From: a virus
IMG/VR virus record: IMGVR_UViG_3300030117_004487
Coordinates: 1 to 48,923 of that record
Reading direction: 5' to 3' (one strand)
Length of the DNA: 48,923 bases
Shown: piece by piece, positions 1 to 48,923 of the stretch
Position numbering within the stretch: position 1 is the first letter of the stretch
Layout: every line of letters starts with the position of its first letter
The notes under the pieces: model-generated
What the model was told of the DNA's origin: nothing
Database searches by the model: none
What the model saw: the letters and a program-made list of their open reading frames with translations, nothing else
Program-made: the position numbers and the translations under genes

Positions 1-819
1 CTTGAGGACCCGTGTAGCCTTCTCGCCCTGTCTGCTGTCCAACTCGCTGACTTCTGAGATACACAGGACCCTGGACTTCTCAAGACCGTCCAAGCCAAAG
101 TCGCCAGCGAGGTCATCAAGGCTGGTGCCCATGTAGTTACCAGTACCGATAAGGGCTTCGATGATATGGGAGATAGTTCCCTTGCCTGCACGGACCTTGC
201 CATACATCAGTAGCCACCGTGCGTATTTGCGGTGGGGCATGAGGCAGTAGCCCATCCATCGCTGCAGCAGTTCTTTCCAAACTGGACACCCATCGGACCA
301 CTCGTCAATGCACTGTTCCCACCTGGGACACGTAGCATCCGGGTCATAATTACAAGGAATGGTGACAGGGTCGAACCACTCTTCGTCACGGTCAATCACC
401 TCTTTGGTCTTCGGGTCGATCAGTACATTCTCAAATGTGACAACCCGCTCAGGGTTCAATCGTTTCTCGGGACCCAGCCAGCAAGGGACAGTAGTGTGCG
501 TAATCTTGACCTGGGCCATGATGGCACGGACCACATTCTCAATCTTGCTCTTGTTGGGACAAAACCGCTGCACGGTCTGAATCCCGTTGTTCGTGGTAGT
601 CCGATAGTGGGCATCTTCGAGAAGTTGCCAGCACATATCCTCTAACCAGATGTCGTCTCTAACCTGCCACCTATCCCCATACCACTGGTAAAAAGAACCC
701 TGGTAGAAGAAGAGTCCTCGTTTGTTAGAGGGGGTAGAAAAACAGTGCATCAATAATTCGTTGGCGACCTTCATCGGTTCTACCGATTCCATAGGTCTCC
801 CTTGCGTCCCAACTTGCAT
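1..819 (-). CDS. D5/P4-type primase-helicase, SF3 helicase part (C-terminus outside window)
   Basis: Reading the minus strand from ATG at 819 gives 273 open codons that run off the left edge, so the C-terminus is missing. Residues 180-215 read like the D5/P4 phage helicase family: a segment WKELLQRWMGYCLMPHRKYA, then a Walker A loop GKVRAGKGT (G207-T215, Lys213), then TSLDDLAGDFGLDGLEKSRV and a Walker B-like VLCISEVSE near 251-259. In the family this domain unwinds DNA at the replication fork, often fused to a primase. The first 150 residues are not a recognisable primase, so priming may come from another protein. ATG 819 has AAAGGA 7 nt upstream; ATG 792 with GGGAG is an alternative. It diverges from the structural block starting at 849. 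Confidence 0.8.
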   Translation of the reverse strand, partial: MQVGTQGRPMESVEPMKVANELLMHCFSTPSNKRGLFFYQGSFYQWYGDRWQVRDDIWLEDMCWQLLEDAHYRTTTNNGIQTVQRFCPNKSKIENVVRAIMAQVKITHTTVPCWLGPEKRLNPERVVTFENVLIDPKTKEVIDRDEEWFDPVTIPCNYDPDATCPRWEQCIDEWSDGCPVWKELLQRWMGYCLMPHRKYARWLLMYGKVRAGKGTISHIIEALIGTGNYMGTSLDDLAGDFGLDGLEKSRVLCISEVSELDSRQGEKATRVLK

Positions 820-848
820 ATGCGTATCCTTTCCATAGGAGATCAAAC
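820..848. promoter_or_regulatory. divergent start region
   Basis: Only about 29 bp separate the helicase start (minus) from the first gene of the structural block (plus). It contains the plus-strand ribosome site TAGGAGATC and the minus-strand site AAAGGA. Promoters for both directions must lie here or within the helicase 5' end. I cannot recognise a convincing sigma70 pair, so the promoter role is inferred from gene layout. Confidence 0.35.
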
Positions 849-1595
849 ATGGCCCTTAGACCACGAAACCCGTTAACTGACATGGCAGCAATTTACGATT
901 TGATCGAGTCTTCGAAACTTGGTCGCAATCGAGCTAATCTTGCCGAACGGAACGCGATGATGGAGTTCTTGGCTAACAAAAGAGCTGCAGAGCGATCAGC
1001 ACCAGGGTTTCGAAATCAACAAATGCGAGAAGTCAGGCAAGCCGAGCAAGATCGTAAGTCTCGTATGAGTCCAGAAGATTTGCTTAGAGAGTTGGCTATG
1101 TCTAAGAAGTCTGAGATGGATAACGCTTCTATGGCTTCCCCAGGCGTTGGTCTCTATAATAACCCAAATGACCCTGCCTATGCACCAGGGATGCCTGTTG
1201 ATACCACAAATCGAGCAGGTTCTAGAAATCAGATGCCGGTTCGAAGTAGCGGAAAAGCAAAAGCAAAAGCAAAAGCAACACCTGACGCAACCAATCCAAC
1301 TAGACAAGAGTTGGAGTCAGGTGCAATCGAGCAAGGGATTGATAGCTACTCCGACGCCCCCAAAGATAGAGACAACTTTGTCGAATTAGATCCAACTCCC
1401 AGGGTTTCTCCAAACACGGAAAAAAAGAAAGAAGCACTTCAACCCAAGCAAGGAAGACTTAATCCTTCACAAATCAATCCAAATGCTTTCAAAGTAGGAA
1501 TGGTAGATTGGTCTCGTCTTGGGATAATGGGCGTAAAGAACCTTAATGATGCTGCTGCAGCAGCTAGAGGCTTTAGGTTTAGCGGGTTGACGTAA
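849..1595 (+). CDS. hypothetical protein, basic low-complexity centre
   Basis: First gene of the structural block; ATG 849 is preceded by TAGGAGATCAAAC, a good ribosome site. The 248-residue product is hydrophilic and charged. Residues about 20-90 are predicted helical (many A, R, E, K). Around 135-145 there is a low-complexity KAKAKAKA stretch, and the C-terminal 35 residues are more ordered (FKVGMVDWSRLGIMGVKNL). There is no signal peptide or membrane segment. Its place just before two small proteins and the terminase suggests a head or packaging accessory, but I do not recognise the family. Confidence 0.7.
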   Translation: MALRPRNPLTDMAAIYDLIESSKLGRNRANLAERNAMMEFLANKRAAERSAPGFRNQQMREVRQAEQDRKSRMSPEDLLRELAMSKKSEMDNASMASPGVGLYNNPNDPAYAPGMPVDTTNRAGSRNQMPVRSSGKAKAKAKATPDATNPTRQELESGAIEQGIDSYSDAPKDRDNFVELDPTPRVSPNTEKKKEALQPKQGRLNPSQINPNAFKVGMVDWSRLGIMGVKNLNDAAAAARGFRFSGLT

Positions 1596-2069
1596 TTGGC
1601 TAAAGACTACATAAGCTTAGGAAGTGGGCTCCGCTTATTATCGGAAGACCAATACGCGGAAGAAATGGGAACTACGAAGAGGGGATTCAGAGCTTTATGT
1701 AAAGCTCTGCAGATTCCCATGCTGGAGATAGGCTCCAAGCGTTACGTAGAAATGACCAGCTTTAGCATCGCCATCAGGTCGGTGTTAAGTATTGGTAACC
1801 CTGATTTCTTAGTGCCTGGTTGTCAGACATTAAAGAAGAATAGACGTACTACAGAACGCACGACAATGAAGCCTGAAGAGTTCGAAAAGAACTTCGAGAC
1901 AGCAGTGCTTTGTCTTATGGCTTCTAGTGACTTAAACTTAAAGCGTTCTATCTATGAACTAAAGAAGGCAGCTAAGAAAGTTGCAACAAGACTTACAGAC
2001 GCGGGGATACAGTTCCTGCCACCACGAGCACAATCAGATGCCCAGAAAAGCGATCAAGAAGAAGGATAA
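1596..2069 (+). CDS. hypothetical protein with winged-helix-like N-terminus
   Basis: A 157-residue ORF whose TTG start lies directly after the TAA of the previous gene (TAATTG), so translation is probably coupled. Residues 14-55 (LSEDQYAEEMGTTKRGFRALC, then IPMLEIGSKRYVEM) have the pattern of an excisionase/MerR-like winged helix-turn-helix: a recognition helix followed by a short beta wing. The remainder is a Lys/Arg-rich helical tail. A DNA-binding protein two genes before the large terminase could be a terminase small subunit, but the match is only by pattern and position. The 3' end overlaps the next gene by 32 bp. Confidence 0.6.
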   Translation: MAKDYISLGSGLRLLSEDQYAEEMGTTKRGFRALCKALQIPMLEIGSKRYVEMTSFSIAIRSVLSIGNPDFLVPGCQTLKKNRRTTERTTMKPEEFEKNFETAVLCLMASSDLNLKRSIYELKKAAKKVATRLTDAGIQFLPPRAQSDAQKSDQEEG

Positions 2070-2421
2070 GGGAGTAGCCGGTTTCTTCGGTACAGGACCT
2101 CTTGAGAATGCCATCCGTGCTTCCAGGTTTGATGTACAAGAAGAGATTGAAATCTTGATTACGCTAGCCAGGGATCCAGACCCAAAGGTTGCATTGCCTG
2201 CCCTGAAACAGTTTAGAGCTGTAGTCAAAGAGATTGCATCTGTAAACGGGATGATAGGATCAATGCAACAAACCAAGAAGATCGAAGGGCCTACTGAAGT
2301 TGTGGAACAAAAGGTGTCCACCAGTGCCCTTCTTACAAATCTGAGGAAGGACAATGAGCAACACATCGAAGACAACGAAGAAGATCCGCCGCACGAAATC
2401 CATAAACCCCTCGATTCCTGA
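2038..2421 (+). CDS. hypothetical protein, possible small terminase or packaging accessory
   Basis: I chose ATG 2038, giving 127 residues starting MPRKAIKKKDKG; the frame is open back to 1981 but that start would overlap the previous gene more deeply. After a basic N-terminus the protein has two helical stretches (VQEEIEILITLARDP and VALPALKQFRAVVKEIASVN) and an acidic tail ending in EDNEEDPPHE. Helical, charged small proteins just upstream of the large terminase are often small terminase subunits, but no diagnostic motif is visible. It overlaps the next gene by 68 bp. Confidence 0.6.
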   Translation: MPRKAIKKKDKGVAGFFGTGPLENAIRASRFDVQEEIEILITLARDPDPKVALPALKQFRAVVKEIASVNGMIGSMQQTKKIEGPTEVVEQKVSTSALLTNLRKDNEQHIEDNEEDPPHEIHKPLDS

Positions 2422-2776
2422 AGCTACTGAAACTTCAAAGATCGAGAGGATCCAGGAGTACCCAAAGCCTTCTAGGAAGGTCAACGAGGTTTTCTCCGTG
2501 CTGGAGGGTTTCGGTAAGATCGACATCATTAGGCTGTGCGGTGTAGGCATCCAGGACTTAGGCATCATTGACCCAATCGACGGATGGGCAAACGGTGTTG
2601 ATGATCTATACAACAGATGCTCTAAGGTTTTGTTTGATGAGCATGGCAAGGTACGTAAGAAGTGGATTCAGCCTTGCTTGTCCCTGGAAAAGAACCACGC
2701 TACTAGTACTCCACCTACCATGCTGTCATCACTGTGCATGATGGTTGGAGTTACCGTTTTTGTAGATCACGAATGA
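2354..2776 (+). CDS. hypothetical protein upstream of terminase
   Basis: A 140-residue product with a basic N-terminal tail (TSKTTKKIRRTKS) and a central region VFSVLEGFGKIDIIRLCGVGIQDLGIID that may fold as alpha/beta. Its stop overlaps the terminase ATG in an ATGA at 2773-2776, so the two are probably translated together. No family recognised; by position it may assist packaging or head assembly. Confidence 0.6.
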   Translation: MSNTSKTTKKIRRTKSINPSIPEATETSKIERIQEYPKPSRKVNEVFSVLEGFGKIDIIRLCGVGIQDLGIIDPIDGWANGVDDLYNRCSKVLFDEHGKVRKKWIQPCLSLEKNHATSTPPTMLSSLCMMVGVTVFVDHE

Positions 2777-4701
2777 AAGTCAAGTGGATCGAAAAGAACG
2801 ACAATCCGTTCTATCCATTGCCCGCTGACTACAACGAGCTGGATGCAGACGGACAAAGACAAGCACGTGTAAATGCGTGTCGTCTTTGGTTGTGTCCTGG
2901 TCGTAGCTCTGAAGAGATAGCTGAGTCGTTTACTACTTCCGTAAAATTCTTTGACTTATTCTATCTCTGTCCCGACCATGAAGTTGATTTCGATCCGTTG
3001 TTCTACGACGACGAACCGTTAACTACGCCAACTTTTCACTTTGACATATTGAGGTCTTGGGCATCAAACAACAGAAACATAACCATCGCACCGCGTGGGT
3101 CAGCAAAGTCGTTCCTCGTCCGCAAATCCTGCCTTCTGAGAATGCTGGCTCGACCGATGTACACGATCTTGTACGCGACATCGACGAACGACAATGCAAA
3201 GGGGACAGGGCAGGCACTCAAGGATCAGTTCCTCCACAACCAGAGAATACTGGACGACTGGTCACCGGAGTTCCCGGACGGTCGAATTGCCCCCCGTCGA
3301 GGAGAGGCCCCTTTCGGAACTGAGATGATGCAGCTCAAGAATGGTTCTTGGCTGCGTGCAATCTCTGCTGAAAGTCGTCAGCGTGGTGGTCGCCCCAGAC
3401 GCTATGTGCTGGATGACCCCGAGTACGATCCGAAGGCATCTACATCGATGTCAATCATTCGTCAGTACATGGACGATCTGCTGTTCAAGATCGTGCTGCC
3501 GATGGTTATGCGTAAAGGCTGTGGCGTTGATTGGCTGGCGACCTTCGTGTCTCGGCGTCACTACGCTTGGCATGCGTTGCAGACGGAGGAGTCTACTAGT
3601 GGGGAAAGGGTCGCTCAAGACCCGAGGTTTAATCTGTGGTCGAGAATGATCGTCCGTGCAGCCTACGAAGATGACGATGGGGTCATGCAGAGCTGTTGGC
3701 CCGATATGTGGCCAGCCACCAAGGCAGAGAAGACAGACGATCGTGTGTCCCTGGAAGAGATCAAGGACATCATTGGCACTGCCAACTTCTTGGCTGAGTA
3801 CATGGCCCGACCGGGAGAATCGGGTGAGTCGTACTTCGAAGCCCTGACAAAAGTCAAGCATGGGTGGTGGATTACACGAGCTGATGAGTATCTAGAAACA
3901 TCTCCTAGGCACTCGAATGCTGAGATCCACTGGTGTGTTGACGGTGAAGAGACGCGACTGCCCATGTCCGAGTTCTTGAATGGTGCAAGGCTCTTCATGT
4001 CTGTAGATACCTCGTACACATCTACCACTGACTCGGACTTCAAAGTGGCCTGCCTAATGGCTGCGGACTCAAACAACGATTTGTTTGTCCTAGATATGTG
4101 GAGCGGTCAGTGCCAGGAAAGCAGGCTAGTTCAAGAGATCTTCAAGATGGCGGACAAGTGGAAGTGCCCTACTATCCACCCTGAAACCATCAAGCAGGGC
4201 ATTGGGCTGTTCCATAACATCGAATCAATCATCAAAACCAGAGCACTGGATATGGCTGGGGTAAGCCATCTGCCTGCAGTCAAGAAGCTCAACCCCGGCA
4301 TGATTGACAAGTCTTCCAAGATCTCATCTTTGAATCTGAGGTTTGAACACGGGAAGATCAAGATGCCTTTGTGGATGAAGAACAAACCACAGTGGGCACG
4401 ATTGTTTGACCAGATCGAGCAGTTCAACCCGGATGCCAAGGACGGGGGACTGCAGCACGATGATGAGCTTGACTGTGTGGCAATGAGCCAGTTTATCTTG
4501 AGAGGCCGCGTCAGGGCTCAACAACGAGACCCTGACGCGATTGATAACCCCATTGATTCTCTGAAGGCTGGACAGATCCACGACTCTTCGGGGAACCCTA
4601 TTGCGTTCGGCGTTGACTGGAGAAATGTCTCTGCGTCGGACATATTGGACATACTGGACAACCACATAGAAGGGAATGAAGATGGAAGAACACGGGTTTG
4701 A
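2773..4701 (+). CDS. terL: terminase large subunit (packaging ATPase-nuclease)
   Basis: The motor that cuts concatemeric DNA and drives it into the prohead. The start at ATG 2773 (ATGA overlap with the previous gene) gives 642 residues; an in-frame ATG at 2734 is less likely. Seen in the sequence: a Walker A variant APRGSAKS at 106-113 (Lys112), Walker B RYVLDDPEYD with Asp214-Asp215, and a C-terminal RNase H-like nuclease whose first Asp is D412 in FMSVDTSY, followed by LFVLDMWSG and a closing acidic HDDELD before SQFILRGR. Length and domain order fit phage TerL. One copy of the dispersed motif (3595-3607) lies inside the gene. Confidence 0.92.
   Translation: MKVKWIEKNDNPFYPLPADYNELDADGQRQARVNACRLWLCPGRSSEEIAESFTTSVKFFDLFYLCPDHEVDFDPLFYDDEPLTTPTFHFDILRSWASNNRNITIAPRGSAKSFLVRKSCLLRMLARPMYTILYATSTNDNAKGTGQALKDQFLHNQRILDDWSPEFPDGRIAPRRGEAPFGTEMMQLKNGSWLRAISAESRQRGGRPRRYVLDDPEYDPKASTSMSIIRQYMDDLLFKIVLPMVMRKGCGVDWLATFVSRRHYAWHALQTEESTSGERVAQDPRFNLWSRMIVRAAYEDDDGVMQSCWPDMWPATKAEKTDDRVSLEEIKDIIGTANFLAEYMARPGESGESYFEALTKVKHGWWITRADEYLETSPRHSNAEIHWCVDGEETRLPMSEFLNGARLFMSVDTSYTSTTDSDFKVACLMAADSNNDLFVLDMWSGQCQESRLVQEIFKMADKWKCPTIHPETIKQGIGLFHNIESIIKTRALDMAGVSHLPAVKKLNPGMIDKSSKISSLNLRFEHGKIKMPLWMKNKPQWARLFDQIEQFNPDAKDGGLQHDDELDCVAMSQFILRGRVRAQQRDPDAIDNPIDSLKAGQIHDSSGNPIAFGVDWRNVSASDILDILDNHIEGNEDGRTRV
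3595..3607 (+). repeat. dispersed motif site 1
   Basis: ACTAGTGGGGAAA inside the terminase gene, read there as T-S-G-E. Top-strand orientation. Confidence 0.75.
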
Positions 4702-4993
4702 ACAGGTAGACTCTCGAAACTCAGTAGTGATACCTTTGGCCTTCTTTGATAAACTGCTAAAGTGTTACTATGGGAGCGGTCCCAGACACGAGGAAAAAGG
4801 TGTCCAGGCAGCCCAGGAAAGTCCTGCGGTAGAAGTGGTCAATACAGAAAGCCTAAGAGACCTGCAATTGAAGACTAGCCTCCCCGAGGGATACCAACCC
4901 AAGGGGGTAGCCCTCAGAAAAATAGAGACCAGAAATGCCGACAGATCAAATCAAGTTAACGAAGAACAAGAAGGCTCTGGCCAGAATCATTGA
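4676..4993 (+). CDS. hypothetical small protein between terminase and portal
   Basis: A 105-residue hydrophilic protein overlapping the terminase 3' end by 26 bp and the portal 5' end by 59 bp. ATG 4676 follows AGAAGGG. The N-terminal 35 residues include a hydrophobic helix VVIPLAFFDKLLKCYYG; the rest is polar and rich in Q, E and N. Overlap on both sides supports a real coupled gene. Function unknown. Confidence 0.6.
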   Translation: MKMEEHGFEQVDSRNSVVIPLAFFDKLLKCYYGSGPRHEEKGVQAAQESPAVEVVNTESLRDLQLKTSLPEGYQPKGVALRKIETRNADRSNQVNEEQEGSGQNH

Positions 4994-6974
4994 CCAACAT
5001 GCGGAGAGGGAGGAAAGCAGGCTCTCTTACCGCAGAACCACGTGGCTCCTCGCTTGGTACTACCTGAACGGTGCACGACGTTTTGACGTGTTTGACCCAG
5101 AGCACGGTAGTCTGCAGCCACACTATCTAGACGAAGAAGGCAATATGGAGTTCCAATCCCAGGAGCTCCTGTCTGCTATTGACCGTGTAACTGCACGGCT
5201 GGCTGCTGCTGACTTCATGCCCAGTGTCAAGCGCAAGAACAACAGCTTGACTGCAGTGCGTGACCGTAGTATTGCCCAGGTCATTTCAAACTCCCTGCTC
5301 TCTGCGGACCAGCTCGAGAAGGTCAAGTCCAAGTTCTGCCACTTGTTTGCAGCTCTTGGGTCTTGCGGTATCGCTGGTCACATTACAGATCACCCCACTA
5401 TTGGTCTTAGTGCTGACCTTGAGGTTATCCATCCTCGAGAGTTGTTCCCGTTCCCGAGCTTGGGTAACGACTACACCAAGGCCCAGGGACTGATGAGGCA
5501 GCGGTGTGTGCCTATCAGTTTCCTCAAGGATGTCTTCGGCAAGAAGATTACTTCTAACTTGAAGAACATGGAGTACTGGGAAAAGACCGCTGGCGAAAGT
5601 ATGGAAGAAGAGGATGAGTCAGAGTTCCCCGCAGGCTTGGATTACCAGCCTGGTAGTGGAGTTCCGGGTGTCCCTTCCAAGGCTGACGATGCAGTTGGTG
5701 TTGCAAAGATCCGAGAGCTGTGGCTCATGGACTCCCAAGACCTGGTATCCAGATACATCGTTACCAGTGGAGACTATGTAATCCACGATGAGGAGTACGA
5801 GGGTCTCGAGGTCTACTGCCCAATTGGATTCGCCAGGTTCATGGAGAACGGATCATTCCACGGTGCAGGCATGTTCGATCTGTTGTTCTCTATCTCACGA
5901 GAACTTGAACGGTTGATGAAATCCCTGTTCAACAACATCCGAGAGATTGACAAGTACGGCGTCCTGGTCATGCCCCAGGGACAGTTCAATGAGCGTGCAA
6001 TGCTCCGGGATGTGGGCAATGGGCTGAGGATGATTCCCTACGAGCCGGACCCTGTGTCCGAGGGGTTCCGTCCGTTTACTATCGCACCCCACAACACCGG
6101 TGACATCCCAGGCAAGACTGCGAGCTTTGCCAAGTCCATGATGGATGGTCTTAGCCCGGTACGTGATCTCATCGAAGAGAAGGGTCGTATTGACTCTGCT
6201 GCGGGACTCAACTTCCTTGATGAGGAAGTCAACCGTGCAATGACCAACCCTTCTCGTGGTGTGGACCAGGCATTCGGTTCTTGTTATCGATCCATGCTGT
6301 CCAGTGCCAGCCGGGTGATTATGAGCTCACCTCGTCCTCTGCCAATCTCAGACCTGACTTTGGATATGGCAGGAGTCATCTTTGACCCTGTCCAGGGCAC
6401 AGTGAGCTTTGGAGGTCAGAACCCCATCCCGAACATCAGCACTTTGCAGTTCAACATCATGTCCCGTACTCCGCGATCTGGTGTTGCTCGCAAGGCAGAA
6501 GCATTAGAGATGCTGCGTGCAGGACTTACAGATCCTGCAGGTCTGAAGATCCTTGCCCTGAAAGAGAACTTGGACTTTGCGGTATACATTGACGAAGAAA
6601 AGGCAGCGTACGAAAGCATCGTACGAAACTGCTTGATCTTGTACGGAGACGGCGAAACTCCTGGGGAGGTGGTTGTGACTCCACATACCGCCATGCCAGA
6701 AATGCAACTCAGGATCTTGGGGTCCTTCATGGCCAGTCCGGCTATGAGTATGTCTTCCCCACTTGTCCAAGACGAGTTTATGAAGTATCGTCAGTTCTTA
6801 TTCGATTCAATGGGAATGACACTGCCAGAGTCAGTGCCAAACCCGGACGACATGGCCTCTCTAATGCAAGTCGAGCAGGCCATGCGTGAACAGCAGATGA
6901 GGCTTGCACAAATGCAACAGGGAGGAGGTCCGGGCGGACCTCCAATGCCATTTCCTAATCAAGGAGTAGCTTGA
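4935..6974 (+). CDS. portal (head-tail connector) protein
   Basis: 679 residues placed between terminase and scaffold, the usual place of the portal, the dodecameric ring through which DNA enters and leaves the head. Visible features: an N-terminal helical region with RTTWLLAWYYLNGARRF, a mixed alpha/beta core with FPFPSLGNDYTKAQGLM and LFSISRELERLMKSLFNNIREID (long stem-like helix), and a Met/Gln/Gly/Pro-rich C-terminal tail (MREQQMRLAQMQQGGGPGGPP). Length suits T7-like or related podovirus portals. The gene ends in TGATG with the scaffold start. Confidence 0.8.
   Translation: MPTDQIKLTKNKKALARIIDQHAEREESRLSYRRTTWLLAWYYLNGARRFDVFDPEHGSLQPHYLDEEGNMEFQSQELLSAIDRVTARLAAADFMPSVKRKNNSLTAVRDRSIAQVISNSLLSADQLEKVKSKFCHLFAALGSCGIAGHITDHPTIGLSADLEVIHPRELFPFPSLGNDYTKAQGLMRQRCVPISFLKDVFGKKITSNLKNMEYWEKTAGESMEEEDESEFPAGLDYQPGSGVPGVPSKADDAVGVAKIRELWLMDSQDLVSRYIVTSGDYVIHDEEYEGLEVYCPIGFARFMENGSFHGAGMFDLLFSISRELERLMKSLFNNIREIDKYGVLVMPQGQFNERAMLRDVGNGLRMIPYEPDPVSEGFRPFTIAPHNTGDIPGKTASFAKSMMDGLSPVRDLIEEKGRIDSAAGLNFLDEEVNRAMTNPSRGVDQAFGSCYRSMLSSASRVIMSSPRPLPISDLTLDMAGVIFDPVQGTVSFGGQNPIPNISTLQFNIMSRTPRSGVARKAEALEMLRAGLTDPAGLKILALKENLDFAVYIDEEKAAYESIVRNCLILYGDGETPGEVVVTPHTAMPEMQLRILGSFMASPAMSMSSPLVQDEFMKYRQFLFDSMGMTLPESVPNPDDMASLMQVEQAMREQQMRLAQMQQGGGPGGPPMPFPNQGVA
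6754..6766 (-). repeat. dispersed motif site 2
   Basis: Bottom-strand copy ACAAGTGGGGAAG inside the portal gene; the top strand encodes S-S-P-L-V. One of two copies with AAG rather than TAG before TGGGG. Confidence 0.6.
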
Positions 6975-7885
6975 TGTCCGAAGAGAACATGCCCGTAGAA
7001 AATATTGAATCCCAGGTTCCTGAGCCCCAGGCAACTGAAGCTCCTGCTCCAGCTCCTGCAGAAGTCAATCTTGATTCCAAGATCACGTTTGACGGGAAAG
7101 AAGTTTCAGTCAATGAGCTTATTGAGCAGAACCGAGAAGTCGATCGTCTGCGGGAATACCGAGAAAACGCAACTGCTCTGATGCAGGGCGACAACGTCCC
7201 AACTGAAAAACGTGAACAGGCAATGCGTTACCTCCTGGCTCAGGAAGGCTATGCCTCCAGCCAGATCGAAGAATATATCCAAGCAACACGAGAAGCTTCT
7301 ATGCCTCCCCAAGAAAACCAAACCCCAGAGAATCCCCAACAGCCCCAACAAATGAGCCAGGAAGACCGGCTCCGTATGGCAGAGTTGGAAAACCGTCAAG
7401 CACGTCTCAATGTAGAGATGATGAAACGGGACCTGGATTCTGCAGTAGAAAACACGATGGCACATAACCCTCGGATCCGTGCCCTGGTCAACAAGAGCAA
7501 AGAGCTCAATGGTGACGATGGTGCAGACAGTCGGATTGATTCAATCCGAGAGGAAGTGCGTCGAGCAACCATGGATCAAATGAGGCAACGCAAATCTAGC
7601 GGAGAAACATTTGACAATACGTGGTTCAACCAGGAAACTGAGAAAGCCGCTGATGCGGTATATGAAAGAATTCGGTCGGTAATCGGTGACCCGGATAGAA
7701 TCCAACGAGCACCGGAAACAGCATCGGATGCAGATAGCTTTGTTAATACGCCTCCCGTGGCTGCACCCAACTTTGAAAAGGGCGACAACATGGGCTCTGC
7801 ACAGACCAAGTCTCACGACTGGACTGTGGACGCCCTTTCTCGCCTGGCTCAGGATGCTAGTGATGGGGGAGAAACTAAACTCTAA
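6974..7885 (+). CDS. scaffolding (capsid assembly) protein
   Basis: 303 residues from ATG 6974 in a TGATG overlap with the portal; AAGGAG lies 8 nt upstream. The product is acidic and extended: a Pro/Ala/Glu-rich N-terminus (PEPQATEAPAPAPAEV), a short conserved-looking block KITFDGKEVSVNELIEQ, then long charged helices, and Gln/Pro-rich linkers (NQTPENPQQPQQMSQED). Its place directly before the major capsid gene and its composition match T7 gp9-type scaffolds, which guide prohead assembly and then leave. The call rests on context and composition. Confidence 0.75.
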   Translation: MSEENMPVENIESQVPEPQATEAPAPAPAEVNLDSKITFDGKEVSVNELIEQNREVDRLREYRENATALMQGDNVPTEKREQAMRYLLAQEGYASSQIEEYIQATREASMPPQENQTPENPQQPQQMSQEDRLRMAELENRQARLNVEMMKRDLDSAVENTMAHNPRIRALVNKSKELNGDDGADSRIDSIREEVRRATMDQMRQRKSSGETFDNTWFNQETEKAADAVYERIRSVIGDPDRIQRAPETASDADSFVNTPPVAAPNFEKGDNMGSAQTKSHDWTVDALSRLAQDASDGGETKL

Positions 7886-7900
7886 TTTGAGGAAATCCTA

Positions 7901-9511
7901 ATGGCTGCTACAGCTGGATCCCTCTTCGACAAGCATTCGACGCGGATTGAAGAAGTCATCAATAAGAACATTGATGTCTTCCTTCCGTCCCTCGATCCCA
8001 TCTGGCGTGACACTGTTGTCACTGCCCAGGGTGTTGGACCTGCCGATGCAATCGGCCGGGACATGAAGATCCTGAAGGTTTATATGGGTTCGATGGCAGG
8101 TGTTCTCGAACAGGGTAACCCCCGTGCGGACGTTGGCCTTTACGGTGACGACACTGACGCTCTTGGTTCTAAGATGTATCTTCAGAACCTGGCTCAGACG
8201 TGGCCGGATCCGCTCAACGGCCCCAACGCTGCTCCGTATCGTCTTGGTATCCCCATGCGTTCCATGATGTCCAACATTATGTTCACGCTTGGCGAACTCC
8301 AGGCCGAGGCGGTTCCCGCGTTTATCGGTGATGTGATTGCTCCGAAGCTCGAGGGCTTCGCCAAGAACATCTCTCACACTCTTTGTAACTACTGGTACAT
8401 CAACCAGAACGATCAGTACAAGCTGGGTACGATCAGTGAAATTGTTGATGGCGACGCTTTCGATGCAATTGATTCTGCATCTGTTGCTGTTCGTCTCAAG
8501 ATCACTGAAGGTACCTATGACCGATTCTTCGTCGGCCAGGCTGTTGACATCATCACTAGTGATGGTGACTTCCGTCGCAATGATACGGGAGCTGACGGTT
8601 CCCAGACTCGTGCTACTCGTTCCAGGGTTTTCGTGCGGTCGGTAGATGAGCTGGCGGGATACGTCACTCTGATGTCTGACGTTGCCTGTTTCCACAGTGG
8701 TGGAGCTGGTGCAGCTACGACTTCCGCCGTTGGCGATGTCATCGTCTACGCAAACCAGGCTGATGTCACGGTCGATGCTGGGTCCAACATGGCACCCACC
8801 GGCATCGCTGGTATGAACAGCTGGATCAAGTCCGGTGCTACTGGTGCAAACAACACTCGTTACCTCCTGGGTGATGAGCGTGATACCAGTAACCAGATTG
8901 ACCTCAGTGTTCACCCCGAGTTCAAGTCCTTCACGAAGTCGTCGGTCGGCACCCTGACTGAGCACAAGCTCCGTCAGTACCTCCGTCGCTTCCACGCTGC
9001 GAAGACCAAGTACGGACAGTACATCGATTGCCTGGTTGCATCCGATGGTGTCTGGATGGCCTACGAAGCAACCAAGATCGGTCGAGAGATTCTTGATCGT
9101 ACTGGTCGCCTCAGCAGCTTGACCACTGAAGGTTCGAACGAAGGGTTCCAGTTCGCATTCGACGGACGCACCTACACCGGTTACACCTCCAACTATGTCG
9201 AAGACGGTTCCGTCTACGGCATTCGTAAGGGTGGTCAGAACTGGAAGCGGTACGTCCCGCCGACGCCTGCTGGTTACAGCACGTTTGACCGTAACGAAGG
9301 ATTCATCCCCTTCAACTTCATTGCTGGAGCCCTCACGGGAACCGGCACCAACAAGCTGCCGATCTACGATAGCTCTGCCTCGGGCAACCGAAGCATGGTT
9401 ACCGAAGGCGTCCAGATGCCTGGACTCCTGCGAATGCAGCTCGTGCCTGACCAGCCTGCTGGTATGAAGCTCACGGGTGTGACGACTGACCAGGTCTACA
9501 GCGATAACTAA
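7901..9511 (+). CDS. major capsid protein
   Basis: 536 residues; ATG 7901 follows GAGGAAATCCTA. It lies between scaffold and a strong terminator, and it shows the choosy codon use of a very highly expressed gene (C-ending codons such as AAC, TTC, GAC, ATC dominate, unlike the flanking genes). The protein is mixed alpha/beta with a Gly-rich C-terminal half, no membrane segments and no export signal. Residues near 380-440 (IGREILDRTGRLSS, then GFQFAFDGRTYTGY) resemble the ordered axial domain of HK97-fold capsids, but I cannot prove the fold. A 365-codon antisense ORF is an artefact of codon bias. Confidence 0.78.
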   Translation: MAATAGSLFDKHSTRIEEVINKNIDVFLPSLDPIWRDTVVTAQGVGPADAIGRDMKILKVYMGSMAGVLEQGNPRADVGLYGDDTDALGSKMYLQNLAQTWPDPLNGPNAAPYRLGIPMRSMMSNIMFTLGELQAEAVPAFIGDVIAPKLEGFAKNISHTLCNYWYINQNDQYKLGTISEIVDGDAFDAIDSASVAVRLKITEGTYDRFFVGQAVDIITSDGDFRRNDTGADGSQTRATRSRVFVRSVDELAGYVTLMSDVACFHSGGAGAATTSAVGDVIVYANQADVTVDAGSNMAPTGIAGMNSWIKSGATGANNTRYLLGDERDTSNQIDLSVHPEFKSFTKSSVGTLTEHKLRQYLRRFHAAKTKYGQYIDCLVASDGVWMAYEATKIGREILDRTGRLSSLTTEGSNEGFQFAFDGRTYTGYTSNYVEDGSVYGIRKGGQNWKRYVPPTPAGYSTFDRNEGFIPFNFIAGALTGTGTNKLPIYDSSASGNRSMVTEGVQMPGLLRMQLVPDQPAGMKLTGVTTDQVYSDN

Positions 9512-9550
9512 ATCGCCTTAGACTTGTTGGAAGAACCTCCTTCCTGCTGG

Positions 9551-9590
9551 AGAGGGGACCCTCAGCCTCCGGGGGTCCCCTCTTCTATTT
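9551..9590 (+). terminator. strong intrinsic terminator after major capsid gene
   Basis: A perfect 11-bp stem: AGAGGGGACCC at 9551-9561 pairs with GGGTCCCCTCT at 9573-9583, loop 11 nt, followed by TCTATTT. It probably fixes the 3' end of the capsid mRNA and lowers expression of the genes beyond. Confidence 0.85.
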
Positions 9591-9600
9591 CCCCACTTGT
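9588..9600 (-). repeat. dispersed motif site 3 (intergenic)
   Basis: Bottom-strand copy ACAAGTGGGGAAA, directly after the capsid terminator and 16 bp before the next ATG. One of only two copies outside genes. Confidence 0.65.
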
Positions 9601-9616
9601 AAGGTAGAATGATTTC

Positions 9617-9781
9617 ATGTCTAACAAAAAGAAGAAGTCTGACGCTTGCACGAAGAAGGTCAAAGCCCGATACAAGGTCTGGCCTTCTGCTTACGCTTCC
9701 GGGGCATTGACTAGATGCCGAAAGGTGGGAGCCAAGAACTGGGGTACCGGCGGCAAGAAGAAGAAACGAAAGAAGAAGTAA
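9617..9781 (+). CDS. small basic protein, VWPSAYASGALxxCRK type
   Basis: 54 codons from ATG 9617 (AAGGTAG upstream) to TAA 9781. The product begins with a Lys run and carries ACTKKVKARYKVWPSAYASG and LTRCRKVGAKNWG, ending in a Lys/Arg tail. This Cys-containing basic motif recurs as a short conserved protein in many marine phages and some giant viruses, of unknown function. About 40 percent of residues are Lys or Arg and two are Cys, so it may bind DNA and perhaps metal. It is followed by two further basic proteins in a TAATG-coupled series, which supports a shared role such as packaged DNA-binding proteins. Confidence 0.75.
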   Translation: MSNKKKKSDACTKKVKARYKVWPSAYASGALTRCRKVGAKNWGTGGKKKKRKKK

Positions 9782-10002
9782 TGGCTAAAGAGGGCCTTAG
9801 AAAATGGTTTAGCCGTAACGACGGTAAGGGCTGGATTGACTGCAAGACCGGTGGTCCTTGTGGTCGTAAGTCTGCAAAGGGCGGATCCAAGAGACCCTAC
9901 CCTGCATGCAGACCTACTAAGGCTCAGTGCACTTCGGCAAAGAACAAGAAGAAGGGCCCCGAAAGAATCAGTTGGAAAAGCAAAAAGAAAAAGGGTAAGT
10001 AA
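9781..10002 (+). CDS. small basic Cys protein, DUF5872-like
   Basis: 73 residues from ATG 9781, overlapping the previous stop as TAATG. Motif order: LRKWFSRNDGKGWIDCKTGG, then PCGRKS, then RPYPACRPTKAQC, then a Lys-rich tail. The W-D-C...CGRK...RPYP.C pattern resembles the DUF5872-type family of phages and large DNA viruses as I remember it; function unknown. Four Cys residues could hold a metal ion. Confident as a gene, moderate on the family name. Confidence 0.72.
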   Translation: MAKEGLRKWFSRNDGKGWIDCKTGGPCGRKSAKGGSKRPYPACRPTKAQCTSAKNKKKGPERISWKSKKKKGK

Positions 10003-10307
10003 TGTCTAAGCCAGAGAAAAGACAAAAAGCCATTGCTCGAACTACCAAGGGTAAGGGAGCCAACTACCGACCTACGAAAAGTGGTGCGGGTATGACGGCT
10101 AAGGGTGTAAGAGCCCACCGAAAAGCTAACCCGGGTAGTAAACTTAAGACTGCTGTTACTGGCAAGGTTAAGAAGGGCAGCAAGGCAGCCAAGAGACGCA
10201 AGTCTTATTGTGCTAGATCAGCAGGGCAAAAAGCTAGAAGCTCTGCTAAGACCAGGAATGATCCTAACTCACGAATCAACCAAGCACGCAGAAGGTGGAA
10301 GTGCTAA
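10002..10307 (+). CDS. small basic protein, DUF6321-like
   Basis: 101 residues, start again in TAATG. Core motif GAGMTAKGVRAHRKANPGSK, then LKTAVTGKVKKGSKAAKRR, then KSYCARSAGQ and a C-terminal ARRRWKC. This layout (GxGxTxKGVxAxRxxNPGSKLKTAV...SxCARxxG...RRxWxC) matches the small basic family I know as DUF6321, found in phages and some eukaryotic viruses, of unknown role. Strong positive charge suggests nucleic acid binding. It ends in TAATG with the next gene. Confidence 0.75.
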   Translation: MSKPEKRQKAIARTTKGKGANYRPTKSGAGMTAKGVRAHRKANPGSKLKTAVTGKVKKGSKAAKRRKSYCARSAGQKARSSAKTRNDPNSRINQARRRWKC

Positions 10308-10861
10308 TGGAAATCGAAATGATCTATGACCCTATCGAGGTGGCAATCGGTACAGGTCTTGAGATGGGGCCACAACACCAGGTTTGCCCGGACGGTGAAT
10401 GGGTTAAGGCAGTCAAGAGGATCACCGGGAGAGATGATCTTTTCGTCTACTACCACGCTTGGACAGGAAACTTTGTACTTGCTCAATGGGTCTACACGGA
10501 AGAAGACAACGGATTCCGTGTCTGTGTAGAGCTTGAAACCATGGACAAAGCTCCTGACCGAGGAGGATGGTTGCCCCTGGACTACATCAAGATGCGATGT
10601 TCCAAGGAATCTGCAGCAAACAACTCAAGGGCCATGAAGCAAAAGATGCAGAGGGCTGCTGCGGAGAAGGAGCAGATGCGTCTGGATGCCCTCGAGCAGA
10701 GAACAGAAGCTGCTAGTTATCAGCGAAGAAAAGGCAATGACATTATCGCAGCTAGTATCGAGTCAGGTCCGTATACTGGTGCTGCACAGAGTGAGGGTAC
10801 TGAGCACCTTACAGAGTTGCTCACTCACGCTGCAAAGAACAAGACCATCACTTCGGGGTAA
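10307..10861 (+). CDS. hypothetical protein, beta N-terminus and helical tail
   Basis: 184 residues from ATG 10307 (TAATG overlap). The first 105 residues look like a beta-rich domain (DDLFVYYHAWTGNFVLAQWV, then GFRVCVELETMD). Residues 110-150 are a strongly charged helix probably forming a coiled coil (RAMKQKMQRAAAEKEQMRLD). Its place before the adaptor suggests a head-completion or head-tail joining role. Family not recognised. Confidence 0.65.
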   Translation: MEIEMIYDPIEVAIGTGLEMGPQHQVCPDGEWVKAVKRITGRDDLFVYYHAWTGNFVLAQWVYTEEDNGFRVCVELETMDKAPDRGGWLPLDYIKMRCSKESAANNSRAMKQKMQRAAAEKEQMRLDALEQRTEAASYQRRKGNDIIAASIESGPYTGAAQSEGTEHLTELLTHAAKNKTITSG

Positions 10862-10864
10862 GCC

Positions 10865-11776
10865 ATGCACTCAACTGGATCATTTCTGCTGACCGTCATC
10901 GAGCGTGTTCGGGCCTACCTAGATGAGGCTACCCTGGATGCCAAGTTCACCAATGACTACCTGACTCGTCATGTCATCTGCCCCGAGATGGTCAATGTCA
11001 TGTCCAGGTTGTCAAACAATGCTGACAACCTAATCAGGGTACGACACCAGATCAGCCTTGTAGATGGACAAGAGCACTATGTTCTTCCTCCAAACATCGG
11101 AGAGATCTACAGGTTTGCGATTACCGACGAAGAGGGACGGATCACAAGAGAGTTCCTTCCTCGTAACGAGTTCAATCCCCGTGGACCTGGTTGGCAGATC
11201 CAAGGTAATGTTCTAAGTCTTCGTCCGTTCCCTGCAGAAAACGAGACTGCTGACATTCACTACATCCCCAACGGTGACTTCCAACCCCACTACGACGCGG
11301 ACGGTGGAACGTTTAGCAACTCTACTACCTTTGTCTTTGACGCTTCTCCCACTATCGGAGCTATCGATAACAGAGAGAATGCGTACGCAGGTGCGGTTCT
11401 TCGTGTTTGGACGAAGACCTCGCACGCAGTTCTCGAAGAACGAATCATCGAGTCATATGACGCCAGCACTCGTACTGCTACAGTGCGACGACCGTTCACA
11501 ACGGACGTGTCTTCGAGTCATGCTGAAGGCGGCATGAGGTATGAAGTAGCACCCATTGGCATGAACTCTCTTATTCAAGCCATTGCCTGTGCGTCTGCTA
11601 TGAACCTGGGCACATCCAGGAACATTACTCAGAAGCAGATGCAGTTTGTCATTCTCCAGTACAAGACTGCGATGAAGACAATTGGTGACAACTTCAGCTT
11701 TATGCAGGCACGTAAGCCTAAGTCATACGAAAAGGATACGGTTGATAACCGTACGTTCTATCTCTTTGGTGACTAA
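10865..11776 (+). CDS. head-tail adaptor / tail tubular protein A-like
   Basis: 303 residues. The N-terminal half is helical (VIERVRAYLDEATLDAKFTN, then ICPEMVNVMSRL), followed by a beta domain with VDGQEHYVLPPNIGEIYRF and a C-terminal helix pair (LIQAIACASAMNLGTSRNIT). This order resembles T7 gp11-like adaptor proteins that sit between portal and nozzle. Position supports it: after capsid genes and ahead of the nozzle. The sequence match is by architecture only. It ends in TAATG with the next gene. Confidence 0.55.
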   Translation: MHSTGSFLLTVIERVRAYLDEATLDAKFTNDYLTRHVICPEMVNVMSRLSNNADNLIRVRHQISLVDGQEHYVLPPNIGEIYRFAITDEEGRITREFLPRNEFNPRGPGWQIQGNVLSLRPFPAENETADIHYIPNGDFQPHYDADGGTFSNSTTFVFDASPTIGAIDNRENAYAGAVLRVWTKTSHAVLEERIIESYDASTRTATVRRPFTTDVSSSHAEGGMRYEVAPIGMNSLIQAIACASAMNLGTSRNITQKQMQFVILQYKTAMKTIGDNFSFMQARKPKSYEKDTVDNRTFYLFGD

Positions 11777-13176
11777 TGCCTCAGTACTTTGGGAACCTTC
11801 CTAACATTGACTTGATCTCTCAAGCGAGTGAGGTCAAGGCTGCCTTTGATGAATCCAAGATAGGAAGCACCCCAAACGACGTACAAAGTTTGGCTTGGGG
11901 ATTCTTGCAATCGAACTTTGAAAAGCCTATGGAAGACTTGGTGGTTGCCAATATTCCAAGGTATACCTCTGCAGGGGATAGTCACCCTGCTGTTATTCCT
12001 CAAGGACAACAGCAACCCGGACAAGACCCCAGCCCAGGAGGTGGTGGCGGGGGCGTCGGGGGCAACCACGATCACTCACTAAATTGCAATGATGTTTGCG
12101 ACTGCCTTCCTGAAGGCACTTGTGGTTCTAATCCTCAAGGTGCTTGTTGTTTACCGGAAGGTAGTACCGTTGGTGACGGGATATGCGTCTTTGTTACTGG
12201 CCAACAATGTGCCAGCTTTGGAGGCGTATGGCAAAGAGGAGTTAGTTGCGGAAATGCAAACTGTGTAGGGGAAGAAACTAACAGTTCTACTTGTGACTCG
12301 CCCGGATGTTCTGAAGACAGTAAGACAACTCAAGAATCAACCAGCGAGGAAAGTGGTAGTAGTAGTTCCTTTGACTTCTCCTTTGATGTAGGAGGCCCTC
12401 CTGACACTTCTGAAGATATTCCTGACATCATTGATGATCCTTACCCAGGCATTGAAGACAACGTATACAAGCCAGATGTAATTGGTAAGCAGACTATCTT
12501 GATATACGGGGGTGGTGACCCAGGATGTGTTGACCCTATCCAGGGAGGCACAATCATAATTAACCCTGGCGACATCCCAGAAGAAAGAGCATTTGGTATA
12601 GGTAAGAAGTGTTGTCCAGAACCAGACTGTGAACCTTGTAATGAATCTTGTCTAGATTCGAGATGTTGGGAAACACTACCTACTCGTATCGTTTACCCGG
12701 TAGAGACTTATATTGAGTGTCCTTGTGGGCCGAACGAAACTATCCCGGGATGGGACTTTCCCCAATCTCCTTGGGAGTATGAGCAAACTCCTGGGGGCCT
12801 TAGGTGGAAGTTTACAATCCCAGGAGGGTGTTGTTGTGCAGGAGAGATCCCTGATACTGATGATCCACCAACTGCCTTTAGCGAACCTAGTTATTCCACT
12901 GTGCCCGGACCTGGAGGTATTCCAGAGTTGCCTACAGGTGGTGATGGAGGAACTGTTTGTATCACAGTTGTATGGGGTAGAACCTACAGCGGAGGACAAA
13001 TAAAAGTTCCTCAGCCAGAAGGCTGTGATCTTCTTTGTCAGGTTAATTCACAAGACCCACCTGTGTGTTTGGATTGCATTGGTTATCTCACATCGGAGCA
13101 GTACACAGCTCCAACACTTATGAGAGACGAGTGCTTCGAATGTTGTGACCAAACATCTACTGAACAACTACCTTGA
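11776..13176 (+). CDS. cysteine-rich virion-region protein with planctomycete-type GACCLPEG module
   Basis: 466 residues. Residues 1-75 are an ordinary helical domain (LAWGFLQSNFEKPMEDLVVAN) that may attach to the tail. After a Pro/Gln/Gly linker comes a domain with 32 Cys. Around 118-165 it reads QGACCLPEGSTVGDGIC, then QQCASFGGVWQRGVSCG, the same plan as the GACCLPDGxC...CxxxGGxWxGxGTxC modules abundant in planctomycete exported proteins. An acidic Ser-rich linker (about 180-210) and further Cys clusters (KKCCPEPDCEPCNESC; GGCCCAGE; DECFECCD) follow. There is no signal peptide, so the disulphides or metal sites would form in or after the virion. Probably an exposed tail or host-contact protein; the function is inferred. 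Confidence 0.65.
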   Translation: MPQYFGNLPNIDLISQASEVKAAFDESKIGSTPNDVQSLAWGFLQSNFEKPMEDLVVANIPRYTSAGDSHPAVIPQGQQQPGQDPSPGGGGGGVGGNHDHSLNCNDVCDCLPEGTCGSNPQGACCLPEGSTVGDGICVFVTGQQCASFGGVWQRGVSCGNANCVGEETNSSTCDSPGCSEDSKTTQESTSEESGSSSSFDFSFDVGGPPDTSEDIPDIIDDPYPGIEDNVYKPDVIGKQTILIYGGGDPGCVDPIQGGTIIINPGDIPEERAFGIGKKCCPEPDCEPCNESCLDSRCWETLPTRIVYPVETYIECPCGPNETIPGWDFPQSPWEYEQTPGGLRWKFTIPGGCCCAGEIPDTDDPPTAFSEPSYSTVPGPGGIPELPTGGDGGTVCITVVWGRTYSGGQIKVPQPEGCDLLCQVNSQDPPVCLDCIGYLTSEQYTAPTLMRDECFECCDQTSTEQLP

Positions 13177-14129
13177 GACGCAACAATAAACAAGCAAACT
13201 ACAACCTAGATCCCCACTCCCTATTAGGCAAAAAGAATATCCCTTCTCGAACACCTGTTCGACAGGAGCCTAAAAGAAGGTCTGAGTTGGGGGAAATGTT
13301 GTTTGTTACTAAAGACTCTAGACGGATCTCAATGAACAATCAGTTTAAGGGACAACCCTTATTCTTGATTCTCAGTGGTCCATCCCTAAACAACTTAGAT
13401 CTCAATGAGATTACTCGAGTAGGCGCACTAAGCTTTGGGGTAAACAATAGCTGGTCTATATTCAAGCCTTTCTTCTGGACCTGTGCAGATAATCCAAACA
13501 GGTTTTTGTACTCCAGGTGGAAAGACCCCAACGTACTCAAGTTTTGTCCTCTCCCTCACAAGGGTGGGAAACTCCGAACTAAAGAAGGGGACCACTTTCT
13601 TAAGAGCGAGGAGACTCCCGAAGACTGCCCAAACGTATTGTTCTATCCTCGAAACCTTTACTTTGATCCTTGCCTGTTCCTCAAACAAAGCACGGTCAAT
13701 TGGGGAGGAGATTCCAAGAAGAGAGATGCTCTTGGGTTTAAGGGGGCTAGGTCTGTAATGTTTTCTGCTCTGAGAATAGCCCACATACTTGGGTTCTCTG
13801 ATATCTACCTATGCGGGGCCGACTTCAATATGGAGCAGGGTAAACAGAACTATGCCTTTGAACAGGATCGTGATGAAGGAGCTGTAAAAGGCAACAACAA
13901 CTCCTACAAAACAAACTCAAAAAGGCTAGAATCTCTAAAGGAAGTACTTCTAAGGGCAGGTACAAAGGTTTGGAACTGCAGTCCTACAAGCAATCTAGAC
14001 GCTTTTCCTTTCCTTCCATTCTCCCAGGCCATCAAGGCTTGCGAGAATTTGGTCCCCAAACAAGAGTCAAGCTTAGGCTGGTACGACAAGGTAAAGAAAA
14101 AGTCTCAACTAAAGGTTAAGAGGAACTGA
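13173..14129 (+). CDS. DUF115-like / MAF-flag10-like putative glycan or sugar-nucleotide enzyme
   Basis: 318 residues starting at TTG in a TTGA overlap with the previous gene. Signature segments are LFLILSGPSLNNLDL (about 62-76), FGVNNSWSIFKPFFWTCADN (about 87-106), and SDIYLCGADFNM (about 222-233). A GPSL loop, an NN-W-D-N segment and a GADF motif are the hallmarks of DUF115-type enzymes, related to motility-associated and lipopolysaccharide glycosyltransferases. It may add or change sugars on virion or host glycans. Its place between two tail genes suggests modification of tail proteins, which is inference. Confidence 0.6.
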   Translation: MRRNNKQANYNLDPHSLLGKKNIPSRTPVRQEPKRRSELGEMLFVTKDSRRISMNNQFKGQPLFLILSGPSLNNLDLNEITRVGALSFGVNNSWSIFKPFFWTCADNPNRFLYSRWKDPNVLKFCPLPHKGGKLRTKEGDHFLKSEETPEDCPNVLFYPRNLYFDPCLFLKQSTVNWGGDSKKRDALGFKGARSVMFSALRIAHILGFSDIYLCGADFNMEQGKQNYAFEQDRDEGAVKGNNNSYKTNSKRLESLKEVLLRAGTKVWNCSPTSNLDAFPFLPFSQAIKACENLVPKQESSLGWYDKVKKKSQLKVKRN

Positions 14130-14130
14130 G

Positions 14131-17100
14131 ATGGCTAACGAGCTGAGTACCAAGTGGACATACCCGCTTACCATGGTAAGCCAAGATAAACGGGTACCTC
14201 TTCCAGGTGTGCTTGACGGATATGCTGGCGAGCTTTCTGGAGTAGACGGTTCTGTTCAGGGTGGACTTAGACCCTTCTCTGGATTCAAGACAGTCTACGA
14301 GCTCAACTTCTTTGCCAACTCAAACCACAACGAGAACTCGTTCGTTACTGATTTCTTCCCTGTCAACTTCAAGATCGACTTTGACTCATACGGGTACGGG
14401 TTTGTTTACCGTGCACAACGTCAGACCTCAGCTGCAACCGGTAGTGTCACCTTTGCCGAGAAAGCCTCTGACGGGGACAAGGTTACAACTACTTCCACAG
14501 ATGGCACGAAGAAGACTTACCGGGGATACAGTGGTTCTACTCACGGATATTCAACCGGTAGTACAGGCAAAGCAGATCTCCGATTCGAGTTCCTGAAAGC
14601 GGCTGCTATTGGAGGATCTATCCAGCTCGTTTCAGAAGATGGGTACACTCGAACCTATAAGGGGGTGGATGACGGTCGTGCTACCAATGGTGACTACGAT
14701 TCCACTGATGGCACCATTCTCTTCAATGTAGGTGGTACTGAACGTAGACTCATTGCAGACTCCCAAGAGCTAACCACTACAACCGGAACTGGGATCACTA
14801 CCTCAACCCCAGACCAACTGACTAGTGCTAGTGGGGAATCTGGGACAACTGGGACTGCTACTACTTCGACTGAGGGTCTGACAACTACTGACACAGACAC
14901 TGAAACTTTGGTGGGGCAGACTTACCAGGATTCTTTCCAAGACAGTAACTTCCAAGTTACCTCCTACTCAGGAGGTACTGGAACAGATGTTCCCGCAGAC
15001 GAAAGATATCTAGATACCGGTGATGGGTACCACCCAACTGCAGGCAGAACGACAAAGCCCCTGTCTACAATAAACATTGATTCGGTGACCAGTATTGACG
15101 GCAAGACTGTGATCTTTGCTGACGATACTAAAACCCACACTATCACCTTCGATGCTGCTAGAAGTAGAAACTCATCAGGGATTGCAGCTTCTACTACGAT
15201 TACCCAGATTGAGAAAACAGCAGCCACCCTTAATGGCAAGACGGTAATTCTCACAGACTACGAGAATACTTCCCACACAATTACGTTTGATAACACAATC
15301 AACAAGTCAGAGTCGGCAGCTTCTGCAACTCTGACGGTGGCTAATGCAACTTCTCTCAACGGTCTAAGCATCATCGTTGAGGATGCGGGTGACCAGACTC
15401 ATACTATTAGCCTTAGTACATCCGTTACCCAGGGTAATTCTACTACGACGGTTGCGGGAATCTCTGGAGCATCCACAACTCCAGAGGTTATGACTTCGAT
15501 CAAGAAGTCTCTCGAGCTTGCAATTGCAGCTGGGCTCATCAACATGACTGTCGAACAGTCTACTGGTTCACAGCTCAGGCTCACTATGGGGACCAAGGGT
15601 ACTACTGGAAACGGTAAGGTAATTACCGGTACTGCAGTCTCTGGTGCAAAGGTAACTGTTACCACCTTCTCTGGAGGTAACTCAGGCTCTACCCACAGCA
15701 AAGCTGGACTTGCCGACTCTGATGGCACCACCTTGTTTGCAGTCGAGTCACTGGCGGAAGCAATTAAGTTGGCTGTTGCAGCAAGCAAAATCAAAGTCAA
15801 CGTAGGAACACCTACCAGAACTGCAGCCTCTGCTACTTTTACATTTGGGGACACCGAGTTTGATGACCAGAACAAGGGTACTTGCACTCTTGTAGATGCT
15901 GCTGGTACCAGTCATACCTACTCCATCCGCAATGACTACTCAGCATCTACGAATGATGCAGCTGAAGCAAACTTTACTTTCCACACCTCTGACTACAACA
16001 GCGTAAACGATGCGTCTATCACACTTGTAGATACTGACGGACTTACGAAAACTTTTGTTGTTAAGAATGACTTTTCCGCTGCTGCGCGAGAAGCAGAGGC
16101 AGAGATTGACCTGGGAGACACGAAGTTTGACGATGTAAACTTTGCCGAGGTAACCATCACTGACGCAGTGGGTACTGGTAAGACCTACCGTATCCGTAAC
16201 GACTATGGTGCTACGACATCCAGCAAAGCTGTGATGACCTTTACCTTCGACGCTTCCAAGTTCAATACACAGAACAATGCAACACTGAACCTGGTAGATG
16301 CTGCTGGAACGGGTCGAGCATACAAGATCAAGACCGACTACTCAGCAGTAGATTCCCAGCAGGAGTTCAACGCTGGTGCGAGCTCTGATGTAGCTGCAGC
16401 AAACTTCGTAGCCATCGTCAACAGTGCGAATGGCCATAACGGTACTCTGGTTGCAACCGCTAGTGGCTCGACCGTGCAGGTAATTCAGAACACTGCCGGA
16501 GCGACGGGTAACACTACGATTACCCCTAGCTTCAATCCGTACTGGAACTCGACTACTAGTGCTGACGTTCCTTTGCAGTTCGTGGGTGGAGGTTCGGTGG
16601 AATTCAACGCGGGGGCAAACGCTGCGGCTGCTGCAGAGAACCTGAAGATTGCAATTAACAGCTCTGCTGGACATAACGGTACGATCACTGCTACCAGGTC
16701 GGGCAACATCGTGAAGATGGTTATGGGAACTGCAGGGTCTGCAGGCAATACCCCAATCACTACGTCGCATAACTACGACTTCAATGATGTGACTGATACG
16801 GCTCTCCCCACTAGTTTCGTTGGAGGAGACTACATCGAGTTCAATGCGGGTGCGAGTGCTAATGCAGCGGGGGATAACTTCGCGATTGCGGTAAATGCTT
16901 CTGGGTTGAAGATCGACGCGACTAACACTTCGGGAGCTGTTGCTTTAGTGCAGGAGGTGTCAGGATCTACTGGCAATACCTCGATTACCAAGTCTTCTTG
17001 GGATTCTGTTACCCAGGCTAACGCACCAAGTGCATTCAGTCGTGGAGGATTTGCAGAGTTCAACGCCGGAGCAAGTGCCACTACGGCTGCAACTAACTTC

Positions 17101-20100
17101 TGCATTGAAGTCAACAAGTACCAAGGCTCCCAGATCGTTGCGTCCAGCGTAGCAGGTGCAGTTACCCTGTCCCAAAAGACGGGTGGTGCATCAGGTAATA
17201 CCACCATCACCACGGACTCAGATTGGAATAGTTGCATTGAAGGAGGGTCTATGCCCTCTACGTTTACCACCGGTGAACGGTCTACACTTCGACTCTCCAT
17301 GGGTTTGGAAGGCACTGCAGGAAATAGCAAGACCATTACAGGCACGAACATCTCTGGGGGTCATGCCTCAGCGAGTGCTTTCTCTGGAGGTGCCCTTGGA
17401 TCTACTAATGCAATTGCAGGCATCCTTGGCCTCACAGACCCAGGTGAGATTCTAACCTCTCTTAGGACTTCTCTTAACGCTGCAATCAATGCTAAGTTGA
17501 TTAACTACCACACTCTTGGTCAGAGTTACTTTGACGATAAGTTTTTCAAGATCTTGATGGCAGAATCAGGATCTGAAGGAGAAGGCAAGAGGATTACAGG
17601 TACTGCAGTAGGTACTCCGGCAACAGGCACCGCAACTATCGGTGCTTCTGTTACTCAAGCCAATTTGAACGGCAAGACATTTATCTTCCCTGTAAATGCA
17701 CACACAATTACATTTGACGATTCCCTGTCTCAGACTAGCAGCACTTCAACCAAGGCAGGCATCAAGGATCAAACAACAGCCCAGGGGCTGTTGGAGTCGT
17801 TGCATAGATCCACAGAACTTGCAATCCGTGCAGGGTTAGTAGTCTCCACTGAACCCCTTGGCGATCGGGTAATGACGATCAAGTCAAAGGCTACAGGCAC
17901 AGCTTACAATTCCCAGAACTTTACGGGTACTGCAGTGTCCGGTGGGTTTATTAGTAGTGGTGCATTCAGTGGAGGAGTAGCTGGAAGCAATATTACTGCT
18001 ACCCCGTTTGAAGGTGGGCAAGATATTTCCAGTAACCTTGTGGCTGCATCGGAAGCAGCAAGCAACCTCAAGGAAGCAATCGACTCGAAGATGGGCCACA
18101 ACGGTAAGTGCTCTGCCTCATTCACGTTTGGTGATACAGAGTTCAATGACCGTAACTTTGCAACGATTGAACTAACTGACACCAACGGTAAGACTGTCCA
18201 GTATCGTATCCGTAATGATTATGGTGCTGTATCTGCAGGTACTGCTACTTCCGCCAGAGCTCAATTCCAATTCACTGGTGCCATCCTTGGCTGGAACAAT
18301 AACGGGACAATCAAGCTAATCGACGGAAACAATAAAGCAGTCACCTACACCTTGAAGGTAGGAGAATCTGCTGACATCACTAAGAACGAGTTTGAAGATG
18401 GGGCCAACGGAACAGAAGCTGCAACTAACTTTGCAGCAGCAGTAAACAGTTTCTATGGACACAATGGAACAATCACTGCGTCTAGTTCTGGAACAGATGT
18501 AACCCTTGTGCAAACTGTTACAGGCACCGCAGGTAACACTTCCATCACGACTGCTAATTTGAATTGTATTGATGCCACTCTTGGAGATTCTCCTCCTTCT
18601 AAGTTCCATGGTGGAGGCTCAATTGAATTCAATGCGGGTGCAAATGCAACTGTTGCGGCTACCAATCTTGTTATTGCCATCAACGCCAGCACTGGGCATA
18701 ACGGAACAATCAAGGCTACCAATACAGACGGCGCAGTGACTCTTGTGCAGGATACTCCTGGTTCCGAGTCTGCTATGGAACGACCCATTACTGACTATGG
18801 GTTTATGCGTTTGAACATGAATGGATCTGCAGTTCTTCCAACAGCCTTTGAGCTGACTGCAGTAGAAAACTATAGGTTTACCGTAGAAACCTTCAGCACC
18901 TCAACAAGTGGTGCTACTAGTCCCGAGCTGGTAATCACCCAAAAAACTACGGGGACTGCAGGACACACTAAGATCACTAACTTCAACTCGTTTGCTGCAA
19001 AGCTAAACGTGAAGTCCCTTGCTTCTAAGTTTGAAGGCGGAAACGACATCATGTTTGATGTCGGAAGTTCTGCTACAGACTCACGAAATAACTTCAAGAC
19101 TGCAGTAGATGGAGGAACTGGACACTCATCTAAGTTCTCTACCTCTGTTTCTGAAGAAGGTTCCAATCGAACTATGGCAATGTCTCAGGCTGTAGCAGGT
19201 AATGCTGGCAATACAGACATTGATATCTCAGTGAAGCCGGGAACAATAGCCGGTCCTGTTATTAGCAAGGTGGCGTTCAGTGGTGGGTCAAACCGAGAAG
19301 GTGATATCTTCTTGGACTTTTACCACTCCAAATGCCAGGCATGGTCTTACGGTAACCTCATCAAAGAAGGTACAAGTAGCACTGAAAAGATCGACGTGGT
19401 ATCAACGGGCAGAGTTGTAGTAGTTGGTATCCGGGGCGAGTCTCCAGTTACTTTCTACGTAACTAAACCTGAGTGTGAAGACTCTTCATCTGAGGTAGGT
19501 ACGTCAGATGCTTGTCCAACAACTGCCACTAACAATCCTATCGGTACAAACACGGTAGATTGTTTTTATGACTACAGCATTGTGATTGAGACTGCACCTG
19601 GTCCTGGTGTTGCTCCTGATCTGCAAGGCCCCGAGGTATGCCAAACGATTTCGGGCGGAGGAATTGGATCTCCGGGTAACGAACAGTTCTTTAATGCTGC
19701 TTCTGTATTTACTACTGAGATCCCTTCAAACCTGGAACAGTGTGCAGACGGAACTATTGTTCTATGTGAGTCTCTCATTGACGAAGGTTTTTATCCCGGT
19801 AACGATTCTGTACCAACAGGAACATTTAGTAATTTCCCTGAGCCACTGTTCTTTAGGTCCGACGAAACTCTTGCCGAGATTCTTGGTTATGGAGAATCAG
19901 ATGAAGGGGTAAGCGGTTTCTTTAGTTCAAACGATTTGATACTTACATCTGACGAAGAAGACCAACCTTACTTCTCTAGTCTTCCAGAGGGCAGTGTAAA
20001 CCAGCTACTTAGGATTCCTGAAGAGTTTGGAAACGCATCTTCTGCTGTACAAAGAGCACTCAATAACTTTAAGATGCAGGAGATTCCTGAAGTTACAATC

Positions 20101-23100
20101 TCGATCGGTCCTGGAACTTATTTCCCGCATCCCCACAGCGAGTTGTCCGTAAACAGAAAAAAAATACTCGGACATACCGTAGGCAACTCCCCAATTGTTT
20201 TGAGTACCGATGATGAGATCAATAGCTTTATCCAGATAACAGATGTGTTCGGGGATGAGCACAAACTAGTATTCAAAGACAGTGAGACTGCTAGAAAGTA
20301 TCCCGGATCTGAGACTCGTATTGATCGTGGTGCTACTGCTACTTGGACCTGGATTGAATCCGCTGAAGAGGCATCTCAAATTACACTCTTTGCGGCTGGT
20401 GCAGTAAGTGGAATTACATACCGTGCAGTAAATGACGATGGCCCCCATGAAACGGGAGACCTTATCACTGAAGGGGTTGTTGCATTCCGTAGGGGTGACT
20501 CGTCGGGGTCTGTTTCGGATAGGGTCTTGAACTGTGCCTTGCAATTCAAAGCTGCAGTTGAAGGCACCAATGGTCACGGTACCTCCCTGCTAACTGTTGC
20601 TTGCAACGCAGGACAGGTCACGGTGTCCCAGGTCACTAAGGGATCTAGTGGGGAAACTTCCATCTCCTTCAGCACCAGCTCCGATGTTTCTTCCTTTGTA
20701 AAGCAATGCAATCCCATACCTCCCGCTAAATTTACTGGAGGGGTGGAAACTAATGTTTACCACTCTTATATAAATTCTGCTTGGGATTCAGATTCTGATG
20801 CGGCCGACACCCTTAGAGTCAGAAAAATCTACAACTCTATGTTCCATGCCTTTAGAGGTACGGTTGTAGGTACGGATGGCGTATTTATAAATGAGGATGT
20901 AAGTACCTTTGACTCATTAGGTCGAGCACCAAACTCATCACTTCCTTTTGGTAACGCCGGTGCGGGGGGAGGATCTGAACTAAGATATAGTTCTCAAAAT
21001 CTTCCTACCCAACTTACTTCTTTTGCTACTAAGTCTGGAATCACTTTTGCTTGGGGTACGCAAGGTACCTTTGGTGGTGGCACACCTATTGAGGAACAAG
21101 AATGGACAATAGGGTTCTTTTCCAATCTTGGCGGTTCCGTTAATAACCGAATCAAAGTAGAAACAAACATAGAAGGAATTGTTGGACAAGAGGGTTACCC
21201 AGATAGCCCTGAATTTTATGACGGTCTTAGCGATTCAGGTACTACTTCAATATCCTTTGTGACTGGAGCTCCTACAGATGGGGCTACTATCACTCTAAAG
21301 AACACTTACAACCAGGAATTCAAGTTTAGGTTTAATACTTCTTCTACTACGCAAGACGGAAGTAAAGAACTTGTAGGTGCAGATAAGGTTTATACGGTTG
21401 GTATTAAGGACCAAGAAACACCAGCACAAATTGCCCAGGCTTTCTACAAGGTACTAGACAAAGAGAAACGCAATACACGAATTATTCCTACTGTGGTAGG
21501 CACGGTATTTACCTCTATTGATCTTACTCAGCTTGTGCCTGGTGGAGGACCAAACACTCTTATTGAGCCAGATGGCACTGCTTATACAGATGAGGAAAGG
21601 TCACTCTGGGCTTCACAAGAAGGCCATCTGACTATTACTAACGGTAATACTGAAGTGGTCTTGAGTGGTGACAGCACAAACAACATTGTTATATCTAACT
21701 TCTCTGGGGGCACTTCTATATTGGCCCCCCTATATGCCCATAACGATCAAGTGGACAGTGACGTAACGACTGCCTATGGCTTAAATACAAGCGATCAAGA
21801 TAGGTACCTTGCAAAACCCCATTGTTTTATTCCCTTGGGTACACGAACAATGGCCTCTCAAACAAGGAACTTAGACCAAGTAAACATTAAGGGTAGGTAT
21901 GGGGCAAACAATACGATCTTCGACTGTTTCCATATGCCTGGTTCTTACCACGGACGTGCAGTTACAGGAATTGAAAATCCTCATAGGCATCCTGCAAACT
22001 ATCACCCCTTCTCTTTTCTCCAAGATAAAAGAGATGCGACTGCAACTTCCGGAGCTACTCTCTATAACCCTCAATACAAGGTAGTTGTAGAAGGATTAAC
22101 CGTACAAAATGTGGGAGACCCCCACAACGCTTTGCCTGGTCTAGATGCAGATAACATCACTAGAAGGCCAAACCTTGCAGCAGCACAGATCAGGGAAGCA
22201 GAGACTAGGTTTGAAAAGTGTTTCTTCAAAGACAACTCTGCAAGTGCTATTCTTAATATTGACACAAACCGTCTTAGCGTGGACTTTGCTAGGGACTTAG
22301 ACATTAGAGGATGTGTTTTCTGCAACAGCCGTAAGTTTGGTTTTGAACGGTATGAAGAAAACGGTAGATGTCTTGAAACAACCTTTGAGAATACTCCTAC
22401 CCTTACGACCTATGTTTACCACTTAAGTTTGGTAGATCCAGTATGCACTCCTGATGGAGCGGCTGTACAAGATCTGCAAATGGTAGATAACCAGATCGGA
22501 GGAGATGGCCAATGCTTTAACAGGTTTGTAGCAGAGTGTGGTGATTTTGGAGGCTCAGTACTTACGACTTCGTTTACCGATGTTTATGGAGACGTAGACG
22601 TAGCCGAGTTTAATATTAACGATCACGTTCTTCATGCAGGCATCTTGCCTGGAGGTGTAATCTACCCGGGGCAAAGTCCTGTAGCACAGAGTCTCTGTCT
22701 TTACGATGTAGACACAATTCCTCAAGGAGAGTATGTAGACCAGCTGGGCGTAATCAAAGCTTTTGTCTATATGTTCAATGACGCTGATATAGATAAGTTT
22801 GCTGTAGATGTGTTGATGTGCAAGGCGGACGAGAACGGGGAGTTTGAACCTCCCAAGACTGTGGTCCACGGTGCTAACTTGGTTCTTGATAATGGTCCAA
22901 AATCATATGACGGTGCTTACCCAGGTAATGGTTGGACCTCAAAAGTAACTAATGACCAAGGAGGTCAGTTTGCTGCCTTCGTAGATTACGGTCTAAATGA
23001 TGAGGATATTGGTGTAGATGAATTTGTTTTAGAGGTAGATAGAAGTTCTCTTGGCAACAACATTACCAATGCTACTGCTTATCAGGTATCAATTAATATT

Positions 23101-25311
23101 GCTCCTCAGTTCTCTACTTTGCAGTGGCAACCTGGGACCTACAAGATTGTTCTAAGAGTTCGACCGGTGGGCTATCAGGATTTAGATGTTCTTGGTAATG
23201 CTAGAACTGAAGTTGCAAACTTCACTGTACAACCTGACTTCTGTTTCTACGGGATTGACGAGACTCGCGAACAAGTCAAAGACCGCAAGAAGCTGGAAGC
23301 AGGCGACTATGTGTTTGCCTACCAGTTGTATGACAGCAAGAGTGGTAGACGCAGTGCTCTTTCAAAGGTACTCGAGGTAAGGGCATCAGACTTCTCTGCA
23401 CTCATTGGAGAAGACAACCAGACTTCTATTCCTGAGTCAGTATTAGAGGGGGCTACTAAGCACGCAATCCTCGACCTGGTCTACGACTCAGACAAGTACG
23501 ACTACGCTTACATTTACAGGTCTGTAAATACCCGTAACGCTACTGGTACTTTCTCTGCTGGAGTCCTGTCCCTTGACGGACTAATCAAGTTGGCTGACTA
23601 CAACATTGTTGGGCACCAGCCAGAGACTACTACTGCGTTCAAGAGGTCTGCATACGTATATAAGTTGGGAGATCTAGAGTTGATCTACCAGCGTACCTAC
23701 ACCCAGGGTGCTGCGATCTTTGATGAACGTATGCCATTCGGTGGTGAGCTTGACTGGTATGACGGCACACTTCTGATGTCTTCAATCAACAACACCCCCG
23801 TGTCTTCTACGGACACTACGGGCACACAGGTGGTTGAAAGCTTAGGGGAGTTGCGGTGGTCTTCAATGACTGAGAGATCGCCTGAGCTGTTCTCGCCTAT
23901 GGATAGATTTGTACCTTCGATCCCTGCTAATGAGATTATCAACCTGACTCGATTGGGTGGATCGGTAATCGGATTCAGCAAGGACCGCATGTACCATATC
24001 CGTAAGGAGGGTGGCGGAAGTTATGGTTACCTGCGTCTGCTTGAGATGCACGAGGGCTTTGGTACTCCAGGTCAAAATACCGCAGATACCGTTGCGTCTA
24101 CCATCTACTTCCTCACGACCAAGGGCATTAAGGCTGTAGATGCTCAAGGTAAACTCGACGATGTACGGGGATTCGACTACTACATCACCAACGAGTGGGC
24201 AGGTAGTAACTTTGACAACGCCTCTGTAGCCTTCGATCCAATCTCTTCAGTCCTGTATGTGCTCAATCCTGACAAGGAAGAGGCAGCGTGCATGTGGTTC
24301 AACACCGCACGGACTTCTCTCCTGAAGGACATGAACTTCACTCAGGTCAAGAAGGGACCGTGGGTATCCGACCTTGCGGACTACAACTCGTCACTGGTGG
24401 AGCGAGCAATGTTCCTTCAGAACGTGCCTACTACTGCTACTGCAGCTGACGGTGTCTCAGGATACAAGCCTCGCATTGTGGTCCACGACTACGCCTACTC
24501 AAAGACCATCGAGGCTTCTGGGTCCTATAACGGACAGCGTCGTGTAACCATGATGGACGGAAAGGGAGACACTAGGCTTACCCTTCTAGCCAATAGCACC
24601 CACCCTGCCAGCAAGTCCAAGTTGAAGATTGACGTGTCTACCGACCAGGTGGGAGACCAGTGGGTCGGCAGTTACCTCTACGTACTCAATTCCGCCACAG
24701 GATCACTAGTGGGGAATAAGGCCAAGATCCTCGAGATCGTGAATGCCCAGAACCGTACCTACACTTCGACTGATGGCGGAGATACCTACATCATCGTTGA
24801 GGGCACAGACTTCCAGGGTCTGGCTGCTGGCGACCGGGTAGGGATCTCTCCTATCTACTTCAGGTGGATTGGGCACCCGACAGGCATGAGTTCAGACTCG
24901 GGCCAGAAGTTTGCGGGCATCGACTTCCACCGCACAAAGCATCTGGAAGCAGCCGGTGCCAGCTTCATCGATGTCAGTGGACCCCCTTCTACTGACTCTA
25001 CAAATACCGACTCCAAGTACAGGGCTCTCGCTTTCTCGGGGTCTAACCTGACTCCGGCAGAGAAGGTTCTTATCAAGGACTTCTCTGGTGCATTGACCAA
25101 GTCTGTAGCAAACGGAGCCGCAACACATTGGGCAGCCTTTGGTGCCGATACTTCAAGCATTGCTATGCAAGGGTTGTACGGTATCGAAGGTCCAGCACTC
25201 ACTCCTGGACTAGAGGTGTTCTGCCCAGACCTTGATTTCAGATTGTTATCGGTTCTTGTTACTGGTAAGATTTTGTCATCTGACCGCACTAACCGGGGAA
25301 CCGTGGAGTAG
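14131..25311 (+). CDS. giant tail nozzle protein (T7 gp12-like) with inserted beta repeats and beta-helix
   Basis: 3726 residues, ATG 14131 after AAGAGGAACTGAG. Residues 1-107 resemble the start of T7 gp12-type nozzle proteins (GVDGSVQGGLRPFSGFKTVY, then YGYGFVYRAQRQ). Residues about 3038-3726 look like the rest of a nozzle propeller (AGDYVFAYQLYDSKSGRRS, LDWYDGTLLMSS, FLTTKGIKAVDAQGKLDDV, SDLADYNSS). Between them lie more than 2900 residues: Ser/Thr-rich spacers (110-300), beta repeats (about 310-1700), a Cys-containing module (1730-1900), a right-handed beta-helix that starts near 1980-2000 (VTISIGPGTYF) and seems to resume at 2586-2740 (VNIKGRYGANNTIF; VVVEGLTVQNV; DLDIRGCVFCNS), and a beta-sandwich (about 2800-3030). 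It may combine nozzle, side-fibre and depolymerase roles; no separate tail fibre gene is seen. Confidence 0.75.
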   Translation: MANELSTKWTYPLTMVSQDKRVPLPGVLDGYAGELSGVDGSVQGGLRPFSGFKTVYELNFFANSNHNENSFVTDFFPVNFKIDFDSYGYGFVYRAQRQTSAATGSVTFAEKASDGDKVTTTSTDGTKKTYRGYSGSTHGYSTGSTGKADLRFEFLKAAAIGGSIQLVSEDGYTRTYKGVDDGRATNGDYDSTDGTILFNVGGTERRLIADSQELTTTTGTGITTSTPDQLTSASGESGTTGTATTSTEGLTTTDTDTETLVGQTYQDSFQDSNFQVTSYSGGTGTDVPADERYLDTGDGYHPTAGRTTKPLSTINIDSVTSIDGKTVIFADDTKTHTITFDAARSRNSSGIAASTTITQIEKTAATLNGKTVILTDYENTSHTITFDNTINKSESAASATLTVANATSLNGLSIIVEDAGDQTHTISLSTSVTQGNSTTTVAGISGASTTPEVMTSIKKSLELAIAAGLINMTVEQSTGSQLRLTMGTKGTTGNGKVITGTAVSGAKVTVTTFSGGNSGSTHSKAGLADSDGTTLFAVESLAEAIKLAVAASKIKVNVGTPTRTAASATFTFGDTEFDDQNKGTCTLVDAAGTSHTYSIRNDYSASTNDAAEANFTFHTSDYNSVNDASITLVDTDGLTKTFVVKNDFSAAAREAEAEIDLGDTKFDDVNFAEVTITDAVGTGKTYRIRNDYGATTSSKAVMTFTFDASKFNTQNNATLNLVDAAGTGRAYKIKTDYSAVDSQQEFNAGASSDVAAANFVAIVNSANGHNGTLVATASGSTVQVIQNTAGATGNTTITPSFNPYWNSTTSADVPLQFVGGGSVEFNAGANAAAAAENLKIAINSSAGHNGTITATRSGNIVKMVMGTAGSAGNTPITTSHNYDFNDVTDTALPTSFVGGDYIEFNAGASANAAGDNFAIAVNASGLKIDATNTSGAVALVQEVSGSTGNTSITKSSWDSVTQANAPSAFSRGGFAEFNAGASATTAATNFCIEVNKYQGSQIVASSVAGAVTLSQKTGGASGNTTITTDSDWNSCIEGGSMPSTFTTGERSTLRLSMGLEGTAGNSKTITGTNISGGHASASAFSGGALGSTNAIAGILGLTDPGEILTSLRTSLNAAINAKLINYHTLGQSYFDDKFFKILMAESGSEGEGKRITGTAVGTPATGTATIGASVTQANLNGKTFIFPVNAHTITFDDSLSQTSSTSTKAGIKDQTTAQGLLESLHRSTELAIRAGLVVSTEPLGDRVMTIKSKATGTAYNSQNFTGTAVSGGFISSGAFSGGVAGSNITATPFEGGQDISSNLVAASEAASNLKEAIDSKMGHNGKCSASFTFGDTEFNDRNFATIELTDTNGKTVQYRIRNDYGAVSAGTATSARAQFQFTGAILGWNNNGTIKLIDGNNKAVTYTLKVGESADITKNEFEDGANGTEAATNFAAAVNSFYGHNGTITASSSGTDVTLVQTVTGTAGNTSITTANLNCIDATLGDSPPSKFHGGGSIEFNAGANATVAATNLVIAINASTGHNGTIKATNTDGAVTLVQDTPGSESAMERPITDYGFMRLNMNGSAVLPTAFELTAVENYRFTVETFSTSTSGATSPELVITQKTTGTAGHTKITNFNSFAAKLNVKSLASKFEGGNDIMFDVGSSATDSRNNFKTAVDGGTGHSSKFSTSVSEEGSNRTMAMSQAVAGNAGNTDIDISVKPGTIAGPVISKVAFSGGSNREGDIFLDFYHSKCQAWSYGNLIKEGTSSTEKIDVVSTGRVVVVGIRGESPVTFYVTKPECEDSSSEVGTSDACPTTATNNPIGTNTVDCFYDYSIVIETAPGPGVAPDLQGPEVCQTISGGGIGSPGNEQFFNAASVFTTEIPSNLEQCADGTIVLCESLIDEGFYPGNDSVPTGTFSNFPEPLFFRSDETLAEILGYGESDEGVSGFFSSNDLILTSDEEDQPYFSSLPEGSVNQLLRIPEEFGNASSAVQRALNNFKMQEIPEVTISIGPGTYFPHPHSELSVNRKKILGHTVGNSPIVLSTDDEINSFIQITDVFGDEHKLVFKDSETARKYPGSETRIDRGATATWTWIESAEEASQITLFAAGAVSGITYRAVNDDGPHETGDLITEGVVAFRRGDSSGSVSDRVLNCALQFKAAVEGTNGHGTSLLTVACNAGQVTVSQVTKGSSGETSISFSTSSDVSSFVKQCNPIPPAKFTGGVETNVYHSYINSAWDSDSDAADTLRVRKIYNSMFHAFRGTVVGTDGVFINEDVSTFDSLGRAPNSSLPFGNAGAGGGSELRYSSQNLPTQLTSFATKSGITFAWGTQGTFGGGTPIEEQEWTIGFFSNLGGSVNNRIKVETNIEGIVGQEGYPDSPEFYDGLSDSGTTSISFVTGAPTDGATITLKNTYNQEFKFRFNTSSTTQDGSKELVGADKVYTVGIKDQETPAQIAQAFYKVLDKEKRNTRIIPTVVGTVFTSIDLTQLVPGGGPNTLIEPDGTAYTDEERSLWASQEGHLTITNGNTEVVLSGDSTNNIVISNFSGGTSILAPLYAHNDQVDSDVTTAYGLNTSDQDRYLAKPHCFIPLGTRTMASQTRNLDQVNIKGRYGANNTIFDCFHMPGSYHGRAVTGIENPHRHPANYHPFSFLQDKRDATATSGATLYNPQYKVVVEGLTVQNVGDPHNALPGLDADNITRRPNLAAAQIREAETRFEKCFFKDNSASAILNIDTNRLSVDFARDLDIRGCVFCNSRKFGFERYEENGRCLETTFENTPTLTTYVYHLSLVDPVCTPDGAAVQDLQMVDNQIGGDGQCFNRFVAECGDFGGSVLTTSFTDVYGDVDVAEFNINDHVLHAGILPGGVIYPGQSPVAQSLCLYDVDTIPQGEYVDQLGVIKAFVYMFNDADIDKFAVDVLMCKADENGEFEPPKTVVHGANLVLDNGPKSYDGAYPGNGWTSKVTNDQGGQFAAFVDYGLNDEDIGVDEFVLEVDRSSLGNNITNATAYQVSINIAPQFSTLQWQPGTYKIVLRVRPVGYQDLDVLGNARTEVANFTVQPDFCFYGIDETREQVKDRKKLEAGDYVFAYQLYDSKSGRRSALSKVLEVRASDFSALIGEDNQTSIPESVLEGATKHAILDLVYDSDKYDYAYIYRSVNTRNATGTFSAGVLSLDGLIKLADYNIVGHQPETTTAFKRSAYVYKLGDLELIYQRTYTQGAAIFDERMPFGGELDWYDGTLLMSSINNTPVSSTDTTGTQVVESLGELRWSSMTERSPELFSPMDRFVPSIPANEIINLTRLGGSVIGFSKDRMYHIRKEGGGSYGYLRLLEMHEGFGTPGQNTADTVASTIYFLTTKGIKAVDAQGKLDDVRGFDYYITNEWAGSNFDNASVAFDPISSVLYVLNPDKEEAACMWFNTARTSLLKDMNFTQVKKGPWVSDLADYNSSLVERAMFLQNVPTTATAADGVSGYKPRIVVHDYAYSKTIEASGSYNGQRRVTMMDGKGDTRLTLLANSTHPASKSKLKIDVSTDQVGDQWVGSYLYVLNSATGSLVGNKAKILEIVNAQNRTYTSTDGGDTYIIVEGTDFQGLAAGDRVGISPIYFRWIGHPTGMSSDSGQKFAGIDFHRTKHLEAAGASFIDVSGPPSTDSTNTDSKYRALAFSGSNLTPAEKVLIKDFSGALTKSVANGAATHWAAFGADTSSIAMQGLYGIEGPALTPGLEVFCPDLDFRLLSVLVTGKILSSDRTNRGTVE
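14827..14839 (+). repeat. dispersed motif site 4
   Basis: GCTAGTGGGGAAT in the Ser/Thr-rich spacer of the nozzle gene, read A-S-G-E-S. Confidence 0.7.
15060..19260 (+). repeat. protein repeat region of giant nozzle gene
   Basis: Several divergent repeat types alternate. Type 1: EFNAGAxxxAAxNFxxAVN, then GHNGTxxAxxSGxxVxLxQ and GNTxIT, with copies starting near 16363, 16603, 16840, 17059, 18390, 18628 and 19050, plus a late one near 20500. Type 2: FTFGDTEFDDQNxxTxxLxD, then GTxxTYxIRNDYxA, near 15838, 15975, 16110, 16240, 18120 and 18270. Type 3: SLNGKTVIF, then HTITFDxxxS, near 15090, 15230, 15345 and 17660. The DNA copies differ widely, so this is old duplication kept at protein level, not recent tandem repeat expansion. 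Confidence 0.75.
16803..16815 (-). repeat. dispersed motif site 5
   Basis: Bottom-strand copy ACTAGTGGGGAGA in the nozzle repeat region; the top strand encodes L-P-T-S. Confidence 0.7.
20644..20656 (+). repeat. dispersed motif site 6
   Basis: TCTAGTGGGGAAA in the nozzle gene, read S-S-G-E. Confidence 0.7.
24705..24717 (+). repeat. dispersed motif site 7
   Basis: ACTAGTGGGGAAT, an exact consensus copy in the nozzle C-terminal part. It is read S-L-V-G-N, a different frame from sites 4 and 6. Confidence 0.78.
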
Positions 25312-25315
25312 ATCA

Positions 25316-26893
25316 ATGCCACATGAAGCTGGACATTTTGACTGGATGGATGATTTCTACAACTACGGGGGTGGGAACAATCCATTCGATCAGCAGGGGT
25401 TTACGTTCAATCCCCAGGGTATTGCCAATCAGGCAGCACAAAACTACGACCCTAGCAGTGGTCAAACTTTTGAAAGTTATCTAAACCAGCAGTTCCCCTC
25501 AGTTCTCGGACAGATGGGACAGGCACTCGGTCAAGACTTTGAACAGATGAACCTGGCTAACCAGTTTAGCCAGCAGATGCAGCAAGAAGGACTAGAGACT
25601 CTCATGGGGTCTCTTGATGATTTCAGAACTGACTTCGGTGGTTTCCTGGAACAGCTCCAGGGGAGCATGTCTGACATCGAAGAGTCAGACCGCCAAGCAC
25701 TGCAGGACTTTAGTTCGGGCATGGAGGCTGCTATTGGTGACCTGCTTTCTAGTGCAGGCAGCATGAGAGAAGCAGGACAGAGAACCGGAGACGAGCTAAG
25801 AGGATACGGACAAGAGATGCTCGAAGGAGCAGAAGGTATCTCCGACCAATTTATCCGCCGAGCTGAAGATCAAGAACGAAAGCTTGGCGTATTCATGGAG
25901 GAAGCACGAGAGAAGTTCGGCGAGAAGGCTGACGTAATGATGCGTGCAGCCAAAGACTCTCTTGGCACAGTCAAAGAAGCAGCTGCTTCCTTCATAGATA
26001 ACAGCATGGCTTTGGCCCAGTCTCAGGTAGCTGGCATCAATAGATCCAGGCAAGTCGAAAAAGACATGATTGCTATGAACCCTGATATGAATGAAGCACA
26101 GAAGGCTTCTTTGTCTCAGACTCTTGACCGACAGGGTGCAGAGCAATTGCAACAGATTGCCGCAGTCACTGCATTTGGGATCAACCAAACCAAGTATCAA
26201 AACGAGATGGCAATTGCTGGTGCAGAAGCAGCGGTTGGAGGAGTCGCTGGACAAGTTGCCCAGATGACAATTGGTCTCGAGGCTAACCTTGGCCAGGTAA
26301 TGACAAACGTCTTTAGCCTGACTAACCAGATGGTTGCCCAGGGCGTCTCGTTGGAAGAGGGCTTAAAGTCTGAAGCCTACCAGATGATGGGACAAGGGGC
26401 CTTGCAGCAGTTTACTGCAGATATGCAGGCAGCTGGGTTTGAGGCTAAGGCTGCTGAACTCCAAGCAGCACAGCAAAGCCAGGAGTTGTCATTCCAACAG
26501 TTTATGTCTGCGTCACATTCTGAGAACCAGCAATTCTTGGCTAGCTTCTTTATGCAGGGCCAGGCAGCACTTATGCAGGGTGATGCTATGACTGCTGAGT
26601 ACATGGCAAACATGACGGTCAACCCTGTCTCGATGGGTAGCCTTCTTGCATCACTGTTCCAGTTCCAGATGATGGGAATGGAAGCAGGCATTGACTTTAG
26701 TTCTGAAACCGGTTTGGACTTCGGAAGAATGATGGAAGGCTTTAACCCTGAACAGTTCTACAGCCTTACCATGAACAACCCCAACTTTAGTGGAGAGATC
26801 CCTTCCAGTTTTGAGATGGGTATTCCCGATCAGGCAATTCAGAATCTACAGAATCTCATGTCAGGACTTGGGTCGCTTTCGACATTTAGCTAA
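25316..26893 (+). CDS. internal virion protein-like, long helical
   Basis: ATG 25316 lies 5 bp after the nozzle stop with GGAG upstream; an in-frame start inside the nozzle gene is less likely. The 525-residue product is rich in Gln, Met and Ala and almost wholly helical: LGQMGQALGQDFEQMNLANQ, a charged coiled-coil-like stretch about 150-260, and amphipathic Ala/Gly helices after 300 (MAIAGAEAAVGGVAGQVAQM). Such composition is typical of podovirus proteins stored in the head and ejected to form a channel across the cell envelope. Family not identified; context and composition carry the call. Confidence 0.65.
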   Translation: MPHEAGHFDWMDDFYNYGGGNNPFDQQGFTFNPQGIANQAAQNYDPSSGQTFESYLNQQFPSVLGQMGQALGQDFEQMNLANQFSQQMQQEGLETLMGSLDDFRTDFGGFLEQLQGSMSDIEESDRQALQDFSSGMEAAIGDLLSSAGSMREAGQRTGDELRGYGQEMLEGAEGISDQFIRRAEDQERKLGVFMEEAREKFGEKADVMMRAAKDSLGTVKEAAASFIDNSMALAQSQVAGINRSRQVEKDMIAMNPDMNEAQKASLSQTLDRQGAEQLQQIAAVTAFGINQTKYQNEMAIAGAEAAVGGVAGQVAQMTIGLEANLGQVMTNVFSLTNQMVAQGVSLEEGLKSEAYQMMGQGALQQFTADMQAAGFEAKAAELQAAQQSQELSFQQFMSASHSENQQFLASFFMQGQAALMQGDAMTAEYMANMTVNPVSMGSLLASLFQFQMMGMEAGIDFSSETGLDFGRMMEGFNPEQFYSLTMNNPNFSGEIPSSFEMGIPDQAIQNLQNLMSGLGSLSTFS

Positions 26894-26905
26894 CGGATAA
26901 CTTTG

Positions 26906-28888
26906 ATGTCTAGATTTTCTCAACCACAAATGGGCGATGCGATTACTCCTGGGTTCCAGCAGGCAATGGCGGGTGCTTCTCGTTCTGCTGCAAACATTGG
27001 GCAACAGCAACTGCAACGTGAGGCACAGAGCAATAGCCTTGCTATGACCCGTTTTGCAACTCTTCTTGGTTACCAGCAGGCTAGGGAAGATCGACTCTCT
27101 GCTGAAATGATGCACAAGTCTTCTCTTGTCAATGCAGCAGGTATTGCTGCAGACCGAATGGCACACGAGAAGCTGCTCATCAAAGAGCAGAGAGAACACG
27201 ACCTTGCATTCCACAATGCTGTGCAAGCAAAGAACGCAGAAATGATGCGGATGCAACGTGAACTGGAGGAGGCACGAAAGAAACAGGACACCAAAATTAG
27301 TTTTATGCAAGACATGATGCACGGCCCTCGCCATGGAGCAGGTGGTGCAGGAGCGTTGCCAGGAGGCATGGGTGGAGGAGGAATGCAAGGAGGCATGCAA
27401 CCTGGTGGTGGGATCATGGGATCGAATATGCCTTTCCCCACTAGTCAGGAAGAAGTAGAGACTCTGATGGGTAGGATGATGCCGCAGACTGTCACGCTGA
27501 TGGGCAACATGGGTGCTCCTGGCATGGTCTCCTCACAAGTAAACGGTAGATTTTTCGGCAACTTGCTGATGTCTACTGTTACTGGGGAGAGTCCTTTCGA
27601 GGCTAGAAGTGCAGATGATCTTGCAACTTCTACAATGGGCACAGCTTTTTCTAGCGGCATTAGTGCCCTACTGTCCGGAGAGGGAGATAAAGCTATTGAA
27701 GGAATTGGTCAAGGCTTTAGGCAAATGCACCTTCTCTATGGCACAGCTGGATTTGAACGGGTAGAGGGAGAAGTACCTGACCCAGCTGATGTTGGTGAGC
27801 GTGCACTGCGTAACACTATCTTGCCTGGTCTTAGGCAAGAACTGTACCGGGTTGCACGGGGCACTGACTTCGACAACCCCGAACTGGTAGTTGAAAGTAT
27901 CGACACGATCTTCAATATGATTATGCCTTTGATGGCTGGAGGAGACGATTCTCACCGGGTCATCTCTGGGTACACAGACAGTGACGGTACTGCTGTTCCT
28001 GGATCTAGAGACCAACTCCAGAAACTGATTAGGTACTACAGAGAAGAAGAACCAGACTCAAAGAAAGCACAGGCCATGGAAGTAGCCTTGCAAATCTTTG
28101 GTTCTTATACAGAAGACACACGAAGCGTGTTGTCTAGAGGAGAAGGGGTTAGGGGTGCTCTACTGCAAGAGTACATGACTCCTCCCCAACGGGATCCAGA
28201 AACTGGTGCAATCATAGCTCCTGGACAACTAGACAGGACTAAGGTGCCCAAGGAAGACCTGGCACTTGCAGACGCAGTGCATGGTGGTTTCGTAGCTTTC
28301 AACGAGATCTCAAGCTACCTAGTCAAGGGTTTGTATGTAGGACACGAGGACAAGAAAGCCATTGGTCGGGCAGCTTACGAAGTTACACAGTCGTTGGCTT
28401 CTCCCGAAGAAGTGCAGGCAAGTATCAGGCTTATTGCTGCAGGAGACATGGCAGGTGCTCTTGATGCACTTGATGCTTCTGTTGACAAAACTTACCAGGC
28501 AATGATGAAACACGGCAGACTCGTAGACCGCAGTCCCGAAATGGTTGCGGGTATGAACAAGGAACTGTTTGGAGATGCGGGTACTAGGGAGTCAGCCCGT
28601 GCTATTGTCGAGCAGTATGCTGAAAAGTACAGCAGTGCTCTTGACGGGTTTACTCCGAAGTTCAATGCGTCTGGGGAAATCATCAACTTCCCTGCCATTC
28701 CCATGCGTCCTCCTTCAATCAAAGACAGCTTCTATGGTTCTGCAATGCTCGAGGTAGTAGAGAAAGCTGCTCTTACCAAGCTCGGTAAGCAGCACTTGAC
28801 ATCAGGTCCCTCGACTGAAGAACAAGAACTTCAGGCCCAACTTGATGAGTTGGTAGGTGCACCCCTGGAGGTGGACATTGATGAGTAG
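26906..28888 (+). CDS. internal virion protein-like
   Basis: 660 residues from ATG 26906 (MSRFSQPQMGDAIT); a TTG just before it is also in frame. The N-terminal 130 residues are helical (REAQSNSLAMTRFATLLGYQ, then a charged helix MRMQRELEEARKKQ), followed by a Gly/Met-rich linker (GGMGGGGMQGGMQPGGG) and a large mostly helical domain of about 480 residues. No catalytic motif is evident. It sits between two other helical virion-type proteins and is probably part of the ejected internal core. Its 3' end overlaps the next gene by 8 bp. Confidence 0.62.
   Translation: MSRFSQPQMGDAITPGFQQAMAGASRSAANIGQQQLQREAQSNSLAMTRFATLLGYQQAREDRLSAEMMHKSSLVNAAGIAADRMAHEKLLIKEQREHDLAFHNAVQAKNAEMMRMQRELEEARKKQDTKISFMQDMMHGPRHGAGGAGALPGGMGGGGMQGGMQPGGGIMGSNMPFPTSQEEVETLMGRMMPQTVTLMGNMGAPGMVSSQVNGRFFGNLLMSTVTGESPFEARSADDLATSTMGTAFSSGISALLSGEGDKAIEGIGQGFRQMHLLYGTAGFERVEGEVPDPADVGERALRNTILPGLRQELYRVARGTDFDNPELVVESIDTIFNMIMPLMAGGDDSHRVISGYTDSDGTAVPGSRDQLQKLIRYYREEEPDSKKAQAMEVALQIFGSYTEDTRSVLSRGEGVRGALLQEYMTPPQRDPETGAIIAPGQLDRTKVPKEDLALADAVHGGFVAFNEISSYLVKGLYVGHEDKKAIGRAAYEVTQSLASPEEVQASIRLIAAGDMAGALDALDASVDKTYQAMMKHGRLVDRSPEMVAGMNKELFGDAGTRESARAIVEQYAEKYSSALDGFTPKFNASGEIINFPAIPMRPPSIKDSFYGSAMLEVVEKAALTKLGKQHLTSGPSTEEQELQAQLDELVGAPLEVDIDE
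27433..27445 (-). repeat. dispersed motif site 8
   Basis: Bottom-strand copy ACTAGTGGGGAAA; the top strand encodes F-P-T-S in an internal protein gene. Confidence 0.75.
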
Positions 28889-29237
28889 CAAGTACAACTG
28901 GAAAGTGATTAGTCATCAGGTCACCAAGATGCACACCGAACTCGGTGGGTCACTTGTCATGTTGTCTGGCTCCTCCACCTCTGACCGTCCTCTCGTCAAC
29001 ACCAGCCCCGAAGAACAGATCGGGGAACTAGTGGGGAATAAACTAACCCCCAAGAGTGTTCGACGTTTCCTGTGGACAAACCGAAAGTCTCGCCAGGTAC
29101 AAAGACCTAACGCCATTGTCTGGTCTTGGTATGATCCAGAAGAAGACAAGACGTTTATTGGGCTTGGTGCAGTGGTCGAACAAAAGCAGATACTGAGGGG
29201 TTTGATTAACCCAGATAGGGTGATCTCCGATGGCTAA
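28881..29237 (+). CDS. hypothetical small virion-region protein
   Basis: 118 residues from ATG 28881, supported by GGAGG about 8 nt upstream; it overlaps the previous stop. Short beta-rich protein with SKYNWKVISHQVTKMHTELG, a central basic patch (SVRRFLWTNRKSRQ) and NAIVWSWYDPEEDKTFIGLG, a plan that could be a small SH3-like or head-decoration fold. Family not recognised. It overlaps the next start by 8 bp, so it belongs to the coupled internal-protein series. Confidence 0.6.
   Translation: MSSKYNWKVISHQVTKMHTELGGSLVMLSGSSTSDRPLVNTSPEEQIGELVGNKLTPKSVRRFLWTNRKSRQVQRPNAIVWSWYDPEEDKTFIGLGAVVEQKQILRGLINPDRVISDG
29027..29039 (+). repeat. dispersed motif site 9
   Basis: Exact consensus ACTAGTGGGGAAT, read E-L-V-G-N-K in the small virion-region gene. 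Confidence 0.78.
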
Positions 29238-30096
29238 GAATCCTTACCACGATCTGTTTGAGAACAAACTGAAGTTCCCTAAAGGAACTCCAAGAACTCA
29301 AATACATAAAGGTCTTTTTGGCCAGCCAGCTGTAGTAACTAGGCTTCCAGGTACTCTTACCCCAAGTCCTCCAATTATGAAACCAAAAATTGATCCCCGA
29401 CAAATGTTGCTTTTTGAAGAGCCCGGAGCCTTGGCTAGACGTGCTCCTGCAGTTGATCCTTCTAGAGCTATTGTACGGGTAGGACCCCCGACCATTCGGA
29501 TCCCGTCTGCTGGACCGGCTGGAAACATGGGCAGGATTGGGATGCAGACATTGTTTGCACCTACCTCGTCTACACCTACCTCTTTGCCTGTTGCAACTAC
29601 TGCAACTGCCTCTACTGGAGCTCCTGATTCTGGTGTTCGAAATGCTCCAAGCAAAGGCGTAAAGATCCCAGATTCAGCCAAGAAAGCATCAAAAGCAGTT
29701 AGTAAGGCAGTCGATAAGGCAGCAGAACAAGTTAAAGACGCTACAAAAAAGGGAGGGTTCCTTAGAGGGCTTGGACAGTTTGGTTTAAAGAGGGTCTTGC
29801 CTCTCTATCTCATCGGGACAATCGTAAGTCAAATGAGGTCTGCACCTGGTATGGCAAGAGAGCGAATGTTCAACCAAGATGTCTCTCTTGCTAATGCTCT
29901 AAGTAGCATGGTTGATATGCAGTCTCTTGAGATGCAGAGCATTGGCCAGGAAATGGAACTCGCCAACATCTTTGGTCGTATTGGTCAGCCGTCTGAAGCC
30001 AGCCAGTACCAACGGATGATCCAGTCAAATATACCTATCATTCAAATGGCATCAGCCATGTCGAATGTCACTCCCGCTGCAGGGGGGATGATGTAA
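29230..30096 (+). CDS. internal virion protein-like with Pro-rich N-terminus
   Basis: 288 residues from ATG 29230. The first 130 residues are Pro/Thr/Ala-rich and probably disordered (TLTPSPPIMKPKIDPRQ). A Lys/Ala helix (SAKKASKAVSKAVDKAAEQV) leads to a hydrophobic segment around 193-205 (KRVLPLYLIGTIVSQ) that could insert in a membrane. The tail is a Met/Ser/Gln helix (VDMQSLEMQSIGQEMELAN). Disordered plus amphipathic design fits an ejected internal protein. No family recognised. Confidence 0.6.
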   Translation: MAKNPYHDLFENKLKFPKGTPRTQIHKGLFGQPAVVTRLPGTLTPSPPIMKPKIDPRQMLLFEEPGALARRAPAVDPSRAIVRVGPPTIRIPSAGPAGNMGRIGMQTLFAPTSSTPTSLPVATTATASTGAPDSGVRNAPSKGVKIPDSAKKASKAVSKAVDKAAEQVKDATKKGGFLRGLGQFGLKRVLPLYLIGTIVSQMRSAPGMARERMFNQDVSLANALSSMVDMQSLEMQSIGQEMELANIFGRIGQPSEASQYQRMIQSNIPIIQMASAMSNVTPAAGGMM

Positions 30097-30615
30097 ATGG
30101 CACTTGCAGCAATCAAAGCAGGACTTAAGCAGATATCAGCTTTTGGTAACAAGGCTACCGGTTTTGCTACTGGGGTAGATGCCAAGAATATTCCCGGATT
30201 CATCAAAGATAATCCTGGGTTGGCTATTCCTGGAATGATTCTGGGTGCTGGTTTTGTCAAGGATGCTATCTATGATCCTATAGCTGCTTCCTTTACCACC
30301 AACTCTGCTGAAGACATGCAAGAGTTTGCGGCCATGAATGCGGATATCGCGTTTGGCATGCAGCAGCGGCAACAGCAGGCAATGAAGATCCAGAAGGAAA
30401 CTGCGAAACAGGCAGCTAGTCTTGCAGCTGTAGCCCCCCACTTGTACAATCAAATCCTGGCTGGGAGAACTTTGCCGCAGGGGGCACTGGTTCTCGGTGG
30501 TACTCCCCGCACAGATCTAATGGAACAACTAGCATTTGGAATGGCTAGTGGTAAGTTTAATCAACCCGACTCTGACACTTCAATGCTTGCTGCGATGGCA
30601 AGCGGACAACTCTAA
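30097..30615 (+). CDS. hypothetical helical internal protein
   Basis: 172 residues; its ATG directly follows the previous TAA. A Gly/Ala-rich hydrophobic stretch near 44-60 (GLAIPGMILGAGFVKDAIYD) may be membrane-active, followed by a Gln/Met/Ala helix (IAFGMQQRQQQAMKIQKETA). Composition matches the preceding internal proteins, and the close spacing puts it in the same transcript. No known family. Confidence 0.58.
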   Translation: MALAAIKAGLKQISAFGNKATGFATGVDAKNIPGFIKDNPGLAIPGMILGAGFVKDAIYDPIAASFTTNSAEDMQEFAAMNADIAFGMQQRQQQAMKIQKETAKQAASLAAVAPHLYNQILAGRTLPQGALVLGGTPRTDLMEQLAFGMASGKFNQPDSDTSMLAAMASGQL

Positions 30616-30627
30616 AGGAATAAGAAA

Positions 30628-31035
30628 ATGGCTGGCGAAACCGCAGTTCCCGTACAGGAATATCCCGATATCTGTGACACCATTGTCGTGATCCCTGGTC
30701 ACGATGGTGATGGTGTCGTCTCTAACAACCAGGCTTTGTTCTATGCCGAGCGAGACACTGTCCTGGACGGTGCTGCTATGCGTGCAACGGTTGGTGACGA
30801 TGATGCTACCTTTACTCTCGAGGTCTGTGCTGATGGCACGGCACCTGGTTCGGGTACTGATTGCACCAATGCTTTGACTCACGCTACGAGCAACAATAAC
30901 AAGGCTCTGTCCTGGACCATTACCGAAACCGAGAACCTGATTCCTGCTGGTTCCGCCCTGTGCATGCACGTTGGCGGTACTAGCACTGCACGTCTGATGT
31001 GCATTGTTCTCCGTCTTCGCACCAAGATTCGGTAA
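30628..31035 (+). CDS. capsid decoration / head fibre-like protein
   Basis: 135 residues after AAAGGAATAAGAAA. Codon use is as biased as in the major capsid gene (C-ending codons), and the gene is followed by its own strong hairpin, so high expression is likely. The sequence is all-beta in character: DICDTIVVIPGHDGDGVVSN, GAAMRATVGDDDATFTLEVC, SALCMHVGGTSTARLMCIVL. A small abundant beta protein in the virion block is best explained as a capsid decoration or head-fibre subunit. Its general style recalls the protein at 41940-42572. Confidence 0.55.
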   Translation: MAGETAVPVQEYPDICDTIVVIPGHDGDGVVSNNQALFYAERDTVLDGAAMRATVGDDDATFTLEVCADGTAPGSGTDCTNALTHATSNNNKALSWTITETENLIPAGSALCMHVGGTSTARLMCIVLRLRTKIR

Positions 31036-31062
31036 TACAGCTTTCGCTGGCTGAAAGATACG

Positions 31063-31096
31063 GGGGCCGGTCGGCTAATAACCGGCTGGCCCCTTT
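31063..31096 (+). terminator. intrinsic terminator after decoration gene
   Basis: A 12-bp stem (31063-31074 with 31082-31093, two G-U pairs) around the 7-nt loop CTAATAA, followed by TTT. A smaller hairpin, CTTTC...GAAAG, lies just before it at 31041-31057. The next ATG is 31100, so readthrough must feed the downstream genes unless a promoter is hidden here. Confidence 0.75.
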
Positions 31097-31099
31097 GCC

Positions 31100-34000
31100 A
31101 TGTCAGGAACTATACAACCATCACAGTTTCAGCGCGTAACTGCGTATGACATGCCGGGTGTTCTATTCCAGCAGTTGATGGACAACGAAGTAACTTTTAC
31201 TGGGATAAAGAACACCTTATTCCAGAGCCACAAGTTGTCCCCTGCAGAACGGGACTCGTTCTCTGACAACTTGAAGCTGAGTCTTGGTTCCGAAAACAAA
31301 TTTACAGATGCACTAATCGATATCGCATCCAACCCCTGGGTGTGGTTTGCATTCCTTACATCACCGGGCGTACCTACTGCAGTAGGCAGAGGTGCACGAA
31401 CCATCTTTCAAGGTTCTAAGTATGGTGCGTATGTCAGGGAGAAGGCTCCTCTATTGTTGAGCCTTGGTCTTTGGAATGCTAATGCACATTTCCATGGGAG
31501 TCCTATCGGCAAAGTCCTGAACTATATTGCAGGAGAACGAGGTGGGTTTCTTAGTGGGATTAAGTCTGTTGTTGAGCCTTTTGAGAAACAAGTCATCGAA
31601 GGACTAAGGGCTCAGGGCATTCCAGTTACTTCTTTGAATCCTCTTGAAGCACCCCTGAAGTATCGACCTCTCATAGAGGAGATCGATATGACAATCTACG
31701 GTGCCCTCAACAATCTTGGACGAGAAGGTAAAAGTTTCGTAGCGGGACAGAAGGGCACTTACACGGTAGAGAGGTATGCAAGTGAAGGCTTGCCTGGTGG
31801 AATACCTGGGGTCGTCGATGAAGCTGACATGATTAGGGAAGCAGACGGCACCATGTTCCGTCGTGTGTCCTCTGAAAATGTCGAGCTGACCATGGGCGAG
31901 TTCAATTCTTTGAAGAATGAAGGAGAGGAACTTGTACGTAGTGGTGCAGCCGAGCGTGTGTATGTTACTGAGAAGGTACGACCAGGTGCAGCACCTGTAA
32001 CAGCAGACGAAAAGGTTGTCCCGCAGCTGATGAACCCTGCCGTCTTGAATTCCAAGATCGACGAGTACGGACTACAACCTTTGATTGATGCTTATGGTCG
32101 TGTCTTCGACGACAGCTTTATGAAGCTGTATGGCATGGACGACCTGGTCGCACGTTACGGCGACGATGCGGTGGCGGTTATGAATGCCTACCGCAATGGT
32201 GAGATTGCAACCAAAGATCTAATTGATCTGTCAAAGATCAAGCGTATCTCCAGGTCTTCAGCCAACGACTCATTGACCGAAAGATTCCAAGACCCACTTA
32301 CTGGGGAAGTCATCACTATGACTGCAGGCAAGAGAATGCTTGCAGAGTTCTTTGACATCAAGCCTGACCAGGCAGCAGGGTGGACCAAGGAACAGTTTGA
32401 AAAAAACATCACTGAGGTTTTTGAGATTCACCTCAAGAACAAGAGGTACTTCCCCTTTGGCTTGAGGGAGAACATCGACAAGTTTGGTAACTCTGTATAC
32501 AAGGGTACACCTGCTGAGGCTAAGGCACAGAGGCAGGCAGTAGCTGCAGGTATGAACCTGCCTCGTACCAAACATCCAGCAGAGCATGTGTACCACCCCA
32601 AGGACATCGAGAGGATGCGGGCTTTTGCAATAGGTAGCGAAGATGCAATCCGCAACCTTGACCAGCTTGGTGCTCGTACACAACGTTACTTGGACCAGCT
32701 GCCTAGTGACAGGGCACTGTCTGTTAGACGTACAAATGCTAGCCGTTCAATCCACATCTATGGACAGCGTGCAGCAGAGACCTATGCTTTCCACGTAGCA
32801 GGCACAAGTAGCAGGATGTTGCCCAACGGCACTAGAGAGTTGGTCTACGACAAAGAATACTGGGATGGCATTAGTGATCTGCAGGCTTCAGGACGTGCTG
32901 ATCTACAACTGACAGAGTCTGGAAAGATACGTGCCAAGCAGGGTGTGTATGACATTGATGAGTTCGGTCCTGCCACCATTGAAGACACATTCATGGATAT
33001 CCCTCAGGCAAAGCACGCGCCCGGAGGGTTCTCCTTTGCTGATGTAATCAACCAGGGTTACAAGGGAATGGATGGACAGTCCCAGCAGTTCAGTAGGGAT
33101 CTGTTGAAAGAGACTTTGATCCCTCGACTCATGGGACGAAAAACTTTGCAGGAAATGAATGCAAGCAGTCTTAGCTCTCTTGTGAAGCATACTGCCCGTA
33201 CATTTTCTGAGGGTCCCATTGGTAGGGTAATTGCAAAGTCACACCCCAAGGGTAAAGAGCTGATGGATGAGATGGCTGAGAGAGGTCAGCCTTACTCACC
33301 CTTTACTTCCCCCCGGTTGGCTTCGGGAAAAATTGCAAAGCTGTTGTATGTAACGCACCTTGGTACCAACATGGCATCGGTCATGTTGAATATGACTCAG
33401 CCTTGGATGCACACAGCAACATGGGCGGGGGTACCTGCTGTACTGAGGGGTTACGGAAAAGCGTTCGGTGAACTCTTCTCCTATATGGAGGAAAGGGTAC
33501 GAATGGGTAAGGTTCTCCTGACTGATGAGGAGAAGATTGGTCTTATCCAAAAACACTTCAAACATGCCAAGGATGTAGATCTCGGCATTGGACCTGATGT
33601 GTTTGCGTTGGCTGATGAAGCAACTAACTGGGCTGCTAGGGGATACCCCACTAAAGCTAACGCCATCTTCTTTGAGTTTCCGATGAAGCTCTTTGAGAAG
33701 GCAGAGTGGCTAAACCGTTTGGTTACTGCCCATGCTGTCGATGACATTTTCAAGAAGGCAGGTAGGTACACAGACGACACAACGTCGGTAGATTTCAGGG
33801 CAAGAATTGATGCTGCTGAGACTCTGGTCCAGGAAACCCAGTTCGGTGGAAGTGTAATGAATACACCCACTGTGTTCTTGGGCAAAGGATTCCTCGGTCA
33901 GATGGGAGACAGCCCCATTGTCAGGCAGTTCTTGACTTTCCCCCTCCGTACTTTGACTGCGTTTACACCTGGTGTGGGTCACGTAGGCAAGATGATTGGA

Positions 34001-35032
34001 GGAGGCAGGCGTGTAATTGCTGGTAAAGAGATCGACATGGGTCCGTTTACCAACCTCTTTGATTTCTCTAGAGGTATGGGCATTGCTGCTGCTATCTACT
34101 ACACAGGTAAGAACTTCTTGGGTGTAGATGTAAGCCGTGGTCTGATTGCAAATGCCAGCACCGATATGTTCGGCGGCTCCGAGTTCCTGGAGGGAGGGGC
34201 TTATGATTGGTTCCCTGCACCTCCTGCCGTGGATATTCCTATCCAAGGATTGCGAAGTCTTCTGGCTGGAGACTACGACGTTTTACGTCGGACTCTTCCC
34301 CGCCTGGTCCCTAGTGGTGTGGGTCTGTCTAGGGCTTTAGGTGTTACAGCACCTGGACTTATCGGACAGGACAACTGGCTAGGTAGTCTTGTACAGAAGT
34401 TTACACAGAAGACCTACGCTGACTGGGATAACCCAACACCCGATGGTTTGGTACCCTTCTTCAAAGGAGACGGGACCTTTGTCGATTTCCGTAAACCAGT
34501 TGACCTGATTCTTCAGGGGCTGGGTGTGGACTTAGGCAGGTCCCAGATCAAAGGAGAGCTAGATGGGTATCTCGTCAATCAAAGGGAAGAGATCCTTTCG
34601 TACAGGAACCGGTTCTTGAACGCCATGTTCGCGAACAACGTGTCCTCTGCGATGAAGATCAAATCTGAATTTGAACGACGGTTCAAGATACCCCTCACGG
34701 TTACCAAGGAAAACCTGCGCTCACGGATGAGGAACAGGAACATCAGTAGGACGGAGAGGATTATGGATCGGCTACCTCCAGAGGCAAGGTCACAGTACAT
34801 GCCCATGGTTGCAGCCAGGGGCAAGGATACAGGTATCGATCCATCAGCATTCAATCCAGAAACGCCTACCTCAACAACACGAAGCAAGGAGTTCGACCGG
34901 CCTATGACTTATGATCTTGACCCTGAAACTCTCAAGATTCTGAAACGAATGGTTGAGGATTCTAAGAGGCAGAGACCTATCAAGCAGAGATCATTCACAG
35001 AAGGTTATAGTGCGTTCGATTGGCGACAATGA
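31100..35032 (+). CDS. large internal virion (DNA ejection) protein
   Basis: 1310 residues, no export signal. The protein alternates helical regions with Gly/Ala/Phe-rich amphipathic segments (NPWVWFAFLTSPGVPTAVGR; THLGTNMASVMLNMTQPWM; FSRGMGIAAAIYYTGKNFLG). This pattern is usual for the largest ejection proteins of podoviruses, which leave the head first and span the envelope. I see no lytic transglycosylase or other catalytic motif, unlike T7 gp16. The C-terminus is basic. No ribosome site stands out before ATG 31100; the gene begins 7 nt after the terminator stem. It ends in an ATGA overlap with the phosphoesterase gene. Confidence 0.68.
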   Translation: MSGTIQPSQFQRVTAYDMPGVLFQQLMDNEVTFTGIKNTLFQSHKLSPAERDSFSDNLKLSLGSENKFTDALIDIASNPWVWFAFLTSPGVPTAVGRGARTIFQGSKYGAYVREKAPLLLSLGLWNANAHFHGSPIGKVLNYIAGERGGFLSGIKSVVEPFEKQVIEGLRAQGIPVTSLNPLEAPLKYRPLIEEIDMTIYGALNNLGREGKSFVAGQKGTYTVERYASEGLPGGIPGVVDEADMIREADGTMFRRVSSENVELTMGEFNSLKNEGEELVRSGAAERVYVTEKVRPGAAPVTADEKVVPQLMNPAVLNSKIDEYGLQPLIDAYGRVFDDSFMKLYGMDDLVARYGDDAVAVMNAYRNGEIATKDLIDLSKIKRISRSSANDSLTERFQDPLTGEVITMTAGKRMLAEFFDIKPDQAAGWTKEQFEKNITEVFEIHLKNKRYFPFGLRENIDKFGNSVYKGTPAEAKAQRQAVAAGMNLPRTKHPAEHVYHPKDIERMRAFAIGSEDAIRNLDQLGARTQRYLDQLPSDRALSVRRTNASRSIHIYGQRAAETYAFHVAGTSSRMLPNGTRELVYDKEYWDGISDLQASGRADLQLTESGKIRAKQGVYDIDEFGPATIEDTFMDIPQAKHAPGGFSFADVINQGYKGMDGQSQQFSRDLLKETLIPRLMGRKTLQEMNASSLSSLVKHTARTFSEGPIGRVIAKSHPKGKELMDEMAERGQPYSPFTSPRLASGKIAKLLYVTHLGTNMASVMLNMTQPWMHTATWAGVPAVLRGYGKAFGELFSYMEERVRMGKVLLTDEEKIGLIQKHFKHAKDVDLGIGPDVFALADEATNWAARGYPTKANAIFFEFPMKLFEKAEWLNRLVTAHAVDDIFKKAGRYTDDTTSVDFRARIDAAETLVQETQFGGSVMNTPTVFLGKGFLGQMGDSPIVRQFLTFPLRTLTAFTPGVGHVGKMIGGGRRVIAGKEIDMGPFTNLFDFSRGMGIAAAIYYTGKNFLGVDVSRGLIANASTDMFGGSEFLEGGAYDWFPAPPAVDIPIQGLRSLLAGDYDVLRRTLPRLVPSGVGLSRALGVTAPGLIGQDNWLGSLVQKFTQKTYADWDNPTPDGLVPFFKGDGTFVDFRKPVDLILQGLGVDLGRSQIKGELDGYLVNQREEILSYRNRFLNAMFANNVSSAMKIKSEFERRFKIPLTVTKENLRSRMRNRNISRTERIMDRLPPEARSQYMPMVAARGKDTGIDPSAFNPETPTSTTRSKEFDRPMTYDLDPETLKILKRMVEDSKRQRPIKQRSFTEGYSAFDWRQ
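33643..33655 (-). repeat. dispersed motif site 10 (degenerate)
   Basis: Bottom-strand TTTAGTGGGGTAT inside the large internal protein gene. It keeps TAGTGGGG but loses the following GAA, so it is the weakest copy counted. Confidence 0.45.
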
Positions 35033-35796
35033 AGCCCGCAAAGTTCGTAGCAGTATCTTGCATACACGTACCACACCATAGAGAAGAAGTGCTTGACTGG
35101 CTTGTGTCCCGGTTAGAGGAGATCAAGCCCACCCATTTCATACTGTTGGGTGACCTCTTCGAGGCAGGCAGTGTTTCGATCCATCCTTCCGAATACTGGG
35201 AAACCTTGGAGCAAGAGTACGAGGCTGGTTCCCAGTTCCTAGAGACAGTACGCAAAAGCTTGCCCGAGGGTTGCGAGCTTGTCTGGACTTTGGGTAATCA
35301 CGATGACAATATCCAGACGCCCGACTCGCGTCGTACTAGTTGGTTGATTCGTTCCTTGATTCATTGGAACAAGAACCAGGAGTACGGTGAGGTCTTCCGT
35401 CGATGGAAGCAGATCCCATACGTGAAGGGTGCTCAGGGTGTATACCGTCTGGGTCCCTGTCGTTTCTACCATGGCTTCGATGCTGGCATGAACTCTGATG
35501 AGCTCGAGGCTCTGCAGATGGCGATGGCTTTGAAGGATCCGGGATGGGGGCTGTACGTACGGGGGCACACCCACCGTCCTACACCTGGTGTGATGCAGTG
35601 CAAGAGAACGGCCAAGGTTCTGCTGCCGTACTGGTATGCGAACCCCGGTACCCTCGGACCACTGAAGCCCGGCTACATGACCCGGAAGGATTCCAACCTC
35701 TGGGGAGCAGGACTAGTTAGTGGGGAATGCAATGTGAGTAGTCCTCGTAGGCCATCCCGAAAAGATTGGGATGCTTCTGTAGAACACTTTGAGTAG
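35029..35796 (+). CDS. calcineurin-like metallophosphoesterase
   Basis: I place the start at ATG 35029, in ATGA with the previous stop, rather than the in-frame TTG 35020; 255 residues. Motifs in order: VSCIHVPHH (9-17), LLGDLFEAG (39-47, Asp42), TLGNHDD (87-93), FYHGFDAG, and VRGHTHRP. This is the dimetal phosphoesterase set, except that the first ligand Asp of the usual DxH is Cys11 (CIH). Family members cleave phosphodiester or phosphomonoester bonds. The substrate is unknown; other phages carry similar enzymes in DNA or nucleotide metabolism. It is unusual to find it at the end of a virion operon. Confidence 0.82.
   Translation: MKPAKFVAVSCIHVPHHREEVLDWLVSRLEEIKPTHFILLGDLFEAGSVSIHPSEYWETLEQEYEAGSQFLETVRKSLPEGCELVWTLGNHDDNIQTPDSRRTSWLIRSLIHWNKNQEYGEVFRRWKQIPYVKGAQGVYRLGPCRFYHGFDAGMNSDELEALQMAMALKDPGWGLYVRGHTHRPTPGVMQCKRTAKVLLPYWYANPGTLGPLKPGYMTRKDSNLWGAGLVSGECNVSSPRRPSRKDWDASVEHFE
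35716..35728 (+). repeat. dispersed motif site 11
   Basis: GTTAGTGGGGAAT near the 3' end of the phosphoesterase gene, read V-S-G-E-C. Confidence 0.65.
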
Positions 35797-35805
35797 AATT
35801 AGACC

Positions 35806-36528
35806 ATGGCCTCTGAAGAAGTAAAATTCACACCTCCGAACAATAAGTCCATGACTCTCCAACAGGCACAGGAGTACCTGGCCGGGGAAGAGATGAAGCG
35901 GGAGATGGCCCGCGAGATGGGCGAGGTAGATCCCAACTACCCAGATTATGTGGACGAGGTGGACCAGGGTCCTAGACCCTCCAGACGTAAGCCTACCCCT
36001 GCGGTAAACCCCGACGATGTGCTGACCAGGCAGGAGGCCCTCGATTGGGCCAAGTCCTACATGGACAGGCCAGCGTTCAGTAACAAGGGATTCACGGCTG
36101 AGGAGGTTATTGACCCCCTGCTCGACTGGGCCTCACAGGAGCCACAGAGAGCCGCTGTGCTGCCAGATCTCCTCAAACTGGGGATAGCCCAGATGCAGGC
36201 AGAAGGTGCCCTTAGCGGCCAAGGACGGAGCTCTAGAGAGAACCCCTTTAATGTGGGTGAGTTTGATGAAGGCACTATGATGGAGTTCGAGGGTCCAACT
36301 CAGGGGGTGGAGGCGTATGCGAACCTGATGGCAAACGACTACCTCAACCTGGGAGGGGAGAATGCGGTTTCCCCACTAGATTTGATTGCTGGGCAGGGTA
36401 GCTTCGTCAACTATCGGGGTGATAGGTACGCCAGTAACGACGACTACGAGGCGATGCTGCGTCAGATCGTAGGGTTTATGGACCGCAAATACCCCATGCC
36501 TACAGGTGCTTACCAAGGGGATAAGTGA
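35806..36528 (+). CDS. possible endolysin / peptidoglycan hydrolase-like protein
   Basis: 240 residues. The first 80 are acidic and extended (EYLAGEEMKREMAREMGEVD; a Pro/Arg linker RPSRRKPTP). The C-terminal part holds RENPFNVGEFDEGTMMEFEG, then QGVEAYANLMANDYLN, then NYRGDRYASNDDYEAMLRQI. An NPFNVG...F...xGVxAYxxLMxxxYL...RYAS...Y pattern is typical of lysozyme-like/glucosaminidase repeats that cut peptidoglycan. No signal peptide. It could be the endolysin or a virion-borne lysin. The match is by pattern, and no catalytic Glu can be assigned with confidence. It ends in TGATG with the next gene. Confidence 0.45.
   Translation: MASEEVKFTPPNNKSMTLQQAQEYLAGEEMKREMAREMGEVDPNYPDYVDEVDQGPRPSRRKPTPAVNPDDVLTRQEALDWAKSYMDRPAFSNKGFTAEEVIDPLLDWASQEPQRAAVLPDLLKLGIAQMQAEGALSGQGRSSRENPFNVGEFDEGTMMEFEGPTQGVEAYANLMANDYLNLGGENAVSPLDLIAGQGSFVNYRGDRYASNDDYEAMLRQIVGFMDRKYPMPTGAYQGDK
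36368..36380 (-). repeat. dispersed motif site 12
   Basis: Bottom-strand TCTAGTGGGGAAA in the possible endolysin gene; the top strand encodes V-S-P-L-D. Confidence 0.7.
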
Positions 36529-36767
36529 TGTGTTCCAATCCGATTGTCCGGGTGGAGTGGATTGACAGTTGCGAACCTGCAGACAACGCAGAGATCGAAC
36601 GCCATGAGATCCCGGATTGCCAGCACATCATTCAAGCAGGATTTCTGATTCGTGAAAACGAGTTGAGTGTGTCAGTGGCTGGGGCTTGGAAGCCCGAGAC
36701 TGAGACGTTTGACTACGTGATAACCATCCCACGATTTGCCATCAAGAAGATGGACAAGTTGACATGA
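36528..36767 (+). CDS. hypothetical small beta protein
   Basis: 79 residues from ATG 36528 in TGATG with the previous stop. Soluble and mildly acidic, with the strand-like segments PIVRVEWIDSC and ETETFDYVITIPRFAIKK. No motif recognised. Its position between a possible endolysin and a membrane protein might tie it to lysis. Confidence 0.55.
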   Translation: MCSNPIVRVEWIDSCEPADNAEIERHEIPDCQHIIQAGFLIRENELSVSVAGAWKPETETFDYVITIPRFAIKKMDKLT

Positions 36768-36777
36768 GAGGTGAGCC

Positions 36778-37098
36778 ATGGATCGGGAACAGTGTCCTGT
36801 ATGTCAGGAAAAAGAACTCCAACAACTGAGGCGAGACCTCGCTGAATGTAAGAAGCGTGGTCAAAGCAAAGATAAGAAGATCAAGTCCCTCGACAAGAAG
36901 GTCTTCATACTTACCTTGGTTGCCATAGCCATTGGCGCAGTGTTGGGTAAGGAGTTCCTTGACTCCCTCGTTGAGTGGCTGGAATCAATCAAGAACTTCA
37001 GAGGTGGAATACAGGGACTTACCCTGAACCTGCCTGCACCCAGTGCCTTAGCTTTATTCGGTGCTGTTCTTCTCTTTCCTAGAAGGAAGAGAAAGTAA
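36778..37098 (+). CDS. membrane protein with PEP-CTERM-like C-terminus
   Basis: 106 residues, ATG 36778 after GAGAGGTGAGCC. Order: an N-terminal CPVCQEKELQQLRRD (CxxC followed by a coiled coil), a Lys-rich stretch, a membrane helix at about 41-60 (VFILTLVAIAIGAVLG), a short external-type loop, and a C-terminal tail LNLPAPSALALFGAVLLFPR ending RRKRK. The tail has the three parts of a PEP-CTERM sorting signal in its planctomycete form: PAPS, a short hydrophobic stretch, then a basic end. A normal PEP-CTERM protein starts with a signal peptide, so it may instead be a two-helix holin or spanin-like protein. It is the last gene of the plus block. Confidence 0.65.
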   Translation: MDREQCPVCQEKELQQLRRDLAECKKRGQSKDKKIKSLDKKVFILTLVAIAIGAVLGKEFLDSLVEWLESIKNFRGGIQGLTLNLPAPSALALFGAVLLFPRRKRK

Positions 37099-37266
37099 AA
37101 CCCGCCCTCTCTGTTAGGAGAAGACGGGGTTGGTTGAGCCAGGGAGTCGATCGAACGGCGAAGCATTTCGATCAGGCTCAGTTAAAAGGAGGGCCCCCAC
37201 CAGAGCGACTCAGCTCTCCCTTCGGTATAAAACCATAAGGACTGTGGAGACCCCCCACCAGGATTC
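37099..37266. other. convergent intergenic region with several hairpins
   Basis: The plus and minus blocks end facing each other here. From left to right: an imperfect hairpin at 37099-37131 (AACCC...GGGTT with an inner TCTC/GAGA); a two-tier stem at 37135-37180 (TGAGCC/GGCTCA outside, GATCGAA/TTCGATC inside); and on the minus strand AGAGC...GCTCT (about 37203-37218) followed downstream by CCTTTT. The last fits a terminator for leftward transcription. It is not a tRNA: no T-loop or anticodon stem fits. Confidence 0.55.
37135..37180 (+). ncRNA. two-tier stem structure of unknown role
   Basis: Outer 6-bp stem 37135-37140 with 37175-37180; inner perfect 7-bp stem 37149-37155 with 37167-37173; apical loop of 11 nt; an 8-nt bulge on the 5' side against 1 nt on the 3' side. 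There is no U-run after it, so it may be a structured 3' end or a processing site rather than a simple terminator. Confidence 0.35.
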
Positions 37267-37467
37267 CTATTGCCATTGCTCCGGTTGAACGTCCAACGGG
37301 ATCTGCTGCATCTGCAGTGTGATCCATCCGAGCACGCGGACTTCGTCGGCATCCAACAGTATCGGTTCCGGGGTACCCACACCCTCGTAACCAAGCGTTG
37401 ACTGAATCCATTTAGCCATCTTTCGATAGGCTTTCTTGTCTGTATCAGGGTCAATCTTTGGAACCAT
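37267..37467 (-). CDS. hypothetical small protein
   Basis: 66 residues; ATG at 37467 has a perfect AGGAGG 5 nt upstream, which selects this frame over two overlapping minus-strand ORFs. Sequence MVPKIDPDTDKKAYRKMAKW followed by a compact C-terminus with VRVLGWITLQMQQIPLDV. Soluble, no motif. It is the last gene of the leftward block. Confidence 0.65.
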   Translation of the reverse strand: MVPKIDPDTDKKAYRKMAKWIQSTLGYEGVGTPEPILLDADEVRVLGWITLQMQQIPLDVQPEQWQ

Positions 37468-37684
37468 TGTTCCTCCTCTGCTTAAAGGTTCTTCATTAGC
37501 AATGCTTCTTCCTAGCCAATCGCAGACTCTTCCAAGGATTACTTATGGCTCAAGCCATATCCCTGCTTTCTCAGGTGCGCACTGAGGAAGAGGCTGAGTA
37601 CACGTTGTTTACAAGGGCCGGTTTAGGGTCATGTACCAATCACCATTTGGAAAAAGCATTGCTGATAAAGATCCTCCTCTGATA

Positions 37685-37717
37685 GCCCCCCTCGCACCGG
37701 GAAGGATTGAGGGGGGC
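37685..37717 (-). terminator. GC-rich hairpin after SSB-like gene
   Basis: Perfect 9-bp stem GCCCCCCTC (37685-37693) with GAGGGGGGC (37709-37717), 15-nt loop. It lies 22 bp beyond the SSB-like stop and touches motif site 13. No T-run follows on either strand, so it may stabilise the 3' end or pause transcription rather than terminate by itself. Confidence 0.5.
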
Positions 37718-37730
37718 ACTAGTGGGGAAT
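37718..37730 (+). repeat. dispersed motif site 13 (intergenic)
   Basis: Exact consensus ACTAGTGGGGAAT in non-coding DNA, immediately after the 9-bp hairpin stem. Confidence 0.8.
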
Positions 37731-37738
37731 CAGAGTAG

Positions 37739-38254
37739 TCAGCCGCTGAGGAGCGACTGGAGGTATTCGGTGCGGTAGGTCCGCTCGCCCCTCTGACTAT
37801 ACTTGCAGAGGACGGAACATACAACCGAGTGCTCACCGGAAAGCATGGACTCGATCTCGCCCATGTCGGCTCCGATGTCGCCAGGCTCACGCCCAAGCAG
37901 GGTCTTCATGTGGCCCTTGAGACGCTGCATCTCAATGCGGGCACGGGTCTGAGAACCCTCATGGGTGATCTGGCTGGGATCCTGGGGGATGCTGATGGGT
38001 GCACCCTTCCACTCGAGAGGCTCTGCGTGGTCAGGATCTTCTACCAGTTGGTAGGTGAACTGGGTGATAGCAGCAGGGAACATGGCACCATCGCCAGCCT
38101 GCTTGAACTCGCCATCGGTGACTGAAACACCAATGACGTAGCAGTTGTGGGTGCCTGCGGCAGGCCACTCACCCAACGACCCCAGGCCCTGATCGGCCGT
38201 GGCGTCTTCGAAAGACTTCTGCATATTGCTGAAGATTGCACGTGTCTGGTTCAT
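37739..38254 (-). CDS. single-stranded DNA-binding-like protein (DUF669-type)
   Basis: 171 residues; minus-strand start at 38254 with AAGGAAG upstream. A central beta domain (GTHNCYVIGVSVTDGEFKQ; FPAAITQFTYQLVEDPD; EWKGAPISIPQDP) is followed by a helix RIEMQRLKGHMKTLLG and a final strand HSVVCSVLCKYSQRGERTYR. The pattern of a strand-rich OB-like domain with a DUF669-type middle, set next to a Sak4-like ATPase, is known in many phages, where the protein coats single strands for annealing. The acidic tail typical of Gp2.5/SSB is absent. Co-transcribed with the ATPase, 11 bp apart. Confidence 0.6.
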   Translation of the reverse strand: MNQTRAIFSNMQKSFEDATADQGLGSLGEWPAAGTHNCYVIGVSVTDGEFKQAGDGAMFPAAITQFTYQLVEDPDHAEPLEWKGAPISIPQDPSQITHEGSQTRARIEMQRLKGHMKTLLGREPGDIGADMGEIESMLSGEHSVVCSVLCKYSQRGERTYRTEYLQSLLSG

Positions 38255-38265
38255 ACGATACTTCC

Positions 38266-39156
38266 TTACTTAGCTGAAAGATACTGCTCCACAAAGAACG
38301 ACCACGAGTCGGTCTCTGGAAGCTGGATACGGTCTGGGAGATTGACACGACACTTAGTAATGCCTGCCAAACTCTCATCATTCACAGTGATGTAGTGCTC
38401 TTTGTACTTGACGGAACGAGGACGCTTGGGTCCAGGTGTGCCGTCCTTGTTGGTCTGCTGGACCATCTCAGTGCGAGCACCATGCTCACATTCAAAGGCA
38501 GCAACTAGTTCGAACAGCGGGAACAACCGCTTGTAGAAGTTGTCAGTGATTGTGAGTTCAGGTCGGATGACGTAGCGGTCATCACCAAGAGGGATCTTGG
38601 CGTTGACGATGTGGCATACGTAGAAGAATCCGTAGCCATGCTGTCTCAGTTCTGCAGGGAATCGAACCAGTTCCTCGTACACGTCATCCCATGCACGTCG
38701 GCCATCTAGTTCTTTCCACTCCTTCTTGCCCATCTTCTCAGTTACGTGTTGCTTGACGAGAGCAAGGGCAGGACCAAGACTGTCAACAACGATTGTCTGT
38801 GGACGAGGCTGATCTGCCTCTGCCATTTCAATCAGTTGCTTCTTCTTTTCAAGGACACTCTTCCAGTTCAACACGACGGGAGTAGACCCACCCGCAACCG
38901 GCGAACATGGACGCCCTTCCGAGTCCATGCCCGGCCAGATGCAGGCTTGGGGGTCTTTGTTGGTTGTACTTGAGAGGTCGGTATTGATGATGAATGCGTC
39001 GGGGTGTGACTGTATGAAACAGCTCTTACCTACTCCAGGCATTCCAACGAGTAGTCCAAACAACTTACCGGGTGGCGACACCATAGGTGTAGCATGAAAC
39101 CCGAGGTTGCCATACTTCTGACTGATGGTTTTACCCACCGCTAATTCCTGTTCCAT
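38266..39156 (-). CDS. Sak4-like RecA-type ATPase (AAA_24)
   Basis: 296 residues; start 39156 with GGAGG upstream. Walker A GMPGVGKS at 38-45 (Lys44), then a strand ending IINTD where Sak4 proteins have their conserved Asp, Walker B-like PQTIVVDSLGPALALV, and a sensor strand YGFFYVCHIVN. Length and spacing fit the Sak4/AAA_24 recombinases, single-domain RecA relatives that promote strand annealing with a partner SSB. The gene before overlaps it by 26 bp and the SSB-like gene follows, forming a recombination unit. Confidence 0.78.
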   Translation of the reverse strand: MEQELAVGKTISQKYGNLGFHATPMVSPPGKLFGLLVGMPGVGKSCFIQSHPDAFIINTDLSSTTNKDPQACIWPGMDSEGRPCSPVAGGSTPVVLNWKSVLEKKKQLIEMAEADQPRPQTIVVDSLGPALALVKQHVTEKMGKKEWKELDGRRAWDDVYEELVRFPAELRQHGYGFFYVCHIVNAKIPLGDDRYVIRPELTITDNFYKRLFPLFELVAAFECEHGARTEMVQQTNKDGTPGPKRPRSVKYKEHYITVNDESLAGITKCRVNLPDRIQLPETDSWSFFVEQYLSAK

Positions 39157-39475
39157 TGAAGCCTCCAGCTTTCACCCAGTCCTTCTGGGTCTCATTGTCA
39201 AATCCGTCTTCGTCTTGAACCATCTGCTCTGTTTGTGGTGGAGCAGTGTACTCAAGGTTGGGAACCATCGAGGTACGAACAACTAGTTCGTATTGAAGTT
39301 CCTTCAACCACCTACGCAGCATGTTGTCAGAGATGGAACACTTGAACGTTTCCCTGAACATATCGAAGAAGTCTTTGCTTGTTGCAAACGTTCTTGTTGC
39401 GGCAAGCATTTGAAACTTAGGCTCGATGATTTTCTCCATGATCTCTTCATGGAATTCGTTGAATGCCTTAGACAT
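39131..39475 (-). CDS. hypothetical protein with HTH-like segment
   Basis: 114 residues; start 39475 after TAAGGAGTAGTT. The helix pair TSKDFFDMFRETFKCS and ISDNMLRRWLKELQYE could be a winged helix. The C-terminal third is acidic and polar (QTEQMVQDEDGFDNETQ). It overlaps the Sak4-like gene by 26 bp and probably belongs to the same transcript. May regulate or assist recombination; not recognised. Confidence 0.6.
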   Translation of the reverse strand: MSKAFNEFHEEIMEKIIEPKFQMLAATRTFATSKDFFDMFRETFKCSISDNMLRRWLKELQYELVVRTSMVPNLEYTAPPQTEQMVQDEDGFDNETQKDWVKAGGFNGTGISGG

Positions 39476-39494
39476 AACTACTCCTTAGAGGGAC

Positions 39495-39527
39495 GAGGTG
39501 GTGGGTTCACACGAATCCCACCACCTC
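39495..39527 (-). promoter_or_regulatory. 11-bp hairpin abutting nuclease stop codon
   Basis: GAGGTGGTGGG (39495-39505) pairs perfectly with CCCACCACCTC (39517-39527), 11-nt loop. Its base touches the TAG of the nuclease gene and it is followed, going leftward, by the ribosome site of the next gene. Without a T-run it may be a processing site or partial terminator. Confidence 0.5.
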
Positions 39528-40747
39528 TACGCAGATAGATGTACTTCTACGTTGTCCCTGTCCTCCTGCTGGAACCCTTCTGTAGCAAGGATGGTCGGCC
39601 AGTCCCCTACCTCTGTGAGATAGAATGGAGCAAATGGACTGAGCTTTCCGAACTGCTTCAGATGGTTTGCAGACATTGGGAAGTTTCCTGGTGTTCCTTC
39701 TCGATTCGCGTATGAACGAATCAACTGCAGACGACCATGATAAGCCATCGTGTTTTGTTGGTCAAGGATGTTGACGCCAAACGTATGGGAAAAGTTGACG
39801 GGTGGGTCAGTTGCTCGAGCAGGCTTCTGATCTTCAAACTCACCAGTGCCAAGTATCCAACGCTTGCACCGCTCACGGTAGTTCTCATAACGTGGTTCGC
39901 CTGAGTACACACGTCGCTGTTCGATCTGTCCCTTGCGAGGTCCACGCTTTAGTTCATGGTTTACTATCTCGAAGTCACGATCGTTCATACCAAACTCAAT
40001 GGTTGGCTTTTGGAATGCAATGTGAATCATTCCTGCTGCACGTACATCTTCTGGCAGGTCGTACTTCTCTTGTACTGCACCTGACTTGATGAGCCAGTTC
40101 AGTATGTGTGTGTAGTGCTGCGTTTGAAACTCGATTGGACAGGTGCGAAGGCGATTGATTGTTGAGCCTGTGCAGGTCTTTGCATCCACGATGAACAATG
40201 CGTTTTGTTTCTCGTGGTACAGGAGCAAGTCAAACTGTGCCAGCATCTTCCCGTACTCGGGATGGTTGTACTCAGCAGTGATCTCTGAACCAAGAATCCT
40301 GAACCAGGGCTTGTTCAAGAAGTCAATGACTGATCCCTTGCTTGGCACTTGGAACTCCTGCATGGCTTCGAACCATGACAGGGCCATCAACATATCCTTC
40401 TCTTCTTGTTCAAGGATACGTTCTTTCTGTGCCCCAATGATCCCTTGTGATTTACAGGTTTCACTCAGGGTTTGTTGTGACTGCTTTAGCCACTGGGACA
40501 TCTCTTCAAATGCCCCTGCCCTAGACGATTGGAATAGCTCGAGCCTGCGGTGGAACCAAGAACCTCTACTCAGAGCAGCAGACCACCTCAGTGCCGACAC
40601 GATACCGAGGCGACGACTGAGGTAGTACTGGAACGGACAGGAGAGAACACTCTCATAGTCCGATGATCTGATTGAAGGTTTCTTGGCTACCAAGCCCTGG
40701 GTTTCGAGCCACTCTTTGGCTTCGATGCCTCTACCTAACTTGGTCAT
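39527..40747 (-). CDS. PD-(D/E)XK nuclease, RecB/Cas4-like
   Basis: 406 residues; start 40747 directly after TAAGGAGGAGGC. Family marks: SSDYESVLSCPFQYYLSRR at 28-46 (the S...CPxxYYL entry motif), SWFHRRLEL at 63-71, the catalytic core MLAQFDLLLY (Asp173), LFIVDAKTCTG (Asp188, Lys190), and FQTQHYTHI (208-215). This is the PDDEXK_1 plan of phage exonucleases related to RecB and Cas4. Only one Cys pair is seen, so an iron-sulphur cluster is not certain. Beside Sak4 and SSB it probably makes the 3' single strands for annealing. Confidence 0.82.
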   Translation of the reverse strand: MTKLGRGIEAKEWLETQGLVAKKPSIRSSDYESVLSCPFQYYLSRRLGIVSALRWSAALSRGSWFHRRLELFQSSRAGAFEEMSQWLKQSQQTLSETCKSQGIIGAQKERILEQEEKDMLMALSWFEAMQEFQVPSKGSVIDFLNKPWFRILGSEITAEYNHPEYGKMLAQFDLLLYHEKQNALFIVDAKTCTGSTINRLRTCPIEFQTQHYTHILNWLIKSGAVQEKYDLPEDVRAAGMIHIAFQKPTIEFGMNDRDFEIVNHELKRGPRKGQIEQRRVYSGEPRYENYRERCKRWILGTGEFEDQKPARATDPPVNFSHTFGVNILDQQNTMAYHGRLQLIRSYANREGTPGNFPMSANHLKQFGKLSPFAPFYLTEVGDWPTILATEGFQQEDRDNVEVHLSA

Positions 40748-40756
40748 GCCTCCTCC

Positions 40757-40888
40757 TTACTTCTTGCAGCAATCACCTTTGCCGAGAATCTTCATTACGT
40801 ACGGTCGGACCCAGATTCCGAATCCGGTGCCGCAGAGGGCGACGAGGATTGAGAACCAGAGCGTTCCAAGGAAGGATGAAGTGTCCAT
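40757..40888 (-). CDS. small single-helix membrane protein
   Basis: 43 codons from ATG at 40888 (AAAAGGAAACAGAT upstream) to TAA at 40757-40759. One membrane helix, FLGTLWFSILVALCGTGFGI, then a basic/Cys tail ending GKGDCCKK. It overlaps the 3' end of the lipoprotein-like gene by 94 bp in another frame. Its stop forms the ribosome site for the nuclease gene. Possible holin or antiholin by size; function not proven. Confidence 0.65.
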   Translation of the reverse strand: MDTSSFLGTLWFSILVALCGTGFGIWVRPYVMKILGKGDCCKK

Positions 40889-41295
40889 ATCTGTTTCCTT
40901 TTGAAATTCAAAACGTATCGAATCGTTCTGTACGTTACTGCCAAACTAATGAGACCAGTGCCAACGAGGAACGGGACGTAGATGTAAGGCAGGTACTCCT
41001 TCACTCCAATGTTCAGGAGGATCAGAATGATACCGAGCAGTATAGCAGTTCCACCCTTGAGGTTGGAAGTACCGGGAAGCACCATACAAAGTACTCCACC
41101 GATTATGCAGATGCCCCCGATAGCAGAGAGGACAGACAAGTCCTTCATGCTTTCAGCTCCGACGTGCCCAGTCAATGGGATACCAACACCAGAGATACTA
41201 GTGGGGGATATTGTTTTACAGGAAGACAACAGAAGGATGGCTAGTACAACTGGTGCCCAGTTGACCAGGATTCTGAAGCGGGGCCAGATAAGCAT
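40795..41295 (-). CDS. membrane lipoprotein-like, several transmembrane segments
   Basis: 166 residues from ATG 41295 (TGATG with the previous stop). The N-terminus is a lipoprotein-type signal: WPRFRILVNWAPVVLAILLL then SSC with a lipobox LSSC. Three further membrane segments follow: LSAIGGICIIGGVLCMVLPG, GGTAILLGIILILLNIGV and YIYVPFLVGTGLISLAVTY. The polar Ser-rich last 30 residues overlap the next small gene. It may be part of a lysis or superinfection-exclusion set with its neighbours; family unknown. Confidence 0.6.
   Translation of the reverse strand: MLIWPRFRILVNWAPVVLAILLLSSCKTISPTSISGVGIPLTGHVGAESMKDLSVLSAIGGICIIGGVLCMVLPGTSNLKGGTAILLGIILILLNIGVKEYLPYIYVPFLVGTGLISLAVTYRTIRYVLNFKRKQIWTLHPSLERSGSQSSSPSAAPDSESGSDRT
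41197..41209 (+). repeat. dispersed motif site 14
   Basis: ACTAGTGGGGGAT inside the lipoprotein-like gene, on the strand opposite to the gene. One extra G replaces the first A. Confidence 0.6.
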
Positions 41296-41480
41296 CAATA
41301 GCCCTTCTTCATAACCTTCTTCTTCTTGGAAGTGTTGCGTCCCTTGATCCGGTCCAGGAAGCTAGATGCCTTCTTGGTAGCTTTCTTTTTCTTGCCCATG
41401 CCCTCGACCACCTTCCGCGAGGTGCTCTTTCCAAACTTCTTCCGGCTTTTCTTCTTAGAGTTCTTGTTCTGTCCGTACAT
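41295..41480 (-). CDS. small Lys/Arg-rich protein
   Basis: 61 residues, start 41480 with GAAAGGTAG upstream. Nearly half the residues are Lys or Arg (SKKKSRKKFGKSTSRK; GMGKKKKATKKASS; RNTSKKKKVMKKGY). It is too basic to be anything but nucleic acid or membrane binding. The stop overlaps the next ATG. It parallels the basic trio at 9617-10307 and may have a similar DNA-related role. Confidence 0.6.
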   Translation of the reverse strand: MYGQNKNSKKKSRKKFGKSTSRKVVEGMGKKKKATKKASSFLDRIKGRNTSKKKKVMKKGY

Positions 41481-41493
41481 CTGGGACTACCTT

Positions 41494-41703
41494 TCAGATT
41501 AGGTTGACTGCAAAGGTTGTTGCAGTAGATAAGACAATGGCGAGTAGAGACATGACAACCCAAGCACGACCACGGTCGAACTCGTTCTTGAGCTTGATCT
41601 TGTGAAGGTCTACCTCGATCTTGTCGAGCTTGACGTTCACTCGTTTCAGCTCAGAGAGTACATGGATCTTGTACTCTTCCCACCCATCAGGAGAGGGAGA
41701 CAT
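41494..41703 (-). CDS. coiled-coil plus C-terminal membrane helix protein (XhlA-like)
   Basis: 69 residues. An amphipathic coiled coil (YKIHVLSELKRVNVKLDKIE, then VDLHKIKLKNEFDRGRAW) precedes one C-terminal membrane helix (VVMSLLAIVLSTATTFAVNL). This is the shape of XhlA-like phage proteins that help holins. Its start directly follows the stop of the previous gene. A lysis role is plausible but not proven. Confidence 0.6.
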   Translation of the reverse strand: MSPSPDGWEEYKIHVLSELKRVNVKLDKIEVDLHKIKLKNEFDRGRAWVVMSLLAIVLSTATTFAVNLI

Positions 41704-41928
41704 TCAACCACCGCCGTACCCAATGCCAGTAGTGCGGCGACGCATTGGCTTCACAGCTGCTCTGCTGGCACCGATTGGGCCTCGGAGACCGCCACGCTTC
41801 TGGGTCTTGGCACCACGTGCGCGGCCCTTGGCTGCAGCCTTTGCAGGCTTGGAAGCTGCGGTAGCTGCTGCTGAACCACGACGTGCGGCCTTCTTCTTCG
41901 CCTTCTTCTTTGATGCTTTCTTAGCCAT
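41704..41928 (-). CDS. histone H1-like Lys/Ala-rich protein
   Basis: 74 residues, start 41928 with TAAAGGAAATAACA. Sequence MAKKASKKKAKKKAARRGSA, then SKPAKAAAKGRARGAKTQKR, ending in an Arg/Gly tail. The AKKA/PAKAAA repeats are like bacterial histone H1/Hc1-type tails that condense DNA. In a phage it may bind packaged or replicating DNA. Together with the 41295-41480 gene it forms a second basic cluster. Confidence 0.65.
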   Translation of the reverse strand: MAKKASKKKAKKKAARRGSAAATAASKPAKAAAKGRARGAKTQKRGGLRGPIGASRAAVKPMRRRTTGIGYGGG

Positions 41929-41939
41929 TGTTATTTCCT

Positions 41940-42572
41940 TTAGCCGATGAACCGGCCAACAATCATTGCTGCAGTAGCATTGTCTGCTGCAGTCTGGACA
42001 GTGACGATTACTCGCTTGACCCCGTAGATCGAAACACGGCGAGGTACGCCCATCCTCATTCCTACTGCATCTCCACCGTCTGAGTCCAGGGCAGTTGTGC
42101 CAACTGGGAACAGATTGAAAAGGTTGCTTGCATCGACGGTTGTGTTGTCCGTCTGGTATTCGTGACTATCCCAGTCGACAAGGGGGATCCAGATACTGGA
42201 GTCATGTGCAGTACCGTCAGCCGAAGTCTGAGTCAGGTTGGCGTCATTGTCCTGCGGCCAGTTGCGGTTGTTGTGGAAGGAGTCGAGCTCACCGAAGACA
42301 GCAACGATTGGGCGGTCGGCGGTGGGTGCGGTTCCGTACCAAGCAAGGTTCAGTTCCAGGAAGAAACCCATGCTGGGTACAACGATTGGCTTGCACAGGT
42401 TGTTGTCATCGCCAGCACCATAGACCATCTTGCTCGGGTCCAGGCAGTCGGATGATGCAGTCTTTGCATCGGTCCACATGGTGAAGAGAGTGGAGGTGAT
42501 ACCTGATGAACCTGATCCATTGATAGGTTTGCCCAGTGGTGTGGGAGGGAGATAATCAGGAAGGATTGCCAT
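41940..42572 (-). CDS. structural-type beta protein in the replication block
   Basis: 210 residues; start 42572. All-beta in style with no export signal: FFLELNLAWYGTAPTADRPI, VAVFGELDSFHNNRNWPQD, VPRRVSIYGVKRVIVTVQTA, ending AAMIVGRFIG. Many Asp, Asn, Thr and Gly and a bias to C-ending codons suggest strong expression, as for the proteins at 7901 and 30628. A head decoration or receptor-binding role is possible, but it lies among small basic and membrane genes on the minus strand, away from the virion block. Not recognised. Confidence 0.5.
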   Translation of the reverse strand: MAILPDYLPPTPLGKPINGSGSSGITSTLFTMWTDAKTASSDCLDPSKMVYGAGDDNNLCKPIVVPSMGFFLELNLAWYGTAPTADRPIVAVFGELDSFHNNRNWPQDNDANLTQTSADGTAHDSSIWIPLVDWDSHEYQTDNTTVDASNLFNLFPVGTTALDSDGGDAVGMRMGVPRRVSIYGVKRVIVTVQTAADNATAAMIVGRFIG

Positions 42573-43077
42573 GTCGAAGAGCTCCGTTGATTAGCAGGCG
42601 TAGTGCCCATTCCCCACTAGCTCGTCTGTGGGATGCTGTTTGAGTTGGGAGTAGGAACAGTGTTATGCCGTACTCGTGAAGTAGTCTCATTAGTGCATCG
42701 ACTGCAGCTGCAGGTTCAGGCACATGCTTGGATACCTTGGTCATACCAAGGGGAGTTCCCTCCAGGAGGAGGACAGGATCTTCGCAAGAGTCCCTCATAC
42801 GTTTGAGGCAATCGACAAAGCGTGGCCTGTCTTTTCTGGTCAGGCAGTTTTGTGCGATCTCCCGGAGGGATCCCTTACGTTCAATCATGGTACATCCTTC
42901 GTATCCTCGGAGCAAGTAATCTCCCGTCTTCAGGGTTTCTTTGACCGTGTGTATACGGACAAGAACCGTCTTGCGTTTAGTGGGGAGAGAACTGTCGTCG
43001 AGGAGGCGGATGTTGCCGGGGAAGAGGAGAGGTTTCTTCTCTCTCGTATCCTGAATTATGGTCCAGTCCCTGTTCAT
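42556..43077 (-). CDS. ERCC4/Mus81-type nuclease domain protein
   Basis: 173 residues, start 43077 in ATGA overlap with the HTH gene; the end overlaps the beta protein start by 17 bp. The nuclease marks are IIQDTREKKP (Asp10, Arg12, Glu13), TGDYLL (Asp53), and the signature MIERKGSLREI (Glu66-Arg67-Lys68), where the canonical ERKxxxD has Glu in place of the final Asp. ERCC4 nucleases cut branched DNA; here it may resolve forks or recombination products. Confidence 0.8.
   Translation of the reverse strand: MNRDWTIIQDTREKKPLLFPGNIRLLDDSSLPTKRKTVLVRIHTVKETLKTGDYLLRGYEGCTMIERKGSLREIAQNCLTRKDRPRFVDCLKRMRDSCEDPVLLLEGTPLGMTKVSKHVPEPAAAVDALMRLLHEYGITLFLLPTQTASHRRASGEWALRLLINGALRHGNPS
42609..42621 (-). 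repeat. dispersed motif site 15
   Basis: GCTAGTGGGGAAT on the minus strand, read A-S-G-E-W in the ERCC4-type gene. Confidence 0.7.
42976..42988 (+). repeat. dispersed motif site 16
   Basis: TTTAGTGGGGAGA on the top strand in the ERCC4-type gene, 367 bp from site 15 and in inverted orientation to it. Confidence 0.6.
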
Positions 43078-43388
43078 TCTGATTCAGTCAGAATGCGGGA
43101 ACGTGCTGCCTCAAGGACAAACTTGACTGCAGGAGGAGACATGCGAAAGAACTCTCCGATTGCTTCGATGGTGAAACCAGCAAAGGTCAGGTCGATGATC
43201 TGCCTTTCCTTGGTTCCCTTTGGTTTGATTGGCGGGTTGTAAGGTAGTCCCTCTCTGTCTGCGTAATCGTAGATTCTCTTACGCGAGAGGCTTACTTCCT
43301 GGGCTACCTGGGTAATAGATTTGCCTGCCCACAGAAGGTCTTTGATCTTCTGTTGACGCTCGATAACTAAAGGATCTTTTGGGTTCAT
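43074..43388 (-). CDS. tandem helix-turn-helix DNA-binding protein
   Basis: 104 residues with two HTH units: KSITQVAQEVSLSRKRIYDY (about 23-42) and FTIEAIGEFFRMSPPAVKFV (about 73-92). Both follow the pattern helix, turn, recognition helix. It may be a transcription regulator or a DNA-site binding protein, and is one candidate to recognise the dispersed motif; that link is only a guess. It overlaps the ERCC4-type gene in ATGA. Confidence 0.7.
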   Translation of the reverse strand: MNPKDPLVIERQQKIKDLLWAGKSITQVAQEVSLSRKRIYDYADREGLPYNPPIKPKGTKERQIIDLTFAGFTIEAIGEFFRMSPPAVKFVLEAARSRILTESE

Positions 43389-43419
43389 GGTTGTAGGCTA
43401 GTCACCAACCAGGTTAGTG

Positions 43420-45720
43420 TCAAGCCACAAGCTCACAGTCATACTCGAGTGGGATGTGACGACCGTACAACTCTTGAAGCCAAGACCAGTACCCCTGGTC
43501 AGCTACGTAGGAGATTGCATCGGCAACCAACTCTTTGAGTTTGGGGATCATGTCCTTGTGACAATCAAAGTAGACAGCATCATAGATGTTGAGGAACATG
43601 AATGCCCGTTCCTTGCGTGCATTGAAAGCACTGACAGTCTCGTTGAGTCGTGCCTGGATACGCAGGAGTGTATTACCTGCAGTGGTTTGGATTGGGAAGT
43701 TGACAATCTCGTTCACGTCCCACTTGTCACCACCCATGAAGTAGCGTGACTGACCGGTGAACGGAAGGCAGATGTACCCATAGGTACGTGCTTCATTGAT
43801 ACGTTCCTCTTGCCACTTCCATAGACCAGGTCTGTGGTGTGGGCGTGAGTCAGCTACGTTCTTGAAGAACTCAATCGGATGCTTCTGACCAGTCATAGCC
43901 AGCAGCTGTGATTGCATTGTGGTGGAGCCAGACCTGAACAGGTCAGCAAAGTTAATCATCTTGCCCGCTTGTCGGAAGTCGTTGAACTTAGGGTGACTCT
44001 CAATGTCAGGCCCGAAGATTTGTAGAGCTCTCTGTTTATGGAGGTCAACGCCTTCTGAATAAGCAGCCATGAGTGCTGCATCTCCTGAGAGCAGTGCTGC
44101 GACTCTAAGTTCAATCTGGCTGAGATCGAATCCCAGTATGGAACCGTGCCTGCCGAAGCGGGACTGGATGCAGGACTTGATTGTCTTGGGGAATGTTTGG
44201 GCTGATGGTTTCTTGCAGGTGATGCGGCCTTGAAGTGTCCCGCCTTGGGATCCACCTGAGTCTTTGGCAAAGGTTGGGACGCAGTACCAGGTTGGGTAGG
44301 CGAACTCAACTGGGTAGCCTGACTTAGGGATGAGGACTGATGAACGGTCACTTGGATGGTTCCTGCGATGTCTGAGTAATGGGTAGCAATAGGAGGACAA
44401 GAGCTTCTGACTAGCAGCGTGTCTCTTTGCAAGCTTGAGTGCATTGCGCAGAGGATGGCTGTCAGGGAGAAGATCGGTAAGGAGGTTTCTGTTCTCTTCC
44501 GAGAAGGAGATGATCTTCTGCTTGGGGGTGACGGTTAGTAGCGGGTTGTCCCGAACAGATGTCGTATGCCCACATGAAGACAATGATGATCGAAGCTGCA
44601 AGTATGACTCGGGAGATTGATCTAACAACTCCATCAGTTTCTTGCATTGTTCTGTTGTATGACATTCGATTGTCCCGTCGATTACATCGCAAAGCAGATC
44701 GATGAAGGATGTCTTGGCTTTCCCAGATCCAGGGCCTTCCAGTAGGAGACCATACTTCTTGCTTGAGACTTCTCGACATCGTGTAATTCTTTCTTCCAAC
44801 TGATGCTCGATGCTGGACAGCATCCCTCTGCTCATGGGGATCCCAGACTCGGACATACGAATGCACGTCCAAATGGTATCGGAATAGAATTTCAAACACC
44901 ACGGTTCAAGTTTGTCTGTCCTTGGGAAGTCTTTACAGATACGCCTTGACAGTTCCTGCACTGCGAGCATGGTGTTGTGCGTGTCTTGTGCGTTGTAGGT
45001 AGCAAGGAGTGGGTCGGAGGGAGAAGAGAACTTCTCATCCTTGATGGTTCTGGTGTAGGAATGGGTGCGTAAAACTGGGCCCAAAGATTTCAGAGATTTT
45101 TCTGGACGGGTCTCGTCATGCAGATAGTTGAGCACTGACAGGTCGATCAGTAGCTGCGAGCCATCAAGAACGAAACGGAAGAAGGGATCAGCACGGAGAT
45201 ACTGGAGGTCAAACTGGAGGTTCATCCCCATTATCACGCATGAATGGGAACACCATTTGCGCAGTCTCTCCCTGTGCTCCGGCTTGTTCATCTTGAACAC
45301 CATCGTTTCGCCAGGCTGCAATGAGCTTAGAGATATCCACTCCCATGGCGTAGATGGCTTGGATGAGGAGAGCCACGGTTGTGAGTTCTGAGGAGTTGAG
45401 TGCTCCTGACTCACGTAGTTTCTGTGCTCGGTTGAGGATGTCTTGGTATTGGTTGTTGTCTTCAGCCATGTGTCTTCCTTCGGGATGGTGACTGCAACAG
45501 TCAGGATTGTGTCTTCCAATTTGACCCCGTCAGTATGGAGGGACCGGTTAGGATTGAAGACAGTCTGGTTGTTGAGTGATTCCCCACTAAAGTTTGTGTA
45601 GCAAGCACCGTAGGTCTCGATGTCGAGACTAATGATTCTTGGATCGGTACTTGTGCTCTCGTTCTTCCTCGAGGAGAGCAATCCTTCTTGCTGTATTCTT
45701 GATGTGGAACTTTGAGTCAT
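43420..45720 (-). CDS. family A DNA polymerase with 3'-5' exonuclease domain
   Basis: 766 residues. Exonuclease: SLDIETY (Asp33, Glu35), MNLQFDLQYL (Asp171), YNAQDTHN (Asp246). Polymerase: FDLSQIELR (motif A, Asp532, Glu537), RQAGKMINF (motif B, Arg583, Lys587, Phe591), and NIYDAVYFD (motif C, Asp714). Phe591 matches Pol I Phe762. Motif C reads Tyr-Asp-Ala where Pol I and T7 have His-Asp-Glu, so the second acidic residue is lost. Residues about 84-130, between Exo I and Exo II, are Ser/Thr/Pro-rich where another ORF overlaps. The start at 45720 overlaps the upstream gene by 92 bp; a later non-ATG start is possible. Confidence 0.9.
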   Translation of the reverse strand: MTQSSTSRIQQEGLLSSRKNESTSTDPRIISLDIETYGACYTNFSGESLNNQTVFNPNRSLHTDGVKLEDTILTVAVTIPKEDTWLKTTTNTKTSSTEHRNYVSQEHSTPQNSQPWLSSSKPSTPWEWISLSSLQPGETMVFKMNKPEHRERLRKWCSHSCVIMGMNLQFDLQYLRADPFFRFVLDGSQLLIDLSVLNYLHDETRPEKSLKSLGPVLRTHSYTRTIKDEKFSSPSDPLLATYNAQDTHNTMLAVQELSRRICKDFPRTDKLEPWCLKFYSDTIWTCIRMSESGIPMSRGMLSSIEHQLEERITRCREVSSKKYGLLLEGPGSGKAKTSFIDLLCDVIDGTIECHTTEQCKKLMELLDQSPESYLQLRSSLSSCGHTTSVRDNPLLTVTPKQKIISFSEENRNLLTDLLPDSHPLRNALKLAKRHAASQKLLSSYCYPLLRHRRNHPSDRSSVLIPKSGYPVEFAYPTWYCVPTFAKDSGGSQGGTLQGRITCKKPSAQTFPKTIKSCIQSRFGRHGSILGFDLSQIELRVAALLSGDAALMAAYSEGVDLHKQRALQIFGPDIESHPKFNDFRQAGKMINFADLFRSGSTTMQSQLLAMTGQKHPIEFFKNVADSRPHHRPGLWKWQEERINEARTYGYICLPFTGQSRYFMGGDKWDVNEIVNFPIQTTAGNTLLRIQARLNETVSAFNARKERAFMFLNIYDAVYFDCHKDMIPKLKELVADAISYVADQGYWSWLQELYGRHIPLEYDCELVA
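45209..45469 (-). CDS. overprinted ORF inside the DNA polymerase gene
   Basis: 86 codons in a second frame of the minus strand within the polymerase gene. ATG 45469 follows GAAGGAAGACAC, a good ribosome site. The product starts MAEDNNQYQDILNRAQKLRE and continues as a neat amphipathic helix pair (SSELTTVALLIQAIYAMGVD, ISKLIAAW), then an acidic tail (RNDGVQDEQAGAQGETAQ). Its codons (CTC, ATC, GCC, AAC) look like those of other genes here, whereas the polymerase frame over the same DNA is low-complexity Ser/Thr/Pro. A real nested gene is likely; role unknown. Confidence 0.6.
   Translation of the reverse strand: MAEDNNQYQDILNRAQKLRESGALNSSELTTVALLIQAIYAMGVDISKLIAAWRNDGVQDEQAGAQGETAQMVFPFMRDNGDEPPV
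45579..45591 (-). repeat. dispersed motif site 17
   Basis: TTTAGTGGGGAAT in the exonuclease part of the polymerase gene, read F-S-G-E-S in the gene frame. Confidence 0.7.
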
Positions 45721-46009
45721 CGGGTTTACCTGCCTCTACCCACTCACGGATATCTCGGTCCCCACTGTATGGGCTCGGGCAGAAGGGTAGCTTGATGAGC
45801 TGACCATTGCCATCCATGAGTGCAAAGTATCTCTTCTCATTGTCATCGTCGCGATCAATCTCGCTGACGAACGTTACGTAACGTCCCCCTTCATGCTCGA
45901 AGGGGTATGTCTCGAGGGCACGCTCTTGTTCTAGTGCCCTGTCCAACACATTTCTTTGTTGGTCTGTCATGCCCCGGAACATCCGTGTTCCCCCGTAGTA
46001 TGTAGTCAT
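45629..46009 (-). CDS. hypothetical protein upstream of polymerase
   Basis: 126 residues, start 46009 in ATGA with the previous stop. MTTYYGGTRMFRGMTDQQRN leads to a helix (RALEQERALETY), a beta segment (GGRYVTFVSEIDRDDDNEKR, YFALMDGNGQLIKLPF) and a charged helical C-terminus (ARRIALLEEEREHKYRSKNH). Soluble. The last 30 codons overlap the start of the polymerase ORF. No family recognised. Confidence 0.6.
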   Translation of the reverse strand: MTTYYGGTRMFRGMTDQQRNVLDRALEQERALETYPFEHEGGRYVTFVSEIDRDDDNEKRYFALMDGNGQLIKLPFCPSPYSGDRDIREWVEAGKPDDSKFHIKNTARRIALLEEEREHKYRSKNH

Positions 46010-46185
46010 AGGTGTGAGCCTCCGTATACGATGTCCAGGTTATAGAGACGTTCTTCGCTTTCTGGACGACTCCATCCATACTTTTTTCGGAGGATCTCAA
46101 GAATCTCCGAGTGTTTGCAGCCATGCTCAAACCGAAGCATATCTACGAATGCACGGAGTTTTTCGCCAGAAACTTGTGCCGTCAT
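46006..46185 (-). CDS. small hypothetical protein
   Basis: 59 codons, ATG at 46185 overlapping the previous stop as ATGA, and its own TGA at 46006 overlapping the next ATG in the same way. The product MTAQVSGEKLRAFVDMLRFE continues as a helix (CKHSEILEILRKKYGWSR) with a final strand YNLDIVYGGSHL. The chain of exact ATGA overlaps on both sides makes this a convincing gene despite its size. Possibly a small HTH-like regulator. Confidence 0.7.
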   Translation of the reverse strand: MTAQVSGEKLRAFVDMLRFEHGCKHSEILEILRKKYGWSRPESEERLYNLDIVYGGSHL

Positions 46186-46439
46186 AGGTCTGCGCTCACT
46201 TCCTGCGAGTCGAGTGCTTCATCGAGAGTGCTGGTGAACTGGCATCCATGGTTCTGGATCCACCACTCCACCATCGGTACGAGATCAGAGTACACGTGGT
46301 CAGCGAATGTGTCCAGGTTCTCTTCGAATGCTTCATCGAGGTCCTTGCCCTCGTCGTCTGCCCTGTTGGACAGCTCGCACCAGTCACTGGTGTTCTTGTA
46401 TTGTTCTTCAACTGCCTGCTTGAACTCTTCGAAACACAT
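46182..46439 (-). CDS. small acidic hypothetical protein
   Basis: 85 residues, ATG 46439 with GAGGAGGTAACTC. Very acidic and helical: MCFEEFKQAVEEQYKNTSDW, then DDEGKDLDEAFEENLDTFAD, ending with VPMVEWWIQNHGCQF. Acidic mini-proteins of this type are often phage inhibitors of host DNA-binding proteins (for example Ocr-like DNA mimics), but no direct match is seen. It sits 3 bp after the uracil-DNA glycosylase stop. Confidence 0.65.
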   Translation of the reverse strand: MCFEEFKQAVEEQYKNTSDWCELSNRADDEGKDLDEAFEENLDTFADHVYSDLVPMVEWWIQNHGCQFTSTLDEALDSQEVSADL

Positions 46440-46442
46440 GAG

Positions 46443-47141
46443 TTACCTCCTCGGTGATCGGGTTGGGGTGATGATGGGGTCTGATGGCTTTGCGATAACG
46501 TCATCCAAGCAATCAGATACGAGTTGCATGTGGGCTTCCACAGCATTGATGTAGTTGTTGTTCCGCAGTACAGCTGCGGGATGGTAGGTGGAGAAGAGAT
46601 GGAAACCCCAGCTCTCGTGATACCCACCATTGAGGGCGAACGCATCGTTGAGTCCCACTGTCTTTTTGCCTCGAGGTATCAGCTCCATTGCGTGGTACTT
46701 GTAGAACGCAGTAGTTGCTGGTGCACCAAGAGTTACGATGATCCACTTCTTGGGTTTCCACTTACGCATGAGTTGTAGCTCATTCATCATGTGGGTTGAA
46801 CACTCCCGTGAGTGCCGCATCTTGGGCTTCTCATTGCTGGGAGTGTGGCATCTGACACTGTTGCCCAGGTAGATGGTTGCTTTTTGTTGGAGCCTGCACC
46901 CACCAATGTAAGCCTGCTTTACCAGGTCACCGGAGCGTCCAACGAATGGTCTGTTCTTTACATCTTCATGGAACCCAGGGTTCTGTCCGATAAAGAAGAT
47001 CAGGTTGTCTGTGTTTACGTACCCAGGGAGAGAACCTGAGTGGAAAACTGTTGGCACGCATACAGAGTTTGCTGCTTCGTGCAGGTCACAGTTGTCGCAC
47101 GATGGCTTGTTGGGTAGAACAACGGGTAGTTCTACATCCAT
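46443..47141 (-). CDS. uracil-DNA glycosylase, family 4/5-like
   Basis: 232 residues; start 47141 after AAGGAAGGAGCTACC. Cys at 15 and 18 (CDNCDL), 102 (VRCH) and 114 (RECST) fit the four ligands of the iron-sulphur cluster in family 4/5 enzymes. Active-site motifs: FFIGQNPGFHED, with RPFVGRSGDLV after it, and the C-terminal FSTYHPAAVLRNN. The enzyme removes uracil from DNA; in phages it may keep uracil out of the genome or degrade uracil-containing DNA. Confidence 0.85.
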   Translation of the reverse strand: MDVELPVVLPNKPSCDNCDLHEAANSVCVPTVFHSGSLPGYVNTDNLIFFIGQNPGFHEDVKNRPFVGRSGDLVKQAYIGGCRLQQKATIYLGNSVRCHTPSNEKPKMRHSRECSTHMMNELQLMRKWKPKKWIIVTLGAPATTAFYKYHAMELIPRGKKTVGLNDAFALNGGYHESWGFHLFSTYHPAAVLRNNNYINAVEAHMQLVSDCLDDVIAKPSDPIITPTRSPRR

Positions 47142-47169
47142 GGGTAGCTCCTTCCTTGGACTAATAGGG

Positions 47170-47622
47170 TTATGTCAGGTCGTCATGCAAGGCTTCGAGG
47201 TGTCTTACGATTCTCAGTTCTCGCACACGATTATCGAACCTGGTCTTGGGCCAGTTCTTTACTGCTACCTTGAGACCGATGTGATCTCTCAGGTCGTGGA
47301 GTGTGAGGCGGATCGGAACCTCACCTTCCTTGGTCCACGTGGACAGGTAGTAGTTACCTGCATCGAAGAATGCTTCGAGTCTGTAGATCCACTCGAGCAT
47401 ATTAGTGGGGGAAATATGGGACAGGTGCAGTTCAGAGGCAGCTACAATAAGACCTGAAGTCTTGGGACACATACGCATGACCATGCCAGTACCATCACCA
47501 GCAGGTTCCCATCCGTCATCACGGGTGAGTTTCTTAGAGGGCTCTGCATACTCCCAACAAATGATATCGGAGTTTCTGATGCCGCTGAGATCTGCTTCCA
47601 CACCATCCATTACTTTGCTCAC
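47170..47622 (-). CDS. hypothetical protein
   Basis: I place the start at GTG 47622, where GGAGG lies 8 nt upstream; in-frame TTG 47637 and ATG 47610 are alternatives. 150 residues, mixed alpha/beta: SDIICWEYAEPSKKLTRDDG, GMVMRMCPKTSGLIVAASEL, MLEWIYRLEAFFDAGNYYLS and a basic tail. No motif. It starts 16 bp from the divergent plus-strand gene, so both share an upstream region. Confidence 0.6.
   Translation of the reverse strand: MSKVMDGVEADLSGIRNSDIICWEYAEPSKKLTRDDGWEPAGDGTGMVMRMCPKTSGLIVAASELHLSHISPTNMLEWIYRLEAFFDAGNYYLSTWTKEGEVPIRLTLHDLRDHIGLKVAVKNWPKTRFDNRVRELRIVRHLEALHDDLT
47401..47413 (+). repeat. dispersed motif site 18
   Basis: ATTAGTGGGGGAA on the top strand, in the minus-strand hypothetical gene. 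An extra G as in site 14. Confidence 0.55.
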
Positions 47623-47637
47623 AAGGACTGCCTCCAA

Positions 47638-47838
47638 ATGAATGATACCAACAATGGCAATCAGGATCCCATGGATCTTGCACGAGACATTGAATTGCAG
47701 GAATCGATGAAGTCAATTGGGCTCGGTGATTCCGTAGCCAAGTTCATCAAGGCTGCAACGCTAGGCAAGGTCAAGCCATGCGGTAAATGCCAGAAGAGAA
47801 GGGAAGCTCTGAACAAGAAGTTCCCTTACAAAAAGTAA
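47638..47838 (+). CDS. small protein of GLGDxVxKxIKxxT...CGKCxxRREALN type
   Basis: 66 residues from ATG 47638; the only plus-strand gene right of 37.1 kb. MNDTNNGNQDPMDLARDIEL, then SIGLGDSVAKFIKAATLGKV, then KPCGKCQKRREALNKKFPYK. The short GLGD helix followed by a CxxC and RxxALNxxFPY tail recurs in many phages as a small protein of unknown role, and the CxxC may bind zinc. A hairpin follows its stop directly. It begins in the 5' region of the divergent gene, so its promoter must lie within that gene. Confidence 0.7.
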   Translation: MNDTNNGNQDPMDLARDIELQESMKSIGLGDSVAKFIKAATLGKVKPCGKCQKRREALNKKFPYKK

Positions 47839-47839
47839 A

Positions 47840-47870
47840 TCGTCGTTGGTCCGCGAAAGACCAACGACGA
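47840..47870. terminator. bidirectional hairpin, better as leftward terminator
   Basis: Perfect 12-bp stem TCGTCGTTGGTC (47840-47851) with GACCAACGACGA (47859-47870), 7-nt loop. Read leftward the stem is followed by TTTACTTTTTG, a good terminator tail for the gene at 47900. Read rightward only purines follow, so for the plus-strand gene it may serve as a 3' stabiliser. Confidence 0.75.
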
Positions 47871-47899
47871 GAGAGAAAAGAAAGTTGCCGGGGATTGTA

Positions 47900-48619
47900 T
47901 CAGGTAATGAGGTGGGAGGTGTCCATCCCATTGATCCGATCCAGGATTTCCCGACCAGCTTCTGATCCCTCGAGGGCAGCCTCGGCAAGCTTGCCCTTGG
48001 CCTGACGTTCGAGAGATGAGATGTTGCTGAGTGATCGACGAAGTTCGCACACTCGGGTGAAGGCTTCGTTCACCTGGTCTTGAAGGTCTTCGATCTTGCG
48101 GCACAGACGCCACAAGTCATTCAGTTCATCAGTCCTCTCATCCATGTAACCTGGGCCTTCCAGGATGACAGTGATCCGAGGCAGTTGGAACTCTTTGCTG
48201 TTCCAAGTGGCGTCCGAACCCAGTTTCACGGAGACAGTGAAGGACATCTCGATCTTGTCTGGGTTGGTCGAGGATTCATTGAAGTCAGGGGTGCTGACCT
48301 CGTGTTCCACACTGACACCCATGGATCCGAAGACTTCTCTGATCTCCTTGAACTTCTGTTCGAGGCTTGAGATACCCCAAAGGGTATCGAATCCCCCCTT
48401 GTAGAACTTTGCGTAGACACAGGACTTGACCTTGAGGGCCTTCCTGGTCTCCTTCAGTTCCGCATTGAGGTCATCGACTTTGATGTTGCCCTGCTTGATG
48501 AGAACGTTGAGTTCTTGTTCCTTCTTGGATGCAGCGATGGCAACTACGTGGTCGATGTTGACGTTCATGTCGAGACTCATGCTCTCGACAAACTGTTTGG
48601 ACAGGGCATTATCACTCAT
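47900..48619 (-). CDS. hypothetical protein with coiled-coil ends
   Basis: 239 residues from ATG 48619, with AAGGAGCAAGGC upstream; the frame is open further upstream but that part reads as noise and overlaps the previous gene. Order: an N-terminal coiled coil (KKEQELNVLIKQGNIKVDDL), a central beta part (MSFTVSVKLGSDATWNSKEF, PRITVILEGPGYM), and a long C-terminal charged coiled coil (LWRLCRKIEDLQDQVNEAFT). No catalytic motif and no membrane segment. Early gene by position. Confidence 0.65.
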   Translation of the reverse strand: MSDNALSKQFVESMSLDMNVNIDHVVAIAASKKEQELNVLIKQGNIKVDDLNAELKETRKALKVKSCVYAKFYKGGFDTLWGISSLEQKFKEIREVFGSMGVSVEHEVSTPDFNESSTNPDKIEMSFTVSVKLGSDATWNSKEFQLPRITVILEGPGYMDERTDELNDLWRLCRKIEDLQDQVNEAFTRVCELRRSLSNISSLERQAKGKLAEAALEGSEAGREILDRINGMDTSHLIT

Positions 48620-48923
48620 GCCTTGCTCCTTTCTTGTAGATAGGTGCTTCGAATCCCAGCTCTTGACACTCTTTGAGCAGGGAACTACCGAGGATTCTGT
48701 AACTGGCAGAGTAACCACCAGTGAAGTTAGCGTAGTCGGACACCATTGACATGCCGTGTGCGTAGTGTCGCAGGTAGTCGATGGCAGTCCTGTATGTGTC
48801 AAGAGTCCTGACACGTTCAATCATGCCGAGAGAATGTAGGCCATCGAATTGGCTGTTGATTGCACGTATGGTACCGATCGTGGATCCGGTACCTCTTACG
48901 TACCCTCCGAGGCCGTGGTTGTA
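48612..48923 (-). CDS. hypothetical protein, N-terminus beyond right edge
   Basis: Minus-strand frame open from the right edge to TGA at 48612, 103 codons seen. An internal ATG at 48824 has no good ribosome site, and the 33 codons before it (GLGGYVRGTGSTIGTIRAIN, QFDGLHSLG) look like protein, so I treat the gene as partial. The remainder, RTLDTYRTAIDYLRHYAHGM and SYRILGSSLLKECQELGFEA, is helical. Its stop overlaps the next start. No family recognised. Confidence 0.55.
   Translation of the reverse strand, partial: YNHGLGGYVRGTGSTIGTIRAINSQFDGLHSLGMIERVRTLDTYRTAIDYLRHYAHGMSMVSDYANFTGGYSASYRILGSSLLKECQELGFEAPIYKKGARHE

What the first reader, a model, noticed from the sequence alone, without database searches (positions are those of the whole stretch)
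3595..47413. Dispersed 13-bp DNA motif ACTAGTGGGGAAT at 18 sites
I found 18 copies by eye at 3595, 6754, 9588, 14827, 16803, 20644, 24705, 27433, 29027, 33643, 35716, 36368, 37718, 41197, 42609, 42976, 45579 and 47401. All share AGTGGGG, 16 share TAGTGGGG, and 11 extend to TAGTGGGGAA. A given 8-mer is expected about 1.5 times on both strands of 49 kb. Ten copies read on the top strand and eight on the bottom, with no relation to gene direction. Most lie inside genes, and they use different reading frames (A-S-G-E, L-V-G-N, L-P-T-S), so selection acts on DNA and not on protein. Spacing is mostly 1-5 kb. Candidate roles: binding sites for a phage nucleoid or partition-like protein, primase start sites, recombination signals, or marks that tell phage from host DNA.
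Basis: seen in the sequence. Interest (0 to 1): 0.88.

Follow-up and report, generated by a model that had tools for sequence, protein, structure and literature searches.

The report
Chi-like DNA motif array in phages
This uncultivated phage and most of its relatives carry dozens of copies of a short G-rich DNA word, spelled slightly differently in each sub-group, that is kept by selection on the DNA itself and looks most like the Chi signals that tell DNA-chewing recombination enzymes to spare and recombine a molecule.

Summary
Synonymous-codon shuffles do not explain it (16 genic copies; mean 1.3, maximum 6 in 1000). It is not peculiar to this phage. The window belongs to an uncultivated phage family, and about 70 of roughly 85 related contigs carry a clade-specific spelling: TAGTGGGGAA, cAGCGGGGAA, GAGTGGGGGT, TCAGTGGGGGT, GGCTGGTGGGG, aGTGGGGGGA, TCTGTCGGGG. 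Sites are conserved about three times better than comparable G-rich words, and some orthologous sites were respelled between clades. Copies lie in many frames, on both strands, independent of gene direction, and slightly evenly spaced. The same analysis of phage P1 returns host Chi with the same signature, and the cores AGTGG, AGCGG and GGTGG resemble known Chi cores. I read it as a Chi-like recombination or DNA-protection signal. Whether a host enzyme (RecBCD/AddAB type) or a phage protein reads it is unresolved.

The parts
3597..3606 (+). motif TAGTGGGGAA (in terminase large subunit gene)
   Evidence: position kept in relatives, respelled AGCGGGGA in G005
6755..6764 (-). motif variant AAGTGGGGAA
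9589..9598 (-). motif variant AAGTGGGGAA, non-coding
   Evidence: identical 31-mer in G002
13210..13219 (-). weak site GAGTGGGGAT
14829..14838 (+). motif TAGTGGGGAA
16804..16813 (-). motif TAGTGGGGAG
20646..20655 (+). motif TAGTGGGGAA
24707..24716 (+). motif TAGTGGGGAA (full 13-mer ACTAGTGGGGAAT)
27434..27443 (-). motif TAGTGGGGAA
29029..29038 (+). motif TAGTGGGGAA (full 13-mer)
30434..30443 (-). weak site AAGTGGGGGG
33644..33653 (-). motif core TAGTGGGG
35718..35727 (+). motif TAGTGGGGAA
36369..36378 (-). motif TAGTGGGGAA
37720..37729 (+). motif TAGTGGGGAA (full 13-mer), in the gap between convergent gene sets; equivalent site in G005 reads CAGCGGGGAA
41199..41208 (+). motif TAGTGGGGGA, non-coding
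42610..42619 (-). motif TAGTGGGGAA, inside the ERCC4-type nuclease gene
42978..42987 (+). motif TAGTGGGGAG, inside the ERCC4-type nuclease gene
45580..45589 (-). motif TAGTGGGGAA, inside the DNA polymerase gene
45758..45767 (-). weak site CAGTGGGGAC
47403..47412 (+). motif TAGTGGGGGA
39527..40747 (-). stand-alone RecB/AddB/AdnA-type exonuclease (PD-(D/E)XK); possible partner of the motif
   Evidence: Pfam PDDEXK_1; AlphaFold2 model pLDDT 91.7; best matches AdnA Z 14.9 and AddB Z 13.5, nuclease domains only; its tree needs the minimum 8 motif changes
38266..39156 (-). Sak4-like recombinase (AAA_24)
   Evidence: PHROG phrog_124, Pfam; its tree needs the minimum 8 motif changes
42556..43077 (-). 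ERCC4/XPF-type nuclease, present in every genome-scale motif-bearing contig whose replication region is covered
   Evidence: distance correlates with motif distance (rho 0.66) but its tree does not fit best
43420..45720 (-). family A DNA polymerase used to find the relatives; argued against as reader by contig L094
1..846 (-). SF3 (D5-like) helicase, cut by the window edge
   Evidence: the homologue in G005 hits DUF5906/D5_N/Pox_D5

Best explanation
The motif is a dispersed, asymmetric, Chi-like signal of DNA recombination and protection. Dozens of copies per genome are read, probably on one strand as a helicase-nuclease or resection machine moves through from a DNA end, and switch it from degrading the phage DNA to sparing and recombining it. 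Shown here: the array, selection on DNA, clade-specific spelling, independence from transcription, and the likeness to the Chi array of phage P1. Undecided: whether that enzyme is the host's RecBCD/AddAB-type complex, with each clade spelling the Chi of its host (I lean to this), or a phage-encoded factor working with the phage's own exonuclease and Sak4 recombinase.
For: Rank-1 8-mer in the window and in most genome-scale relatives, 14-63 copies per genome, z 11-39. Genic counts 4-25 times above synonymous shuffles in all 19 genomes tested. Aligned motif 8-mers identical in 57% of cases vs 20% for other G-rich 8-mers at about 75% nucleotide identity; orthologous positions shared between clades 4.0% vs 0.43% in shifted controls, AGT/AGC clade pair 8/66 vs 0/365. 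Orientation is 65% on one strand whether the gene is + (213/112), - (101/55) or absent (93/50). Positive control: in the first 50 kb of phage P1 the known host Chi GCTGGTGG is the rank-1 8-mer, 27 vs 2.5, z 15.6, 15+/12-. Chi-rich phages are documented (PMC3784561). Known Chi sequences GCTGGTGG, AGCGG and GAAGCGG (PMC8022716) share the core (A/G)G(T/C)GG with the clade spellings AGTGG, AGCGG and GGTGG; clade E reads GGCTGGTGGGG and about 60% of its sites contain the exact E. coli octamer. The window encodes an exonuclease whose closest solved folds are the nuclease domains of AdnA and AddB and a Sak4 recombinase, and exonuclease and Sak4 trees fit motif class with the minimum number of changes.
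Against: No host is known, so the decisive host test is missing. In the two phyla whose MAGs contain related viral contigs, AGTGGGGG is not over-represented (294 Planctomycetota, 284 Myxococcota genomes), and in the Myxococcales MAG nearly all copies of GTGGGGGGA sit in three contigs, one of them the viral contig L114 and two more that look viral by motif density; but these MAGs may simply be mis-binned. Scans of IMG/VR for motif pairs found dense arrays of the clade D and E spellings only in family members, which hints at a phage-encoded reader. Over-representation is stronger than reported for lambdoid Chi, and the motif is longer than Chi (10-11 bp with graded flanks). Strand polarity (65%) is only slightly above composition-matched words (60%), weaker than Chi on the E. 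coli chromosome.
Confidence: 0.5

Rival explanations
1. Binding sites for a phage-encoded, sequence-specific DNA-binding protein that works genome-wide (compaction, replication, packaging or self-marking) and co-evolves with its sites, with no Chi-like mechanism.
For: Dense arrays of the clade D and E spellings were found only in this family across IMG/VR. Motif distance tracks phage protein distances, best among widespread proteins for the ERCC4-type nuclease (rho 0.66; partial 0.47-0.66 against the widespread core families). Spacing is more even than random over the family (Stouffer z -3.9). Respelling is gradual between clades.
Against: No universal DNA-binding protein of this kind was found; the HTH protein is undetected in eight motif-bearing genomes; a replaced polymerase in L094 leaves the motif unchanged; host phylogeny would produce the same correlation; nearest-neighbour and parsimony tests do not single out ERCC4. 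The motif is asymmetric, unlike most dimer sites.
Confidence: 0.27
2. Recognition sites of a phage nickase, giving localised single-strand interruptions as in T5, phiKMV-like phages and phage tf, possibly as primers for the family A polymerase.
For: A conserved ERCC4-type nuclease with intact XPF motif is present throughout; no primase was recognised among the proteins scanned; tf has 14 sites in a 46 kb genome, and its relatives use a one-base variant (PMC3517423).
Against: In tf all sites lie on one strand, whereas here 35% lie on the other. XPF-type nucleases are known as structure-specific, not sequence-specific (general knowledge).
Confidence: 0.08
3. Stoperators or dispersed operators bound by a repressor, as in cluster A mycobacteriophages.
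For: Similar copy number (20-30), length (13 bp), asymmetry and clade-specific consensus (PMC6550527).
Against: Stoperators are oriented with transcription; here orientation is the same in + and - genes. No integrase or repressor was recognised among the window proteins searched.
Confidence: 0.04
4. Another host-derived dispersed word, such as a FtsK-orienting sequence (KOPS-like) or a DNA-uptake sequence copied from the host genome.
For: G-rich, slightly polar, dispersed and mostly genic, like KOPS or uptake sequences (general knowledge).
Against: Polarity is barely above composition; no host with the word was found; no reason is known for a phage to need it at one copy per 1-2 kb.
Confidence: 0.06
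5. By-product of codon usage, repeated protein motifs or base composition.
For: Ser-Gly-Glu/Asp is the commonest reading (7 of 23 sites).
Against: Synonymous shuffles, use of many frames and non-coding DNA, site conservation above comparable G-rich words.
Confidence: 0.01

Closest known systems
Chi sites carried by phages (P1, T5, some lambdoids), read by host RecBCD
   Same: Short G-rich asymmetric word, dispersed in genes on both strands, rank-1 8-mer in P1 at 0.54 per kb by the same pipeline; core (A/G)G(T/C)GG shared with E. coli, B. subtilis and S. aureus Chi.
   Different: Longer motif with 2-4 extra G and graded flanks; several spellings inside one phage family; over-representation stronger than in lambdoids (median O/E 2.3-3.1); host and reader unknown; the phages carry a Sak4 recombinase and an exonuclease.
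Stoperators of cluster A mycobacteriophages
   Same: 20-30 dispersed asymmetric 13 bp sites whose consensus drifts between subclusters (PMC6550527).
   Different: Stoperators follow transcription direction; here orientation ignores gene strand and no repressor was recognised.
Localised single-strand interruptions (nick sites) of T5, phiKMV-like phages and phage tf
   Same: Dispersed short asymmetric consensus in a lytic phage genome, variant spelling in relatives (PMC3517423).
   Different: Nick sites of tf are on one strand only; here 65/35.

Membership tests
Chi site (RecBCD/AddAB recombination hotspot) | Short asymmetric G-rich octamer-like word over-represented and dispersed in coding DNA | tested here: met
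   same signature as P1 Chi
Chi site (RecBCD/AddAB recombination hotspot) | Sequence equals the Chi of the host | not testable with these tools
   host unknown; AGTGGGGG not enriched in two candidate phyla, whose link to the phages is only MAG binning
Chi site (RecBCD/AddAB recombination hotspot) | Strand polarity | tested here: inconclusive
   65.2% vs 60.0% in composition-matched words; P1 itself shows 15/12
Chi site (RecBCD/AddAB recombination hotspot) | Attenuates the helicase-nuclease and stimulates recombination | not testable with these tools
   needs biochemistry
[quoted passage not shown]
   + excess is equal in + genes, - genes and intergenic DNA
Stoperator | Cognate immunity repressor and lysogeny genes | tested here: inconclusive
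   none recognised among the window proteins searched with Pfam or PHROGs, but most proteins have no match
Localised nick site (T5, tf type) | All sites on one strand | tested here: not met
   10+/13- in the window, 407/217 over 19 genomes
Localised nick site (T5, tf type) | Ligatable nick in virion DNA at the site | not testable with these tools
   needs virion DNA
Binding site of the window's tandem-HTH protein | HTH protein present wherever the motif is | tested here: not met
   not detected by HMM in G012, G013, G015, G016, G018, G020, G021, G024

The most novel reading that the evidence does not exclude
The phage family encodes its own Chi-like system: a phage reader, perhaps linked to its AddB/AdnA-type exonuclease, Sak4 or ERCC4-type nuclease, recognises the phage's own array and so tells phage DNA from host DNA during resection, recombination or packaging. 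Reader and array have co-evolved through at least nine spellings.
Probability: 0.25. Interest if true: 0.9.

Novelty: new variant of a known kind. Interest (0 to 1): 0.72.

Why it matters
[quoted passage not shown] If each spelling is the Chi of the clade's host, phage genomes become a direct way to read Chi from uncultivated bacteria, and the family is a natural series for studying how RecBCD/AddAB specificity changes. Either way it turns 'why do phages carry arrays of a short word' into a testable question with about nine matched motif and protein sets.

Tried and rejected
HTH protein 43074-43388 as reader: rejected as general reader, undetected in eight motif-bearing genomes. DNA polymerase as reader: L094 has a clade E set of genes with a foreign polymerase (27-32% identity) and keeps the clade E motif. 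ERCC4 nuclease as reader: best correlation but equal to the exonuclease in the nearest-neighbour test and worse on trees, so left open. Strong strand polarity: first looked like a Chi/KOPS sign, but composition-matched words are almost as polar. Host identification: no near or protein match of terminase or portal in the phage collection, polymerase only distant; genome scan found only viral-looking contigs in MAGs. Unrelated phages sharing the array: none for the D and E spellings in pair scans; the two hits for TAGTGGGGAA are a local coding repeat. These scans see only pairs within one 30 bp spacing class, so sensitivity is low. Chi reading by the phage exonuclease itself: the model matches the nuclease domains of AddB and AdnA, not the Chi scanner. 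A z-score above 11 is not telling in 10-15 kb contigs: some unrelated ones reach 14 with 5-8 copies; the claim rests on genome-scale contigs and on recurrence across relatives. Stoperator genomes L5 and Bxb1 as controls were not in the collection under the accessions tried.
Full report
OBSERVATION. The k-mer count confirms the finding. TAGTGGGG is the most over-represented 8-mer of the window (18 copies on both strands, 0.81 expected under an order-2 Markov model), TAGTGGGGA the top 9-mer (13 vs 0.23), TAGTGGGGAA the top 10-mer (11 vs 0.06). The exact 13-mer occurs three times. Synonymous-codon shuffles of the window's genes give at most 6 TAGTGGGG in 1000 trials against 16 observed. Copies sit in several frames and strands and in non-coding DNA.

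RELATIVES. The window is an IMG/VR record with no near match among cultured phages; terminase and portal have no protein match there. It encodes a terminase, a family A polymerase, an SF3 D5-like helicase, a PD-(D/E)XK exonuclease, a Sak4 recombinase, an ERCC4-type nuclease and a uracil-DNA glycosylase superfamily protein. Searches with polymerase, portal and terminase found more than 90 related contigs; about 20 of them were fetched at near-genome scale.

MOTIF FAMILY. In most relatives a G-rich variant of the same word is the top 8-mer: clade A (window, G002) acTAGTGGGGAA; B (G005, G026, L011) cAGCGGGGAA; C (G008 and others, 38-41% GC) gAGTGGGGGt; D (G009, G010, G011, G014) atCAGTGGGGGT; E (G012, G013, G015 and others) gGcTGGTGGGG; F (G016, G017, G020, G021, G024) aGTGGGGGG(G)A; H (G018) TCTGTCGGGG; G019 cAGTGGGGGag; G023 tTGGGGGGAg; and a weak TTTCTGGGGGA in G022. 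G027, a distant member, has none. The near-complete genomes with a clear motif hold 14-63 copies. The spellings span 37-65% GC, so base composition alone does not drive them.

SELECTION. Genic counts exceed synonymous shuffles 4-25 fold in all 19 genomes. Within clades at about 75% nucleotide identity, 57% of motif 8-mers are identical in the aligned relative, against 20% of other G-rich 8-mers. Between clades, orthologous positions coincide in 4.0% of cases against 0.43% for shifted controls; for the AGT and AGC clades 8 of 66 against 0 of 365. In the terminase gene the window's TAGTGGGGAA is kept in G002, is AAGTGGGGAA in L008 and becomes GAGCGGGGAG in G005 while flanking bases diverge. Part of the between-clade coincidence may come from conserved protein where the spellings share a core.

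ORIENTATION AND SPACING. Over 19 genomes 65% of copies lie on the strand opposite to the polymerase gene, equally in + genes (213/112), - genes (101/55) and intergenic DNA (93/50). Composition-matched words already show 60%, so true polarity is slight. Gaps are more even than random (Stouffer z -3.9).

CONTROL. The same pipeline applied to the first 50 kb of phage P1 returns the E. coli Chi octamer as rank 1 (27 vs 2.5, z 15.6, 15+/12-). Bobay et al. 2013 (PMC3784561) show that phages lacking RecBCD inhibitors over-represent Chi, most strongly T5 and P1 types. Known Chi sequences (PMC8022716) are GCTGGTGG, AGCGG, GAAGCGG and others, most ending in GG; the phage cores AGTGG, AGCGG and GGTGG are the same kind of word, and about 60% of clade E sites contain the exact E. 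coli octamer. This likeness is suggestive and not proof, as all these words are G-rich.

WHO READS IT. Host side: AGTGGGGG is not enriched in 294 Planctomycetota or 284 Myxococcota genomes; those phyla were chosen only because MAGs assigned to them contain related viral contigs. Phage side: the HTH protein is not universal, the polymerase can be replaced without changing the motif (L094), and the ERCC4 nuclease correlates best by distance among widespread proteins while exonuclease and Sak4 fit best by parsimony on quick trees (8 changes, the minimum for nine classes; ERCC4 and polymerase 10, UDG 9). The exonuclease model (pLDDT 91.7) matches the nuclease domains of AdnA (Z 14.9) and AddB (Z 13.5, residues 767-1133), that is, the cutting part of such helicase-nucleases without the Chi scanner, which in AddB is the inactivated helicase domain (PMC4824097). 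Pair scans of IMG/VR found dense arrays of the D and E spellings only in this family, while some unrelated contigs show plain GCTGGTGG arrays. This leans towards a phage reader, but the scans are insensitive and hosts may be rare.

ALTERNATIVES. Stoperators are oriented with transcription (PMC6550527), which fails here. Nick sites of phage tf lie on one strand (PMC3517423), which fails here (65/35). Codon or protein effects are excluded by the shuffles.

VERDICT. A real, selected, family-wide Chi-like array with clade-specific spelling.

Noticed in passing
window 14131-25311: A single 3726-codon ORF (11 kb); the homologues have a median of about 1100 aa, and 2364 codons in G005.
   Followed up: no
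window 39527-40747: The stand-alone exonuclease is structurally closest to the C-terminal nuclease domains of AdnA and AddB, i.e. the cutting domain of bacterial helicase-nucleases without the helicase or Chi scanner.
   Followed up: partly
L094 5239-7149: A clade E phage contig whose family A polymerase has been replaced by a distant one (27-32% identity) while the neighbouring replication genes are clade E-like.
   Followed up: partly
L206 (5.3 kb), L225, L229, L230: Contigs without family proteins that have strong plain GCTGGTGG (E. coli-type Chi) over-representation, e.g. 13 vs 0.2 in L206.
   Followed up: no
L021 and L035 (G019): A second over-represented word, GCTGCGGTG, in two relatives; G019 also has AGTGGGGG.
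   Followed up: no
L114 (MAG Myxococcales NP1036), contigs C7, C18 and C72 of G028: Three contigs dense in GTGGGGGGA lie in one Myxococcales MAG, the third being L114 of this phage family; possible host hint or mis-binning.
   Followed up: partly
G005 46439-47320 and homologues in about 15 relatives: A widespread protein of about 290 aa, thought DUF932-like from memory only; Pfam gave no hit. Its distance also tracks motif distance (rho about 0.6).
   Followed up: no

Follow-up and report, generated by a model that had tools for sequence, protein, structure and literature searches.

In DNA viruses, overlaps between genes on the same strand mostly span only a few bases (PMC8903798). The nearest parallel to the locus described here is found in HBV, in which a disordered spacer of the polymerase shares its DNA with a gene, PreS, read in another frame; ancestry has been argued for PreS1 and most of PreS2, the spacer being the overprinted partner (PMC9093120). 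The HBV enzyme is, however, the reverse transcriptase of an animal virus, with one fixed overlapping gene and no other insertion sites (PMC9093120), whereas the host gene in our case is a phage family-A DNA polymerase that appears to carry a variety of small genes at several of its loops. Embedded o-spanin genes such as lambda Rz1 within Rz are also nested phage genes, commonly missed by gene callers, and resemble the present case in that a small gene lies wholly within another, in an alternative frame and with its own start (PMC6139136). Spanins are paired lysis proteins; in contrast, the nested gene reported here is hosted by a polymerase gene and neither a lipobox nor a transmembrane helix was apparent on inspection of its product. 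The DNA polymerase of HMO-2011-type phages contains a partial DnaJ domain, an example of the acceptance of inserts by phage polymerases, and this insert lies between the exonuclease and polymerase domains, close to the position that we refer to below as site 3 (PMC9038755). It is an in-frame domain, whereas the inserts of the present group correspond to out-of-frame genes. Finally, in geminiviruses the small gene C4 is nested in the replication gene C1, on which it was overprinted (PMC8160170), but that arrangement has no tie to a loop insertion that is absent from gene-free polymerases. In the open literature searched, we found no description of a polymerase into which genes have repeatedly been inserted out of frame.

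Here we analyse a 48,923 nt (48.9 kb) stretch of viral DNA, an IMG/VR virus record that we refer to as the window. Our main reading, to which we assign a probability of about 0.87, is that the open reading frame (ORF) at 45469..45209 on the minus strand represents a genuine small gene lying within the polymerase gene, which entered a turn of the polymerase and is read through as a loop in the polymerase frame.

The polymerase gene and the frame nested within it

The window encodes a terminase, an ERCC4 nuclease, a uracil-DNA glycosylase and a Sak4-like gene in addition to the polymerase. A 3726-residue ORF at 14131..25311 on the plus strand, very long given the size of the phage, probably encodes a tail or fibre protein. 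The polymerase gene (45720..43420, minus strand) matched Pfam PF00476 at 8e-26 and PHROG 17 at 1e-48. An AlphaFold model of its product, produced from 28 aligned polymerases, had a mean pLDDT of 84.5 and matched the DNA polymerase I / Klenow fold in Foldseek; the Pol A palm domain, the Exo I and Exo II motifs and the fold together place it in family A. The features discussed below are as follows.

43420 to 45720, minus strand: host gene, a family-A DNA polymerase with a 3′-5′ exonuclease domain, 766 aa (Pfam, PHROG, AlphaFold, Foldseek)
45474 to 45481, minus strand: Shine-Dalgarno-like GAAGGAAG, spelled by polymerase codons for Pro-Lys-Glu-Asp; motif and place are common to relatives
45209 to 45469, minus strand: nested gene 1, 86 aa, +2 relative to the polymerase, ATG start and TGA stop
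45346 to 45465, minus strand: disordered polymerase linker, residues 86-125, in the same DNA as nested gene 1 (pLDDT about 33)
45208 to 45228, minus strand: Exo II motif GMNLQFD, whose Phe-Asp codons provide the nested stop
44462 to 44665, minus strand: probable nested gene 2, likewise +2; its product has a transmembrane segment, and it lies in a polymerase insert of about 40 residues that the relatives of clade A (defined below) lack

A first-pass annotation of the window had pointed to a second minus-strand frame inside the polymerase gene with an ATG, a good ribosome site, normal codon choice and a compact helical product. The frame itself was confirmed as an ORF of 86 codons that runs to a TGA stop. 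A ribosome site is present, since GAAGGAAG (45481..45474) ends four bases 5′ of the nested ATG, but "good" overstates it: the anti-SD energy is −5.7 kcal/mol versus a median of −7.2 kcal/mol for 22 gene starts in the window, so that the site is average in strength, adequate and unexceptional. Codon choice was indeed normal, with a score (based on the window's own codon use) of 0.244 per codon compared to a gene mean of 0.180. None of the out-of-frame control stretches inside genes reached 0.244 (0/125 in +1 and 0/125 in +2). Nested gene 1 was also the top-scoring out-of-frame ORF inside any gene of the window with no other near it, the runner-up entry being an artefact of the frame chosen for the gene at 47900..48620. 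Over the DNA of nested gene 1, the polymerase frame scored −0.027, under the 5th percentile of genes. When the polymerase protein was held fixed and its synonymous codons were redrawn, the nested frame was open in 1.2% of draws; conversely, when it was the nested protein that was held constant, the linker was open in the polymerase frame in 1.5%. As for the product, three helices were predicted, which agrees with a helical protein, but the model was based on two sequences only and had a mean pLDDT of 58, giving moderate support for compactness.

The Ser/Thr/Pro-rich polymerase linker between Exo I and Exo II was likewise confirmed. Residues 86-125 are disordered in the model and are flanked by strands 72-80 and 136-143 of the exonuclease domain, suggesting that nested gene 1 occupies a beta-hairpin turn. 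Overlap with old, conserved polymerase sequence is confined to the 3′ part of the gene, beyond about codon 46. We propose that ribosomes initiate independently within the polymerase message, using the conserved Lys-Glu codons as a Shine-Dalgarno sequence, to make an 86-aa helical protein, and that ribosomes in the polymerase frame would read the nested DNA as a Ser/Thr-rich disordered loop at the beta-hairpin turn located between the two Exo motifs, where additional residues would be tolerated.

The precision of the insert sites within an essential gene would also be compatible with an intron, intein or bypassed segment that is missing from the mature polymerase. This is extremely improbable given that the inserts had no Rfam intron match, that the nested proteins belong to no intein or endonuclease family, and that the polymerase frame stays open and hydrophilic across the inserts. 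No ribozyme, splicing or endonuclease signature of this class of element was found at the locus.

Conservation and selection at site 1

Polymerase-based scans of viral contigs yielded about 70 distinct relatives, about 15 of which have the same start place (site 1), the same +2 frame and the Shine-Dalgarno sequence. The distance from Exo I to Exo II is 132 residues in the window, 155 in L003, 124-128 in clade A (L005-L015 plus L076, excluding L008, which is numbered within this range but belongs to a short group; eight sequences in the analyses) and 137-140 in L054-L067. Each of these long-linker groups has a +2 nested frame that starts 155-161 nt after Exo I, and nested frames were also found in L056, L072 and L154 at 158, 140 and 182 nt, respectively. 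Several further clades have 76-99 residues between the motifs and no supported nested frame. Nested starts at site 1 are preceded by an AAGGAAG- or GGAG-like site, and two members of clade A use GTG as the start codon. In clade A, Lys-Glu-Asp-Gln-Cys is invariant at the edge of the variable linker; of 158 adjacent invariant triplets, Val-Lys-Glu at the Shine-Dalgarno sequence alone has identical codons in all eight sequences, and this despite AAG being the rarer Lys codon in the clade (35%). An open alternative frame with a start and a ribosome site is thus kept in relatives, as in an overlapping gene. The first-pass annotation had named stops in the nested frame beneath a conserved polymerase sequence as the pattern that would speak against the gene; the opposite was observed, in that relatives with the linker retain an open nested frame whereas their polymerase linker sequences diverge.

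A single message carries both frames, and ribosomes might therefore shift out of the polymerase frame to give a fusion to an exonuclease fragment rather than a separate protein. This is highly improbable, as clade A has a nested-frame TAA immediately upstream of the nested start (TAAGGAAGACCAATG), and the ATG or GTG and its Shine-Dalgarno sequence are conserved.

Selection was assessed with a dual-frame test in which changes were classed by their effect in each frame, a simple estimator applied to pairs that are non-independent. The close trio L007, L010 and L015 gave omega (dNN/dNS) estimates of 0.18 [0.08-0.36] for the nested frame and 0.22 [0.10-0.45] for the polymerase frame; when all eight clade A sequences were compared over their core, the values were 0.47 [0.29-0.73] and 0.54, respectively. 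Controls comprising polymerase flanks and three clades without nested ORFs gave 1.05-1.9, with the exception of one wide-interval flank (0.66 [0.26-1.97]). The more distant pair of the window and L003 had a nested omega of 0.69 [0.41-1.14] versus 1.53 and 1.75 for its own flanks, and its nested proteins aligned better than synonymous shuffles (P about 0.009); the shuffle test breaks shared ancestry and was left out for close pairs such as L001/L002. The comparison of rates in the two frames proposed in the first-pass annotation thus indicates, at the level of sequence, purifying selection on the nested frame in clade A and is suggestive for the window's own pair. L054 and L055 showed no dN/dS signal at site 1 (1.14), though their nested proteins are alike.

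These data bear directly on whether a low-complexity Ser/Thr linker has simply left the +2 frame open by chance. Long +2 frames do occur by chance in GC-rich relatives, and some single loci are unremarkable when taken alone (e.g. P(open) 0.21 for L056). We nevertheless consider chance very unlikely, because position and frame are constant across clades, the Shine-Dalgarno codons are conserved, purifying selection acts on the nested frame, and its codon use is gene-like, unlike that of chance frames in GC-rich clades. The long +2 frames of the GC-rich polymerases (L016-L053), which have no gene-like codon score, were set aside as composition artefacts. The window's sisters L001 (5177-5482) and L002 (5180-5488) keep the Shine-Dalgarno sequence and ATG at site 1 with a frame of 101-102 aa that has a polymerase-shaped look and could be either a relic or a precursor stage. 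They were not counted at this site because nested identity is lower than polymerase identity and the codon score is low.

Nested protein 1 of the window has one clear homologue, in L003 (about 35% identity). Profile comparison among the nested families of different clades at site 1 revealed no significant homology, and weak C-terminal matches between families were attributed to the shared polymerase motif. Nested proteins were not found outside the polymerase in phage records, viral contigs or the relatives' whole records, nor with six-frame HMMs, and one scan of bacterial and archaeal genomes recovered no relatives. An embedded spanin was rejected, as inspection of nested protein 1 showed no lipobox or transmembrane anchor, and nested protein 2, despite its transmembrane segment, lacks a lipobox. 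Given how varied the proteins in this one slot are, and that they would be expected to be expressed with a replication gene, our best guess is that nested protein 1 serves host takeover or replication as a small accessory protein of the phage, produced during replication. Proteins of this kind would belong to a group of small phage products that gene finders would tend to overlook.

Order of the two frames and use of the +2 frame

By a published criterion, the older of two overlapping frames is the one with genome-like codon use (PMC3744397). Within the linker, the nested frame outscored the polymerase frame in codon use at all 14 loci compared, and the inserted segment is missing from polymerases without a nested ORF. 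Together these observations favour insertion of a small gene followed by read-through in the polymerase frame, and suggest that the nested frame is primary within the linker and the polymerase linker a secondary reading. The first-pass annotation had instead described a linker bent to carry a nested gene: the gene is supported, but the roles of the two frames in the linker appear to be the reverse. The most likely origin would be a small gene inserted into the turn in the +2 frame, with synonymous choices in that gene keeping the loop free of stops and hydrophilic. Its 3′ part overlaps old polymerase sequence, and the nested tail would accordingly have been overprinted.

The same 3′ overlap would be expected if the linker had begun as a spacer of the polymerase, with the nested gene arising later, de novo, in the alternative frame. 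Such an order, which we regard as possible but rather unlikely, would also be consistent with the presence of the Shine-Dalgarno polymerase codons in relatives without the nested gene (PKE/VEE), with L070, whose Shine-Dalgarno sequence and ATG at site 1 are followed by a frame of just 5 codons, and with the failure to find standalone homologues of the clade A or window nested proteins. However, a frame born within an older gene should be the atypical one beside a typical host frame (PMC3744397), and the reverse was found in the linker at 14/14 loci. Moreover, the linker is absent from polymerases without nested ORFs, the nested gene at site 3 makes up the entire insert, and members of known families (zinc ribbon, GroES) occur among the inserted genes. 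Insertion and read-through, rather than birth in an old frame, would offer a concrete and testable route to gene nesting.

A thymine at the second base of a codon specifies hydrophobic residues. In the +2 frame the wobble base of each nested codon is the second base of a polymerase codon, the base that sets residue class, and nested genes pooled from all sites contain 198 T-ending codons compared to 319 expected. A polymerase-frame stop requires A or G at the nested wobble base, so this deficit of T is not explained by stop avoidance. The polymerase reading was more hydrophilic than the shuffle mean in most inserts, and was both open and hydrophilic through all inserts examined for wobble bias; the nested wobble bases thus keep the polymerase frame open and hydrophilic. 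The coincidence of guest wobble base and host second base would supply a reason for the +2 frame, and a Ser/Thr/Pro-rich loop in a phage protein may be the trace of a concealed gene.

Nested genes at other polymerase loops

A codon-score scan for further nested genes covered 71 polymerases. Nested gene 1 is a clear case in the window, and the ORF at 44665..44462 is a probable second. Nested gene 2 is present in all four members of the window clade (the window, L001, L002 and L003), and its omega in L001/L002 was 0.38-0.41, with an interval reaching about 1.1, versus 1.2-1.6 nearby.

At site 3, a homologous nested gene of 88-96 aa was found in L054, L055 and L070, filling a Ser/Thr/Pro-rich insert between the exonuclease and polymerase domains at window residue 264-268. 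It starts 725 nt after Exo I in L054, 716 nt in L055/L057/L067 and 560 nt in L070, and constitutes the whole insert, with only 2-5 window residues spanned. Its omega was 0.62 [0.33-0.99], and 0.05 among L055/L057/L067, compared to 1.36 nearby. Near window residue 468, different +2 ORFs were identified from codon use only in L065, L068, L078 and L154, two of which resemble membrane proteins.

The guests so far comprise helical proteins, a zinc ribbon, single-span membrane proteins and the conserved 88-96-aa protein. It seems fairly likely that the polymerase gene acts as a docking platform, with unrelated small genes having entered at least four loop sites, all found in +2 and read as disordered Ser/Thr/Pro loops that are kept soluble via guest wobble bases. 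The event proposed for nested gene 1 would then have taken place at three other loops in related phages, and an essential replication enzyme would repeatedly be host to whole small genes, always in the same frame and at definite turns of its structure. Known families are represented in L072, in which the nested gene at site 1 encodes a zinc ribbon (PHROG 33891 at 8e-11), a match that was specific among 30 phage and 14 control genomes. In the same polymerase, a GroES gene (1922-2254; Pfam Cpn10, 6.5e-10) splits the coding sequence into two ORFs at about residue 468, the same loop at which other relatives hold nested genes.
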